From: Paramyrothecium sp. XJ0827
Lineage: Eukaryota > Ascomycota > Sordariomycetes > Hypocreales > Stachybotryaceae
Reading direction: 5' to 3'
Assembly (NCBI GenBank): GCA_020881915.1
Contig: JAJFPB010000011.1
Span: 1,860,001-1,924,000, forward strand
DNA: 64,000 bases
This document shows, piece after piece, positions 1 to 64,000 of this stretch. The notes beneath the pieces are model-generated. The model was not told the origin of the DNA. It did not search any database and was given only the letters and a program-made list of their open reading frames with translations. The number at the start of each line of letters is the position of its first letter. The stretch's first letter is position 1. The translations under genes were made by a program, and so were the position numbers.

Positions 1-869
1 TGTCTGGATGCTTCGAGCGGACCCCAAGATCTAAACGCGCAACACGTCTCTAGTTGGTTGATGGCGATGTATAAGTGAAGAAGGTCCATCAGTGTGCCCT
101 ATCCATCCCTTTGGTCGATCCAACTCGGCACTTATCAACCCCATCAACATGTCATTATTTCCTTCAATTGATCGGGTCTCGACGGCCAAGTTGGATACCG
201 AACTGAGCTACCAGGCATGAGCGCTGAGTGCTGTCGTCCATTTCGCGGCTATGGAGGATGCAGTGGATATTGTCTTTGAGGGCTCTGGTGTAAGCCAAGC
301 GCGGGCGGCTGAGGGCGATGCGTCTGTTACTATTTCGGTAATAGTCGACTTTTGGGCCAAGGCATTTATGCTGCAGAATGGGAAATTATAGTCTGAAGTA
401 ATATGAAAAATAATATTAGGGCTAACGTTATGGGGAGAATCCTCGTACTACTCGTATTACATAGTACTTGCACTATATTTGATATCATATTTATACGATA
501 TTTGAACAACCACGCACTGTATTACACGGTTTCCGGTGTTGCTTGCACTGCACGGTATAAAAATACCGTGCAGGCAATACGATATTGAATATGATATTGT
601 CTTATTTACGGCCACACTATTTACTTCACTGGGCGAGGTGGTCAAGGAAGATCGGGGCAGCCGACCCAGCGGCGATGTGGTGTATGCGGCAAGCCCGGCC
701 ACAATGCACGAACATGCAAGATAGAGGTAGAGGTCTCTGGGCAAGAGTATAGCGATTAGTTTAAATTGATCAGATGGTCTATGGTGTTTTAATTGAGGTT
801 CCTTTCTCGAGGGTTGAGATTTATGGCCCACTCGTTATGTTGGCCCACTCGTTATGTATGTACGTTACA
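1..869. other. no recognisable gene
   Basis: I see no coding sequence with recognisable content here. The stretch from about 400 is AT-rich with short ORFs on both strands. A perfect 17-bp tandem duplication (unit beginning TGGCCCACTCG) lies at 824-857. Confidence 0.5.
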
Positions 870-1006
870 TGATAGGGATGAATGCTGGTACTTCTATCAG
901 AGGCAAAATTACTAGCTAGTTGATGTCACTCGATTTTTCGCGGATTTAATTGGATCAGATCCATGTCCATAACTATAGCCGGCACCGCCGCACACCCAAG
1001 GAGATA
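870..1006 (+). mobile_element. PiggyBac-type 3' end remnant
   Basis: This segment matches the last part of the PiggyBac elements seen elsewhere in the window. The series is AATGCTGG, ACTTCTATCA, a short AT-rich tail, TTTAATTGG, and then the outer end CCAAGGAGAT. The same series closes the elements near 37.4 kb and 58.8 kb. Nothing of the transposase upstream of the terminal Cys-rich codons is left. It sits directly before the decayed regulator-like gene and may have replaced that gene's first exons. Confidence 0.6.
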
Positions 1007-1008
1007 GT

Positions 1009-2082
1009 CGAGGTCGGTCTACTAATGCCCCTTCAGGACGGCAACGCAGTGGACGTCCAGCGGTCAACAGACTAGGGGAGAATTCACTGCAGAACAGGTC
1101 CAGAATGAAGGATCAATTTCAGGCTCAAGCTTGAGCCTAGAATCAAGCAACGATGGACCATCTCATCCCGGGTGCTCTGAAATGATCTCACGGGACTCTT
1201 CGAGGCCTTCTTCTAATGATGCATCCTGGCCAAATGCATTATATCAATGGCTTCATTCCAGGAAATTGATCATTTCATGGATTATGACGATGATACAAAT
1301 ATCACATCTTCCTTCGATCTTGAAGTTGCTCCACAAAACGAGCTTGAGCTATTGACAGGTGGATGCATGTCTACCCCAGGTACCGGACCCGAGAACGCGA
1401 GTACCACCAATGATACGTTAGAAATGGACATCAAGGAGTTGACGGAATTGACTCTTAGAGCCTATCGTGTCACCAAAACTACCGACATAGCTTCTACAGA
1501 TGAGCTATTAGCAATGACACAATCAATGCTTACAATCATTGGGCGAGTCACGGCGAGAGTACAACAACAGCAGAAAGAAGCTCCGGTCTCCGGCAACGGA
1601 TGCCAGGAATCTCAATCCGTTCTCCACCACGGCCCACAAATGCCCATTGGTCTTATACTCAAGAAATTTCTGTCTGCGAGCAAATCTACAGCGCATTTGT
1701 CCACACCTGCCAGGCACTCCAAAGCGAGCTTGAGCTGCGTAGTCAACCCGACGGCGGCGGCAATGGGAACAATCGCAGGATCTCTGACGCACAAAGCGTC
1801 ATGATTGTGGAGCTCGTCAACTACCTCTTCGAAAAGCTAAGCCGCAGCCAGAGACAGCTTCTTGCTACCGCGTTGACTGCTGACGGCGCTTTGTCGAGCA
1901 ATCTGGACAGGCTAAGTCCGGAGAATTTAGCCACGGGTTCATCAATTTCATCCGATATATCGTCAGGTTCCACGACAAGTGTGCTACCAGTCATGGTGCA
2001 AAGAGCTCAAGGAACACATTCGCAACTGCATACCTATATCCAGGCTATCGGAGATTTGACTCGGAAGGACGACTGTGTATGA
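1009..2082 (+). pseudogene. decayed regulator-like gene (possible Zn2Cys6/AflR-type C-terminal part)
   Basis: Three overlapping reading frames in succession carry protein-like sequence. The first is a Ser/Arg-rich stretch from about 1010 with RQRSGRPAVNR, which resembles the basic linker after a fungal Zn cluster. The second runs from 1247 to about 1600 (FQEIDHFMDYDDD, then LTELTLRAYRVTK, then MLTIIGRV). The third runs from about 1650 to 2082 (CEQIYSAFVHTCQALQSEL, ending before a TGA at 2080). The order of an acidic/Ser-rich middle followed by Leu-rich helices resembles AflR-type secondary-metabolite regulators. That assignment is by eye only. No six-cysteine DNA-binding motif is present; a PiggyBac remnant occupies its expected place. 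Frame changes could be introns, but I found no convincing splice pair, so I call it a pseudogene. Confidence 0.35.
1121..1138. repeat. 18-bp perfect palindrome
   Basis: AGGCTCAAGCTTGAGCCT reads the same on both strands. It lies at the point where one reading frame of the decayed regulator-like gene closes with TGA and TAG codons. Confidence 0.9.
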
Positions 2083-2316
2083 AGTTGAGGAATAATTTGA
2101 AGCATTCAAGATCTCGGTTATCACGGCTCCCTAGGCGAGTTGATCCAGCGACGCGAACACCCCAAAGCGGAGCGAGTTATTGTCCGTTCAGCCGGACCTT
2201 CACTCCAATAATACTTTTGTAACAGAGCTTTGTAAGGTCACAGGTATTAAGCTGCCAGGAGCTAGTGTTTTGTTGAAATCATTAACTTTATTAATTTAAT
2301 TCCTTGTGGCCTTCCT

Positions 2317-3675
2317 TTAAACCCGACCATCGGCTATTGATACAGTCTGGGTCTTGCTCATACCGTCATCCCAGGAGGAATTTTTCGTCCCGCTAGTGAG
2401 CTGCTCCTCACTTCCCAGCCTTCCATGAGACCACTCGTCATTGTTTCCATGGGTCTCGGCTCTGGAGCTGGTGTCCTTGAAACTATCATCTTTGTCGGTG
2501 GTAAGCTCAGTTAAACGGATCATGGACCGGCCCTTGCCACTGCCTCTCTTGCCGTCCCGAGACCTGTCGCTGAAGATGGCCGGACTACGACGGTCTGACG
2601 CAGCCGGGACGGAAGGCTCATCGGAAACTCGAGTACCGATCCGGAGGCCGATACTTCGGATGAGAGGACGGAGCGTGGCGAGACTGCCTGCCGTGATAGC
2701 AAGGCCTTGTTCGGTGGTGGACCAAATTGCGATGTCGACGGTCGCCCCTGCGTTTATCAGTAGCCAGACTTGTTGGCATTGCGGTATGAAGACGTACAAA
2801 GAAAGTCGGGGTTCTTGAAATCCTTAACATAACCAAATCGCACGACTACTGCTGCGCTTGCCCTACATTGAATTAGCCACATCCCGACTTGAGGACTCGG
2901 CAAAGTCTTACACGCAAGCCATAATGACAATAGGTACCAATGCAATCTTACTCCTCTTGTCCATGTTCAACCTGTAGATGAGCACGAGCGGGAGCAGAGC
3001 AAATGTGAAGTCGCAAATCACGCTGCATGCGCTGTAGAGATACGTGAGGGCGATGATGACATCCATGTTGATGCAAGACCCTTTCTGGTCCTTGTTCCAG
3101 AAAAAGGAAATCGGGTTGCATTGGAATAAAGTGACGAAGAAGAAGACGATTCCGGTGAGGACCGTGATAGCCATGACACTGTAGATAGTCCAGATATCTC
3201 GACGCCGGATGGTGATTCGGAGAAGGAAGTAGCCGATAGAGATCTTGGAAGCAATCATCGAGAGACAATACCACAGGTAGCAATACCACCAATACTGTGT
3301 GCACTGTTAGTGTTTCTTTGCTCCACTGCCTGCCTGCATCTCGACTTACTCTCATGGCCGTCTTGCGGTTTGCATCCTCAAGAACCCACCAATGGCGCCC
3401 TGTACCATGTTCGACACCGACGAGCGCACAGGTGACAAAAAGGATGAAAAAGGCCTGTTTCGTCCCAATGGTCAGACGAAGGTCATGGCTGGAGTCACAA
3501 GCAAGTCTCAGGTCTAACTCACCAGTGCCGCCAGCATGCACCAGTCGTCAAAGCCAAAGCTCTTGACGATGAGGGCTCGCGTGTAGCATCGCAGAACAGT
3601 GGCAACAAAGGCAGTGATGACGAGCGTGTAGCACACGGCCTGCAATTCAGGGCCGCGGTTGTCGTAGTCACCCAT
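2317..3675 (-). CDS. PTH11/SAT4-type rhodopsin-like membrane protein
   Basis: The gene is complete. I place five exons at 3675-3523, 3454-3350, 3303-2912, 2862-2798 and 2747-2317. The introns are 68, 46, 49 and 50 bp, all GT-AG, and all phases agree to give 381 residues. Family signs are an N-terminal membrane helix ending in the FGFDDWCML motif, TYLYSACSVICDFTFALLP in the middle, and WATVDIAIWSTTEQG followed by ATLRPLIRSIG near residue 260. These are typical of fungal seven-helix PTH11/SAT4 proteins, which act at the plasma membrane in surface or nutrient sensing in characterised members. The last ~110 residues are a Ser/Asp-rich cytoplasmic tail. The ligand is unknown. Confidence 0.85.
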
Positions 3676-4275
3676 GTCGAGCTTCAATCATCGCCTGCAA
3701 TTGATTCTGGTTGATATTCCCCGTCAAACCACTCACGAACGAAGACAGGGAGATGGAATTGCAGCACTGAACGGCACAAACATGTGAAAGGGAAAACTTT
3801 GGGGACCCGCGGAACCTTTTCAATGGCGGCCATGTCCAGATCAATTGTGGGCTGGGTAGCGTTGGTTCATGCGACGCCATGGTTCAAAGGCGACGGCGAT
3901 ATCTCCCAAAAGGGGCACAGACAATCTCGACCCGCGTGGCAAGCTGCCTCCCCTGCAGCACAAATGTGCGGCTGGGTCCTCCACATCCTTGGGCAGCTAC
4001 ACTAAAGAAGGCCGGCGTTAACTTTAGCGTCGGTTAAGTTCTACCTCGCCGAGGCACTGGCCGAAGCGGCGCTTTCGTTTTGGTGCTGGTCTGGCACAAT
4101 TTGGCTTCCCTTTATGTGGGCCGGAATGCATCCCTTGTAGTCGCATGAAGACGGGAGAAGGCGCAACAACCCCACAAGCGGGCCCAGACCGTTGCGAGGA
4201 GAGTCCCATAGCCTTCCAGAAAGGAGAAGTCTTTCCGGGCGGGCCACTGATTTCCGGGCGGGCCACTGATGCAGG
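3676..4275. other. no recognisable gene
   Basis: Only short overlapping ORFs without family signals. A 19-bp tandem duplication (unit containing GGGCCACTGATTTCC) lies at about 4231-4269. Confidence 0.4.
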
Positions 4276-4596
4276 TCAATTCTCGGAGGCCAGGGGTCTT
4301 GTCGTTCTCGGGAACCGGATCTGCACATCCCTGAACAATGGCAGAGAGCTCATCCCCTCAGGCAAGTCAAAGATAAAGAACCCATCACCGGTCATAACAG
4401 GGTCAGGGCCCCACGACGCTGCCTCGAAAAATGCGGATGCGCTCGTCTCGCCAGTTCCCACATAAGCTTGCGCTCCACCGACCACAACATAACGGCCGTC
4501 AGCCTTGACAATTTAGCCCTGAAGCGTTAAGGAGCATACGGTAGACTGGCGGCTGCGGCCCTCGGCTGAGCCGATAGGCGTAGCGCCCGCGACCGT
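4276..4596 (-). pseudogene. decayed exon of an unrecognised gene
   Basis: A 107-codon stretch begins right after a good 3' splice site (TGCTAACACAG, branch site plus AG). It reads on to a natural-looking end at 4276. It is interrupted by one in-frame TAA at 4513-4515, between STVCSLTLQG and IVKADGRYVVVGGAQ. The pattern 'ADGRYVVVGGAQAYVGTGE' suggests a small beta-barrel protein, but I do not recognise the family. Upstream on the same strand (about 4730-5000) a Cys-containing stretch, DWDACQPVDRCLRRWQ, could be an earlier exon, with a donor site near 4720. That link is weak. Confidence 0.3.
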
Positions 4597-5735
4597 CTGT
4601 GTTAGCACTAGACTAGATGGATTTTTTTCCATTGATAATGTTGAATTAAGCATGGGCTTGTCTGAGACAAGACAGGATCATCATCAGGGAGGGGAGGGGA
4701 AAGGGGAACTCATTCGCACGCTTGGGTTCAGGCACCATGATGATGGTGTTCTCCTCGAGGTTTTGCCAGCGCCGCAGGCACCGGTCGACCGGTTGGCAAG
4801 CATCCCAATCCTTGCCGATCTTCTGTCGGCAGTCCCCATCAAGCCCTCACCGCAGGCCAGGGGGGGTCCTGTCTTGCCTGTTACTAGCGCCGACACAACC
4901 GACGGAGCCGACCGGGCAGGGCTTGCAAAAGCAATCACCCGGGGAGAGACGACATGCGTCCGCCATGTTCTGGGGCAAGCTGATGTCGATCTTTTCAGTA
5001 TCTGTTTGGCTAGTTCCATTTATGATGCGCTTTTATGGCAGCGCTATTGTGGGAAGAACTGCCGATGACGGTTCAGCGTCGCGCTACTACTGAGTCCAGT
5101 GAACCGCCAAAAACCAAACAATGCACAATCATCCGTGCACCGCCTTGGCACCCATGTCGAGCACTTGCGTGCTTTCGTGCTGAGATCTTCGACAAGGATT
5201 TTAAGGAGGTTCATACGATTGGAGCTTCTTACGACGCAAACCCCTAACGAGGCCTCCAATGTCCATTGATGCCCAATGCACAAGACGATGAGACAGTACT
5301 CGAACGATAGTTTGAGCCCTAGGAAAGTTAAGTTCGTCGAGTTTGCGACGAGGATCTTATCGTCAGGTCTAATATGTGATAAATTCTGAACGAAGGTCCA
5401 GAGCCGACAGTGAACTTTCAAAAGTTGCCACACAAGACCCATAGGTGGTTCCAGCAGTCAGCCACAACAGCCAGGATGATGACTCGGGGTGGACCCTTGC
5501 TGTTCGGCAGATGCACTGGCAGCAAGTCAGGAGTGGATTTGAAGGGCATAGCATTTAGTCAAGCAGGAGAATTTCGCTTACCCTGTAAAATGGATAGCTC
5601 GAATGCCATGAGTACAAGAGTGCCTGTGTATCCCGACGCCCAGCACCACTGTGGGTGGCACTTAATTGTAGAGGCAAGGATGATATTTCAATCCGTACAC
5701 ACAATCGATTATCTCCAGGATCGCCAAGTCTCGAA
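4597..5735. other. no clear gene
   Basis: Several overlapping ORFs of 60-140 codons on both strands, with GC-rich shadow frames between 4650 and 5090. Apart from the possible upstream exon of the preceding pseudogene, I see no recognisable product. Confidence 0.35.
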
Positions 5736-8558
5736 CAGAGTGGCGCATGAATCATTATCAATCATTATCACCTAGATAATGAGAGGAAATGATTGATTAA
5801 TAAGCGATGCAGTAATGATAATGATCATTGTAGGACTGAGAATGAAATGATAATGATTTAATGATTGAAGGTCCACAATGACCAGGTCCTGCCGCTGATG
5901 GGTGCCTGTCGCATTACGTCTCGTTGAGCTCCGCTGCCACGAGGTCCTTCAGCAGTCCATCCTAATCATCCAATAGTCCTGCTCGTAGCCATGATCGTAC
6001 GGTTTGTGTGATAGCGATTGTTTCGGCTTGAAGTCGACAGCGTTTCGCCGAGACCATATTGCCGCACGAGGAAAAGACCCTCTCGCATTCAGCGGCCATG
6101 GGCGGCACGGAGAGTATGTCTATGGCCATACGCGTAAGGCGAGGATAGTCAAATCTTTTGTTGAACCAATATAAGAATGGATCGCAATCTTTCTCAACAG
6201 GATCGGCTAGTTGGAGCCACCGATCAAGCTCATCACCCGTGCTACGGTATGCGGGGAAATTTCCATCGCTGTCGATTTGATGCTGTCCAAGTACGAAGAA
6301 AAGGTATCCACTGCCTCTTCTGCCTCCTTGGCTCGTTTTACTGGCCGTACATCGTCGAATGGGTTCCGTTCGGACTGAATAGGCAGCTCTTTGTATTCCT
6401 GCCAGATGTCGCTGAGGAGCTGTTGTGCTTTCTCAATCCACTCTGATCTCTCGCGATACGCTCGGCGGAGGAAGTCCCAACGAATCGCCGGGTGCAGAAC
6501 GGTTGCCGCGTAATAGGCAGGAGACTGGTCAATAGTGCTATAGTACTTGTTCAGTTTGACCCACGCAAGGTTGATATTTGTCTTGAAGTGGGCAGGCTCT
6601 GGTGTACGGTCTGCGTCAAGCTTCGCCTCTTCCAAATGGCCGATTAGCCACTCGTACGCAGGGCAGATATCCTGCATCAGCCCGTACGCAGCTTCCTTTC
6701 CCCCCGCCGGATTCGTTGCTTCCCATCCCCCTCCAGGTCCTTGACGCAGGCTTCGAATTGTCGCAATATGTTATGGTAGTATCCGATAGTCTTCCAGTCG
6801 TCCTCGGTAAGCAAGGTATCGGCTTCGAGACATGAGGGCAGCGAATCGTGGCGGGTTCCCTTCCTCCTCGGCTTGGAAACTTCATATAGGATGTCCGAGA
6901 TTATGGCCTCGATATAAGGACGCAGCTTAAGCGCACGGCTCATCATATAGTATTGAGAAAGCCACCTGGTATTGTTGTCCACGACGACATCTAGTGAGCC
7001 AGGCCATTTCTTGTCTGTGTCTTGCCTTTGGACGTCCCGTAGCATCTCTGTGTCACTCTGTTTGAGCGGTTTATCCACACCACGAGGCTGTGTAGCTTTC
7101 CAATTGGGCCGCGCTTCGCCCACATTGCAAGTGTATCGGTGTCAAGATCATCCTCAATCACGCCGTCCGCGTCGTCTTTCCCTAGAAGCATAGCCCTGGC
7201 TACTAAATGAATGACATGGCCAAAGCAGCGGATCCGCCTTGACGTGGCGTTAGCCCACTGAAAATGCTGCGCCAGGTGATCCATCGCTTTGTCATTATTA
7301 GAGGCATTGTCGAGTGTGAAGTAGCCGATCTTCTCTTTGCCGAGCTCGAAGGCCGCGAGGATGTCACGGACACTGTCGGCGATATTTTCGCCAGTATGAC
7401 GGTCCGTAAGATTTGGCAGCCCAAGAACGATCTTACGCGGCCGGAAGCTCTGGTCCAGGAAGAACGCCACGACTCCGAACAACGGGTGCCGATTTCGCGA
7501 AGTCCAGCCATCGAACGCAATGTGGACGGCACTAGGACTCTGTCGCAGAGCTCTGACGATGTGAAGGCGAAAGAAATGATACTCATCTACTACTCGCCGT
7601 CGAATCGCATCGTGAGAAATGTGGGCATTGGTCGCACTGATAATAGGATTCAAGTAGTCGAGAAGATCGCGAAAAGTCTCGTTCTCAGATACTCGGAAGG
7701 ACTGGTTTGTCTCCACAACCCATCTCACAAGTTTGCGCTGGAACACCGCCTTGTCGAACTGCTTCTTGAGCTTATTGCGAAACTGGAAATCCACGTCTGG
7801 CGTCTCGGTGCTTGCCAAGGAGAACATCTGGTCGATGGTCCTTTTCCCTAGGCGCGGTTGTAATTTGCCGCCATATATGTTGTGCTGATTTCCCAAGATG
7901 AGACTCAATGTTGAATGTCGTCGACGCAAGATGGGCAGTGATCTTTGGGACTTTCTTCTTCACACACTCACGGCAAACCCACCTATGTCGAGTCTTATCC
8001 TTGATTTCTTGGAGATCATAGCCATGCTGCCAGATCCAGGACTTGGGTCGCCCTTTCCGCTCAGATATTGCGAGGTCGGGAAACTGAGACCAAGGAAAGC
8101 TGTCCCAGTCCTGTGCTGATGTGAATTGACTTGAGCCGGCGCTGGGGCTCGGAGTTACTGGGGAAGAGACGGTGAATGGTGTTCTAGATTCAGAGCCACG
8201 ATCCCGGGGGTTCGCCGGAGAAGATGGGACATCCTCGACGGATGGCAATGGTGGCGTCTGGTCCAACATGCTGCGGATATTTTGACGAGCAATACCGGGG
8301 ATCCGAATGGGAAAGTAAATAAAGGGGCCTCCGCGAAGCAGCCAGGTGTCCTTCCCGCGCATCTTTGCTTTTGCTGATGCTCGGCTCGCGCCAGCTCTCA
8401 CCAGTCCCGCCTATCATTTCATTATCGTCATTTCATTGCCTTGCCCACAATGCAATGATCATTATGTGGGGTAAGCCGTCAATGAAATGATTGATAATGA
8501 TCATTATCAATCATTGCGATTCATTTCAATCATTATTAATGAATGATGCGCCACTCTG
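5736..8558 (-). mobile_element. hAT transposon (copy 1, decayed)
   Basis: The ends are inverted repeats beginning CAGAGTGGCGCAT (5736 onward and, reversed, up to 8558). Both subterminal regions are packed with AATGATTATTATCA-like repeats (5750-5870 and 8415-8550). The 8 bp on either side (GTCTCGAA at 5728-5735, AGGGAGAC at 8559-8566) do not match, so no target duplication is visible. The interior is a transposase gene on the minus strand. Confidence 0.9.
5914..8401 (-). pseudogene. hAT transposase with frameshifts
   Basis: The parts follow the hAT order. A BED-type zinc finger comes first (WICQ-like WVCRECVKKK, then IESHLGKSAQH). Next is the RNase-H-like core with FDGWTSRNRH (first catalytic Asp), LDNASNND and RCFGHVIHLVA. 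Then come DNNTRWLSQYY and, last, the hATC dimerisation region RMAIDILSVPPMAAECERVF near 6070. At least three frame changes (near 7900, 7100 and 6680) and an in-frame stop in the last 30 codons mean no full protein can be made. The BED exon and core may be joined by a spliced intron near 7900. The protein would cut and paste the element in the nucleus if it were intact. Confidence 0.85.
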
Positions 8559-9785
8559 AGGGAGACATCATCTAAATATTCGAATGTTAGACAGCCTGAA
8601 TGTGGAAGACTTTCATTGGTTTCGCCACTGTTCTACATCTTGTCCATCCTGGAATACGAAAATACTGGCCGATGATTCGTGGTTCTTTGGTGCTGCCACC
8701 CGGTCACTGGTAGGACTAGAGCACTACTTATGCACACAGCGACGCCGACTGGAGTAGCTCCGAAAGCTTATTTTAATCCTCACGGCCAGTGTATGTTGAG
8801 TAAGACCAAAGGAGAAAATATTCCGCCATTTGTAGTGGAGGTTATGTAGTTTTACAGAAGATGGCTGAACATCAACCAACCTTGCAGCTGGACAGTGGTC
8901 GAGCCTAGGAATTGCTGAGGGTACTCCCACGCACAGCCGTTGATAAATTGAACCATGTGATCGCAAAACAGAAGGCAGAAGAATTTGCATTATTGTCTGT
9001 CAGGACACATGAGAGTTCAGGTGCCATGCAAACTAATTCTATCCGCACCATTGTCTCCGGATGGTTTATTTGCGTGGCATTCCCGGCCAAGCTCACCGAA
9101 ATAAGCTGAAAAAATCACCCGTCGGATTGAGTTCGTGTTGGCTGAGACCAGGATTGCGGCTAAGGGTGTGAGGCATTGTGGCTGGTTGCTCTGCTATGGC
9201 ACGAGTCAAGACCACAGAACAGGCATGCCGATAGGTCGGATTGTGAGCTTGTCGGGGTCGTCGACCCTTTTCGTCTTGGACTGGACGGGTAAATCTGAAC
9301 GGTCCCGTATCTCAGTCCGTGCTCCCATTAAGCTTTCTTAGCTCAAATGTTCAGACAGCCGCCTGCGGCAAATCACCTGTTGAGCAAGAAGCCACCTGTT
9401 GAGCAAGAAGGCATTTAATTAACTCGTCCTAATTCATCACGGTTCATCTCTTCATCTGCATCATCACACGAACCTCCAGTCGCTTCATTTCGAGTGCTTT
9501 CGCATGCCAGCTGATCTCGCCATCATCGGACGCGGCATGATTGTATCGCAAACTGTTCAGCAACCGCTTAACTTTCCGCCTCAGTAATATCGGTACCCAA
9601 AATTCAGATGCCCGCTTGGATTTTGCCGCGTGACCCGACCGCTTCTGATTTGCGAGAACATGAGCTTGAGTTTTGCGCAGTACATTGTATGTTTGCATCT
9701 CCCCTTCGATTTGTAGTTCAATGAAAAAGGAACAGAAACATAAAATTAAAAAAAAAAAAAACCACTGCTTACAAAAATCCAGGCT
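8559..9785. other. no recognisable gene
   Basis: About 1.2 kb with only short ORFs. An 84-codon basic ORF on the minus strand (9698-9444) has no family I recognise. A 19-bp tandem duplication (unit CACCTGTTGAGCAAGAAGC) lies at about 9374-9411, and a short A-run lies near 9750-9764. Confidence 0.4.
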
Positions 9786-10046
9786 ATCCCCTTGACTGCG
9801 CGAAGCCTCAGATGTTGTAACGGACCGGGATCCTAATCAATTGGAACCAGGTAAAATCTAGATACATTGAAGCTCTGGTAAATTAGCTGATGGTAGATGT
9901 ACTGGCATTTCCCTTTATTACATAGAAGTACATCGCATAGTAAATTAGGTGAGGTAGGGCTGGGAAGTTACTTTATGTACCGACATTATGACTAAGATGT
10001 TGTGGGGATCGTTACATCATCTGAGGCTTCGCGCAGTCAAGGGGAT
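9786..10046 (-). mobile_element. PiggyBac-derived MITE
   Basis: A 261-bp unit with inverted ends: ATCCCCTTGACTGCGCG, GAAGCCTCAGATG and GTTGTAACG at 9786-9822, mirrored at 10010-10046 with small differences. Inside, read on the minus strand, are the degraded last codons and tail of a PiggyBac transposase (AATGCCAGTACATCTACCATCAG, with TTCCAATTGATTAG). It is therefore a short deletion derivative of the PiggyBac family in this window. I see no TTAA duplication. Its right half supplies the present start codon of the adjacent membrane-protein gene. Confidence 0.75.
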
Positions 10047-11132
10047 TGAATGGGTGCTCCTGTCGCTCTGCATCATCGTCTTGACTGCGCGGATTGGAGT
10101 GAGGATTTGGCGACGAGTGTGGTCGTTCTGGCTATCAGACTCGTTCTTGGTGCTATCTTTTCTCTTTTTTCTTCCGCTAGTTGTAGGAGACACAGTTCTC
10201 TTTGCAACCGGTCGAACTTTTCAGGACGATTCTTATCCTGAGGGTTTCTTGAAGGTACTACTACCACTCTTGATCAAGCCTGGATGAGCACTAATCGACC
10301 TTCGCACAGTGGTTCTTTGCAAGCACATTAATTTTCGATTTGGGCTTTTTCCTCGCAAGATTTAGCTTGTTGGCCTTCTACTACCAACTGTTCCCGATAT
10401 CGGAATCGTGGTCACGGCGTCTGCTCTGGATTGTCGTGGTCTACAATGTGGCAGGTTTTCTTGCGACCGGTTTCCTGGATCTCTTCTGGTGTGGTGCGGA
10501 TGTCTGGAGAAACTGGCAAGTTATTTCTAACAGCCGATCATCTACTGAACTCTGCTGAGATTTTGTGTGCAACGGGTCTGACGGTGAGTCTGCATGTTCA
10601 GCCGCATCAGATCCAGTGAGCGCCTACATCGTATGGCCGATTAATCTATCTGCCGAAATTTTGGGTACGTCCTGTCTAAAGTTATTGATTGATGTTTTAC
10701 TGACCTTAGTTTCTCAAGTTTTCATTCTTCCATTCTCCCTAATGAGGAGGCTGAGTAAGCTTCATAGAAAAGAGAAGATTAGTTTGTTCTGTATCTTTTT
10801 GCTAGGGTTTGCAACTATTCTGGCCAGCATTGCTCGGTTTGTCCTGGGAATTACAGAGCTGTTTACTCTGGAGGCTTGTAAGTTTTTAGTTTTTTTTCTT
10901 CCTCTTTTTGCCCGTTTTCGTTCTTGAAGTTCTGACGTCGGATCCTCCAGATTTGCTCGGGTCGGTCGAAACTGCAACTCAGATTATTGTTGTCGCACTG
11001 CCAGCTCTGCGGCCTCTTCTTACCTTGGTCTCACGCCGACGCTCTAGGACTAAGAAATCACCTCGAAGTTACAGTCATGGATTCCGAAGCTGGTCTCGCC
11101 GTAAATTCTCAACTACAAAGACCAGTGTTAGT
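9988..11132 (+). pseudogene. PTH11/SAT4-type membrane protein, 5' part, cut by hAT copy A
   Basis: The exons I can place are 9988-10254, 10310 to about 10514, about 10560-10664, 10710-10877 and 10930-11132. Introns 1, 3 and 4 are clear; the second has an unusual donor (possibly GC-AG). Membrane helices and motifs fit the family: VLLSLCIIVLTARIGVRIW, FSLLAFYYQLFPIS, PINLSAEIL, and finally SVETATQIIVVALPALRPLL. The first ~20 codons (MTKMLWGSLHHL...) lie inside the MITE, so the native first exon is missing or replaced. The frame stops at the hAT end after codons for TSVS. The remaining 3' codons are at 32523-32387 on the minus strand, carried away by the inversion. Confidence 0.8.
11125..11132 (+). 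repeat. half of a swapped target duplication (GTGTTAGT)
   Basis: This 8-mer abuts the left end of hAT copy A. Its partner is not at the right end of copy A (TCTAGGAC, 14961-14968). It is at the left end of copy B, reverse-complemented (ACTAACAC, 32516-32523). Confidence 0.95.
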
Positions 11133-14100
11133 CAGAGTGCGTAATCAACCAATTCAACTCAACTGGTACCTCCTCGCAGTTGGATTGACATCCGGCCAAG
11201 TATATTTCAGTTGGATTGACGTTGGACGAGGCTGCTCTCAGTTGGATTGCAGTTGGTTGTTTCGGACCAACGGATATCTCCGATCTTCACGTCTTAACGC
11301 CGATCCCACTCATCACTGCCATGAGGGTAGGACAATACCCTCCCTGCTCCATGACCGCATACTCTGCGCCATCCCAATAGTGTGTCGATCAAGACGAGTT
11401 CGTAAAGGTGATACCATCTTGCCCGCGCTACTGAACGACCTTTCAGTCTCTGCTGACATTGTAGGGATAGACAGCAAGTCAGAGGCCATTCGAGAGAGGT
11501 TCGGATACTCCATTTCGTGCTCTTTCCACCAAGAAAGAGGGCTGAATTGGCATTTGTCGTCGGCTGGGGTAAACGTCTGGATATAACGTTCGTACTCGTC
11601 AAGCGCTGGGCGCCGTTGCGAAGGATATCCCGCTCTGTCATCTGGATGCGCCCTTTTGCGTTTGCCAAGCGACTGTGCCAGGAACGCGTCATATCCAGAG
11701 AGCGCCCTTCGGCTGCTCGCTGTCGACAGCATCGCTAAGCCAGGAACCACGCGAGTAGCATACTCCTCCTTCCACATCTTCTTGAGTCTTGTCGAGTAAT
11801 CTTCTTCCCACTGCGTCGCATCCGCATGTCCTTCCCAGTGGTATTGCAGCGCCGGCCACCCAAAGCAAGGGTGAAGCACTACAGCACCGATATACGCAAC
11901 AGGCCAGAGTTTATCGTAGTACTCGTTAAGCTTCATCCACGCAAGGTTGATATGGGTAGCAACCATATCAGCGCTGTCCTTTCCCAAGCCCTCAAGGAGG
12001 TCATGACTCTGCTTGAGCTCCTCTAAATGCGTTAAGAGATACTCAAAGGAGGGGAAATACTCCCAAAAGGAGCCGGTGGTAACATGGTTATCCTCGCTAG
12101 TCTTCAGGTTGCCTTGTAGACGAACGGAGATCTCATCAAACGGCCGCAAGACTTGAATTAAAACCTCAACCACATCCCAGTCCTCTTCTGACAGCTCGTC
12201 GTCAATTATAGAAGGCTTCGTTGACTTTCTCTTGCCCCTTCCCCACGCCCTTTCTGCCTTGTCGACAATCCGATTGAAGTATCTACGGAGAAGCAGAGCG
12301 CGGACCATCATACGGTGGCGAGAGTTCCAGCGGGTCTCGTTGTCAGCGATAGGTCTGAGCGGCACTCGCTTCTTCCTAGTCTCAGGATCGACGAGTTCAA
12401 GGACACCGCTTTTGGGATCTTCTTCTTGCCACTTCAAGAGGCACTCTAAGTGTTGTGGCGAGTTCAAGACAGCGGCGTTGAGATTGTGAAGTCGACCAAT
12501 TGGGCCCCTCCTCCGCCATTGCATAAGCTTATCGGCCGGTAGAGAGTCGAAATCGTATTCGGAGTCCAGTTCGTTGCTGCCTGTATGCTCCATTGCGTCC
12601 GCCGCCTTGCCGAATATCAGCTGCTTGACGGCGAGGTTAATGACGTGGCCCAGACAGCGGAGACGGTGTTCGTCTGGGTCAAACTCGAATTCGTTGCCGA
12701 GAGCCACCATTGCCGTGTCGTTATTGCTGGCATTATCAAGGACCATATACCCAAGCCGGTCGCCTCCAAGATCCCACTCTGCCAAGACGTCAGCCACTTC
12801 GTTAGCTAAGCTATCGCCAGTATGGCGTCCGGATACGGCTGGAAGGGCGAGAAGCAGTTTCCGGTGCCGCCATTGTTCGTCAACAAAGAAGCAGTTGACT
12901 CCAAGCAACGAGAGCTGATTGCGAGACGTCCAGCCATCAAATGTGATGTGAATCTTGCCACGAGCAGTTTTTAGATGTTCCGTTACAGCTCCTTTCGCCC
13001 CATTGTAGATCGATCGCAGTCGAGACCGAAGAACCGCGGAAGATGGTATCTTGTCTTTGTACATCGGGGTTGACAAACTCAATGAGGCGGCGGAGACGCT
13101 CACTCTCGATTAGTCGGAAAGGAAGATTATCGTGTGTTATCCAGTCGACGAGAAGCTCTTCGAATGCGCCGAGTTTGAGCCTCCCAAGAATGGTAGAAAA
13201 GATACGCTGGTCGGCTGGGGCTGCAGTCACTCCAAAGTGTTCTGTCAGAGTCTTAGTGCGGCTGGGCGGCGTCACGTCTTTCCTTCCTGGGTCCTGCAAG
13301 ATTGAGTTGGAGTAAAAGAATGAGGAGCTGCTTATTGCTTACCTTGATCCCATGAATATCTCGCAGGTGCTTGATAATATTGGCACTGCCGTTAGATTCG
13401 TACGAGAAGTGCGAGACCGTCCGGCACCTCTTCCTCACGCACAGACGGCATACCCATCGAAGCTTCTTGCTGTTACCCTTGAGCCTCATACGGAACCCTT
13501 TCACCCACCACCAGGCAACCTTTGCGCCATTAGTCCTCGGAGGCGTGCCTGCCCGAAGCTCGTCGTTGAAGAGCTCGAACGGGAACGTGGCTATCTCGCC
13601 AGGCGTAGGATTCTCATCCAGGTTAAATATCTTCCTCGGCGGGGTCTGCGGCGTTGAACCTGACAAGAATGAGGACTGAGTAGAGAGCCTCGACGGGCAG
13701 GGAGACGAATGTAGGGTCAAGGACGTTTCAGATCCTACTTGGCCCAAGAAAATGTCCTGGGAATCGATATCCATCGTGTTGGCTGGGAAGCTAGACTGCT
13801 GGAGTCTGTCAGCGAAGGAATAGTATGGCTTCCTTCAGCGGCGACGTACTGCAACATTTGACGACCAGAGGCCAACGTCCTTTGCCTCCATTTTATCGGG
13901 CACGACAGCGCAGCCTTTCCAGGCCGTCTGCAGGGACAATTAACGCGTTGAGAAACCGCCACGCGATCCGACGCGCCGTGTGCAAATCGCGAAGCTCTGA
14001 TGTGGTGCTAAGGCATGTTAGCAGGCACAGCCACGGCACTATATAATCTACGGTACCGGATGTATCTTGCAACATGAGAGATAGTAAAGAGTATGTTATC

Positions 14101-14960
14101 TCAGCGGCGAAGCCTAAGCTGTGGAGTTAAGAGATACCAGCCCCACCATAATAAATAGGCGGCCTGTACGGTAGCTCTTATCTAGCGTGTATAGGGTAGA
14201 CTGTCCGACGTATCTTGCTGCTGAACGAAATTGCTGAATCCTAATAAACACGTCACTCTCTACGTGAAATAACATTCATACAGTTAAAGTATACTCACTG
14301 AATTTCTTTTGCTGAAAGCTTTCTTCTGGTATCAATTCTATCATGGTTAGAGATATGTTTCCAAGGTATCGTTTCGTAGTCTAGAATGCCGTGTGCATGA
14401 CAGTGAACATCGACCACTGTGACTGATGAATGTGGGGTGACAGGTCGCTGTACCTACACACAAGTCAAAATGTTTCACTGGACGCATGTACTAGCGACTT
14501 TATAGATCCCCACAGGCCTTCACGCGGAGGCTTAACTTCCAAGGCCCCACCGTTCAGCCTTCCGTGGAGAAGCTGAATGATAAGCTCAAGAATGAATTAT
14601 AATCAGACGCCAGGCTGGCGCGAGAAGAGCGCGAAGCTGGCGCGGGTGGGAGAGGCGAGAAAGGGTTTGTTTCGTTTGGCTCAAGATGATGCCCCTCAGC
14701 GGCCGATCATTGGCCAGCGGGCCGTACGAAAAGCCAAACTGGGAAGTTGAAGGTTGGGTCAAAGTTACGGCGCCCGGGCCTCACATGACCCTCGGACACT
14801 GGGAACGAGTTGGAACCGGTTGGATCCAAACCCAATCAACTGGACTTCTGAATTGGTTGGTTGCCAAGCACGGGGAGCGAGATCTCAGTTGAGTTGGACC
14901 CACAGTTGGAGGATCCAACGGCTCCAACGATTGGAAGTAGTTGGTTGATTACGCACTCTG
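11133..14960 (-). mobile_element. hAT transposon copy A
   Basis: A 3,828-bp element with 20-bp perfect inverted ends (CAGAGTGCGTAATCAACCAA and its reverse complement). The subterminal regions are rich in GTTGGAT-type repeats (11150-11270 and 14750-14945). It carries one transposase gene on the minus strand and a leader of about 1.1 kb (13775-14930) that has no convincing gene. Copy B at 32524-36350 is near identical and opposite in orientation; I found only one base deletion and one substitution between them. The flanking 8-mers are not a matched pair. Confidence 0.97.
11313..13774 (-). CDS. hAT transposase (copy A)
   Basis: Exon 1 (13774-13343) encodes an acidic start and a BED-type finger (WVCRLCVRKRCR, then IIKHLRDIHG). 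A 49-bp intron (13342-13294) with clean GTAAGC and CAG sites follows. Exon 2 continues with DWITHDNLPFRLIE and the conserved EFVNPDV motif. The frame then must change by one base before KIPSSAVLRSRLRSIYNG and a 590-codon open stretch ending at 11313. That stretch contains FDGWTSRNQ, LDNASNNDTA, RCLGHVINLAV, DNETRWNSRH and the hATC block DLLSIPTMSAETERSFSSAG. The one-base step is in both copies. It is either an inherited frameshift or an unusual splice. A 49-nt GTGAGC...AAG removal would fix the frame but delete EFVNP, so I doubt it. Confidence 0.85.
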
Positions 14961-15919
14961 TCTAGGACCTCGTCAATGCCGTCCAAGGCATCGTCTGCCG
15001 GGCCCTCTGAGATATCAGAGGCATCGTCAGACATATCGTCAGACATATCGTCAGAGCCCTCATCCAACGGCTCATCTGACGGCTTGTTTGAGGGCTGTTT
15101 TTTAGGGGGCTTTTTCTGTGGCTGTTCAATTCCGACAGGACCAAATTTGGACCCAGGCGTATGCCAAATCCAGTGTAAGATATAGCCTTGGGCAGCTAGT
15201 ATCCAGACCTTGATCCCTGTGGGCGTTGGTTTATTAGGGATCGTTACCTTCTGCCGGGACCGTCCGTCGAAGCCGATGATGCCCTCATCCACACCAATAT
15301 TGCTGCCAACTTCAACAGCAGCTATAGCAGCTTTCATGATATAGTTGGCCCATTCATTGACCTTGTTGTACGGACGAGGGATTCCATGGTGGACCGTATC
15401 TAGATCGTCAATTCGAAGCCGGCTTTTTAGTAGCGTAAATCTATTATATGTCATAAACCGTATCCATGGAAAGGTAGGGACAAAATGCCCTTCGTCTGAG
15501 ACCTTCCAATAGTCTTGAATTCGAGGAGCCTTATATAGAGTCATTGATATCACAATGCCTATCCATATATAGATCTCAGCAACGGATGTTGATATCCACT
15601 GATTTTGACGGCTCCCATCGGACGGCTCGGTCGGTGGGTGGTTGGCAGGGCTATTTGTATAGCTGACCCATTGTTCAACTAGGGATTCGGGTAGAAAAAG
15701 CTGGAAAAGCTTCAAAGGCGTCTCTGGAAGGTCCCGGACCTTAAAGGGTTGATATGGAACGTCGAGGGGTTTAAAATGTGACCCTGTACGGCTTGCTGGC
15801 TTGTGGTCCGGCCGGCATGTGTTATCAATAGGTTGCTCGCGCCGGCTATGGTCCGTTGTAACAGGAATCCGTTCCTCAGGGGCCACTGTGGCCGCGGCGG
15901 CATCGTTGTCTGCTTCCAT
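14961..15919 (-). pseudogene. PiggyBac transposase, N-terminal 320 codons
   Basis: Translation from the ATG at 15919 (MEADNDAAAA) is favoured because the related copy at 40.3 kb starts in the same way (MEDTDE). A disordered N-terminus is followed by the DDE_Tnp_1_7-type core: LKLFQLFLPES, EIYIWIGIVISMTLYK, RFTLLKSRLRIDD, PYNKVNEWA and NIGVDEGIIGF, which has the first catalytic Asp. Near the cut comes an acidic repeat (SDDMSDDMSDDASD) absent from many relatives. The frame runs into the hAT end after GIDEVLD. Catalytic Asp 2 and 3 are encoded by the other half at 36.4-37.4 kb. Confidence 0.9.
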
Positions 15920-16090
15920 CGTCAGATAGCTAGTAGCGGCAGCGTTGTCCGTTGCGGAAGCATCGTCAAAATCCGTTACATAGCTATTTCTATGGACAGG
16001 GATTTCCTTGTTCCTCAATGTACTGACATCACGGACAGGGGTGGTGTGGAGTACGATACATCCCCTGCACCTTATGACGCTCAAGGGGAT
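14961..16090 (-). mobile_element. PiggyBac element, 5' half (displaced)
   Basis: The outer end is a 40-bp terminal repeat at 16051-16090 (ATCCCCTTGAGCG... read on the minus strand). The inner end is the hAT insertion point TCTAGGAC at 14961-14968. The other half of the element, starting with the same target sequence, is at 36351-37529 in the opposite orientation. The matching terminal repeat lies at 37490-37529. A nearly identical, differently truncated copy at 52049-53580 shows the uninterrupted sequence across the junction. Confidence 0.93.
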
Positions 16091-16309
16091 AGTACTCGAG
16101 TACCAAAGTGTGGATCAAGTAGCGACGGTATCAATGGTCAAGTTTTGCTCCAGCACAAAAGGACGAAACTAATACAAGACATAACGCTTATGACATACGC
16201 TGCGGGTATCTTTATAAAAGGCCAAAGAAACATCAAACAGTATGGCACCCATGAAGCACGAAATCTCAACGCCCTAACATCGTAACGGGATCATGATGTC
16301 TCAATCGTC

Positions 16310-18546
16310 TCAGATGGCTTCTGGCAAAACTGCGCTATGATTGGCAGTATAACTCGTCAGTGAGGGTCGATTCAGCCAGTACTGTGATCCCCGCCGCAGC
16401 ATAGAGACGATGGTTGTCTGCTGCTTCTCGGCATCTGGATCATTGATAATTTTGGCGATGCCAGGGTCCGACGCCGCATTAGCAATGGACTGGAAGCTCT
16501 TGTCTGGGTGAATCTCATCTCGGGTGAATGAGACTATTCCAAGGACAACGGCAATCAATGTGGCGATGTTGGCTAGAGCGTACGGTATGAACAACGACGT
16601 GGGGACATATCCGTACTTATTGACATTGGTCCAGAAGGTTACATCTCTTGAGGTGTTGGATCTGTGGCACTTGTCAGCAATGGCACTCACCATCGAAATG
16701 ACAAGATTGTGACTGACGTTAGTATGGGACTGCTCAGCATGCTGACCGTCATGTTGAAGCTCAACTCCTCAATCAAGACATCTAATGTGCGGTTCCTCGC
16801 CAGCTGCTTGTCGAGAAACCTTTGACCTTGAATCTCAATTTCATTGTCGTACACGTACAGATCGTAGATGAGCTTGTAATCGAAGAAAACGTCCAAGTCC
16901 TGGCTACCCAAGACGCTCGAGTGCCGGATTGGAGACTCCATGGCTCCGAACTGAGGCAGATGCTCGGAATTGGTACTGTTGGCACTCTCGTCCCTGAACC
17001 AACCCAAAGAGCCAACAAGTTGGTCTGTCAAGGCCCAAAAGAAGGCAGCGTAGGCGTGATTGGCCATGTCGGACACTTCACCAGCTTGGTCATCCGGAAA
17101 TCTGACCTCCTCTCCAATCTCGTACGTACCAGTTACATTCTGGACATTGAGAGTCCAATTTAAATGTAAGCTGTATGATGCATTGTACAGACGGCAGACC
17201 TGCCACACGCGGTTGCGTATGCGTGTTCCAGAGTCGTCCCAACCCCATCGTTGAAACGTCAACCACAGCTCGTTCGTCGCGTTTGACGGCTCTTGATAGC
17301 GCGGCTCCATATACGCAACAAGTTGCTTGTTAGTATTAAGGGCAGGGATGAAGCTGTAGTAGGCGCTATCGACTTGGTGAGCAGTCCCCTTACGGATGGC
17401 CATGTGCTCCTCTAGAAAGTCGTTGATGAGGTCCACCGTCGTTTCATTGGCGTCTTGGCATTTGACAATGGGCCCGTAGAAATCAAGCGAATAAGCTGAA
17501 TGATTTGAAGGAGGGTCTATGGGTAGAATCTCGCCGGTGGAGGAGGTCGCGCTCGCATACCGGGTGATAATCGACCTTGGCCCCGCGAAAATTCTGGTTG
17601 TGTCGAGGTCTACTGTGTGTTCGCTATTCCACGGTGGCGAATATGCGTAATCATGGCCAGCAGAGCTATTGGCGATGGCAACGTAATGTACGGGTCTGCT
17701 AGTGACGTTCGTTTGTTGGCTGGGGAAGACAATGAGGGCGGCCGGTGTGAAGAATGCGGGTAATATAAGGCACCTAGCTCAACTATTAGCACCTTGTGCT
17801 CGCTAGCCTACCACTACTTGCTAAGCTCACCAGCCCATGAATGCCAGACCTGCACCGATTTTGAATTTCTTAAGAAGCTCGACATTGAGTAGCGCCGAGG
17901 GAGCCAAGTCTACCGAGAACGCCTTGTTCAGGCCTCGTGGCGTCCACTTCTTGCTATAGACGGCCCTCCACAGCCATTGCGTGTACGACTTCCAGATGCT
18001 AGCTGTGAGAGCGAGCTGTGCCAAGAATGAAAATGCGGTGCCTACACTAGTGGGGATTATCAGCGCTATCGCGGAAGATATAAATGGCCGGGCTCACCGA
18101 AGCTTCTCTTCCTGCTGGTTCGAATCACCAACGATTTCCCCCTGAAGGAGGTAATAGAATATGCAGTGCCCAAGACTCAATCCAAATCCTATGATGAAAA
18201 AGACAATCATCTCGAAGGGAGATCTCATGCTGCTGCGAACTTTCGGTTTCCATAGCCTGATGAATCGCTGCGACGTGTCGGATCCATGTTGTGAGCTGGC
18301 ACCGGTGATGACTCCAACTTTCGCTACGACCTGGATCGGATCTAATGAAAGCGACTCTTCAACGCGCGGCGTCTTCAGGCTACTATCGACAACCTCACCT
18401 AAATTGGCATTATCAACTTGAAGTGAACGGTCAGTGAGACTGCGAAGTGATCCATTTTGCTCCAGTGCCACTGCCCTGGCTAGCTTGGAGGTATCGTCAG
18501 GCGCGATGTCGCAAGTGTCAGAGCTCGTTCGGTGAAGGTCATTCAT
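16310..18546 (-). CDS. fungal multi-pass membrane protein
   Basis: Four exons (18546-18098, 18046-17831, 17773-16718, 16661-16310) join in phase to a 690-residue protein. The introns are 51, 57 and 56 bp. The third uses a GTCAGT donor and a TGCTGAC branch site and gives PILTSNTSRDVTFW; the nearby GTGAGTG donor would leave a 29-nt intron and is rejected. There is a long cytoplasmic N-terminus, then helices at MIVFFIIGFGLSLGHCIFYYL, GTAFSFLAQLALTASIW and around LILPAFFTPAALIVF. A large Asn-rich (glycosylated?) extracellular domain with NETT, NATN, NASY and NWT follows. A last helix, FIPYALANIATLIAVVLGI, is near the C-terminus. The layout matches a fungal family often labelled 'formylmethionine deformylase-like'. 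No deformylase motif is present, so that name says nothing about function. Confidence 0.8.
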
Positions 18547-18988
18547 TTCGAAGTAGGAGTCTGTTGTGCTGGTGCTTCAACGAAAGCTAAGGACAGATGG
18601 AATAACAGAGGCTGAAATGCTTCGCATCGTGCAGCATCTCCGACTCATACCATCATATATGTTGCACCTTATTAGGCGCTCAGCAATTCGTCGATTGATT
18701 CAGGCATTTATGGCGTCGTAGACGAGCCCATACCTATCGCTTTGCAGCAGCACTGCCTAGAGCATCAATAAGCAGGGGCGCAATCAGCCTTATCGATCGC
18801 GCAGTCATCGTTATACTTTGGATATGGTGTGGAGATGGCGCAGGTATGGCCTCGACCGTCGACAGTATCGGCGAACCACGACAGCACATACAAGCACGTT
18901 CCTACAGGGTACTTCTTGGCCTAAGCTTTGAGCTGGATACTACACACACCTTTCTCAAATATGTCTGTAATGAGCCGTCATTGTCTGG
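18547..18988. other. no recognisable gene
   Basis: Promoter-side region of the membrane-protein gene. I see no further features. Confidence 0.4.
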
Positions 18989-19459
18989 GTGTTGTGCGTC
19001 CGAACTCTGTGTTCATCGTCCTGGACCCGCCACAATGTAACCGTGGCGCAGCAATCGCCCTATCGCAAGGGTGACAGGCATAAGACCGCAGTCGACGAGA
19101 TCCTCGAGTCGCTGGTCGGTCTCACGCGTGCATCGCCCGGCTTGTGGGCCGAGTTGGTCAAGCTCGCGCGGAAATGGCATTGCGAGTCCCACCCGGGGGT
19201 CGTCTACGCAAAGGACCGGGCCCGCGAGTGGTTGGCGCTGTTTCCGGGCGGGCCTCCGGCCGCAGCAATCACCACTACCAATCCCTTTGATGAGGCCCAA
19301 ATGAAAATAAAGGAGCTGCTGCGCCCTTTGTCGTCTCAATGTCCCGTCATTGCGGAGAGCACCGGCAAGCGGTGCCAAAAACCCATCGCCGGGAGGAATA
19401 TGCGCCATTGCGACAACTTGGCCAACGAGATTGCGAGGCAATCAACTGTTGATGCCTGA
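18989..19459 (+). CDS. hypothetical protein (possible fragment)
   Basis: An open stretch of about 150 codons with balanced composition. It has a helical block (PGLWAELVKLARKWHCE, then YAKDRAREWLALFPGG) followed by a Cys motif, CPVIAESTGKRCQKPIAGRN. Similar CxxxxxxGxRCxxPI motifs occur in fungal proteins carrying N-terminal extensions to GIY-YIG/T5orf172-type domains. That likeness is from memory, and no such domain follows here. The first codons may not be real; the coherent part starts near 19040. It is probably a truncated gene. Confidence 0.35.
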   Translation: MLCVRTLCSSSWTRHNVTVAQQSPYRKGDRHKTAVDEILESLVGLTRASPGLWAELVKLARKWHCESHPGVVYAKDRAREWLALFPGGPPAAAITTTNPFDEAQMKIKELLRPLSSQCPVIAESTGKRCQKPIAGRNMRHCDNLANEIARQSTVDA

Positions 19460-19878
19460 GGTGCGAAACTTGACCCCTCCCCAGATTGGTAATGTCAGTC
19501 TTTTATCGCCAACCCTTGTTAATTTAATCTCTGGTCCCCGATACATTAGATCATGGCTACTACTGCTGCAACATGGTACGAACTAAAATTTTCAAATTAA
19601 CTGCAGACGCATTTTCTGCGTATTCTGCAACTGCAGAATCTTGCGGAATCTTGCACTGCCTTGCACTGCCTTGCACTGCCTTGCAATCGTGGTGCCACCC
19701 TTACCTGCACCTCTTTGCACTTACGTGCTCCTAAAGATTGAGGTCAAAATTCTAAGCCCACCCCACCTTTTCGCCACCAAGTTTGATACATCGGATGCAA
19801 CGAAGATACTTATAACTACACCAATAAAATTGGGGAAAATTAAGTACATATATTAATAGAAAGGTCTTCTTCGTATTC
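19460..19878. other. short tandem repeats, no gene
   Basis: Contains three copies of a 10-bp unit (CTTGCACTGC) at about 19650-19685 and AT-rich DNA beyond. It lies between the hypothetical protein and the Tc1-type transposase, and may include that element's left end, which I could not define. Confidence 0.5.
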
Positions 19879-21023
19879 TCAAAAGCGGGTATACCAGCCC
19901 TTGGCCTGACGCACCGCGGCCACGCGTTTGGGCACTGGCTCGATCAGGCTGTCGATTTTGGCTTGATCCAACGCATCCCACGCGATTTCAAGGCATTCCT
20001 TGAATTCTGCGATATTGGCCTTATTTCCCTTACAATTTAAGAGCTTCGGGAACATTTTATAAACCTTGTCTTTGAATAACCGCCATACGTGCTCGATAGG
20101 GTTGAGATCCGGGCTGTGAGCCGGCCAATCGATCCAGCCTACTCCGTTGTTCAATAGAAACTCTGTAGAAGCTTCAGAACGATGGATAGCAGCGTTGTCT
20201 TGCTGAAAAAGACGTGTGCCATCATAGACCGGCATCAGACCTTCTTGTAAGGCTTGAATATAGCTTCTAGAAGTGAAGCCTTTGCGCTTGGCGGCATCGT
20301 CGCGGGTCATGACGACCAGTTTCGATCTCCCACCTTTGCAGATAGCTGCCCACACCATAATCCTTACTGTAGGTTTATTATGAGCTGTTTTATTGACAAA
20401 TCGGGCGTCGTAGGCCTCATACGGGAAGCGCCACACCCATGAGACCTTATTGTTGCCGGCGTTGTGGACTGAACACTCATCCGAATGTATCAGCGTCTGT
20501 GGCCGGTTTAGCGATGGACATCACTGCAGACTTCAACATACAATACCTCCACCAATTCTTCCTCTCTGCCTGTCCACCCTTGACAAAAATAAAGCCGCGA
20601 CTTTGCTGATTCTCGTGATAGGAAGATCCGGTTCTTAGTACGCCATTTGCGTAGGTTGGCATCGTTTAAAGTCCGCCGCATTGTCGAGAGGCTCACATCA
20701 AGGTCGACTTCAGATAATAGAGCCCTACGGGTGAGGTCAGGGTCCTGACGAACCTTACGTATAATACGCCTCTTATCCCGGTCACTAAGTGCCTCAGGCC
20801 GCCCAATTGGGCTCGAATTAGTAGGAAGGTTGCTGTGTGTGAGGTTTTCAAGAATGTATCGCACAGCGCCGCGAGAAACGCCATACTGCTTCGCGACAGC
20901 GCGTTGACTTTGGCCGGACTTGAGGCTGCCAAAAATAGCTCCACGGACTTCTGGGCTGATTTCCTTGCGAGAGGACCGATTAATAGAGATATCAGCTAAA
21001 GGCTCCCTTTTTTTGCGCACCAT
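19879..21023 (-). pseudogene. Tc1/mariner-type transposase, frameshifted
   Basis: The N-terminal half (from 21023) has the two helix-turn-helix parts typical of Tc1-type proteins: RGAIFGSLKSGQSQRAVAKQ, YGVSRGAVRYILE, and GRPEALSDRDKRRIIRKVRQ. The catalytic half has SDECSVHNAGNN (first Asp), RLFQQDNAAIHRS (second Asp) and WPAHSPDLNPIEHVW (third acidic residue as Glu). Three frames are used: the break near 20600 shifts the frame, and another shift comes before SDECSVH. It cannot encode an active enzyme. I could not delimit terminal repeats, so only the coding span is given. Confidence 0.85.
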
Positions 21024-21815
21024 CCTGAATATTGGTGGAATTTTGAAGATTGAGGGTTGTCGCGAGGATGTCGCGTTAAGTCGCGAAATAAAACTCGGAA
21101 ATCCATATCTAATCGTTCCATTAGCATTAAAAACGAAACGGACCTCAACGCTGGTGTCGCGAGTCGAAGGATACTACCATACTGTGATAAGAAGCTCGCT
21201 ATTGTTCAGGTGAGCAGCGACGACGCGATTGTAAATATCGGATTCAATACGTGAGGATAGATCGGGGGAGATATAATATACAACTGAAATAAAGTTAATA
21301 AAATTTTTTAATGCATTCACAGATTTGAAGTCGCTTGAACTCAAAGTATCTATATTTTGTCTCGTTACAAGGAGAGTCTCGGCACGCGGGGATAGACGTT
21401 ATTTGACTCAAGTTTGCAGACCCCACAGCGAAACGCCATGTGCGGAGCAATGTGCGGTGTTTTGCCATATGGGAACAAGCATCTATAATCCCAGAAATGG
21501 TCCCCTTTGACATTAGTTGGGACCTTAAACTGGTTCCTCGGACGAAAATCATTCCCACTTGACCTGTATGGTGGGCTCCCACTTGGAGTGGCGCAGATTC
21601 TACCCACACCTCAGAGCCGCACAACGTTGATCAGACGTCATCCGGTTGGCTTTATTGATCAACACAACGAGTGTGTTCATATGGATTATACGTAAAAAAA
21701 TTTGCAGAGATAGGACAGGAGTGTAGTTGAGTATGATTGCCCCATAGTTTAATATTATATGCTGTACTACTCTGTCTGTGTATGTTAAACTGAACATATG
21801 TAGCCATGTGTAGCT
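21024..21815. other. no recognisable gene
   Basis: AT-rich sequence, with flanking DNA of the Tc1-type copy on the left and the 3' side of the cupin gene on the right. The short ORFs here are not convincing. Confidence 0.4.
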
Positions 21816-22754
21816 TCACCATAGTCTTTCTGGATCACAGTTCTGTAGGCATTGTTTGACACCAAACGCAATGCCGGCAGGAATCCCATGACGGAGGCCA
21901 TCAACATCACCTGAATTATTAGTTTGCCCGAACGATGCGGCGATAACGTCATCAGTGAAAGCGAACATCTGGTCAAGAGTATATTCGGTGCCAAAATCTT
22001 CGCTGGCGAATGACGAAACGAAAGTGACATTTGTACAATCTGGGTTGAACTGGGCATGGGTGGAACCTTGATAGAAGGGCATCATCTGATACGGTCCAAT
22101 CTCATTCTTAATGACCCGAGGTTTTCCGTTGCCGTTGCTATCCGAAACCATCTCCGTAACGAGACGGCCCTGAATGACTAGCTGCAACTCTGCAGATCGG
22201 GGATGAATATGAAATTTGTGTAAGCCACATGCTGTTGGGTATAGTCAGTTTGCTGGAGAATCGCGGCTGTCTACAATACTGACTCACGTCCAATGCGTCC
22301 AATAGCCATACCAGCCCCAGTGCCAATGAGGGCGGGGAAAGTTTTCCGATTCGCTACGACAAATTCGCCGTTATTGCCGGTCTTATCTTTGGACTGATTG
22401 AAATCGAATACGAATTGTCTATCGTCTTGTAAGAGGTTGATACGATCGGCAGTGCTACAGATTATGAGGTGAGCTAAAACCTAGGCGTCATTGTTGAAAA
22501 TCGACTTACGTATCAGCCAGCAGCAGCTCCTGGTTGAGACTGAGGCTGGTGAAAGTAGGTAGACTGGAAGCAGAAGTAGCTGATGGCGTGCGGCTTTCAG
22601 TTGATGTCGAAGGCTCGTAGGCAGGCGATCTGGTGAGGCTGTGGCTAGGCATCGAAGAATTGAGAAATGGATGTCTCCAGGCCGGCACATTAGCAAGCGC
22701 TGCAGAACTGCAGGCCATCAGCGCAGTAATGGTCAGGAATAAGTGCATTGACAC
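21816..22754 (-). CDS. secreted germin-like cupin (spherulin-1A type)
   Basis: Three exons (22754-22510, 22454-22288, 22231-21816) with 55- and 56-bp introns join in phase to 275 residues. The N-terminus is a signal peptide (LFLTITALMACSSAALA), followed by a Ser/Thr/Pro-rich linker. The single cupin domain has FVVANRKTFPALIGTGAGMA and the first metal-binding motif, FHIHPRSAEL (two His and Glu). Next come VIQGRLVTEM and the second motif, QGSTHAQFNPDC (His), and a C-terminal Cys pair, CLQNC. Family members are extracellular metal-binding proteins of uncertain enzymatic role, induced during stress or encystment in slime moulds. The gene appears intact. Confidence 0.88.
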
Positions 22755-23267
22755 AATTTAGATTAATCACTTCATTTACTATGAAGCGCACTTGGGACTT
22801 GGACTGTATACTATAAGTCTGTGGTTTGTGTTGGAAGAACTGAGTCCCCCGTGACTTAAGGACCAATATTAAAGTTCAAGTCCTACGATTAAGGTTCAAA
22901 GTCCTAGATGGGTTCACTCAGATATATAATGGTCCGAAGGCATCTCATTGAGATCAGAACAACTTAACCAAGAATAATTACAATCATCATAACATCAATT
23001 ACATTTTATCCAAGTGCATTCAGCACCACTGCGTAATCTGAACAACAGTTTGTGAACTGGCAAAGTGTTCGACTGGGGCGGGGACCTATATATGTTTGCT
23101 TTGGGGCACATTGGCGGCCTCTTTGACCCCAAATTCAGTCCCGTGCCCAGAACATGTCCAGCCAGGTTGCACGTTACTTCCATTCATCCTAGCTTAGGTA
23201 CATAATAACTCAATCAATCCATTTGTGTAGACTAAAAAGTGTAGTCTTATTGATGTGGGTTTAAATC
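22755..23267. other. intergenic region
   Basis: Divergent promoter space between the cupin gene (minus strand) and the small coiled-coil gene (plus strand). Near 22860-22910 two imperfect copies of AAGTCCTA(C/G)AT-like sequence occur. No gene is evident. Confidence 0.4.
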
Positions 23268-23648
23268 ATGCTCAAGCATCAACGTCCAAAGGCTTGGCTT
23301 GGCCAGAGGGACAAGCCTTCTGAACCAATGGCGCTCGATACGAAAGACACCTCACACCATAGGAATCATCTCAGCAAAGAGTCTTCCGTGGAGCCAGAGC
23401 ATACTAAGGACAAATCGTCTACCAACCTCTTGAGAATTCTTGAGCGAAGGACTTGGGAGAATGGCGAACTTCGTCAAGAGCTAGATTGTCAGCAACGGAA
23501 ACTTAAAGTTGCGGAGTACGTGATAGAGGAAGTTGAACGTGTCAGAGACTCTCTAGAGCTGGCTCTCACCAACTTTCGGAAGTTGAACAGAGAATTTGGT
23601 AAAGAGTTGAAGGAAGATGTTCCTGATATCCCTGAAAGACTTAGATAG
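23268..23648 (+). CDS. small coiled-coil protein, hypothetical
   Basis: A single-exon ORF of 126 residues. The first 55 are charged and Ser-rich. The rest (LLRILERRTWENGELRQEL onward) forms a continuous predicted helix with heptad spacing and ends DIPERLR. There is no signal peptide or known domain. It is one of several small helical genes between 23 and 26 kb on alternating strands. I do not recognise its function. Confidence 0.5.
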   Translation: MLKHQRPKAWLGQRDKPSEPMALDTKDTSHHRNHLSKESSVEPEHTKDKSSTNLLRILERRTWENGELRQELDCQQRKLKVAEYVIEEVERVRDSLELALTNFRKLNREFGKELKEDVPDIPERLR

Positions 23649-23874
23649 GATGGGGAGGAAAATACGGTTTAAAGTACTATAAAAGCTCAAAATATTTGAT
23701 TTTGTGATTAAATGTTGATTGATCTGCCCACAGGTATCTCGAAGAAGGCTAAGGTTAGCCGATACATGCACTTGACTTCCATGTAGAGTTATTCAAACAA
23801 TAATGATGAGTGTAATGGCTGCTCAGAATAAAAATTCAAGGTTCAAGCTCACAAACTAAGCCGTGATAATACAA

Positions 23875-24450
23875 CTATGCCTGCTCGTGCTGAGCCTTCT
23901 GTGATTTAGCTACGGTAGTTACAAGCATTTCAACTTCAGACGCCCAAACACGTAGCTTCCTGCTATGCCCGTCTATCTCACGACAAATCCTTGTCTTTTC
24001 TTGATCCAGCCTTGTGATGCACGAGTTAGCAAATTCCTCTCCGTCACCTTAGGGAACCACTTACTCAGTATTCACATTGTTAAATCGTCTCTCAAGCTCG
24101 TCAATTCTCTCCTTGAGCTGCTGTGTGGCTTGTTGGATCTCCGCGAGGGCGTTATTTATTGTCTGCTCTGTGTGTTGAGCAATATACTGGTCAATACTTG
24201 TCTGTAGCGAGACTTGACCTTGAACCTTGGGTCGTCCTTTTGGCGAGCGAGCTTTTTCAGGCCAAGGCCATGGAGTCAACTCGGTATGAAGCATGCCAGT
24301 TTGATTTTGCCGAGCATTAAATAGGTTTTGCGGATTCTGGGGATTGAGCGAATACTGAGTGTCGCTCACAGAATTCTGAAACTCTAGTAACTCAGGATCA
24401 AGTGCGAGTTCCTGTTCGTTATCGAATATATTCCAGTCGTATGGCATCAT
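23875..24450 (-). CDS. coiled-coil protein, hypothetical
   Basis: Two exons (24450-24065 and 24010-23875) are joined across a 54-bp intron with GTAAGT, a GCTAAC branch site and AAG. Together they give 173 residues. The N-terminal half is Asn/Gln/Pro-rich and has a basic patch, PEKARSPKGRPKVQG. From about residue 95 the chain is a long coiled coil (IQQATQQLKERIDELERRF) that continues into exon 2 (LDQEKTRICREIDGHSRKLR), so the splice is well supported by the continuing heptads. The AT-hook-like GRP could mean DNA contact, but this is a guess. Confidence 0.6.
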
Positions 24451-24783
24451 GGTCGCTATTGAGCTTTCTGAGGACTCTCATGTACGGAGTTGAAATAGAG
24501 ATATATACTGCCTAGAAATGCTTACCGCAGTTACCGTAGTCAGCAATGAGATCAAAAACTATGGCAAACCGAAAAACTTCTGTCCATGGTCCTCTCTGGA
24601 CCCTGAAAGTGGACCCCTTCCTGGGACAATATTTGTTCCTATGCGTGACGATCATTTCAATCTGTAACCAAGGACATAGTTTGGTTCCCTCTTCTCTTCT
24701 GAAACAAAAATGTAGCTTAGTTCCGTCCGGTCAGAGGAGGACTGAGCGAAACTCTGTCTCCACACAGCCTACGACATACGAAT

Positions 24784-25023
24784 ATGGATCCTTCTCATGC
24801 TCTACGCGCGCGCGCTGACCATGCCGTCAATTCGGCAAAGTCTTCGCGCTTGCTTCATAAGCACCGGCGTTTGCCGCGACAAATTCAAAGAATCTTATTG
24901 GAAGATATGGATATAAAATCGGAGCCACTGGACAAGGCCTACGAAAAGGTCATAGAAAGGAGGGTTGATAGGATGGTTATGATGCAAGTGGCTGAATCTA
25001 TGGAGGTGCTAAAGGTGGTGTGA
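24784..25023 (+). CDS. small hypothetical protein
   Basis: A 79-residue ORF, basic in its first half (RLLHKHRRLPRQIQRILLED) and helical after that. No known domain, signal peptide or intron is evident. It is supported only by its composition and by its place among similar small genes. Confidence 0.3.
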   Translation: MDPSHALRARADHAVNSAKSSRLLHKHRRLPRQIQRILLEDMDIKSEPLDKAYEKVIERRVDRMVMMQVAESMEVLKVV

Positions 25024-25193
25024 TGATGTGCGCGCAGAATTATTCCAATCCGGGGAAAACTTAGCGGGTGGCAAGCAATTTGTGGAGGAACGATCGATTA
25101 CTGTGAGACATCGGCTACCGTTGAGCTCATGCATGACACTAACCGTGCTCTGTGATACATGGTAACCCTGTTATTTCCTTAAAATAGTACAAT

Positions 25194-25505
25194 CTACACG
25201 CGGCCTCCAGGCACAAAATGTGGAGCTTGTGCGCTCCCATTTTGGATGCCCCGAACCGCCAACAACGTCCGTTCGGCGGCGATCTCTTCACTAATGCAGA
25301 ATGAGAGCGCTCTTTGCAGAATCGTAAGCAATTCCTGCGCTTGTTCAACAAGATCAATAGTTCGGGACCAATACTTCCGGTAAGCAAGGATGAGGTCACG
25401 AAGAAGACAATTTTCGGTTTCAAGCCTCTCAATGGTGTCCAGCTCCGTTGCTCTGTGGAACTCGTCCACGCGACGTATCAGAGAGTTGATTGATTCACTA
25501 TCCAT
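25194..25505 (-). CDS. small helical protein, hypothetical
   Basis: A 103-residue ORF with an acidic, heptad-like N-terminal two thirds (IRRVDEFHRATELDTIERLE, LLRDLILAYRKYW, AQELLTILQRAL). It is likely a coiled coil. The last residues may be intron read-through. It resembles its neighbours in size and build but not in sequence, as far as I can judge. Confidence 0.4.
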   Translation of the reverse strand: MDSESINSLIRRVDEFHRATELDTIERLETENCLLRDLILAYRKYWSRTIDLVEQAQELLTILQRALSFCISEEIAAERTLLAVRGIQNGSAQAPHFVPGGRV

Positions 25506-25969
25506 AATTGGAGGTTTCTACGACGAGCTATGGCGGAAGTGGCAGGGAGAACCTATGGAAAATGACAAGAGATATGCAAGCTTTTATATTATGTTCACCG
25601 ATTGTCTAATGCCGGTCCTGAATTGAGGGCATATGTAGCTGTTTATGAACCATGAAGTGTACCCACGAAGCCATCGCTCGACGTCCCTACGCAGTCTCAC
25701 CCACTACCACCAGCCCCCTTCTAGCGGCCATGCCGCGCATTTGTGCGCAGGGAACCTCTCACTACCCTGTTTACCACACCCCGTCCCATAAGCTTACCAC
25801 ATACCAACCCCACATATGTCTTCGCTTTTCCTAGGCGCACACGCCTACTGTCACATGCCTAACCCTTGTTCATCGCTTTACTATATAACCGTCTTTGCTG
25901 ATCAGCTTGATTACGACTGCCCGAGCGGTGTGAATAACCTCATTGTAGCAAGCAAATATTACAAAGTCC
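25506..25969. other. no recognisable gene
   Basis: Pyrimidine-rich plus strand with short ORFs only. The start of the phosducin-like pseudogene may reach back into this stretch, but nothing readable is preserved. Confidence 0.35.
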
Positions 25970-27040
25970 AGAACCAGGAGGGCAATATTCGGACCAGGCT
26001 CACCTCACCAGTTTACCCCACAGATACACACAGTCATGACGATAGGCATCCTACCAGTGGACCTGCAGCTGCCACCTGTCTCATTAGCCGCTAACCACTT
26101 CACCGGAGTTAAGGGCGTCATAAACGATACCCGCAGCTACGAGACGGCACGTCGTAGGAAGTGGACGAATCGCATACGTGCCGTTCGTCACAGTGTCTCT
26201 AATCTGAATGTCTTACATATTGTTACGGGCTGCCAACGGCAGTGCTACGAGTTGAAGCCCAAAGAAGTCTATTTTGCACTAAAGAGCTAAGAGAGAGTCA
26301 TGGCCTCGCGGCGAGTGCGCCGCGAGGTAATAGCGAGACCTACAGGGCGGTTCCCCCTGATGGTTACTGTGGTTACCTGTATGTCCGTATGTCGCCGTGG
26401 CCTCACAGGCCCGGCACAGCTACTACGGCACTAGCCTGTAACACATAGGAACAACAACTCGGTTTTACGCAATCAACGTAGCACCGACTTAAACAGACAT
26501 GTCTTTGCGGGTGATCGAAACCCAGATGGCGTCGACGAGGAAGCATTCTGCAGCTGTGGCGAGAACGCCGTCGTCGTGAGCTCGAAACCTCGGTCATTAA
26601 TGCTGTTCGCACCATGAAGGCCAGTCCTAGCAAGAGGCTTTATGGATTTTTGGTTGAGGTAGACGCTATTGGATACCTCGACGCTATTGAGAAAGTCAAC
26701 ATGGAGACTATCGTGATTGTTTTTACCTATGGTCATGCGGTACTTGTAGCTCCCAGTGTTGAGGTTCTTTAGACACTAACTATCCGGTAGTGCAGTATCT
26801 TAACATCCATCGAGCTGGCCCTGCAGCCCATTATCAAAACCAATACTACTGTCCGTTTCATCAAGGTATATGATGCAGAGATCGAGTTCAATAAATGCGC
26901 CGCACCTGCTATCCTGGCGTACAAGAACCAAGGGGAACTGTTTGCCGAGTTGTCAGCAATCATCAATACAACCCTTCATGAGAATCTATTTAATACCATC
27001 GCTTTGGAGCACCTCCTCCATCATCATGGCATGCTTTGAG
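25970..27040 (+). pseudogene. phosducin-like protein pseudogene
   Basis: Fragments in several frames line up in the order of a fungal phosducin-like protein. They are DRHPTSGP, NHFTGVKGVINDTRSYETAR (to 26215), NPDGVDEEAF, LQLWRERRRRELETSV, LYGFLVEVDAIGYLDAIEKV, METIVIVFTYGHA, and finally KVYDAEIEFNKCAAPAILAY with KNQGELFAELSAIIN near 26990. The last two belong to the thioredoxin-fold domain, which in intact proteins binds G-protein beta-gamma or assists CCT folding. There are several frameshifts and stops, and a solo LTR is inserted after 26220. The gene is dead. Confidence 0.75.
26221..26443. mobile_element. solo LTR-like element
   Basis: A 223-bp unit starts TGTTACGGGC and ends GCCTGTAACA, giving the TG...CA ends and short inverted repeat of LTRs. 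It is flanked by a near-perfect 5-bp duplication (CATAT at 26216-26220, CATAG at 26444-26448). It interrupts the phosducin-like pseudogene. Inside it, at 26304-26327, is a perfect 10-bp stem with an AGTG loop (CCTCGCGGCG / CGCCGCGAGG). No internal retrotransposon genes are nearby, so it is read as a solo LTR; a small MITE is the alternative. Confidence 0.65.
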
Positions 27041-27130
27041 GACCATCAATACTGGGGGGTCTCAAGGGTAGTCTACTATTGCGGTGTATTTCAGGTAGCT
27101 ATATTTACAATCTTGGAGGGGCAGCCTAAT

Positions 27131-27598
27131 TTATTTCCACTTCCTTGGTTTTGTAGAGTAGTTCACAGCGGGCGGGCTCTCATATCTTTCTGAACCAGTG
27201 TCTTGAGTGGTGAAAGTTGACATGCACCTCGACTCCCCTGCAAGCTCTGCTCTACCAGCGACGGAACTCTCCCTTTCAAGCTCAAATGGTGGATACTCAA
27301 AGGGTTTCCGCTGCGGAAACAACGATCCGCTGTTAAAGCTACTCATAGCTTCGACTTCTTTGGTTTCTAGATCCAAATATTCATTTTTGTGGATGCAGTT
27401 GAACTGGGCGTGAAGATGCAAAGAGCCCTCCAAAGTACTTTTCAAATCTCCGCACCCAGATCTTGAACAGATAAACTCATCGATAGAACTATTTGGACCT
27501 ATGGATGGTAATCTTGATGAACGTCTTCGACCGCAAACAAAGCATCTCAAAGTTCGTTTAGGTTGTGATTCTGACACAAGAGATGAGTAATTAAACAT
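27131..27598 (-). CDS. Cys/His-rich hypothetical protein
   Basis: A 155-residue ORF with a compact Cys/His cluster in its first half: CFVCGRRR, FICSRSGCGD, then HLHAQFNCIH. The spacing would suit a zinc-binding fold. The second half is Ser/Pro/Glu-rich and looks disordered. No intron is needed. The family is not recognised. Confidence 0.45.
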   Translation of the reverse strand: MFNYSSLVSESQPKRTLRCFVCGRRRSSRLPSIGPNSSIDEFICSRSGCGDLKSTLEGSLHLHAQFNCIHKNEYLDLETKEVEAMSSFNSGSLFPQRKPFEYPPFELERESSVAGRAELAGESRCMSTFTTQDTGSERYESPPAVNYSTKPRKWK

Positions 27599-27877
27599 TC
27601 TTGTAAGTTGACAACGGGTGCGTAACGCGGGCCTCTGTAAAAACTTAATATGCTGAGAAATACTAAGACCTGCTACTAGCTATTTAACAGTTCCAAGGAC
27701 CGATAGGTGCTTAGAAGCGACGCCCCGCGAAACCCGTCTTATAGGACCAGTGTTCTGGTCCTCATTTGAGGCACATTGGAGTTCCTGAAACAGAGACGAA
27801 GACAGTATTGTGCCATCCGTTCTCAATGTTCCCAATTTTAGTAGCATGGGCCTACATCTAGTCAATTTATTCGTAGA

Positions 27878-27884
27878 TATAAAG
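27878..27884 (+). promoter_or_regulatory. TATA-like box of the patatin-type gene
   Basis: TATAAAG lies about 60 bp before the ATG at 27944 and is followed by a pyrimidine-rich stretch (TTTGTCTCTTGCTG, CTTTCCCC). That is the usual layout of a filamentous-fungal core promoter. Confidence 0.45.
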
Positions 27885-27943
27885 GATGCAGCTTGTTTAC
27901 TTTGTCTCTTGCTGTCTGACTTTCCCCATCGATTCCATCAACC

Positions 27944-29292
27944 ATGAAGCCTTGTACTCATACCTCGTGGCTTCGCCTCTCTTCCAATGGCAACAAAACA
28001 GAAGTCACCGTATCAGACCGACCGAAGAAGCTTTTGAACGATATTCCTTATCCTGATGATCAGCAGCCAAGTTTACTCGTATTCATTGGGAATGTAACCA
28101 AGACTACTGCTTTGCGAGAGCTCTTTGGTGTGAAACGGTCTCGTCACTTTAGCCTATCCCGGGGTCCATTTGAAATACATTTGCATGTAGACCCTACGAG
28201 TCTCTTTTTGGGTAGACCTCTTTTCATTGCCGAGGGTGATCTCTCCGCGAGGTTCAGGGGCAAGGCTCCGAAATACAACTGCCATGAAGTTAGGAAACAA
28301 GAACTTAAGAGGCCGATATCGAACAGTAACTTTAGCCCCATTCAATCTGGCATCTACTCGAAGCTTTTGTTCCCGTTTACGGATGTCTTTTGCGTCTTCT
28401 GCGATGATTTGGGAGGCCTTAGACAAGTTGCGCAGCATTTAGCCGCATGGTTAGAAGATGGCTGCCAGTCCACGTTGCCGGCAACCACGCGCCCAAGAAT
28501 TATCCTAGTTACAGAAAAACTTTCAAAGGGCGTGAAGAGCGAGAAAAAAGCGAGAGCAGACTTCCTCCGCCTGGTGGAAGATGAGACAGCCAAGAATCTG
28601 CTGGACTATGTTTCCACGCTTGATATATTACCCCTTACCCCAGCAAAACCCCAGTATGAACTACTAAAGAACCGACTATTGATTAGATCGGACCAAGGGC
28701 GAAAGAGTAGAAGTAATGCCCGGTCCCTGTTCTCACTAACACATTATGTTACTTTTCTAAACAGTGCTTGTGATCACTTCTGCAACACTCCTCAAGAACC
28801 ATTCAACTTCATCCAATCGTCGCGCGAGAAGACTCCCGTCGTTGCAGATATGGAAGCACACATGTCTCACTTCCTTGGCTTTGTCAAGTCTCCAGATCAA
28901 TTGACTAGTTTCGCAGCTCCTATCGTTGCATCTAGTCTTGTCCTTGACAGTTATCCTCCCGATGCTCACCGTAAGTGTCCAGCGACAGGAGTCTGCCATC
29001 ATCTAACTCTGGAAAAGGTTTTCTGCCGCGAATGGTATTTTCGACCTTGTATAGTGATCTACTCGCACAAGCAATCAGACATCGAGTGATGGCTTTTGAA
29101 GAATCAAACGACGTAGTCCTCCGAACCGGCTTTCTCAAAAAGGTTGAGGCATACTTTGAACAATTTGTAGAACAATCCATTCTTGAAACGAAGCCAGTGG
29201 CAGATCTCCATCAACGGTATCTAGCGCGCCACAAATTGCAGTGGCTTCGAATCTATAGCCGTCAGACTTGCCTAACATGCTTGCGACGGAAC
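27944..29292 (+). pseudogene. patatin-type phospholipase gene, N-terminal part only
   Basis: Exon 1 (27944-28970) and exon 2 (29018 onward) join across a 47-bp intron. The protein starts DDQQPSLLVFIGNVTKTTAL, ELFGVKRSRHFSLSRGPFEI and LHVDPTSLFLGRPLFIAEGDL. It continues through FCDDLGGLRQVAQHLAAWL and ends at TCLTCLRRN. From memory, this N-terminal region, ending in a CxxC that opens a RING-like finger, belongs to large fungal proteins with a downstream patatin phospholipase domain. Here the frame is cut by a hAT element at 29293, and the DNA beyond the hAT does not continue the finger. The catalytic part is therefore missing, and the enzyme cannot be made. Confidence 0.6.
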
Positions 29293-32119
29293 CAGGCTGG
29301 CGAATCTATCTATATCTATCTACCAAGGCCCCAGGTAGATAGATGTAGACGCTTAGTAATCTGGGCCAAGATAGATAGATAGATGTAGCCTATATGTAGA
29401 TATAGATAGATTTCAGTAGATAGATAGTGCACGGACAATGCTACCCCCGGTCCACGGTCAGGACCATATCATTACCCACCTCCTTTAGCAACCCATCGTA
29501 TCCCTCCAACAACCCTGCTCTGAGCCATGATCTCACGGTCTGGGTAATAGCAATAGTACTCGCATCCAACCGGTGTCGTTTATGTGAGACCATGCTACCG
29601 GCGGAGGAGAACGTCCTCTCACACTCGGCAGCCATGGCGGGAATTGACAAGACGTCAATTGCCATTCTGGCTACACGAGGATACTCAAACCGCTTCACCG
29701 ACCAGTACTCAAGCGGATTATCATGTTTTGAGTATACGTCGTTCTTTGTAGATAGCCACCTCTCAAATTCGTCTTCAACCATCCCGTTTTCATAATTCGT
29801 ACTAGCCATAAGCTCATCCTGGAACGAGTCAAATGGATTATGCTCTCGTGCCCTTACAGCTTCAGGAAGATTACTGTTTGTGATCTCCCATTGTGCAGGG
29901 AGGCCGCGATACTCCTCATCCCACAGCCTTTGGACAATCCGGCGAGCGGTATGCAGCCAGTCTTCCTTATCACCATACGCCCTTGTCAAGAAGGCCCATT
30001 GTATCCCGGGATGAAGAACCGTGGCCGCATAATAGATCGGCGTCTCGTCAAGTTTCGAATAGTACTTGTTCAGCTTGACCCAGGCAGAATTGACGCAGGA
30101 AGCATAGTAATTGGGTTCTGGCCGATTTACTGCCTCAATCTTGGCTTTCTCAAGCGTTGTGAGAAGAAATTCGTAGGCCACGGCTACTTGCCAGATGCTC
30201 CCGTACTGCGCCTCAATTCCTCCCTTGCGGAGCCGGGTTTGGCCGTCGCCTTCAAGCCGCAACAGGCAGGATTCGAACTTACTGAGTATGTCCTTGAACC
30301 AACCAAGCGCATCCCAATCCGCATCGGAAAGAAGATTGGCTTCCTTGAGACACGGGGAAGCGAGCTGGGCGGCTCCGCCGAATTCGGCCGAGATCGTGGA
30401 AACCTTTTGCCAGATTGTATGGTGATGTCAATGAGCTCTTCAAGGTAACGCCGGAGCTTGATGGCCCGCTCAATCATGTAGTATTGCGAGAGCCAACGCG
30501 TGCTGTTGTCCACAATCACATCAAGTGTGCCGGGGTAGCTCTTGTCGGCATCTTCTTCCTGCAGCTTGCGCAGAACAGAAATGGCCTTGTTGGATCGATG
30601 GGCCCAAACTACAAGGTTGTGCAGTTTCCCAACCGGACCTCTCTTCATCCACTCGTCGAAGTCATCTGGATCAAGGTTCTCGAGGCTACCCTCGTCTTTG
30701 ACGAAAAGCATGGCCTTCGCAACAAGATGGAGAATGTGTCCAAAGCACCGGATCCTTCGGCGGCTTGGGTCCTCCCACTGAAGCGTGGGACCTATCTCTT
30801 CAACCGCGCAATCATTGCTAGGGGCATTGTCAAGAATAAAGTATCCAATTTTGTTGTTCGCTACTAGCTCAAACTCGTTCAGCACCTCCATGATAGCCGC
30901 GGAGACGTTTTCTCCTGTATGAGCATTTGTCACATTTGGGAGGCCGAGCACGATTTTCCGAGGTCGGAACGTTTCCTCCTCAAGAAAGAAGGCGTTCACG
31001 GAGAAGAACGAGTGCCTATTCCGCGAAGTCCAACCATCAAACGCAATATGAACCTGGCTCGGGCTTCGTAACATTGCATCGATGACATGCATTTTGTAGC
31101 TGTCGAACTCATGGATGATACGAGCGCGGACCGTCTCGTGCGTAAGAACAGCGGAAGTCTCCTGAACTAGAGGATTGAGGTACTGAAAGACCTTCTGAAG
31201 CCCTTTGTGCTCCGGGACGCGGAAAGACAGATTTGCGTCGGTGATCCACTGAACCAACAGTCGCTGAAATTTGGTTCTGTTGAATCGGACGACTAGCTCG
31301 TCATGAAAGTCGTCTCTCTTGCGCTTCTTGGCGGAGAATTCATGGAGGCTTGGCTGATTGGAAGGTCGTTGTGACGTGTATCGCTTGGCTTTCGATGGAT
31401 CTGGGCTCAAGATGCAGTGCGCCTTGGCAAGGTGGCCTTCAATATTCCTGGTGTTGGATGATACGTAGGCTTTGGGCTTGTGGGCTTTTTGCAGGACACA
31501 ATGGCAACAGAGCCATATGGGCGCACCTTGCTGATTGTTAGATGCTCTAGCGTGGACATCATAGCCATGGTTCCAAAACCATCCAGTAGCTAGGCCAGTG
31601 CGGGTTGAGAGAACCCAATGCGTCCGGATAGACTCGGACACTGCCTCCCAGTCTTTTATCGTTGAGGGGCTGCTGGGTGATGATGATGATGATGATGATG
31701 ATAGTAGCGTAGGAGCGGCTGACTGGGGAGAGGAATTGTATGAATTGGATGGGGAAGCAAAAATATCGGCTTGAAACGCCATTGTGGGGAGTTGGAGTAG
31801 GTAGCTTGGCTGAATCCAGGACTAATGTGAACAGCCAAAAAATTTGGTGATGGGGAAGGAAAAAAGAGACTAAAGAAGGGCGAGATTGGGCAAGTATAGG
31901 TACCGTAGTATAAGGGTAAATTACAAGTAGTTATGGGTGCTTCTACTTCCCGTAAATATGGGTCCAATTCTTGGCATCTATCTACATTTTGTCTATCTAC
32001 AAGAGGTCCAGATAGATAGATAGATGACCCACATAGACCTTTGATAGATAGATAGATGTAGATCTACATAGATCTACATCTACATTTCGTCTACATCGGT
32101 AGATAGATTCGCCAGTCTG
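29293..32119 (-). mobile_element. hAT transposon copy D
   Basis: Inverted ends CAG(G/A)CTGGCGAATCTATCTA open and close the element. Both subterminal regions are dense in TAGATAGA repeats (29310-29430 and 31970-32110). The adjoining 8-mers GACGGAAC (29285-29292) and GAGAGGAC (32120-32127) agree at only 5 of 8 positions, so a target duplication is doubtful. It sits at the break of the patatin-type gene, and the sequence on its far side is unrelated to that gene. Confidence 0.9.
29441..31782 (-). pseudogene. hAT transposase (copy D), one frame change
   Basis: A 532-codon frame from 31782 and a 273-codon frame ending at 29441 overlap near 30260-30430, where a one-base shift (or an unrecognised intron near the AAAAGGTTTCC at 30406) is needed. 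Seen in order: a His-run-associated Ser-rich start, a BED-type finger (WLCCHCVLQKAH, then IEGHLAKAHC), FDGWTSRNRHSFF, LDNAPSNDCA, RCFGHILHLVA, DNSTRWLSQYY, LNKYYSKLDETP and the hATC block RMAIDVLSIPAMAAECERTF. It is close in sequence to hAT copy 1, but its terminal repeats and subterminal motif are different. Confidence 0.85.
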
Positions 32120-32386
32120 GAGAGGACTGATACCGGTAGACACTGCCGCGACCGCTTTCTCTTGCGTGGCCGGTATGAGCTTGCTTCTACGCTGAGTGGA
32201 AGCAGCCAGAGGTGCAACCTAAAATCTCCATCGAGTCAAATCCAATTCTGTGTCAATCCGGGACCCCTAAATCCGTACAAACGACATCTAGACGCCGTAT
32301 TCCCACATCGAAAGAACTCCCGCTGTTTGTGTAAGCTGCTAGATTTAGCATCAAGTACGCTTTTGATATCAAATAGAAGTCGTGTC
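32120..32386. other. unassigned DNA between hAT copy D and the PTH11-type 3' end
   Basis: This stretch has open frames on both strands (for example WKQPEVQPKISIESNP on plus) but nothing recognisable. It does not continue the patatin-type gene. Confidence 0.4.
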
Positions 32387-32523
32387 TTAAGAAAGGTACT
32401 CTGGCAATTCCATTTCCTCCCAGGGCGGCCTTTCCCCCGGACTGTGAAGTTCAAGACGGCTATCTCCATGGCCACTTGACTCCAAATTGGCTCGGCTCAG
32501 TTCTTGAGTACCACCACTAACAC
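32387..32523 (-). pseudogene. displaced 3' end of the PTH11-type gene
   Basis: Read on the minus strand from the hAT end, the sequence begins with the target 8-mer GTGTTAGT. It then continues in the same reading frame as the gene cut at 11132: GGTQELSRANLESSGHGD and SRLELHSPGERPPWEEMEL, with a stop at 32387. Together these give the Ser/Glu-rich cytoplasmic tail expected of this membrane-protein family. This is the strongest single proof that the DNA between the two hAT copies was turned around. Confidence 0.9.
32516..32523 (-). repeat. partner of the swapped target duplication (ACTAACAC)
   Basis: Reverse complement of GTGTTAGT at 11125-11132. It abuts the left end of hAT copy B, whose right flank (GTCCTAGA, 36351-36358) is instead the partner of the right flank of copy A. 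Confidence 0.95.
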
Positions 32524-35500
32524 CAGAGTGCGTAATCAACCAACTACTTCCAATCGTTGGAGCCGTTGGATCCTCCAACTGTGGGTCCAACTCAACTGAG
32601 ATCTCGCTCCCCGTGCTTGGCAACCAACCAATTCAGAAGTCCAGTTGATTGGGTTTGGATCCAACCGGTTCCAACTCGTTCCCAGTGTCCGAGGGTCATG
32701 TGAGGCCCGGGCGCCGTAACTTTGACCCAACCTTCAACTTCCCAGTTTGGCTTTTCGTACGGCCCGCTGGCCAATGATCGGCCGCTGAGGGGCATCATCT
32801 TGAGCCAAACGAAACAAACCCTTTCTCGCCTCTCCCACCCGCGCCAGCTTCGCGCTCTTCTCGCGCCAGCCTGGCGTCTGATTATAATTCATTCTTGAGC
32901 TTATCATTCAGCTTCTCCACGGAAGGCTGAACGGTGGGGCCTTGGAAGTTAAGCCTCCGCGTGAAGGCCTGTGGGGATCTATAAAGTCGCTAGTACATGC
33001 GTCCAGTGAAACATTTTGACTTGTGTGTAGGTACAGCGACCTGTCACCCCACATTCATCAGTCACAGTGGTCGATGTTCACTGTCATGCACACGGCATTC
33101 TAGACTACGAAACGATACCTTGGAAACATATCTCTAACCATGATAGAATTGATACCAGAAGAAAGCTTTCAGCAAAAGAAATTCAGTGAGTATACTTTAA
33201 CTGTATGAATGTTATTTCACGTAGAGAGTGACGTGTTTATTAGGATTCAGCAATTTCGTTCAGCAGCAAGATACGTCGGACAGTCTACCCTATACACGCT
33301 AGATAAGAGCTACCGTACAGGCCGCCTATTTATTATGGTGGGGCTGGTATCTCTTAACTCCACAGCTTAGGCTTCGCCGCTGAGATAACATACTCTTTAC
33401 TATCTCTCATGTTGCAAGATACATCCGGTACCGTAGATTATATAGTGCCGTGGCTGTGCCTGCTAACATGCCTTAGCACCACATCAGAGCTTCGCGATTT
33501 GCACACGGCGCGTCGGATCGCGTGGCGGTTTCTCAACGCGTTAATTGTCCCTGCAGACGGCCTGGAAAGGCTGCGCTGTCGTGCCCGATAAAATGGAGGC
33601 AAAGGACGTTGGCCTCTGGTCGTCAAATGTTGCAGTACGTCGCCGCTGAAGGAAGCCATACTATTCCTTCGCTGACAGACTCCAGCAGTCTAGCTTCCCA
33701 GCCAACACGATGGATATCGATTCCCAGGACATTTTCTTGGGCCAAGTAGGATCTGAAACGTCCTTGACCCTACATTCGTCTCCCTGCCCGTCGAGGCTCT
33801 CTACTCAGTCCTCATTCTTGTCAGGTTCAACGCCGCAGACCCCGCCGAGGAAGATATTTAACCTGGATGAGAATCCTACGCCTGGCGAGATAGCCACGTT
33901 CCCGTTCGAGCTCTTCAACGACGAGCTTCGGGCAGGCACGCCTCCGAGGACTAATGGCGCAAAGGTTGCCTGGTGGTGGGTGAAAGGGTTCCGTATGAGG
34001 CTCAAGGGTAACAGCAAGAAGCTTCGATGGGTATGCCGTCTGTGCGTGAGGAAGAGGTGCCGGACGGTCTCGCACTTCTCGTACGAATCTAACGGCAGTG
34101 CCAATATTATCAAGCACCTGCGAGATATTCATGGGATCAAGGTAAGCAATAAGCAGCTCCTCATTCTTTTACTCCAACTCAATCTTGCAGGACCCAGGAA
34201 GGAAAGACGTGACGCCGCCCAGCCGCACTAAGACTCTGACAGAACACTTTGGAGTGACTGCAGCCCCAGCCGACCAGCGTATCTTTTCTACCATTCTTGG
34301 GAGGCTCAAACTCGGCGCATTCGAAGAGCTTCTCGTCGACTGGATAACACACGATAATCTTCCTTTCCGACTAATCGAGAGTGAGCGTCTCCGCCGCCTC
34401 ATTGAGTTTGTCAACCCCGATGTACAAAGACAAGATACCATCTTCCGCGGTTCTTCGGTCTCGACTGCGATCGATCTACAATGGGGCGAAAGGAGCTGTA
34501 ACGGAACATCTAAAAACTGCTCGTGGCAAGATTCACATCACATTTGATGGCTGGACGTCTCGCAATCAGCTCTCGTTGCTTGGAGTCAACTGCTTCTTTG
34601 TTGACGAACAATGGCGGCACCGAAACTGCTTCTCGCCCTTCCAGCCGTATCCGGACGCCATACTGGCGATAGCTTAGCTAACGAAGTGGCTGACGTCTTG
34701 GCAGAGTGGGATCTTGGAGGCGACCGGCTTGGGTATATGGTCCTTGATAATGCCAGCAATAACGACACGGCAATGGTGGCTCTCGGCAACGAATTCGAGT
34801 TTGACCCAGACGAACACCGTCTCCGCTGTCTGGGCCACGTCATTAACCTCGCCGTCAAGCAGCTGATATTCGGCAAGGCGGCGGACGCAATGGAGCATAC
34901 AGGCAGCAACGAACTGGACTCCGAATACGATTTCGACTCTCTACCGGCCGATAAGCTTATGCAATGGCGGAGGAGGGGCCCAATTGGTCGACTTCACAAT
35001 CTCAACGCCGCTGTCTTGAACTCGCCACAACACTTAGAGTGCCTCTTGAAGTGGCAAGAAGAAGATCCCAAAAGCGGTGTCCTTGAACTCGTCGATCCTG
35101 AGACTAGGAAGAAGCGAGTGCCGCTCAGACCTATCGCTGACAACGAGACCCGCTGGAACTCTCGCCACCGTATGATGGTCCGCGCTCTGCTTCTCCGTAG
35201 ATACTTCAATCGGATTGTCGACAAGGCAGAAAGGGCGTGGGGAAGGGGCAAGAGAAAGTCAACGAAGCCTTCTATAATTGACGACGAGCTGTCAGAAGAG
35301 GACTGGGATGTGGTTGAGGTTTTAATTCAAGTCTTGCGGCCGTTTGATGAGATCTCCGTTCGTCTACAAGGCAACCCGAAGACTAGCGAGGATAACCATG
35401 TTACCACCGGCTCCTTTTGGGAGTATTTCCCCTCCTTTGAGTATCTCTTAACGCATTTAGAGGAGCTCAAGCAGAGTCATGACCTCCTTGAGGGCTTGGG

Positions 35501-36350
35501 AAAGGACAGCGCTGATATGGTTGCTACCCATATCAACCTTGCGTGGATGAAGCTTAACGAGTACTACGATAAACTCTGGCCTGTTGCGTATATCGGTGCT
35601 GTAGTGCTTCACCCTTGCTTTGGGTGGCCGGCGCTGCAATACCACTGGGAAGGACATGCGGATGCGACGCAGTGGGAAGAAGATTACTCGACAAGACTCA
35701 AGAAGATGTGGAAGGAGGAGTATGCTACTCGCGTGGTTCCTGGCTTAGCGATGCTGTCGACAGCGAGCAGCCGAAGGGCGCTCTCTGGATATGACGCGTT
35801 CCTGGCACAGTCGCTTGGCAAACGCAAAAGGGCGCATCCAGATGACAGAGCGGGATATCCTTCGCAACGGCGCCCAGCGCTTGACGAGTACGAACGTTAT
35901 ATCCAGACGTTTACCCCAGCCGACGACAAATGCCAATTCAGCCCTCTTTCTTGGTGGAAAGAGCACGAAATGGAGTATCCGAACCTCTCTCGAATGGCCT
36001 CTGACTTGCTGTCTATCCCTACAATGTCAGCAGAGACTGAAAGGTCGTTCAGTAGCGCGGGCAAGATGGTATCACCTTTACGAACTCGTCTTGATCGACA
36101 CACTATTGGGATGGCGCAGAGTATGCGGTCATGGAGCAGGGAGGGTATTGTCCTACCCTCATGGCAGTGATGAGTGGGATCGGCGTTAAGACGTGAAGAT
36201 CGGAGATATCCGTTGGTCCGAAACAACCAACTGCAATCCAACTGAGAGCAGCCTCGTCCAACGTCAATCCAACTGAAATATACTTGGCCGGATGTCAATC
36301 CAACTGCGAGGAGGTACCAGTTGAGTTGAATTGGTTGATTACGCACTCTG
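32524..36350 (+). mobile_element. hAT transposon copy B
   Basis: A 3,827-bp inverted copy of the element at 11133-14960, with the same 20-bp ends and GTTGGAT-type subterminal repeats. It differs from copy A by one missing G near 34621 and one C/T substitution that changes a Leu to a Pro codon near 35372. I noticed no other difference. The left flank belongs to the PTH11-type gene and the right flank to a PiggyBac. Confidence 0.97.
33710..36170 (+). pseudogene. hAT transposase (copy B), frameshifted
   Basis: Same exon layout as copy A (exon 1 33710-34141, intron 34142-34190, exon 2 from 34191), with the same one-base step after EFVNPDV. In addition, a deleted G at about 34621 breaks the frame right after FFVDEQWRHR. 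The downstream 519-codon part is open but out of register. Copy A is thus the better candidate for any activity. Confidence 0.88.
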
Positions 36351-37440
36351 GTCCTAGATGACGATAAGGCTCTGAACCCGACCCAAGCTGTCGTTGTTTT
36401 CCTAGTAAACAAGCTGCCCGCCAATATATATCATGTCTTTGTTGATAACCTCTTTTCATCGCCGCAGCTCTTCCGGCAGCTATGAGAGCTAGGCATTGGA
36501 GCCACAAGCACAGCCCGTACGAATAGTGGCATACATAGGGACCTTGTCAACGCCAAAAAAGACGATACTAAGGGCCGGAACCTATGGTCATGGGGGCATC
36601 TTATAGCCAAACCTACATCTGATAATAAGGTCCGGCTATCTAGAAGATCCTACTGAATTTCCCTACTAATTACTAGATATCTAGGTCAACCAAATCGGCT
36701 GGAAGGACAATGCCTTAGTGTTGTTTTTTACTACAGTTTACACCGGCCAAGAGACCATCAATTGCATCCGCCGGCGGCCAACAACAACAAGGGCTCGAGC
36801 CCGCTCAATCAAGCGGCTCTTTGGCAACGAGGCCATCTTGAAGCTAGATATCCCGTCTGTCGCAGCCGATTATAATAACTGGATGAATGCTGTGGATCGT
36901 AGTGATCATCTTCGGTCCAATAAGCATTTTAACCGTCGTCAGAGACGGGGTCCGGCTCGAGCTATTACCTGGTCTTTCCTCCTTGCTATAGCTCTGTGTA
37001 ATAGCTTCCTTTTGCAACGAGACGGTCAACCAAGGTGGAAACGCCACAAGGCTCAAAGTCGGTTCCAACAGGCCTTAGTTGACGATATCTTCCGTACATA
37101 CGGAAAAGACGGGACATCTAGACAACGATATCAAGCCGGCAATAGCTCGATCTCAACAGACGAACATACTTGGATTAATAGGAAGAAAAGAGCCTGCTGT
37201 CTAGCTTGTCAGGGCATTCAAATTGGTCCAAGGACAAAGACCTCACAGCAGGCTCAAAAACGCCGTCAAAATGACGCCCCTTTGGCCACATTAGATGCAA
37301 ATAGCATCAATAGCCGAGCTGAGCGCCCTACGAAGAAAAGGAAACAAGGAACATGGACCCGCAACGGCTGTGACGTATGTAATGTAGCCATTTGTAACAA
37401 GGATAAATGCTGGGACTTCTATCATAGGCAAAATTATTAG
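36351..37440 (+). pseudogene. PiggyBac transposase, C-terminal part
   Basis: After NIYHVFVDNLFSSPQLF (second catalytic Asp) there is an in-frame TGA in RQL*ELGIGATSTARTN. A 55-bp intron (36630-36684, GTCCGG...CTAG with CTAAT) then leads to VNQIGWKDN and the open stretch VAADYNNWMNAVDRSDHLRS (third Asp). The protein ends in a Cys-rich zinc-binding tail: CCLACQGIQIG, then CDVCNVAICNKDKCWDFYH. The same TGA is present in the sister copy at 53.1 kb, so the stop predates their duplication. Confidence 0.88.
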
Positions 37441-37529
37441 GTAGATTATGTACCTATATTTTAGAGCATTTTAATTGGTACAGATGCCTGTACGATACAT
37501 CCCCTGCACCTTATGACGCTCAAGGGGAT
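36351..37529 (+). mobile_element. PiggyBac element, 3' half
   Basis: It starts with the target 8-mer GTCCTAGA at the hAT boundary and ends with a 40-bp terminal repeat at 37490-37529 (reverse complement of the other end). The reading frame continues exactly where the half at 14961-15919 stops: GIDEVLD on one side, DDKALNPTQAVVVFL on the other. No TTAA duplication is visible at the outer borders (CTCGAGTACT before the 5' end, GTAACTTTGC after the 3' end). Confidence 0.93.
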
Positions 37530-37950
37530 GTAACTTTGCCGATGGCTCATCATCTCCTTTGCGAATCAAATAAGAATCACAGGGACCGGTATGGGTGTTG
37601 AAGTGTTGGTGTTGGTGCCGGAATGAGAAGGCCGTGATGATCAAAGCCGAAGTCGGCGAACCATCTTGAAATATCATCGGCCAAGGCGGCGCTTCTCGGT
37701 TTCGCCGTTGGACCGGCCCTTCTTGACGTTCTCTGTGTACTCTGACTCTGTATCGGTCGACGAAGCTCATCTCGCTCGCGTTGTCGGTCTTCTCGTGGGT
37801 TTCGCAGCCGTCTCGTCGTCAATTCGCGTCATCTCCTTCGCCTTCGCGCTTGGCTTCACCCGACGCGTCGGGCCGTTTTGGCGTCGCGGGGCTCGAGTAC
37901 TCCACCACGATTTCCCCCGCAGTGGATTCCGCCATCAGGAACAGGTTCGC
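37530..37950 (-). CDS. hypothetical gene fragment beside a PiggyBac end
   Basis: From 37950 the minus strand reads MAESTAGEIVVEYSSPATPK and continues in basic, low-complexity sequence in more than one frame. A long frame from 37770 (SFVDRYRVRVHRERQE) runs straight into the PiggyBac terminal repeat and stops at 37471 with a PLERHKVQGMYRTGICTN tail. The native 3' end has been lost to the insertion. Family unknown; the splice structure is unclear. Confidence 0.3.
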
Positions 37951-38348
37951 CCCACACCACCAAGAAAAGATTTGCATAAAGCTATCTACTTGCAAATTCG
38001 TCCCGTCGTGGAGTCGAGCAGTCTTAGTTGTTTGTACAGTGAAAGGCGCAATCTCGTCCTATACCGTAAAAGGCGAATCGGGTGTCGCAGTTTTTAATTA
38101 ACTGTTTTTTAACGGTCGCGGCGAGACAAACCAAGGGTTGGCTACCACGAATAAGCGTCCGACTAGGACTCTGCTCCTCGTATCGATGGATGGGGCTGAA
38201 TAAGATTTCTATTTGAAACTTGAAAGAGATTATCACTATGATGGAACCGCATGGCTAACTAACGAGGCCAGAGAAGCTTCAACTTGAGGCCATCGGAAAG
38301 CGGAAACCGCTGATACAACGAGCAAGAGCACCTAAAGCGGCCGGTTGT
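37951..38348. other. no recognisable gene
   Basis: AT-richer intergenic DNA downstream of the methyltransferase gene. Confidence 0.4.
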
Positions 38349-39910
38349 TTAAGCAGCAGTTAATTCCTCAGGTTTCCGCCCATACACCAGAGTCCTATCG
38401 CCGAATACCTAGTCAGCATTTGTAAATGCAAGAATCTGGGTGCAAACAACTTACACCTTGTAGTACGGGTTGAGACTCTTATTCCTCAGCGCCTGCCTCA
38501 TCTGCGCAATGAAGACTTGGCACTCCTCGTACTTCCAGCCCATGACCTGCGTCAAGAGGAACAACCCGAACCCCTCGAGGCCGCCGTCCACGAACATCTG
38601 CACAAACTGTCCAATCTCCTTCAACTTGGGGTCAAGCGGCCAGCCGCTCATGGGAAGCCGGAACTTCTTCTCAGTGATGTCGACAAAGCCCGCCTCGTCC
38701 ATGAGATCATGCATGCGCGAGCCAATGGCGATCTTGAACGTCTTGCCCATCTTCTCGCCCGCCTCTTGGAACACGCGGTTCCAGCGGTGGTAGATGTGCT
38801 CAGGGTCAGTGACAACGTCGGAGTGGGTGCGGATATCGAGCTCGAGGTCCTCGAACCAGCCGCCGGGCTTGAGGTGGCGGAAGGCCTTCTTGTAGAGGGC
38901 GGACCAGTCGTCGATGCTGCCGTAGAGGTCGCGGATGTGGATGTAGTCGAAATGGTCGGCCGGCCAGGTCCACTCGAGCTGGGCGTCATCCAGGGCGAAC
39001 TCGCAGTTGGGCGGCACCCAGGATGGCTGGATGGGAGAGATGTCGGTGCCGATGACATGGGCGCCGGGGAACTGGTCGGCGAAGTCTCTGGGAGAGGGTC
39101 AGCACTTGGGCGGGGGCGAGACGGGCTCGATCAGCAAACGCACATGGCCCATATTCCGGTGCCAGTTCCTATATCCAACACCTTCTGGTCGGGTTGAGGC
39201 TATGTTAGGCCTAAAAAGTTGCGCAAACAGGGAAGGGAGCGCAACAGGCGAGGCGCACCTGGGGATTGTCGCCAATGGGCGCTTGAAAAAGCTGATTGTC
39301 GAAGTAGAGCAGAATGTAGTGGTGCCTGTCATGGCAGGTGAGTGGAAGTGCCCTGTTGAGGCTGATTGCCAGCCACTGCACAAACTCACGTAATGTCCAG
39401 ACTTTCATTTTGCCGGTCGTCGTTGGGGCCCCTGGCAGACGCTCGAGATGTCAGCTCGTTGGCCACAGCCCTATCAAGCCAGGCGGTCGCCTTCGGCCCG
39501 TATAGTCGAAGGTCATGTCGCACCAATACTCCGTAGTCTTGGAATTTCCATAGGTACGGCCGTGGATGTTGCGGAAGTCCCGGATGCTATCGGTCAGGGA
39601 AGCCGTCGACTCGTTCGAAGAGCTACCGCGGGGAGGCAGCACGTCAGCACATACCGAGCGTGAGCGCAGACGGAGGCCGTGGGAGTGGGAGCACGCTACC
39701 TCAATTCCGACGCTGCATCGTTGTGCTCGCCTGCATCGTCGAATTGGGGATCCTGCGGTCGCACGAGCGAACGTTAGTGGAAATGCGGCCAGCGGACATC
39801 CCAGGCGTCCGTGGGGCGGTGAAACGTACTGCCGCAATAGGGGCTGATGTCGCGGCAGCGCCAGGAGCTGACCTGGGGCTTGACGCGGGTTTGGACCGTG
39901 GACTGCTCAT
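38349..39910 (-). CDS. LaeA-like SAM-dependent methyltransferase
   Basis: Eight exons (39910-39830, 39752-39700, 39622-39524, 39431-39390, 39325-39259, 39199-39144, 39087-38457, 38408-38349) join in phase to 362 residues. The N-terminus is Ser/Ala/Pro-rich, followed by SLTDSIRDFRNIHGRTYG, YWGPNDDRQNESLDI and LLYFDNQLFQAPIGDNPQ. The SAM-binding motif I is VLDIGTGTGIWAIDFADQF, followed by GTDISPIQPSWVPPNCEF. The C-terminus ends VYGRKPEELTAA. This order is typical of fungal methyltransferases around LaeA, many of which affect secondary metabolism or are of unknown substrate. The gene looks intact. A deleted PiggyBac lies 240 bp upstream and could touch its promoter. Confidence 0.88.
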
Positions 39911-40153
39911 GGCGGTGTTGTCTTCTCAGATCTGACCGCGGTTTATGGCATGGAAAGGTGTCAAGGAATACCTTGGGGAATTGCTCCAAGTTAAGGTACT
40001 GGGAGAAGTGCTGGACGGTGCAGGTGACGAGGGACGGACCGGCGCTGTCCCCCGCCCGAGCAAGACCCCCGCCTCACACCTTGACCCCTGTTTCCTAGCT
40101 CCTGTACAATTGGCCATCGTCGGGGACCAAGTTGCATCAAAACGACGAGCACC

Positions 40154-41187
40154 ATCTCTTTGACAGTGTAGCGGTGCAGGGGTTGTATCGACCTCCACAG
40201 TATCCCTGTCAACGCGTCATGATGTTCAGATACAACAAAATCCCTACCCACCTAAATAGCTATCTAACCGGTTTTTCAGCCCTTTCACAACAGACAACAA
40301 CGTAGGAACGCGCTGTCTAACGATGGAAGATACTGACGAGACCTCTGCGCCCACGGTTGGCCCTGACCAACGCGTTCCAGTGACTACTGACCATAGTACT
40401 CGCGAGCAAGCTGCAGATAACACATGCAGGCCTGACTATGACCCTGAGACACGGTCAGGGTCGCATTTTGAACCGCTTGATGTTCCGGAACGCCCCCTCG
40501 TTGTCCATCCACTTCCACCGACGTTGTTGAAGCTTTTCCAGCTATTCCTACCCGAATCAACGGTCCAACGCTGGGTTGACTATACGAACCATCCGGACAA
40601 CGCTCCAGCGACCGAGACAGTAAGAGGGACCCGTCAAAGTCGGTGGAAACGGACGTCTGTCGCAGAAATCTATATTTGGATAGGCATATTGATATATATG
40701 ACCCTACATAAGGAAAAACGCATTGAGGACTACTGGAAGGCTCCAACAGCTACCAAAATCGATGAAAATACCCCCTGGAGACACGTCCCTCTTCATCCGG
40801 TCATTCAATTCATGTCATATGACCGTTTTTTCCTAATTAAAAGACGGCTGCGCATTGACGATCCGGATACAATAGAAATCGGCGTCCCAAGCCCGTACAA
40901 CAAGGTCAACGAGTGGGCCAACCACCTGATGGATGCGTCAATGGCTGCTGTTGATGTCGGCAGCCACATTGGCGTTGACGAGAGCATCGTCGGCTTCCAA
41001 GGACGGTCAAAGCAGAAATTGACGATCAAGACCAAACCAACGCCCACAGGACTGAAGGTCTGGATGCTAGCTATCCAAGGCTATAAGTGATGTGGTTGAG
41101 TTTTATATGGGCTGGTAGATTTTTTGCTGTCCGAAAGGGTGGGGCGTCCGAAAGGGTGGTGGGGCATGGTACCGCACTCAAGGGGAT
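40154..41187 (+). mobile_element. internally deleted PiggyBac
   Basis: The 5' end (ATCTCTTTGACAG..., GGTGCAGGGGTTGTATCG) and the 3' end (CACTCAAGGGGAT at 41187) are diverged versions of the terminal repeats at 16051 and 37490. The middle keeps only the first 255 transposase codons. Right after the stop lies a short duplicated motif (GTCCGAAAGGGTGG twice, about 41135-41160). It would depend on a transposase made elsewhere. Confidence 0.8.
40323..41090 (+). pseudogene. PiggyBac transposase, N-terminal fragment
   Basis: 255 codons homologous to the first half of the copy at 15919 (EIYIWIGILIYMTLHK, YNKVNEWANHLMD, HIGVDESIVGF with the first catalytic Asp). The frame closes at 41090 after KVWMLAIQGYK, where the sister protein continues. 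The other two catalytic Asp residues are lost, so it cannot be active. Whether the truncated, intact-frame N-terminal protein is made is unknown. Confidence 0.85.
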
Positions 41188-41330
41188 ACGCTTAACGGTA
41201 TAACGCCCTAGCCTTCTACTAACAACTAACCTGATACAATCGGCCTTAGTCATAGTTAGGAACTGACCGTTACACATGAGGCGAAGCTATGCATCAGGTG
41301 GTCCTAGATGGCAAATGTTGATATTATCAC

Positions 41331-42499
41331 CTACTCGTTCCACTTCCACCCGTATTCCCTATGGACTTCACGAATGAGATCCACGCCCTTATCCCAGGCT
41401 TCCATCTTCTTAGCTTTTGAAACCGCAATATCGGGCACTATAAGGGTTCAGTTTCAGCAACTCTATCATGCAATGCATACCATATTCGCCGACGCAACTC
41501 ACCTTCGAGATAGCCATGGAACTGGTCCTCCACCCACATTGTCTCAATGCTTCTCTTCCTCTCCCCCCTGTCCTCGATCTCCCGCTTCACCCTCTCAACA
41601 AACTCGAGCTGCTCCTTTACTAGAATGTCCGCCTTGGGAACCACCAGCAACATCTTCTCAGGCAATGTCTCCAGCGCCGCCATGATGGGGTTCATCCTTG
41701 GGCTTTCGCCCATGTCGGGCTTTCTCGGCGCGGCGTAGGAATCGAATAGAGGGCACATGAAGGATAGCGGGTCCCACTCAGGCAAGTCCCCGGACTGAGG
41801 CTTCTCCCACGGCGTCGGGCGCATATCCACTGGCGCGTAGAAGGTAACGGATGCCTTGATGGCCGTGTCGGCTGGTGCATGGCATGCGGGTGCCTGGGTC
41901 GCAGCTAGCGCGAGGTTGCCGCCGGCGGAGTGGCCAGAGACAGTCATGAGGGTTGGGTCGGCGCCGAAGCGGGAGGCGGCATTGGTCTGGAGCCAGGCGA
42001 TGGCAGCATCAACGTCGTCGATTGCGGCAGGGAAGGGGTGGACCGGGGCAAGGCGGTAAGAGAGGGAGACGACGACGGCGCCAGTAGTACGGGCGAGGTG
42101 GTCGCAAAACGGGGCGGCAGATTCGGGGTAGCCGCCGACAAATCCGCCGGAATGGCAGTCCACATGGAGAGGCCGTAGGTGCCGACCAGGTCTAGTATTA
42201 TCCTCTAAGGCCAGGCGGCGCGGGTGCTTGAAAACTAGGACACGGAGCTCCCGGTCGGAGCCGGCAGGGATGTAGTCAACTGTAAAGGGGCGCCGGAAGA
42301 GGTAGGGAAGGGTGATAAGGGCATTGCCAAGGAGAGAGAGGGGCTGGAAGACGAGGAGACGCCAGCGAAGAGTCCAGGGCAGGTGGCGACCATACCAGAG
42401 GGCGTCAAGGGTCGGCCTCAGAAAGAGGGAGACGATATGGGCCAGGGTCCGCAGCATCTTGAGGGCGAGATGAGATTGTTGATGTGGGAAATACTTCAC
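41331..42499 (-). CDS. alpha/beta hydrolase (hormone-sensitive-lipase-like esterase)
   Basis: Two exons (42499-41503 and 41437-41331) with a 65-bp intron give 367 residues. The splice yields FHGYLEVPDIAVSKAKKM, which fits the family's C-terminus; read-through would end at 41438. A hydrophobic N-terminal segment suggests membrane association. The oxyanion region is DCHSGGFVGG, a variant of the usual HGGG. The nucleophile elbow is VSGHSAGGNLA (Ser in GHSAG). The catalytic His is likely in EDQFHGYLE, and an acid residue probably lies in the KADILV region. Members hydrolyse short carboxyl esters or lactones; the substrate is unknown. Confidence 0.85.
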
Positions 42500-42661
42500 G
42501 ATCTGGGCCGCCGCTCAAAAGAAAAATGAATGGCGCTACAGTTGCCTTGTCGCCTCAGGATCCTTGGAATCGACACCCATAGTGTCATGACCCAATTTGC
42601 GAACACAGGTCACGTGATCCTGGACCATGGCTCAAGGCGGTAGTGAAACCTAGTATATCTT

Positions 42662-42890
42662 GTCTCCTTGAGTGCTGTTAGCCACCAAACATGTAGCATA
42701 CAAGGATCTGAGCCAATTAAAACCGGGTAAAATCTAGTGACATTGAATTCCTAACGAATTGGCTGGTGATAGAAGTCCCAGCATTCAAGACTATTACAAA
42801 GAGCTACATTACAAGTCTCACAACCCCACCTTGTGCTCGTACCTCTGACCCTCTTGGAACCCGGCTGTGGCCCGGCCCTGCTATTGAGGC
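42662..42890 (-). mobile_element. PiggyBac relic (3' end), split by pogo
   Basis: Read on the minus strand it encodes SRWGCETCNVALCNS-like Cys-tail codons and CWDFYHQPIR, then the AT-rich tail and the outer end CACTCAAGGAGAC. It closely resembles the element at 57.1-58.9 kb. The pogo element interrupts it at a TA. A short matching continuation (NSLNSRAG region) is on the far side at 45609-45700. Confidence 0.7.
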
Positions 42891-42892
42891 TA

Positions 42893-45608
42893 CTCGGGGG
42901 TCTAAATCAGTCAACCCCCCAACCTAGCTCCACTAGGTCGGGGGGGACACCGACCGGGAAAAAACTCGTCGACCGGGGAAAACTAGGTACATGGCTCTTC
43001 ACATATTTTTATATGGTCGACAATGTACTTCGATTTTCTGGCTAGATGCATAGCTTTACGCCACCTTCCACAAAAATGCAGTTATCAGACTGGCCGTCAA
43101 CGGCATCATCGTCATCCTCAATAAGGGTGTTTTGGGTATCAAAATAACTAGCTAGGCTGTCTCTTTCATCCTTTGGGACGTAGAACTCATCTCCCTCGTT
43201 TCCCAGTGTGTTTTCCCCTATAATCTCATAGCCTTCTGTTTCAAGCTGCAATAATCGGCGGGAGGCAGCTCGTTGTTCGATCTCCCCAACAAGAAGCTCG
43301 ACTGCAGCGTTGATGCCCTTGCGGTCGTATTTTTCGGGCCAAGTGATGACTTTGCTGTGATGGCAGCCTAGGTCCTGGAGCTCTCGGATAACCTGGTACC
43401 GTGAACAAAGCAGTGCTGTATCACTAAGATATTCACGGCGGTGGTTCTTCTGCCAGCGCCCTTGGAAGACCACCTGTTCGTGTGTTGTTGATGTGATGCT
43501 ATTCCGGACTGTATGCCTCACTTGTTGCAGCCAACGGCGAATGTAGGCTGCCTCGGCGCGCGCTGTACGCCTAAAAAGACGTCTTTCCTCATCTTCTTGA
43601 GCAGCTCGGCGGTTATGCTCATCTCTGGCTACACGGAGCCTGGCATCTCCCATAGTAATTGGGCCGTATCGTCCCACGAGGCCCGTCTCGCCTTGACGTT
43701 GTGTTCGATCGAGTATCTTCTGCTTGAGTAGGCGCATCTCGCGTGTAGCTATAATGCCGTTCAAGGCAAGCGAATAACCGGCTTTCCGCACCTTTGTGAA
43801 CACACGGGTCACACTCGGCGTCAACGGCACCTGTGATATCACTGAGCTCTCAAGTCTGCACTCAACGAACGAGTTATACCGCTGTATATAGCGTAAATTG
43901 AATGGAGGCGTGGACGCATTGTGCCAGTCAATGCGTATTGTCTCGGGTGTTCGTACTTCAAAATTTACGCTGTTGGAGGGCTCGTTTGATGGGTCGTTCG
44001 ACTGCGGGAGACTGCCTTCTTCAACGAAGCCGGGAAGATCGCGTTCATCTACCATAACAGTTAGAGAAGATAACGGATCCTGAAGCTGGTCAAGAACTAC
44101 AGAGGGATTGAAGGGAAAAAGGCCGCATTTTCGCCATGCTGAGAGGATTGTTGATTGCTTGAATGTGCGTTTCCGTATTTCTTGAAGGTGGAAGAGGAAG
44201 TCGCTTTTGTTGAAGTCAGAGGCGCCGTCAGCGATCTCCCGATAGAGAACAGCTTGATGCCAGTGCTTGTACGGTTGAAAAACCCCAACATCGAGAGGTT
44301 GAAGGAGATGTGTGACTTTGGGTGGAAGAGGGAAGACCTCGATGTTGTGTGCGAGGCAGACATGCACTAATTCCTCAGTATAATGACTTTCGCAGTTATC
44401 CATCAAAAGAGCGCGTTTTTCCACCGGATTTGCTGGTCGAGTGTGAAGTTCGAAGTGTTTGACCCATTCAATCGCGAGGATGTCATTGATATAGCCCTTA
44501 GGGCTCGTTGTAAGCACTGTGCCTTCTTCCAGTGCATTTTGAACCCAATGAACGGGAATATTGACTCCTGGAAGGATCAGGAAGGAAGGAATTGTCTCTC
44601 CGGCTGCAGAAATCGCTTCGACAGCAGAAACAGAGACAAGATCATGTGAATCTGTTAATTCTGGCTTTTCCACCTCATTGAAGGTCCAAATGAAGGTCCC
44701 ATGTTGAAGATAACCAACCATAAAGCCGGCCTCGTCGAAATTCCACATATTCTGAGGCAAAATCCGGTTCTTCGTGATGAATTTGTCCCATTCAGTGTAG
44801 AAGACCTCTAAAATTGCTCTTTTGCACCGGCTTTTCGCTTGGCTTCACGGGTGGTACTTCGGGTACGTTTGAATATATTGGAATTCCTTTGAATAAACCG
44901 GGAAGCCCATTTTTGAGAGGCTTTTTGGTTGGAATCTCTGGTGGCTAAGATGATGTTGGCGTGTTGTTGTAAAGCTCGGCACTTGATGTGGTGTCCCTGA
45001 ATAATGCGGCGGTGTGCCCACATTAGCACCTCTGCCTCTTCTTCCTGCGATAAAAGCGTGTTTTGGCCTCCATTCTCTTGAACAGTATGATGGCCTTGAA
45101 GCCGTGACCAAAGGCGTTTATATGGCACTCGGAACATATCCGCAGCTGCCTTAATGGTCGGGAAATATGCGATTGAATATAACTCGGCAGCCGCGACAGT
45201 TCGCTGCTCCAGATTTTCCTGTGTAGATCGCGAAAAATTGACTTCCCAGTCACTGGATGCAGCCATCTTTGTATTACAGCTTGCTCAGAGTCAGGAGAAT
45301 CCATATTCGAAAACGTGAAGTTAATTGGATGTAAATTGGTGATGTTGTGGTGATAATTGTACAAAGGACACGTCTAACGCGTTGTCGTGAGACACGCGTA
45401 AGGAGCCATCTAGAGGGTGGGGAAGAGGGTTAGTTGGTTGCATTATCGGGGATATGCGCTAAAGAATGGTGACATTTTTTTGGGTGGAGCCTACATACTA
45501 AATTAAGTACCCTTTCCCTTTTCCCGGTCGACGAGTTTTTTCCCGGTCGGTGTCCCCCCCGACCTAGTGGAGCTAGGTTGGGGGGTTGACTGATTTAGAC
45601 CCCCCGAG
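42893..45608 (-). mobile_element. pogo/Fot-type transposon
   Basis: A 2,716-bp element flanked by the TA duplication typical of the Tc1-mariner superfamily (42891-42892 and 45609-45610). Its inverted repeats are long, nearly 90 bp: they begin CTCGGGGGTCTAAATCAG and differ between ends only in G-run length. It encodes one transposase gene on the minus strand and is inserted in a PiggyBac relic. Confidence 0.93.
43042..45266 (-). pseudogene. pogo-type transposase, one frameshift
   Basis: The N-terminal part (45266 to about 44808) has a Psq-type helix-turn-helix (IKAAADMFRVPYKRLWSRL) and a CENP-B-like second DNA-binding part (KASQKWASRFIQRNSN). The catalytic part has MWNFDEAGFMVG (first Asp), ALLMDNCESHYTEE (second Asp) and PLPPKVTHLLQPLDVGVFQPY (third Asp). 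It is followed by a long C-terminal region to 43042. One T appears to be missing from a T-run near 44808, which puts a TAG in frame after KEQF and separates the two parts. Otherwise the copy is in good condition. Confidence 0.88.
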
Positions 45609-45610
45609 TA

Positions 45611-46019
45611 TTGTGGGGTCCTCGCTGGGATCTGCATCTTCTACCGTTGGGCTGCGATAAATCTGCAGGTGAAATTTCATTAATTCGGTGCTCGTGTCTT
45701 ACTACGGTAAGCGTACCATATTGAAAGTGGTGCGGGATCTAGGCAAAATCAGTAGTTCATTTGTGTGACGCCAGGAGGCATGAGGTGACTGGGAATCGTT
45801 GGGGTGTTTGTTCTAAGACAGAATGACGGGAAATTATCTGAAGCGCACAAGGGGGGTTTTCGCTAGTCATGAGAAACTAGTGCGATCGGGCTTATCTTGG
45901 GGACTGGCTGACACCTTCCATTTATATACTAGCTAGCACCTCCGTAGGTCACGTGTGAATTGTTCCACGATGTCACACTGTGGGCGTGATCCCCTTAATC
46001 TCTACAGGGGTAAGTTCCC
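45611..46019. other. mostly unassigned; first ~90 bp PiggyBac relic
   Basis: The first bases continue the PiggyBac relic interrupted by pogo. The rest holds no recognisable gene. Confidence 0.4.
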
Positions 46020-46996
46020 TCTTGGCGTGATATGCGTGGGGCTATAAACCGCTCAATAGAAACGCTGAAAGAGCGGGGAAACAAGATATCCATCCGATGG
46101 CTCCCATCCGACGATGAGAATGAACTGCTGCACAAGGCAAAAGAAGAAGCACGAAAAATGACGAAGGACGGCTCCGTGCCACAGGCACAGTTCCCGGCGA
46201 CACGGTCAACGACTCTGAACGTAGCGAGGTCGAGCTTACCGGCCAACAACACCTTACCAGAAAAGGTCGGCAAGTTCTCCAAGAGAATTGACAAGGCTCT
46301 ACCAGGAAAGCACACGAAGAAGCTATATGACTCGCTTACTCGAAGTGAGGCAGCAGTGCTTGTCCAGATGAGAACAGGCATGGCCAGGCTGAACACATAC
46401 CTTTATCGAATACGAGCGGCGACGTCCGTGCAATGTGCCTGCGGACGCGCACCAGAAACGATTGAGCACTTCTTATTCACCTGCATAAGATGGAAAGCAC
46501 AACGCATGATATTGCTGCAAGCTACAAGCACGCATATGGGGAATTTGTCCTACTTTCTTGGAGGAAAAACAGTAACTGACGGAGACGATTGGACGCCGGA
46601 TCTGCGCGCAGTGAGGGCAGCGATCAAGTTTGCGATCACGACGGGACGACTGGAGGCCAATTAAATTAGAACCTTGGGGGGCAACCCCACTAACCAACTA
46701 ACTTAGTTAATACCGTTCACCTCGCCAACGGCAGGCGCCGCTTCAGTTGCCGTAGATAGGATGCTGAACACTTGAAGAATAGACTTTAAGCAGCCTCGCT
46801 GTTGCAAGATAGATTTGGAGGACTCGTAGGACGGGATGACAGAAGAGGAGAAGGCAGGAAATGGACAAATGGATAGCACATGGGCTATGGCGAGATTAGG
46901 ACATAATGATAGAAGGGAACATGCAGACAGCTGATAGTGGCCCTTCTGACGCAAGTCACCGGGCGTAATAGACTCTGTGTGTGTGTGTGTGTGTAT
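46020..46996 (+). mobile_element. LINE (Tad1-like) copy 1, 5'-truncated
   Basis: An open frame (46032-46664) encodes the end of an ORF2-type protein: the last part of RNase H, KVGKFSKRIDKALPGKH, and the terminal zinc-like motif CACGRAPETIEHFLFTC. The 3' end is CCGGGCGTAATAGA (46959-46972), followed by a (GT)n run. RT and most of RNase H are missing. 5' truncation is the usual result of LINE target-primed insertion. Confidence 0.82.
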
Positions 46997-47048
46997 AAAC
47001 CGCTCCAGAAGAACCTGCACAAGTCATTCACGAAACAACTACGCCTAG

Positions 47049-50000
47049 TACAATACAATACAATACAATTTATTACGCCCGGCAGCCTGTTCAGGCCGAG
47101 AGGGCACTGGTCACTAATGCGTACATACAATGCCTGATTTTCGTCCTCGACTCCCTCAGCCCATTCTCTGTGGCATTTACCCTCAAGCATATACCAGACC
47201 TTCCTTTGCACCCTTAATCACAACACTCATTTTTGTAATCACAATTTTCCATTCTGTTCCGCTCTGCCTTATTCTCCCGCGGTTTTAATAGCGTTGCCAG
47301 CGAACTAGCTTGAAGGCTATTCTTCAAGTGTTCAGTGTCCTATCTTCGGCGGCTGAAGCGACGTCCACTCTTGTGCCACGGGTTGTTCGGTCGAGGGTTT
47401 GAATTAGTCACCTAGCATAAACAGACAAGACTTTTTGTAAATCCAATCTCAATATCGCATATCCAGCCGACCTGTGGCTATGGCAAATCGTATAGTTGCG
47501 CGGACTGCTTTCATATCTGGCGTCCACTGAGCGCCATCTGATCGTGATTTCCCTCCCAAGTAGAACGAGAGGTTTCCTCTTTGCGTCTCGGTGCATTGCA
47601 GCATTTCAGTCCTGTGCACTGTCCATTTCCTGCATCGAAAGAGAAAATGCTCCACTGTTTCTATCGCTTGTCCGCACGCGCATTGCTGCGATGCTGCTAT
47701 TCCAATTCGGAAAAGGTATCCGTTGAGCCTGCTTATGCCTGTCCTGAGCTGTGCCAGTATGCTAGCTTCCCTGCGCGATAAGCTGTCGTATAGTAGGCGA
47801 GTGTGTTTACCAGGAGCGCAGCATCAACCTTCTTGGAAAACTTCCCAATGTTACCCGGTAGCTGCTTATTTGTGCGCTGGCTTGATCGAGCTGTATTCAG
47901 CGTCGTTGATCGCATGCCGGGAAACTTCAGGGTGCGGTAGCACCGTCTTCGCTCGCGCTTCGCGCCTCCTTCTTGGCCATCTCCAGTAGCCCATGGTCAG
48001 CGCTTTTGGGCATCCACAAGATAGCCACCATATTTCCCTTCATCTTCAAGGCGTCAATGGAGTCATATGTGCATCCAATGTATTCTTGACCGGATTGCTG
48101 GCGAGGGTTTCGGATCGTCAGCACAACCGCTTTATTGCTCGTCAAAAGTGCCACACTTCGGTACTTAAGGTCGGGCAAGTGCCTTAACGCATATGCCATC
48201 GCCGCCAGTTCTCCAGCGAATGGGTTCTGTTGTGTTCTTATGCCGAGTGTGAAGGAGAAGCGCTCAAGGTTTGGCCCTCCGCGTACCGAGGCGGGAAGGT
48301 CTATGATGCCGCCGACCCCAACCACTCCGTTCCGTGCTGAGCTGCTCACCGCAACACGCACTGCCCAGCCTAGATCTGCTTGTGCCGTCCCCGGGATACC
48401 CCCATCTCCATCCCTATCGACCATGAGGGTCTGTACCCGCTCGGCCCAAGGTGCTAATGTGAAAGGGTTAATCGTTTCTAGTTTCTCCGTCGGGATTTCA
48501 TTAAGTGCCACTGCCACCTCGTAGAATGGCGAACGGTGATATCTTCTGAACTTCCGGATGCGGGCTGTGGAATTTCGAAGTGGGTTGGTTGCTGGCAAGG
48601 TGTGTAAGTCGATCCACATCTTGACAGCTCGCCTCCAGAAGCGTTCGTGTATACTGGGGATATATGCCTCTGCTTCTGCGACGCTTGTTGCTACCGTGAG
48701 AAAGGTTCCCACGATAGCATTTGCCCCTATTCTCTGGACCCGATTGATTGGACTGCTTCTTCTATACTTACAAGCGTGCATCCATACGTTTGAGGCGTAA
48801 TCCATGACCGGCGCCACTGTGGCCGCGAATAGTTGTCTTGCTGTCTTTGCGGTCAGACCCTGAGTCTTTGTAGTTCCATCGCAGCTCTCAGACCCTTGGT
48901 CGCTGCCCGTGCAATATGGTCTTCGTACTTGATGCCCGTATCCATAATCACCCCAAGGACCTTAACCTGGGTCTTCGGCCGGATAAGCCGTCCCCTGATT
49001 GCGAAAGGCTCTGTGTCTGACTTGTATGTTTTCCGGGTGAAGTGTATGATTGCTGTCTTTTCTACCTCAAAGGTTGCACCACTTCTCATTTCCCAGTCTA
49101 GGGCTTTTTCGATAATCTCTTTGATTCCATCGCGGTTGCTTTCTGCCGTCGGTCCTATGACCCAGGCCGTAAAGTCATCCACAAATGCTATCGCTCCTCT
49201 ATAGCAGTCAATGCGCTGCTGTACGAGGTCTGCATTGAAGAAGAGAAATAGAATAGGCGATAGAGGGGATCCCTGCGGCAGTCCAGCTTGTGGTAAAGCT
49301 CGACTCTCAGATATCTGTCCGTTGACCTGAATAGTTGCTGTACGATCCGAGCAAAAAGCTTCGATCCAGCGGAGTAGGCCTTCTGGGATACCTCTTGCTC
49401 GCAATCTTTGTATGAGTCGATCCTTGCATACTCCGTTATAGGCTCCTTTAACATCGAAAGTCACCAGGCTGAGGACCCGTCGGCCCCGCCAAGCCGCATA
49501 GATCTGCTCCTGTAGCAGCATCAATGCCTGCTCAGCGGAACGCTGCTTGCGGGCTCCAAAGTGATTTGTCGGCAGCAGCCCATGTGTCTCAACAGCGTGT
49601 GAAATCCGTTGGCGACAACTGCCTCTAGTATTTTACCTAGTGTGGAGAGGAGCGATATAGGTCTCCAGGCCTTCGCTATCGAGTAGTTTTCTTTGTTCGG
49701 TTTCTTCAGTGGAATGATCTTCGCATGCCTCCATTGATCCGGTATCACTCCCTCTTCTAGCGATGCCCGGAACAGGGAGCAGACTCGGTATTTAACAGAA
49801 GGCCAGATCTCTTTCCAGACTATAGCGGGTAATCCGTCTTCGCCAGGTGCTTTCCATGATTTTGCCGAGAAAAGCCGCCTTTCTACCTCTTCCATGGTGA
49901 TATCTGGCATGGCGATTGCGGCTCCACGCTGAGGTCGCACCCCTTCCTCCTCAATGTGATCCGGCAACGGGGGAAAGAAGGTAGCCAACATCTCCTCGGC

Positions 50001-50440
50001 TTGCTCGAAGTTGCTGGTTGTACAAGTGCCGTCAGCTTTCATGAGCTGGGGCACCTTGCCGAATGCCAAGTCATCTCCCGACTTGAGATATTTTGCTGCC
50101 TTCCATATATTATCGTTGTCGGCTAGGAATTCATTCCAATGTGCCTTTTTCTGCTGTCTGATGGCATCATGATATTGCTTCGCTGTGTCTCGGGCTGTAA
50201 GTTCAAGCTCTTCGCTTACACGTCCTGCTCGTCTCACTGCCCTAGCGCGATTTCTCCAGTGTGTGTATACTTGTCGGAGCTGCGTGAGGTCCGAGGTCCA
50301 CCATCTTTTTGCATAGGGTGATGGCTTGGCCTTGGGTGTTAGTGCATGAATCGCCTCAAGCACCACCAGTACTGGCCGAAATGATTGTCCTTCTTTCTTG
50401 TATTGAGTTTGTTTGAGCACGGACCATATCGAGCTGCTTG
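47049..50440 (-). mobile_element. LINE (Tad1-like) copy 2, 5'-truncated, RT plus RNase H
   Basis: The minus strand carries, over several frames, a reverse transcriptase and an RNase H. RT motifs seen are [16 protein letters not shown] (50420-49521), then LVTFDVKGAYNGV, LPQGSPLSPILF and AFVDDFTAW, a YADD variant (49524-48853). RNase H (48817-47927) has GVVGVGGIIDLPASVR and NPFAGELAAMAYALRHL. A zinc-like tail, MEHFLFRCRKW, is at 47655-47449. The 3' end CCGGGCGTAATAAA is followed by (TTGTA)n at 47049-47069. No endonuclease domain is found. Frame changes near 49520, 48830 and 47920 show the copy is dead. Confidence 0.88.
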
Positions 50441-51471
50441 TGGCGGTGCACAGTAGCGATATAGAAGCATACTATGTCTTATCCATTTAACTGTTCCCCA
50501 CGTCTTAATAGTCAAAGAGTGGGCCAGAATGAGTGTCCATCCTTTTTTACAAAGTAATAAGGCGGGGTAGCCACACAAGCCAACTAAAGGGCATAAAACC
50601 GAGGCGAATGCACCGGTAGCCATAGAATCTCATTCCGCCTCCTACTCAGCCTCTCACTAGTCGTTGGCCCCAATACTGTATCTGCGAATAGTGAGAGTAG
50701 TGAACCCATGCTCCGTCTCCACCGACGAAAGCGTTCGACGTATCAAGCGTGATGTCACGATGAAAATGGTGATGGTGCTCTGCAACACAACGCTACGTTG
50801 TGGTCTGCATTAGTGCTTTCGACATCACATCTGTTGAAGGGTAAATGGGATACCACATGATGTGACCAATATGCGAATCCCTGTCGAAAATAGATTGCTA
50901 CTGCGAAGGCGGGTCGCATCCTAGGTAAGGCATCTTGCGACCCATCAAAAGACGGTTCACTCCTGGGTCTAGGCAAAGCTTGCGACTCTACCAAAACGTA
51001 TTCCTGGTGACTGCTCCACTGGCTCCCGCGATGATATTCGGTAACGAGATGGGTGTATGGTGCGGCACCGGTACAGTGATCTTGGCCATGCTAAAGTAAA
51101 AATGCTGATCTGGGGGTTAAAGATGTTACACCTGCGGGACCAGGTAATAGAACAGGTGGAGACGAATTCGTTCGTAGCAGACTTTATTGGTCTGATTGGA
51201 GTTCACATTCAAACCAAGTCTCCAACGAACCCACACCACTATGGGGCATCGGCTTCAGTACTTATCACTGTTACTGTACAAATGAACCAAGTAGAGATTT
51301 TATGACCGTTACTGAACGTGTCACTGTGATGATGGCACCACATTTTTTTTTTAAAAAGAGGAATCGTCAGGAATGTAAAATCTATATGATTGACTGTTGA
51401 CTGCCACTTCACCTCCGTTATTCCATATAACACTAAATCATTATACTTGAAGACTGCCCTGTCGAAGGAAA
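50441..51471. other. no recognisable gene
   Basis: About 1 kb with short ORFs only, including the undefined 5' border of LINE copy 2 and a T/A run near 51345-51357. Confidence 0.4.
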
Positions 51472-52107
51472 ATGGCGAAACGTGATCCGGCTGTGTCCTT
51501 GGACAACAATATCAACGCTGTGGATATTTCCCCTCGAAGGACCTCCTCCAAACGCCAGGATCGGTGGTTCTACCCTGCGGAGATAAAAAATGATCTGGAA
51601 GGGCTCGATATCAAAGCACTTGGCCTATCGGACGAATTTGTCGAAGAAACATTCACTTGTGCTTGGGAGTATGCTCGATGCGTTATTCCCCACTATACAA
51701 ACTGGGACAGATATATTGCGTTCGTCCGCATCACGATCATCGCAACCATCGCCGAATTCCGTGGGGATCTTGTCGATATAGCTGCTGGCGACGACGTGCT
51801 CGGCTACAATGTTGGCAAATTGATGGATACTCTCTACGCAGGCACCCCATGCTACGAAGAGATGGGACGCGAGTACAGGGCTTTTTTGCTGATGGCGGCT
51901 GAGAAATCGAGGTCGCGACGAAACACCAAGCTATTCGGTCGCTACATCAATGCCATTGCGCGTTCTCCAGAGAACTGGTATCGCATACGCGACAAAGATT
52001 CTTTGTTGCGTACAGCAATTGCTGCTGCGATAACTTGTAATGATATCAATCCCCTTGAGCGTCATAAGGTGCAGGGGATGTATCGTACAGGCATCTGTAC
52101 CAATTAA
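51472..52107 (+). pseudogene. unrecognised globular protein, cut by PiggyBac
   Basis: About 193 native codons, from MAKRDPAVSLD to AAAITCNDIN, with a helical, Trp/Tyr-rich build: RWFYPAEIKNDLEG, CAWEYARCVIPHYTNWDRY, EFRGDLVDIAAGDDVLGY. I have an impression of likeness to fungal terpenoid-synthase-type proteins, but no metal-binding motif can be confirmed, so I assign no function. At 52049 the frame enters the PiggyBac terminal repeat in register and ends PLERHKVQGMYRTGICTN. The native C-terminus is missing. Confidence 0.5.
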
Positions 52108-53580
52108 AATGCTCTAAAATATAGGTACATAATCTACCTAATAATTTTGCCTATGATAGAAGTCCCAGCATTTATCCTTGTTACAAATGGCTACATTACA
52201 TACGTCACAGCCGTTGCGGGTCCATGTTCCTTGTTTCCTTTTCTTCGTAGGGCGCTCAGCTCGGCTATTGATGCTATTTGCATCTAATGTGGCCAAAGGG
52301 GCGTCATTTTGACGGCGTTTTTGAGCCTGCTGTGAGGTCTTTGTCCTTGGACCAATTTGAATGCCCTGACAAGCTAGACAGCAGGCTCTTTTCTTCCTAT
52401 TAATCCAAGTATGTTCGTCTGTTGAGATCGAGCTATTGCCGGCTTGATATCGTTGTCTAGATGTCCCGTCTTTTCCGTATGTACGGAAGATATCGTCAAC
52501 TAAGGCCTGTTGGAACCGACTTTGAGCCTTGTGGCGTTTCCACCTTGGTTGACCGTCTCGTTGCAAAAGGAAGCTATTACACAGAGCTATAGCAAGGAGG
52601 AAAGACCAGGTAATAGCTCGAGCCGGACCCCGTCTCTGACGACGGTTAAAATGCTTATTGGACCGAAGATGATCACTACGATCCACAGCATTCATCCAGT
52701 TATTATAATCGGCTGCGACAGACGGGATATCTAGCTTCAAGATGGCCTCGTTGCCAAAGAGCCGCTTGATTGAGCGGGCTCGAGCCCTTGTTGTTGTTGG
52801 CCGCCGGCGGATGCAATTGATGGTCTCTTGGCCGGTGTAAACTGTAGTAAAAACAACACTAAGGCATTGTCCTTCCAGCCGATTTGGTTGACCTAGATAT
52901 CTAGTAATTAGTAGGGAAATTCAGTAGGATCTTCTAGATAGCCGGACCTTATTATCAGATGTAGGTTTGGCTATAAGATGCCCCCATGACCATAGGTTCC
53001 GGCCCTTAGTATCGTCTTTTTTGGCGTTGACAAGGTCCCTATGTATGCCACTATTCGTACGGGCTGTGCTTGTGGCTCCAATGCCTAGCTCTCATAGCTG
53101 CCGGAAGAGCTGCGGCGATGAAAAGAGGTTATCAACAAAGACATGATATATATTGGCGGGCAGCTTGTTTACTAGGAAAACAACGACAGCTTGGGTCGGG
53201 TTCAGAGCCTTATCGTCATCTAGGACCTCGTCAATGCCGTCCAAGGCATCGTCTGCCGGGCCCTCTGAGATATCAGAGGCATCGTCAGACATATCGTCAG
53301 ACATATCGTCAGAGCCCTCATCCAACGGCTCATCTGACGGCTTGTTTGAGGGCTGTTTTTTAAGGGGCTTTTTCTGTGGCTGTTCAATTCCGACAGGACC
53401 AAATTTGGACCCAGGCGTATGCCAAATCCAGTGTAAGATATAGCCTTGGGCAGCTAGTATCCAGACCTTGATCCCTGTGGGCGTTGGTTTATTAGGGATC
53501 GTTACCTTCTGCCGGGACCGTCCGTCGAAGCCGATGATGCCCTCATCCACACCAATATTGCTGCCAACTTCAACAGCAGC
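52049..53580 (-). mobile_element. PiggyBac copy 3, 3' part
   Basis: Nearly identical to the split element at 14961-16090 plus 36351-37529, including the acidic repeat, the 55-bp intron and the in-frame TGA after LFRQL. It shows the uninterrupted GIDEVLDDDKALN junction. Its 5' third is missing: at 53580 (ACAGCAGC) it is joined to the left end of a hAT element. The DNA on the other side of that hAT is not the rest of this copy. Confidence 0.93.
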
Positions 53581-56500
53581 CAGGGTTGAAAGCCACTCCA
53601 CTCAATCCACGTAGTGGATCCACTCGTGGATTCCACTGTCCACTCCACTGCCAAAATTCTAGTGGATTGGCTAATCCACTGAATCCACCAGACGATCTCG
53701 TGGAGTTGGGTGGGTGGACTGGGTGGATTGGAAGTGGAGCAGTTAGGGGGCGCCCATATATTTCGGTAGAAGGACTAACAGTGACTGATGCCCCCCACCG
53801 TCGCAGCAATTATTCTACCCTACATCGAAAACATCATGAAGCTTCTAGGCAGCGCAGCTTTAAAATATGCAAATAAAAGGAGGCACTATTCGAATATTCT
53901 GGCTGGTGTCATTCAAATGATATAAATCTCGACTTGTACACTTAAGAATTGTTCATGGAATCCTACATCATCGTGACGGCATTTGATATTCGTATGTTGT
54001 TCAGTTCCAAAATAGTATTTCGTGTACCTCGACCATCCTCGTTTTGGATTCATGGTTCGAAATCTATACTATTCAATAAACTTCTGCGAGGCGATTCGAA
54101 AAACGCGTTCAGAGTCTTCATTATCTCAACACTACGCGAACAATTGCGAGTTACATTTACTGCGTCAGTACGTACTGGAGAGGGACTTACCCAAGTCAGC
54201 CCCTTTACGACACTCACGACTTGCCTTGAGCAGGAAGTACCCAAAACATTTGCAAGACGCGGAAATAATGTGGCACCTCGTCGCGTTGGACGCGTTGGTT
54301 GCGCTCCCTCGACAACCTGCTGACCTTTGACTGCCACCATGCTATCGACATGACCAAGCCATCTTTTTACCATGGCCTCGCCTGATTCTTGGGTCGATGT
54401 TTCCGACAGCGGTTTCGGGTCGGCCCCGAATCGACGCCCTGTCCGACGCCCTATCCTCCCCGTTCAATTCCGACCCCTCTCTCGACATCCACGACCCGTT
54501 CTGCAAGCGATGACCAGTACGAATGTACGCTCTGGAGGCATTTCCCGGGCTGGGCATCCTCTGAGCGAGCTAGAGAAACGCGTTGTTGGGCCTGGCATTT
54601 TGGTTATGACATCCAAAAGGAAGGCGACCGCAGATGGGTTTGCCAAGCGTGCATTCGCAAGAATGCCCTACACCCACGTCATTTCGAAGCTGATGGCATT
54701 CACAACGCGTACAATCATCTGTTCAATGACCACGGGATTCGCGCTCCGCCTGGCAGGACCAAAGGAACTGCTGAGAGGAAGGCGAATTCTAAGAGCGGGA
54801 AGTCTACGGGGCAACAGACTCTCGCGGAATCCATGAAACTTAATCTACACGACCCCGGGAACAAGCAATTGCGAATGGCTTTATCAAGCGCTTCGACAAG
54901 GAACACTTCCGGAGGCTTCTGGTCAACTGGATCGTGGCCAAGAATCACGCTTTTTCTGTTGCTGAAGAAGCAGAACTCCAAGCTATCTTCGATTACTTGA
55001 ACCCGTCAGTTTCAGCACGTAAGGCCAATATTACCCATACGACGGTTCGAGAAAAGATCGTCGTCGCGTTCGAACAACACAAGCACAAGGTGATTGAGGT
55101 CTTGTGCAAGGCGCCCGGCCTTGTCCACATCTCTTTCGACGGCTGGCGGTCTGGAAACCGACACGCCTTATATGGTATCTGTTGCTTCTTTAGGGACGAA
55201 AACAACAAGCCTTGTAAGATTACGCTTGGGCTCCCTGAAGTCAGCGCCAGGCACACAGGGCCTAATATCGCCGCTGAAATCCTCGACGTAATTGAATCGT
55301 ATCAGATCCAAGACAAGATTGGCTATTTCACGCTTGACAATGCGAAAAACAATGATACCGCTATGGAGATTATTGGTGGAGAGCTCGGCTTTGTAGGGTC
55401 CCGCAGGCGAGGGCGCTGTTTTGGGCATACTTTGAACCTCTCTGCCAAAGCCATTCTATTTGGCCACGATGCTGATGCTTTTCAGCGGCGGATATCAGGG
55501 GCAGAGCCTGTTACTGAAGCAGAACACTTGATTTGGCGCAAGAAGGGACCAGCAGGCAAATTGCATAATCTCGTGGTGGCTATCCACAGATCGGACTTGT
55601 TGACAAACATGCTGCGCAGCATCCAACATGAAGCCTTCGCCAAGTCGTCTGACCCCAAACTCAACGCCAGAAAGCCGTTGGATGTTATTTTGGACAACGA
55701 TACCAGATGGCTGTCGCAATTGTATATGATACGACGAGCCCTACTGCTTCGCGACTATATCGAGCGATTAATTGCCCACTATCGAATCGAGTTCGAACAG
55801 CAAAACAAGACCAAAAAGGGCGGTCCTAAGAAGTCACTCGTGTTGCCTTTTATTTGCCAGCCAGAAAACCAGCTATCCGACAAGGACTGGGAGGTGGTCG
55901 AAATATTTGCGCAGATCCTAAGCTACTATGAAGCTACGGTCAAAATGCTCGAAGGCGACGGCCAGATCCGCAAGCGGAAGCGTGGGTGGACTGGGTCTTA
56001 TGGCAATATTTGGGACGTGATTCAAGGCTTTGAATTCCTTCTTGAGCAGCTTGAACGCTTCAAGGATATCGCTAAGGACTTCCCTGATCCTGAACACTTC
56101 AGGATCAACATCAATTTGGGCTGGCAGAAGCTGAATGAGTACTACGAGATATTGAGCGAGACGCCCATCTACTATGCTGGACTGGCGCTCCATCCAGCAT
56201 ACCGGTGGAAATGGTTTGAACGCAACTGGAATGACCACCCCGAGTGGATTGACGAGGCGAAAAGAATTGTTCACGACGTGTGGCGTTTTGAGTATCGGGA
56301 GGCCACTTTGCCCGGAGAGAGCCTATCAGCCGTTGAGCCAGTTCCTAAGAAGCAGAAGACTTCAGACAATCCATTCCAGGAATACCTTCAACGAAACCGC
56401 TACATAGCGCCAGAAGCAGGTCACGATGGCCTCACGCCAGGCGAGGACGAATACCTCCATTGGGTTACGCATTGCGAAAGCGGCGATGGCTCAATCGACG

Positions 56501-57096
56501 ATCCTCTCGCTTACTGGCACGAAAAGCGATTCAAGTATTCAAACTTATCGCGAATGGCGCTTGATTTTCTCACAATACAACCCATGTCTGCAGAATGTGA
56601 GCGACTCTTCTCAGCATCAGGCCGGATGGTGAACCCTCTGCGCCACCAACTTGAAGCCCAGATTATCGGGATGTGCCAGGTATTGCGTTCATGGCTGAGG
56701 GCGGGCATTATTCACGATTTGGATCCCGTCTTTATCTCGGTACAAGAAGAAAAAGTCAACGTCGAATTGGGTCAGATGTCAGATCAGCAGCTTGAAGGGT
56801 GGGCAACACAGTGGCTAACTCAGGCGGCGAGCGCTCAAGACGAGATGGAAGCCAGTTGGAGATAGGCTCACTTGGAGCTTCTGGAAGTTGAAACTGGGCG
56901 CTTAGGTGGGCAAAGCCTTCGAGAATAGCTTCACCATCGTGAATAGAGGCACTTGCCAATCCACCCAATCCACCCTAATCCACCCTAATCCACGACGGCT
57001 TCCAGTGGATCCACTATACTGAGGTATTCAGTGGATTATGATCTACCCACTCCACTCGAGCAGCGAGTGGATTGAGTGGAGTGGCTTTCAACCCTG
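53581..57096 (+). mobile_element. hAT transposon copy E
   Basis: A 3,516-bp element with long inverted ends beginning CAGGGTTGAAAGCCACTCC. The subterminal regions are full of GTGGATCCACT-like repeats (53600-53720 and 56950-57075). The left flank ACAGCAGC (53573-53580) is inside PiggyBac copy 3; the right flank CCTGACCT (57097-57104) is inside a different, diverged PiggyBac in the opposite direction. There is no target duplication. Confidence 0.95.
54372..56865 (+). pseudogene. hAT transposase (copy E), nearly intact
   Basis: The start at 54372 (MASPDSWVDVSDSGFGS) is favoured over later ATGs. Frame steps occur in the first 600 bp: near 54510, before SDDQYECTLWRHFPG, and near 54850, before FIKRFDKEHFRRLLVNWIV. 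These may be introns or lesions. The BED-type finger is WVCQACIRKNALHPRHF with NHLFNDHG. From 54934 a 643-codon frame is open to 56865, with FDGWRSGNRHALYG, LDNAKNNDTAME, RCFGHTLNLSA, DNDTRWLSQLY, LNEYYEILSETP and the hATC block RMALDFLTIQPMSAECERLF. This is the longest uninterrupted transposase in the window apart from hAT copy A. Confidence 0.85.
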
Positions 57097-57469
57097 CCTG
57101 ACCTGGAACTTCCTCCTATCAACAGCCCTTTCAAATAGCTATATCTTACAGAAAAAAGGGAAGCCGGCCTGGAAGCCGGATAGCTCTCAGAGCCGCTGGC
57201 AACAGTCCCTAATTAACGATATCTTCAAAACCTACGGCAAGACAGGCTCCTTGAAGAGAAGGAACTGTCCTGGAGACGTCTTTACGCCCTACGACCAACA
57301 TGTCGGCGATGAAAGAGGACAATCTGAGTGTCTTGCCTGCAAGGGCGTTCAAATTGGCTCAACACAACGCCCTAAGAGCCGGGCCCCCTTAGAAAGTGCT
57401 GACCCGAATAGCCTCAATAGCAGGGCCGGACCTCCACAGGGCTCCAAGCGGAAGAGGGGTACGTGGACA
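57097..57469 (+). mobile_element. PiggyBac copy 4, internal C-terminal segment
   Basis: Starts at the hAT E border with LTWNFLLSTALSNSYILQ and runs through NDIFKTYGKTGSLKRR and CLACKGVQIGST to KRKRGTWT. There the LINE copy 3 is inserted. It is a diverged relative of the other PiggyBac copies, nearer to the relic at 42.7 kb. Its N-terminal two thirds are absent. Confidence 0.85.
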
Positions 57470-58770
57470 GATAGATAGATAGATAGATAGAGTTTATTAC
57501 GCCCGGGAGAACGAATCTCATAGGGCCAGTAGGTACGCTAAGCTATTTACGATTCCTCCGCATTGATCCGGTCTACACAAAGGAAAGCCCCACTTCTCTT
57601 CTTAAGTCTTTTCCATTCAAGCCTCGCTTGACTCTGCTTGACAGGCCTGCTTGAAGGCCGACTTCTCCAAGTGTTCAGCATCCTATCTTCAGCAGCTGAA
57701 GCATGGTCTGTCAACTTGAGGCTGTTCGATGTTAGTAGTCAACTGTGATGTTAATGTTTTAATATGTTCTGTTTTCCCTTTCTCAACTCAGTCTTCCCGT
57801 CGCCATCGCAAACTTGACTGTCGCTCGCACCGCCTCCAGGTTAGGTGCCCATTTGGGTCCATCTGACGCTGGCTTTCCACCTAGGAAGAAGGAAAGGTTG
57901 CCCATCATACCTTGTCCAACTTGTCGCATGGCTTCACGTTCTATCTCCCATCTTATGCACCGGAATAGAAAATGCTCCATCGTCTCTAGTGCATGTCCGC
58001 ACTCGCACATATCTGATTCTGCGGCTCCTATCTTGCTTAGGTAGCTGTTGATCCTCGCCATACCCGTGCGGAGCTGCGAGAGCACGTCAGCTTCTCGCCT
58101 CTTGAGTCCATCGTATAGTGCTCGCGTATGTTTGCCTGGTAGAGCCCGGTCGATCCTTTTAGAGTAGCCGCCTACTCTGTCGGGTAGTCTCCGTTGCTGA
58201 TGCAACTGCGCGACCACCAGCCTGGTTCGCGTAGAGCGCGCCTGGTATGGTAGCGATCGCGGAGTGCATTCTGCTTTGGTTGCCTTCTGGGCTTGTCTCT
58301 TTGCTTCACGGCTCATAGTGAGGCTGTCGTCTTGGGACGGCACCCAGACCATCTTGACTCTGTTGTTTCCCTTTCCCAGTCGTTCAATGTGCTCATAGAT
58401 CTGTCGGATGGTGATCTGACCTGATTGTTGCCGGGGTCGCGCGATCGCCTTGAGTGACGACTGGCTGCTTGACAATACTGTAATTTCTCGACGTTGCAGA
58501 CCATCGGGCATGCATCGCAGTGCCATCGCTATCGCCTCCAGCTCGGCCGTGTATGGGTTCTGGTCGTCTCGTGACCCGAGAGTGACCGAGTACCTGGCAA
58601 CCACGGTGTCTGTCTGACCAGACGATCTGTGGGCTACGATGCCGCCCATGCCCACAAACCCTCCTCTGTCGGAAGCGCTGGTCGCGATGACAATATCGCT
58701 GACATTCTCGGCTGCCGCTATCGCCGCTTCACGGTCGGCTTCGCATACCGTCGACACACGGTTGTGCCAG
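57470..58770 (-). mobile_element. LINE (Tad1-like) copy 3, 5'-truncated
   Basis: On the minus strand a long open frame (58835-57783) encodes RNase H (GGFVGMGGIVAHRSSG, NPYTAELEAIAMALRCM, VKMVWVPSQDD). It goes on to GGYSKRIDRALPGKHTRAL and the tail CECGHALETMEHFLFRC. The 3' end, CCGGGCGTAATAAAC, is followed by (CTAT)n at 57470-57491. It lies inside PiggyBac copy 4, between codons for GTWT and WGCLTCNVALCN. RT is missing. The frame is nearly undamaged, so the insertion may be fairly young. Confidence 0.85.
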
Positions 58771-58939
58771 CGTGGGGCTGTTTGACTTGTAATGTAGCCC
58801 TTTGTAACAATGACAAATGCTGGTACATCTATCATCAGCCAATTCGGCAGTGATAGGAAGTCACTAGCTTTTACTCGATTTTAATTGGATGAGAAATGCG
58901 TATGATACCTCCCACATGGCTAACAACACTCAAGGAGAT
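58771..58939 (+). mobile_element. PiggyBac copy 4, 3' end
   Basis: Continues the element after the LINE: RWGCLTCNVALCNNDKCWY, a stop, the AT-rich tail with TTTTAATTGG, and the outer end ACACTCAAGGAGAT. Confidence 0.85.
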
Positions 58940-59723
58940 ATCTGGAGTGGTCGGATATGAAAATGTGGTGGCCATCTAAGCGGACCCTTTGCTAAAACAT
59001 CCTATTCTGGCCTGACTGGTGGTCGTGTGTGTGGGACAGCGAACCGGGTTGTGAGACCCGTAAGCCCTGAGAGGAATGCCATCGGACCATCGGCAACCTG
59101 GCAACCTAAGAGGCTGTCTCGCTTTAGGAGAAGCGATTGGATGACATGACCCCATCTTCAATTCCAGCATATCGAGCAAATTGTAAATCCCGATCTTCAC
59201 ACAATTTGTTCGTCACACATTGCGTCAAATTGAAGTCGGAAATCCGGGACAGGCTCTTCTTTCTCCTTTGCTTTCATCGGTAGCATTCCTGTTGATCACT
59301 CCTAAATGGAGTGGAGACCTGTATGTGATGCTGGAATGGGCATGTGGTGGAGAAAAAACCACTGAGGACGCCCGCGACGCACGATGTTCACCTCTGCGCT
59401 GGAGCTGAGAATTACCTTAGACAGTGCCGTCTTGGACAGTTACTTTGTTCATATTTAATGGTATGTCAGTTTTTGCAAACTGATGGAGTACTTCAGAATA
59501 TATGCGGTGGAATGTAAAGGCATGAACAAGGCTTCAATCCATAAAACCCTAGCCAGGCACCAATTGAGCCTCCTGTTTTGTAGGTCGAGGTCTGGTTTCC
59601 TTGTAGGATCAGATAATTACTTTACGTCCAGCTCGAACACAGACCAAGTCGTAGATGATCTATCAGAGCAGGAGGTGAACCGAGGCCCCGAAAGTCAAAG
59701 ATATTCGCACCACCCTCTCTGCT
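58940..59723. other. no recognisable gene
   Basis: Short ORFs only. One of 95 codons at 59483-59770 runs into the next hAT's terminal repeat. Confidence 0.4.
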
Positions 59724-62700
59724 CAGCGCTGCCCTTATATCAAACAAATCAAATCCGGTGTCAGATTTGATTTATTTGATGGTTCCTCGAGCCATATTTG
59801 CTTGTTTGGAAGATTTGTCATATATTTCAAATCAAATCCTATCCATAACTCATGCATCACCACCTCCGCCCTGTTGCGGCTGCTCGAGCCAAGTTGCAGG
59901 TCCCAGCCTCACGGCACCATGTCCGATCCAGTTCTTGACGCACTGCAGTGTCTCCAATGTTTCCACACTCATCGAAAGCCTCTGCGACGTCAACGTCAAC
60001 TTAGCGAGGCTGAAAGACCTCTTCACAATCAGTCGCCATCGCCGGTACGGCAAGTATATCAAGAGCCAGCTGGCTGAGCACCGGAAATGACCCTTGGTGA
60101 GCCATCCACCACTCGATTGGATCCTCAGTCTCTTGTGGTTCCAGCCGCAAATAGCGCTCAAGTTCACTGCCTGTCACCGTTGCTCTCGCTGTCCTACTTT
60201 TCACCCATTGCTTGAACTCACTATCCTCGTGTGTTTTCCGTGGCACGCATGACGACGCCGTAGTCTCCACAGTTGCCTTTTGTTGACCATCCGTTGCTGT
60301 TAGCCGGCTGTAACCATACCAGCGGTTAAGGTAGTCAGACAGACCCATCTTGGCGTCTCTCACCCATACGAGCTGCTCCTCTGTAGCCCAGTTCGCCTCT
60401 AGATAACTCATGCCAAGAGCCGGGTGCAGAATGATGGATGCCGCGAACAGCGGGGACTCTCCTAGCTTAGTGTAGTACTCATCGAGCTTCCGCCAGGCAG
60501 TCGTGATAGATAGCCTTAGATAGTGTCGATGGTCTTTTCCAATGTCTTCGATGTTCGATAGCCCAGACGCCTTGCCCCGTCTCACGTATTCTCCTCGGAC
60601 GTGGTCTGGCGAGGCCTCTCCTGTGGCTTTCGGGGCGGCGTGTCCATCTCACAATCTTTGAATCGAGCAGGAAGTTGGCGGGTTCGGTCTGGTCGCTCTC
60701 GAGGCAGCCTCACCTGCGGACTGGCATTCTCCTCCGCCGTCTCTTCTAGGACAGCGTTATAGAACAACTTCCAATCCTCCAAGTGTTCCAGCAAGTATTC
60801 TATGCCTGTCATCACCTCCCAAAGACGTCCATGACCTCCCTCGCCGCCCCACCCTTGGGCCCTCATAGTCTGCAGATAGAACGGCTCAAGAACATGCTTG
60901 ACTTCCACCAAAAGCCTCCAGTCATCAGCCTTCAAGACATCGGCTTCGGGAAGGCATCCCTCCACATCCGGATGTTTCAAGAAGGCCCTGATATCTCCCT
61001 GTTTGACAAGTGCTCGAGAGATCATGAGATAGGTGGAGTTCCACCTCTTGTCATTGTTCATGACAACCTCTAGCTCCGCCGTAGACTCCCCTGCCAAGAG
61101 AAACCCCTGTGCTTCATCGTTCTCACGTGCGATCCTCTTGAAGAGCTCGCATCTCTGAGGGGACGATCTGATAGACTTGACAACGTTATGAAGCTTTCCT
61201 ACCGGCCCTTTCTTTCTCCAGTGCCGTAGGTCTTCCTCATGGCGGCCGAGAAGGTTGAAAACCTGCGACTCGGCCTCGAAAGCCTCAAAATCTTCCCCGT
61301 AAAGGAACGCACGAGCTGCCAAGTTCAAGATATGTCCATAGCAGCGCATTCGTCTGGCACGTACATCCGCCGGTGTCATCTCTGTGTCGAGACTTCCGTA
61401 GAAATGCTGGAGACAGTTATCGTTAGAGGACGCATTGTCCGAGATCACCGTTCCAACTCGATCCTCTATTTCCCACTCTCGGACGATTTGCGAAAGCGTT
61501 ACGGCGAGGTTATCTCCGCTATGACACCCGAGCTGGCGTCGAAATGCAAGTAAGCGTGACTGGTGGTGGCCCTGGCGGTCAAGGAAATGAGCTGTGACTG
61601 CCATTATAGCGTACCGATTGGGCGAGGTCCAGAGGTCGAACCCGACATGAACTTTGGTGAGGGCACCCAAAAGCTCCTGCTTGACCTGGTCTCTCTTGGA
61701 CTTATACACGTCGTCCAGCAGACGGCACATTGATTGCCGGCTCCATGGAATCTGGCCCGACAAATGAGGGTCGAGCTGCCATACGAGTTGTTCGAAGAAT
61801 GGATCCGTGAAGAAAGAAAAGGGAATGTTGCTGTTGATCAGAAGTCCTAGGCTTAGTTCTTGGACAATCTTGACCTTGGCTCGCGGGACGGCGCTGTAAT
61901 GTAAGCGTGGTCGCTTGACACGATTGGAGTCGTCGGTCGATGCGTCAGTATCGGCGCTTTGGCTGCTTTCGAAGATCCGGTGTGACCTGCATCTGTCAAC
62001 GATGCCCAAGCTGACGATGCTTCATGTGTGACGTACTTGCGGAGGTGGTCAGCTGCCGAACTAGTAGCGGCAGCGGCGAAGAACTCGGGCTGGCCCTTCG
62101 CATCGCATAAACGGCAGGCCCAGTAAGGGTTCGACGGGTTGTCGTTGGCATCTAGTTCAACAAGAAATAAACCATAGCGCTTAATCCAGCTCTTCCGGCC
62201 CTTCGAGCCCTTTCTGGATAAGGACTCTTCCAAAACATATCGTTTGTTCCTCCACACCGCTCGTGGCAGATCTGCAATGGTGGGATGGCCTGGTAATGCC
62301 GTTTGCGTCGTCGTTTCGAATTGACTTGCCAAGTTCCTTGGCGGTCGGAGAAGAGCAAAGGCGGATGGTGGAGAAGGAAGCATGATGCCGCTGGGCATGC
62401 ATCAATCCGCGCTGGCACGCGTTGAAAGCAGGTAAACAATTCCCCAAAACGCGGTCGGATCTCGTGGGAAACAAGGATAATAAGAGGTGACTTTTGAGTT
62501 CCATGCCTCTCCATTATGAAGAAAAGTAACCCGTTAACAGGCTTTTTCCCCCGGGATGGCTCTGATTGGTCAGACCAATTGGTACACGAACAGCGGGGCA
62601 GGTTCCGGGTAGGCTCCCATCACGCTCATCCGCCTAGACCAGCTCGGCCATCTTGCTATATTGCGTATCAAATATATCAAATAGCATCTCAAATCCGGGA

Positions 62701-62794
62701 TTTTGTATTTGTTTGGTTTGAAATAATATTTTGCTCCATTTGATTGGTTTGTTTGGCAGTTTGTTTGTTTGGATTTGGTTTATGGGCAGCGCTG
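59724..62794 (-). mobile_element. hAT transposon copy F (distinct family)
   Basis: The inverted ends are short, CAGCGCTGCCC(T/A)TA, and are followed by AAATCAAATCC / TTTGATTTG-type subterminal repeats (59735-59850 and 62660-62785). The flanking 8-mers TCTCTGCT (59716-59723) and GCACGCAG (62795-62802) do not match. The transposase inside is only distantly like the other four hAT families in the window. Confidence 0.82.
59850..62398 (-). pseudogene. hAT transposase (copy F)
   Basis: From 62398: a basic start, then a BED-like finger, YWACRLCDAKGQP, with HLRKYVTHEA. A second frame from 62009 carries KVHVGFDLWTSPNRYAIMAV (first Asp), ISDNASSNDNCLQHF, RRMRCYGHILNLAA and MNNDKRWNSTY. A third from 60585 has LDEYYTKLGESPLFAA and the hATC start LALDILAVPAMATDCEEVF. 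A one-base slip there moves the end into the frame SLAKLTLTSQRLSMSVETLE, which stops at 59850. Some frame steps may be introns, but the slip inside the hATC block looks like damage. Confidence 0.8.
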
Positions 62795-63274
62795 GCACGC
62801 AGCGGTACTCTCTCCAAGATCTGACGATGGAGATGCTCACTTGTGTAAAGTTTTGGCGGCGGAATCCCCTGATCTAAAGCCGGACTCTTGTTCTAGATGA
62901 CTGTTTTATCCGTAGATGCCAGTCTGCCGTTGAGCTCACGATGGCCGGCCTGCTTACTAACACGGCTTGAATAGGCTTGACAAAATACCAAGTCAAGCCA
63001 AGTCAAGTCAAGCCAGACCGCTAACTTAACAAGTCAAGACAAGCTAGAGCTCTGGCTTGACTTGACTTGACTTGTTGAGAGCGCTGCCTCCATTATTCAC
63101 CATCATTTCAATCTTTCTACAATCAATCGGGCGCGAATGAGGACCCAAACGGCAGTTTAGGGTATCACGTGCAACCCCGCCACTTGATGCGTTGTCATTG
63201 TCAGCTTTTAATGCAACCAACCCCGAGCTAACTCGGACTTGTCATCCTCAGAATTACTACCATAAAACAGAAAA
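62795..63274. repeat. fold-back repeat and HET-gene promoter region
   Basis: Two perfect 19-bp arms, CAAGTCAAGTCAAGCCAGA at 62999-63017 and its reverse complement at 63051-63069, enclose a 33-bp loop. More CAAGT/ACTTG repeats lie on both sides. The right side ends GAGAGCGCTG, like a hAT tip (CAGCGCT read inward), so this may be a MITE or a solo hAT end. The rest, up to 63274, is the upstream region of the HET-domain gene. Confidence 0.55.
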
Positions 63275-64000
63275 ATGGCGATGGCCTCTACTTCTCTAAC
63301 CCAGAAGTTTGACAGTCTCTGCCATAAGTGCGAGAAACTCGTGTTAAGGGAAGATGCATTTCTCACATCATTAGAGTCACCTTCACAGGCAACCGAGTGG
63401 ATAGTCAAGATCGATTGGGAACTGCACGATGAGTGGCCAGACTTCACTGAAGCCTCAAAGAGAGCAAAAGGCCAGTGCGCCTTCTGTCGCGCCTTTCACA
63501 AAACCATCCGCAATTGTGCAGGGCATCAACATATCCAAAAGCTCTTGAACACACGTCCCCAGACTGGGGCAAAATTTCGAGCTTCATTGTGCTATGTGAT
63601 GTATTGCGAAAACGGAGGGGATAATAGGCTCCAGTCACTTCGGATCAAAGGAGATTTAGGTCAGTGCAAGATACATGCAGTACGGGAATAATGCTAACCC
63701 AAAGCTCCCAGATACAGGAGCTGTCTTCCAAATCGATTGCCCTATTGCTGCCGCCACTACTTCAAAACATGGACAACCCTCATCACTTAGCTTAGCAGAG
63801 CCTCTAACCCACCTTAACCCAGATTATTTGGATTGGATGAGGTCTAAGATCAACTTGTGTATCAACCATGGTCATCTTGCGTCCCAGGATGGCTTCGTGC
63901 CCGATCGGCTCATCAAAGTCGACGAGGACACTCTTCGCCTCGTTCTTACAACGGATTCAACCAACTTAGACTTTCAACTACCCCAAGCACAAGGCACCGA
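63275..64000 (+). CDS. HET-domain protein, 5' part (runs off the window)
   Basis: Exon 1 (63275-63659) and exon 2 (63712 onward) join in phase across a 52-bp intron with a TGCTAAC branch site. The first ~70 residues have CHKCEKL and CAFCRAFHK, the paired-Cys start common in fungal HET proteins. Exon 2 has DWMRSKINLCINHGHL, then FVPDRLIKVDEDTLRLVL. This is the stretch that stands just before the HET domain's LSHCWG motif, which would lie past the window end. HET-domain proteins mediate non-self recognition and cell death between fungal strains in studied cases. The frame is open to the last base. Confidence 0.75.

Follow-up and report, generated by a model that had tools for sequence, protein, structure and literature searches.

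Exchanged target-site duplications at two opposed hAT copies point to a 17.6-kb inversion in a repeat-rich fungal chromosome

Introduction

How can two nearly identical hAT transposons, each expected to lie between two copies of the same 8-mer, both lack a matched pair, while every flank of one reappears, reverse-complemented, beside the other? This is the situation of two elements in the window analysed here, a stretch of 64,000 nucleotides (C2:1860001-1924000) in a genome of 51.77 Mb and 15 contigs. Contig C2 (2.17 Mb) is repeat-rich, and is therefore probably an accessory chromosome. Target-site duplications make rearrangements readable from one genome, with no need of a second strain, and undisturbed paralogues of the two insertion sites provide an independent check on the approach here. 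A survey of two hAT families on the same principle also led to a candidate second inversion (179 kb) and to many copies with unmatched flanks. If these findings are borne out, they would bear on the extent to which repeat-rich chromosomes of this fungus are reshuffled, and on whether transposons act as homology only or also as makers of breaks.

Two hAT copies with exchanged flanks

Copy A (3828 bp, 11133-14960, plus strand) has the terminal inverted repeats CAGAGTGCGTAATCAACCAA at both ends. Copy B (3827 bp, 32524-36350, minus strand) lies in the opposite orientation, and 3826 of 3828 aligned positions are identical between the two, the differences being one substitution (12106 in A, 35377 in B) and one 1-bp indel (12861 in A, beside 34623 in B). 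The transposase reading frame of A, on the minus strand, contains the hAT C-terminal dimerisation domain (PF05699, E 1.9e-25). Of 7996 candidates scored, 118 are relatives of this transposase, and several of these carry the name transposase in their source; the nearest stands at 94% and the next, from Lecanicillium saksenae, at 72%. For a protein encoded on the core contig C9, the best full-length match reaches 74%. The host is probably an ascomycete and may belong to the Hypocreales. With 8-bp target-site duplications, short terminal inverted repeats and this domain, the elements belong to the hAT superfamily.

Read on the plus strand, A is flanked on the left by GTGTTAGT (11125-11132), the left copy of a target that we call site 1, and on the right by TCTAGGAC (14961-14968), which belongs to a second target, site 2, within a DDE_Tnp_1_7 transposon. 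The left flank of B is ACTAACAC (32516-32523), site 1 reversed, and its right flank is GTCCTAGA (36351-36358), site 2 reversed. Neither copy has a matched pair, and the left flanks of A and B are reverse complements of each other, as are the right flanks. The initial annotation had described this exchange between almost identical, opposed copies, and its coordinates and 8-mers proved correct to the base. The 8-bp rule is valid for this family, since five of its 16 two-ended copies keep perfect 8-bp duplications of their own.

Undisturbed copies of both insertion sites

Site 1 lies in a copy of a gene for a rhodopsin-like membrane protein. The larger part of this gene copy is found at 9000-11132 on the plus strand (9000 is where the search began and sets no left limit), and it is itself interrupted at about 9785-10047 by a MITE-like insertion of 262 bp. 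Another 327 bp of the gene copy, moved off by the inversion, are found at 32197-32523 on the minus strand. The stretch that runs up to A and stops at 11132 has a 99.4% match at C2:721102-722201, and the stretch to the left of B, which stops at 32523, has a 98.8% match at C2:722194-722519 on the opposite strand. In this undisturbed paralogue the two halves thus overlap by exactly 8 bp (722194-722201), at GTGTTAGT. A second, diverged copy on contig C9 has the identical join (92.0% and 87.3% for the two halves), and the C9 gene carries the fungal rhodopsin domain Fung_rhodopsin (PF20684, E 1.7e-6).

Site 2 lies in the DDE_Tnp_1_7 transposon, one part of which occupies 14961-16092 and the other 36351-37529. 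A second copy of this transposon in the window (52049-53580) has the site unoccupied, with the two parts joined at 53219-53226 (TCTAGGAC); it ends at 53580, where another hAT starts. Site 2 is whole in at least 20 copies, this one included, and all 20 side-by-side pairs of matches overlap by exactly 8 bp. The matches to the two flanks come from the best 40 of 101 and the best 40 of 113 candidates scored (52 and 46 matches listed), and the pairs were picked by hand from 21 of the 22 listed first-flank matches beginning at the site (the window's own aside) and from 20 listed second-flank matches beginning at position 1 or 3. The match left out, C5:744138-744334 (72%), has no counterpart among the second-flank matches listed. 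C2:1764942-1766070 is likewise unpaired at site 2 among the matches listed; it and a paired match, C2:1766071-1766163, both lie within a tangle of copies. The element carries a transposase domain (DDE_Tnp_1_7, PF13843, E 3.2e-27) that we take to be the piggyBac domain. The target of piggyBac is TTAA, and TTAA borders none of the five genomic copies whose two ends were read, so that the earlier label 'PiggyBac' fits the domain but not the flanks.

As the flanks meet with the expected 8-bp overlap in undisturbed copies, the ancestral arrangement is seen and not merely inferred. Moreover, since the paralogues join the halves, both units are whole in the un-inverted order, and the argument does not need the duplications. 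Exchanged 8-mers and undisturbed joins together place the inverted segment at 14961-32523 (17,563 bp). The 17.6-kb inversion of the initial annotation is therefore upheld by undisturbed paralogues of site 1 and site 2 elsewhere in this genome. The two broken units that it had named are also real and whole in the un-inverted order, but they were broken by the hAT insertions; the inversion only separated the halves.

Ectopic recombination between the two copies

Homologous copies in opposite orientation at the breakpoints, exchanged duplications and undisturbed sites with a single copy of the target are all present here. Breakpoints without loss, combined with exchanged duplications, are described as characteristic of ectopic recombination between copies in inverted orientation (PMC2775673, PMC3355041). 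Judging from the exact 8-bp overlaps in the paralogues, no base was gained or lost at either breakpoint, as recombination predicts. We therefore consider it highly probable that the arrangement arose when two hAT insertions in inverted orientation underwent ectopic homologous recombination. In this account, cut-and-paste transposition would have placed two copies of the same hAT 17.6 kb apart and in opposite orientation, one into the rhodopsin-like gene copy, with duplication of GTGTTAGT, and the other into the DDE_Tnp_1_7 transposon, with duplication of GTCCTAGA. A later crossover between the 3.8-kb inverted repeats would have flipped the intervening DNA, leaving each hAT with one duplication from either site. 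We infer both this order of events and homologous recombination as the joining step. Because only two positions differ between A and B, the crossover point and any chimerism are not visible in them.

Mosaic-like copies in the hAT family

By comparison of their sequences, copies of the A/B family look like mosaics of one another, which would favour recombination. When 18 copies were compared at their 33 informative sites, the four-gamete test was failed by 113 of 528 pairs of sites. If sites in RIP-like context are excluded, 64 of 325 pairs fail, and if only transversions are used, 5 of 36. Failing pairs are further apart than expected by chance (permutation p 0.022). Gene conversion could have produced such mosaics instead. 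A genome-wide scan for chimerism among triples of 16 copies gave 52 that passed the filter. The best candidates, c930 and c1120, are c981-like up to element position 1461 and c254-like from 1978, with agreement at all 13 informative sites; their uncorrected p values are about 0.0005 and 0.001, against 3360 triples that are possible. Individual chimeras are not significant after correction, and c981 and c1066, which have their own duplications, score too.

Other copies with unmatched flanks

We measured 19 copies of the A/B family, 16 of them with both ends; these counts are lower bounds, all first-look candidates having been scored (21 of 21, and 14 of 14 for a second family, hAT2). Apart from the five copies with a duplication of their own and the exchanged A and B, one copy (c1288, C2:1288541-1292369) has an 8-mer in common with a truncated copy (c1471, C2:1471724-1474255). 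The other eight two-ended copies have an exact 8-mer partner at neither end, and seven of these are independent (c143 and c559 share both flanks).

The 8-mer common to c1288 and c1471, GATTGATA, joins the left flank ending at C2:1471723 to the right flank at C2:1288540, on opposite strands, and about 0.005 exact matches would be expected by chance over the 306 comparisons. The two copies differ by 2 substitutions in the 2.5 kb that they share. Because c1471 has no right end, only one duplication can be read. A paralogue on contig C8 is in register with both flanks, matching one as far as base 203 of its 220 and the other from base 8 onwards, with the spacing required by an 8-bp duplication; the 8-mer itself is not conserved there, and base by base 81 of 131 bases agree with the joined flanks. 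On these matches, the exchange implies a putative second inversion of about 179 kb, a further argument for recombination.

For c797, c930, c143, c254 and c1120, we read about 300 bases beyond the flank in an uninterrupted genomic copy (10 short stretches), and the expected other half was not at the edge of any hAT copy found; deletion or loss may have given rise to these copies. The search for c417 turned up a second genomic copy of neither flank. In C4_398, the left flank falls within the DDE_Tnp_1_7 element, and its missing half is not beside a hAT among the matches listed.

The hAT2 family, represented in the window by a copy at 53581-57096, keeps a matched duplication in only 2 of 10 two-ended copies. 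Two of its members on opposite strands of contig C12 (C12:122188-125702 and C12:225575-229096) have AACGCATG in common, on one side only. The right flank of another, C2_259 (C2:259206-262722), is identical over 97 of 97 bases to that of C2_850 (C2:850605-854119), which retains its own duplication. The window also contains a third element, hAT3 (29293-32119), the left ends of which were missed in four of the five other copies as fetched. In an rve-bearing element, sought for comparison as a family that lacks a hAT transposase, the end stretch tested is present once per copy, so that no long terminal repeat was seen, and the other end was not found.

Over both hAT families, matched duplications are retained by 7 of 26 two-ended copies, and 19 are without one of their own. 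The process at A and B thus seems to have affected other transposon copies of the genome. A bolder and rather unlikely reading would make hAT elements main joints at which the small chromosomes of this fungus are rebuilt, with breaks made by hAT transposase starting ectopic exchanges. Under this reading alone, such breaks would explain the 19 copies without a matched duplication; A and B might still flip in mitosis, both orientations being present in one culture.

Alternative explanations

The most serious alternative, in our view improbable, is hybrid-element transposition, an aberrant event. One hAT, present on both sister chromatids, would supply two ends that act as a single transposon, and their insertion 17.6 kb away would create a second hAT copy and the inversion at the same time. 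Such an event, starting from a single site, gives an identical exchange of duplications and breakpoints that are likewise without loss, except that the copies are non-chimeric (PMC2775673). The initial annotation had called the inversion proven, which is slightly too strong for the mechanism, although the inversion itself is supported by the paralogues; similarly, only under recombination would the exchange have to fall within the element, as that annotation had it.

Near-identical copies, such as A and B, are predicted by hybrid-element transposition, and frequent unmatched flanks in two hAT families would suit it as well. The partners in both inversion pairs are closest or joint-closest relatives, which counts against recombination; the hybrid-element route predicts this equally well or better. 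However, a third copy 26 kb away, c1841 (C2:1841245-1845070), has its own duplication, TCTTATAG, and is as close to B as A is: A, B and c1841 have six private substitutions in common and are mutually 1-2 substitutions apart (A-B 1; B-c1841 1). As c1841 is equally close to B, recent local transposition alone explains the near-identity of A and B. The mosaic-like copies also argue against the hybrid-element route, which by itself would probably not yield them, as does the flank shared by C2_259 and C2_850, a sign of copying or duplication that extends outwards from the element.

A second alternative, which we regard as very unlikely, is that reads were misjoined within the two near-identical 3.8-kb repeats and that the real chromosome is un-inverted. 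A misjoin of A and B would look just like the observed arrangement. Against this, an assembly of 51.77 Mb in 15 contigs probably implies long reads, and the second pair, c1288 and c1471, has just 2.5 kb of element in common. Moreover, misjoins only permute flanks, such that each left 8-mer should recur as some right 8-mer, whereas for 8 of the 16 two-ended copies in the A/B family, neither flanking 8-mer has an exact partner among the copies found. Since shuffling would conserve the set of 8-mers, a shuffle of joins does not explain these copies; an error at A and B alone may still have occurred.

Reversed-ends alternative transposition of the maize Ac type does not fit, two different duplications having been exchanged and nothing lost. 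Finally, although unmatched flanks are common in the family, a coincidental match between two unrelated insertions without duplications is refuted by the longer flanks that join in undisturbed copies at both sites, the chance of a double reciprocal 8-mer match being about 3e-8 over all 120 pairs of the 16 two-ended copies (uniform bases).

Comparison with known systems

Ectopic recombination between inverted transposon copies, our preferred reading, has close precedents. In the Galileo inversion 2z3 of Drosophila buzzatii, breakpoints are likewise without loss, and undisturbed sequence has single target copies (PMC2775673). Galileo, however, belongs to the P superfamily and makes 7-bp duplications, whereas the present elements are hATs with 8-bp duplications; chimerism was shown there and un-inverted chromosomes were compared, whereas our copies are too alike, and paralogues within one genome supply the undisturbed sites (PMC2775673). 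Exchanged duplications at the BuT5 inversion 2s of Drosophila mojavensis were also read as ectopic recombination between transposon copies, the transposon and host being different and the inversion fixed in the species (PMC3355041).

Inversions made by alternative transposition of maize Ac/fAc also have a hAT at both breakpoints, but their junctions carry a new matched 8-bp duplication and inter-element DNA is lost; here, in contrast, two older duplications were exchanged without loss (PMC8225341).

Our search of open-access titles and abstracts returned no fungal hAT inversion shown by exchanged duplications, although such a case may have been published. In Verticillium dahliae, also a filamentous ascomycete, rearrangements over highly similar transposons were ascribed to homology-based repair; they were found by strain comparison, and exchanged duplications are not used in the part of that report available to us (PMC4971763). 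The process of inversion is thus itself well known, and transposon-based rearrangement has already been reported in an ascomycete (PMC4971763).

Exchanged duplications and other rearrangements around hAT copies

A second exchanged 8-mer of the first hAT family, the family whose copies bound the 17.6-kb inversion, was found on contig C2: GATTGATA is shared by two copies lying on opposite strands, at C2:1288541-1292369 and C2:1471724-1474255. Such an exchange between opposite-strand copies of one hAT is read from the sequence as implying a 179-kb inversion. The gene targeted by this pair is NB-ARC-like in appearance, with a score under the family cut-off, and a paralogue on contig C8 covers both flanks of the pair.

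Four copies of the same family on C2 (C2:143501-147239, C2:559119-562854, C2:72635-73751 and C2:470632-474373) have an 85-bp internal deletion in common. Both flanks of the first copy recur at the second, and its right flank recurs at the third as well; this pattern suggests that a piece of DNA was duplicated after the hAT insertion; however, the left flank common to the first two is part of a repeated element.

In the second hAT family, hAT2, only two of the 10 two-ended genomic copies have kept matched duplications, and the window copy (53581-57096) has different left and right 8-mers. Two opposite-strand copies, C12:122188-125702 and C12:225575-229096, have AACGCATG in common on one side only, possibly the outcome of a 100-kb inversion followed by another event. 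The right flanks of C2:259206-262722 and C2:850605-854119 are identical (97/97 bases compared), and one of these copies keeps a matched duplication of its own; the suggested reading is either that sequence was copied non-reciprocally or that a duplication began inside the element.

Other elements of the window

A third hAT-like element, hAT3 (29293-32119, terminal repeat CAGGCTGGCGAATC), lies inside the inverted segment; its flanks GACGGAAC and GAGAGGAC do not match, and its right part has five near-identical copies on C2. At about 9785-10047 stands a 262-bp MITE-like element with inverted ends, for which the matches listed include copies at 100% identity (rounded) on five other contigs; its two ends are also found on longer relatives of about 2.4 kb.

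The left flank of the window hAT2 is a transposon with a DDE_Tnp_1_7 domain, present at 14961-16092, 36351-37529 and 52049-53580. None of the five copies read has TTAA beside its ends (ATCCCCTTG...); the domain itself is of piggyBac type.
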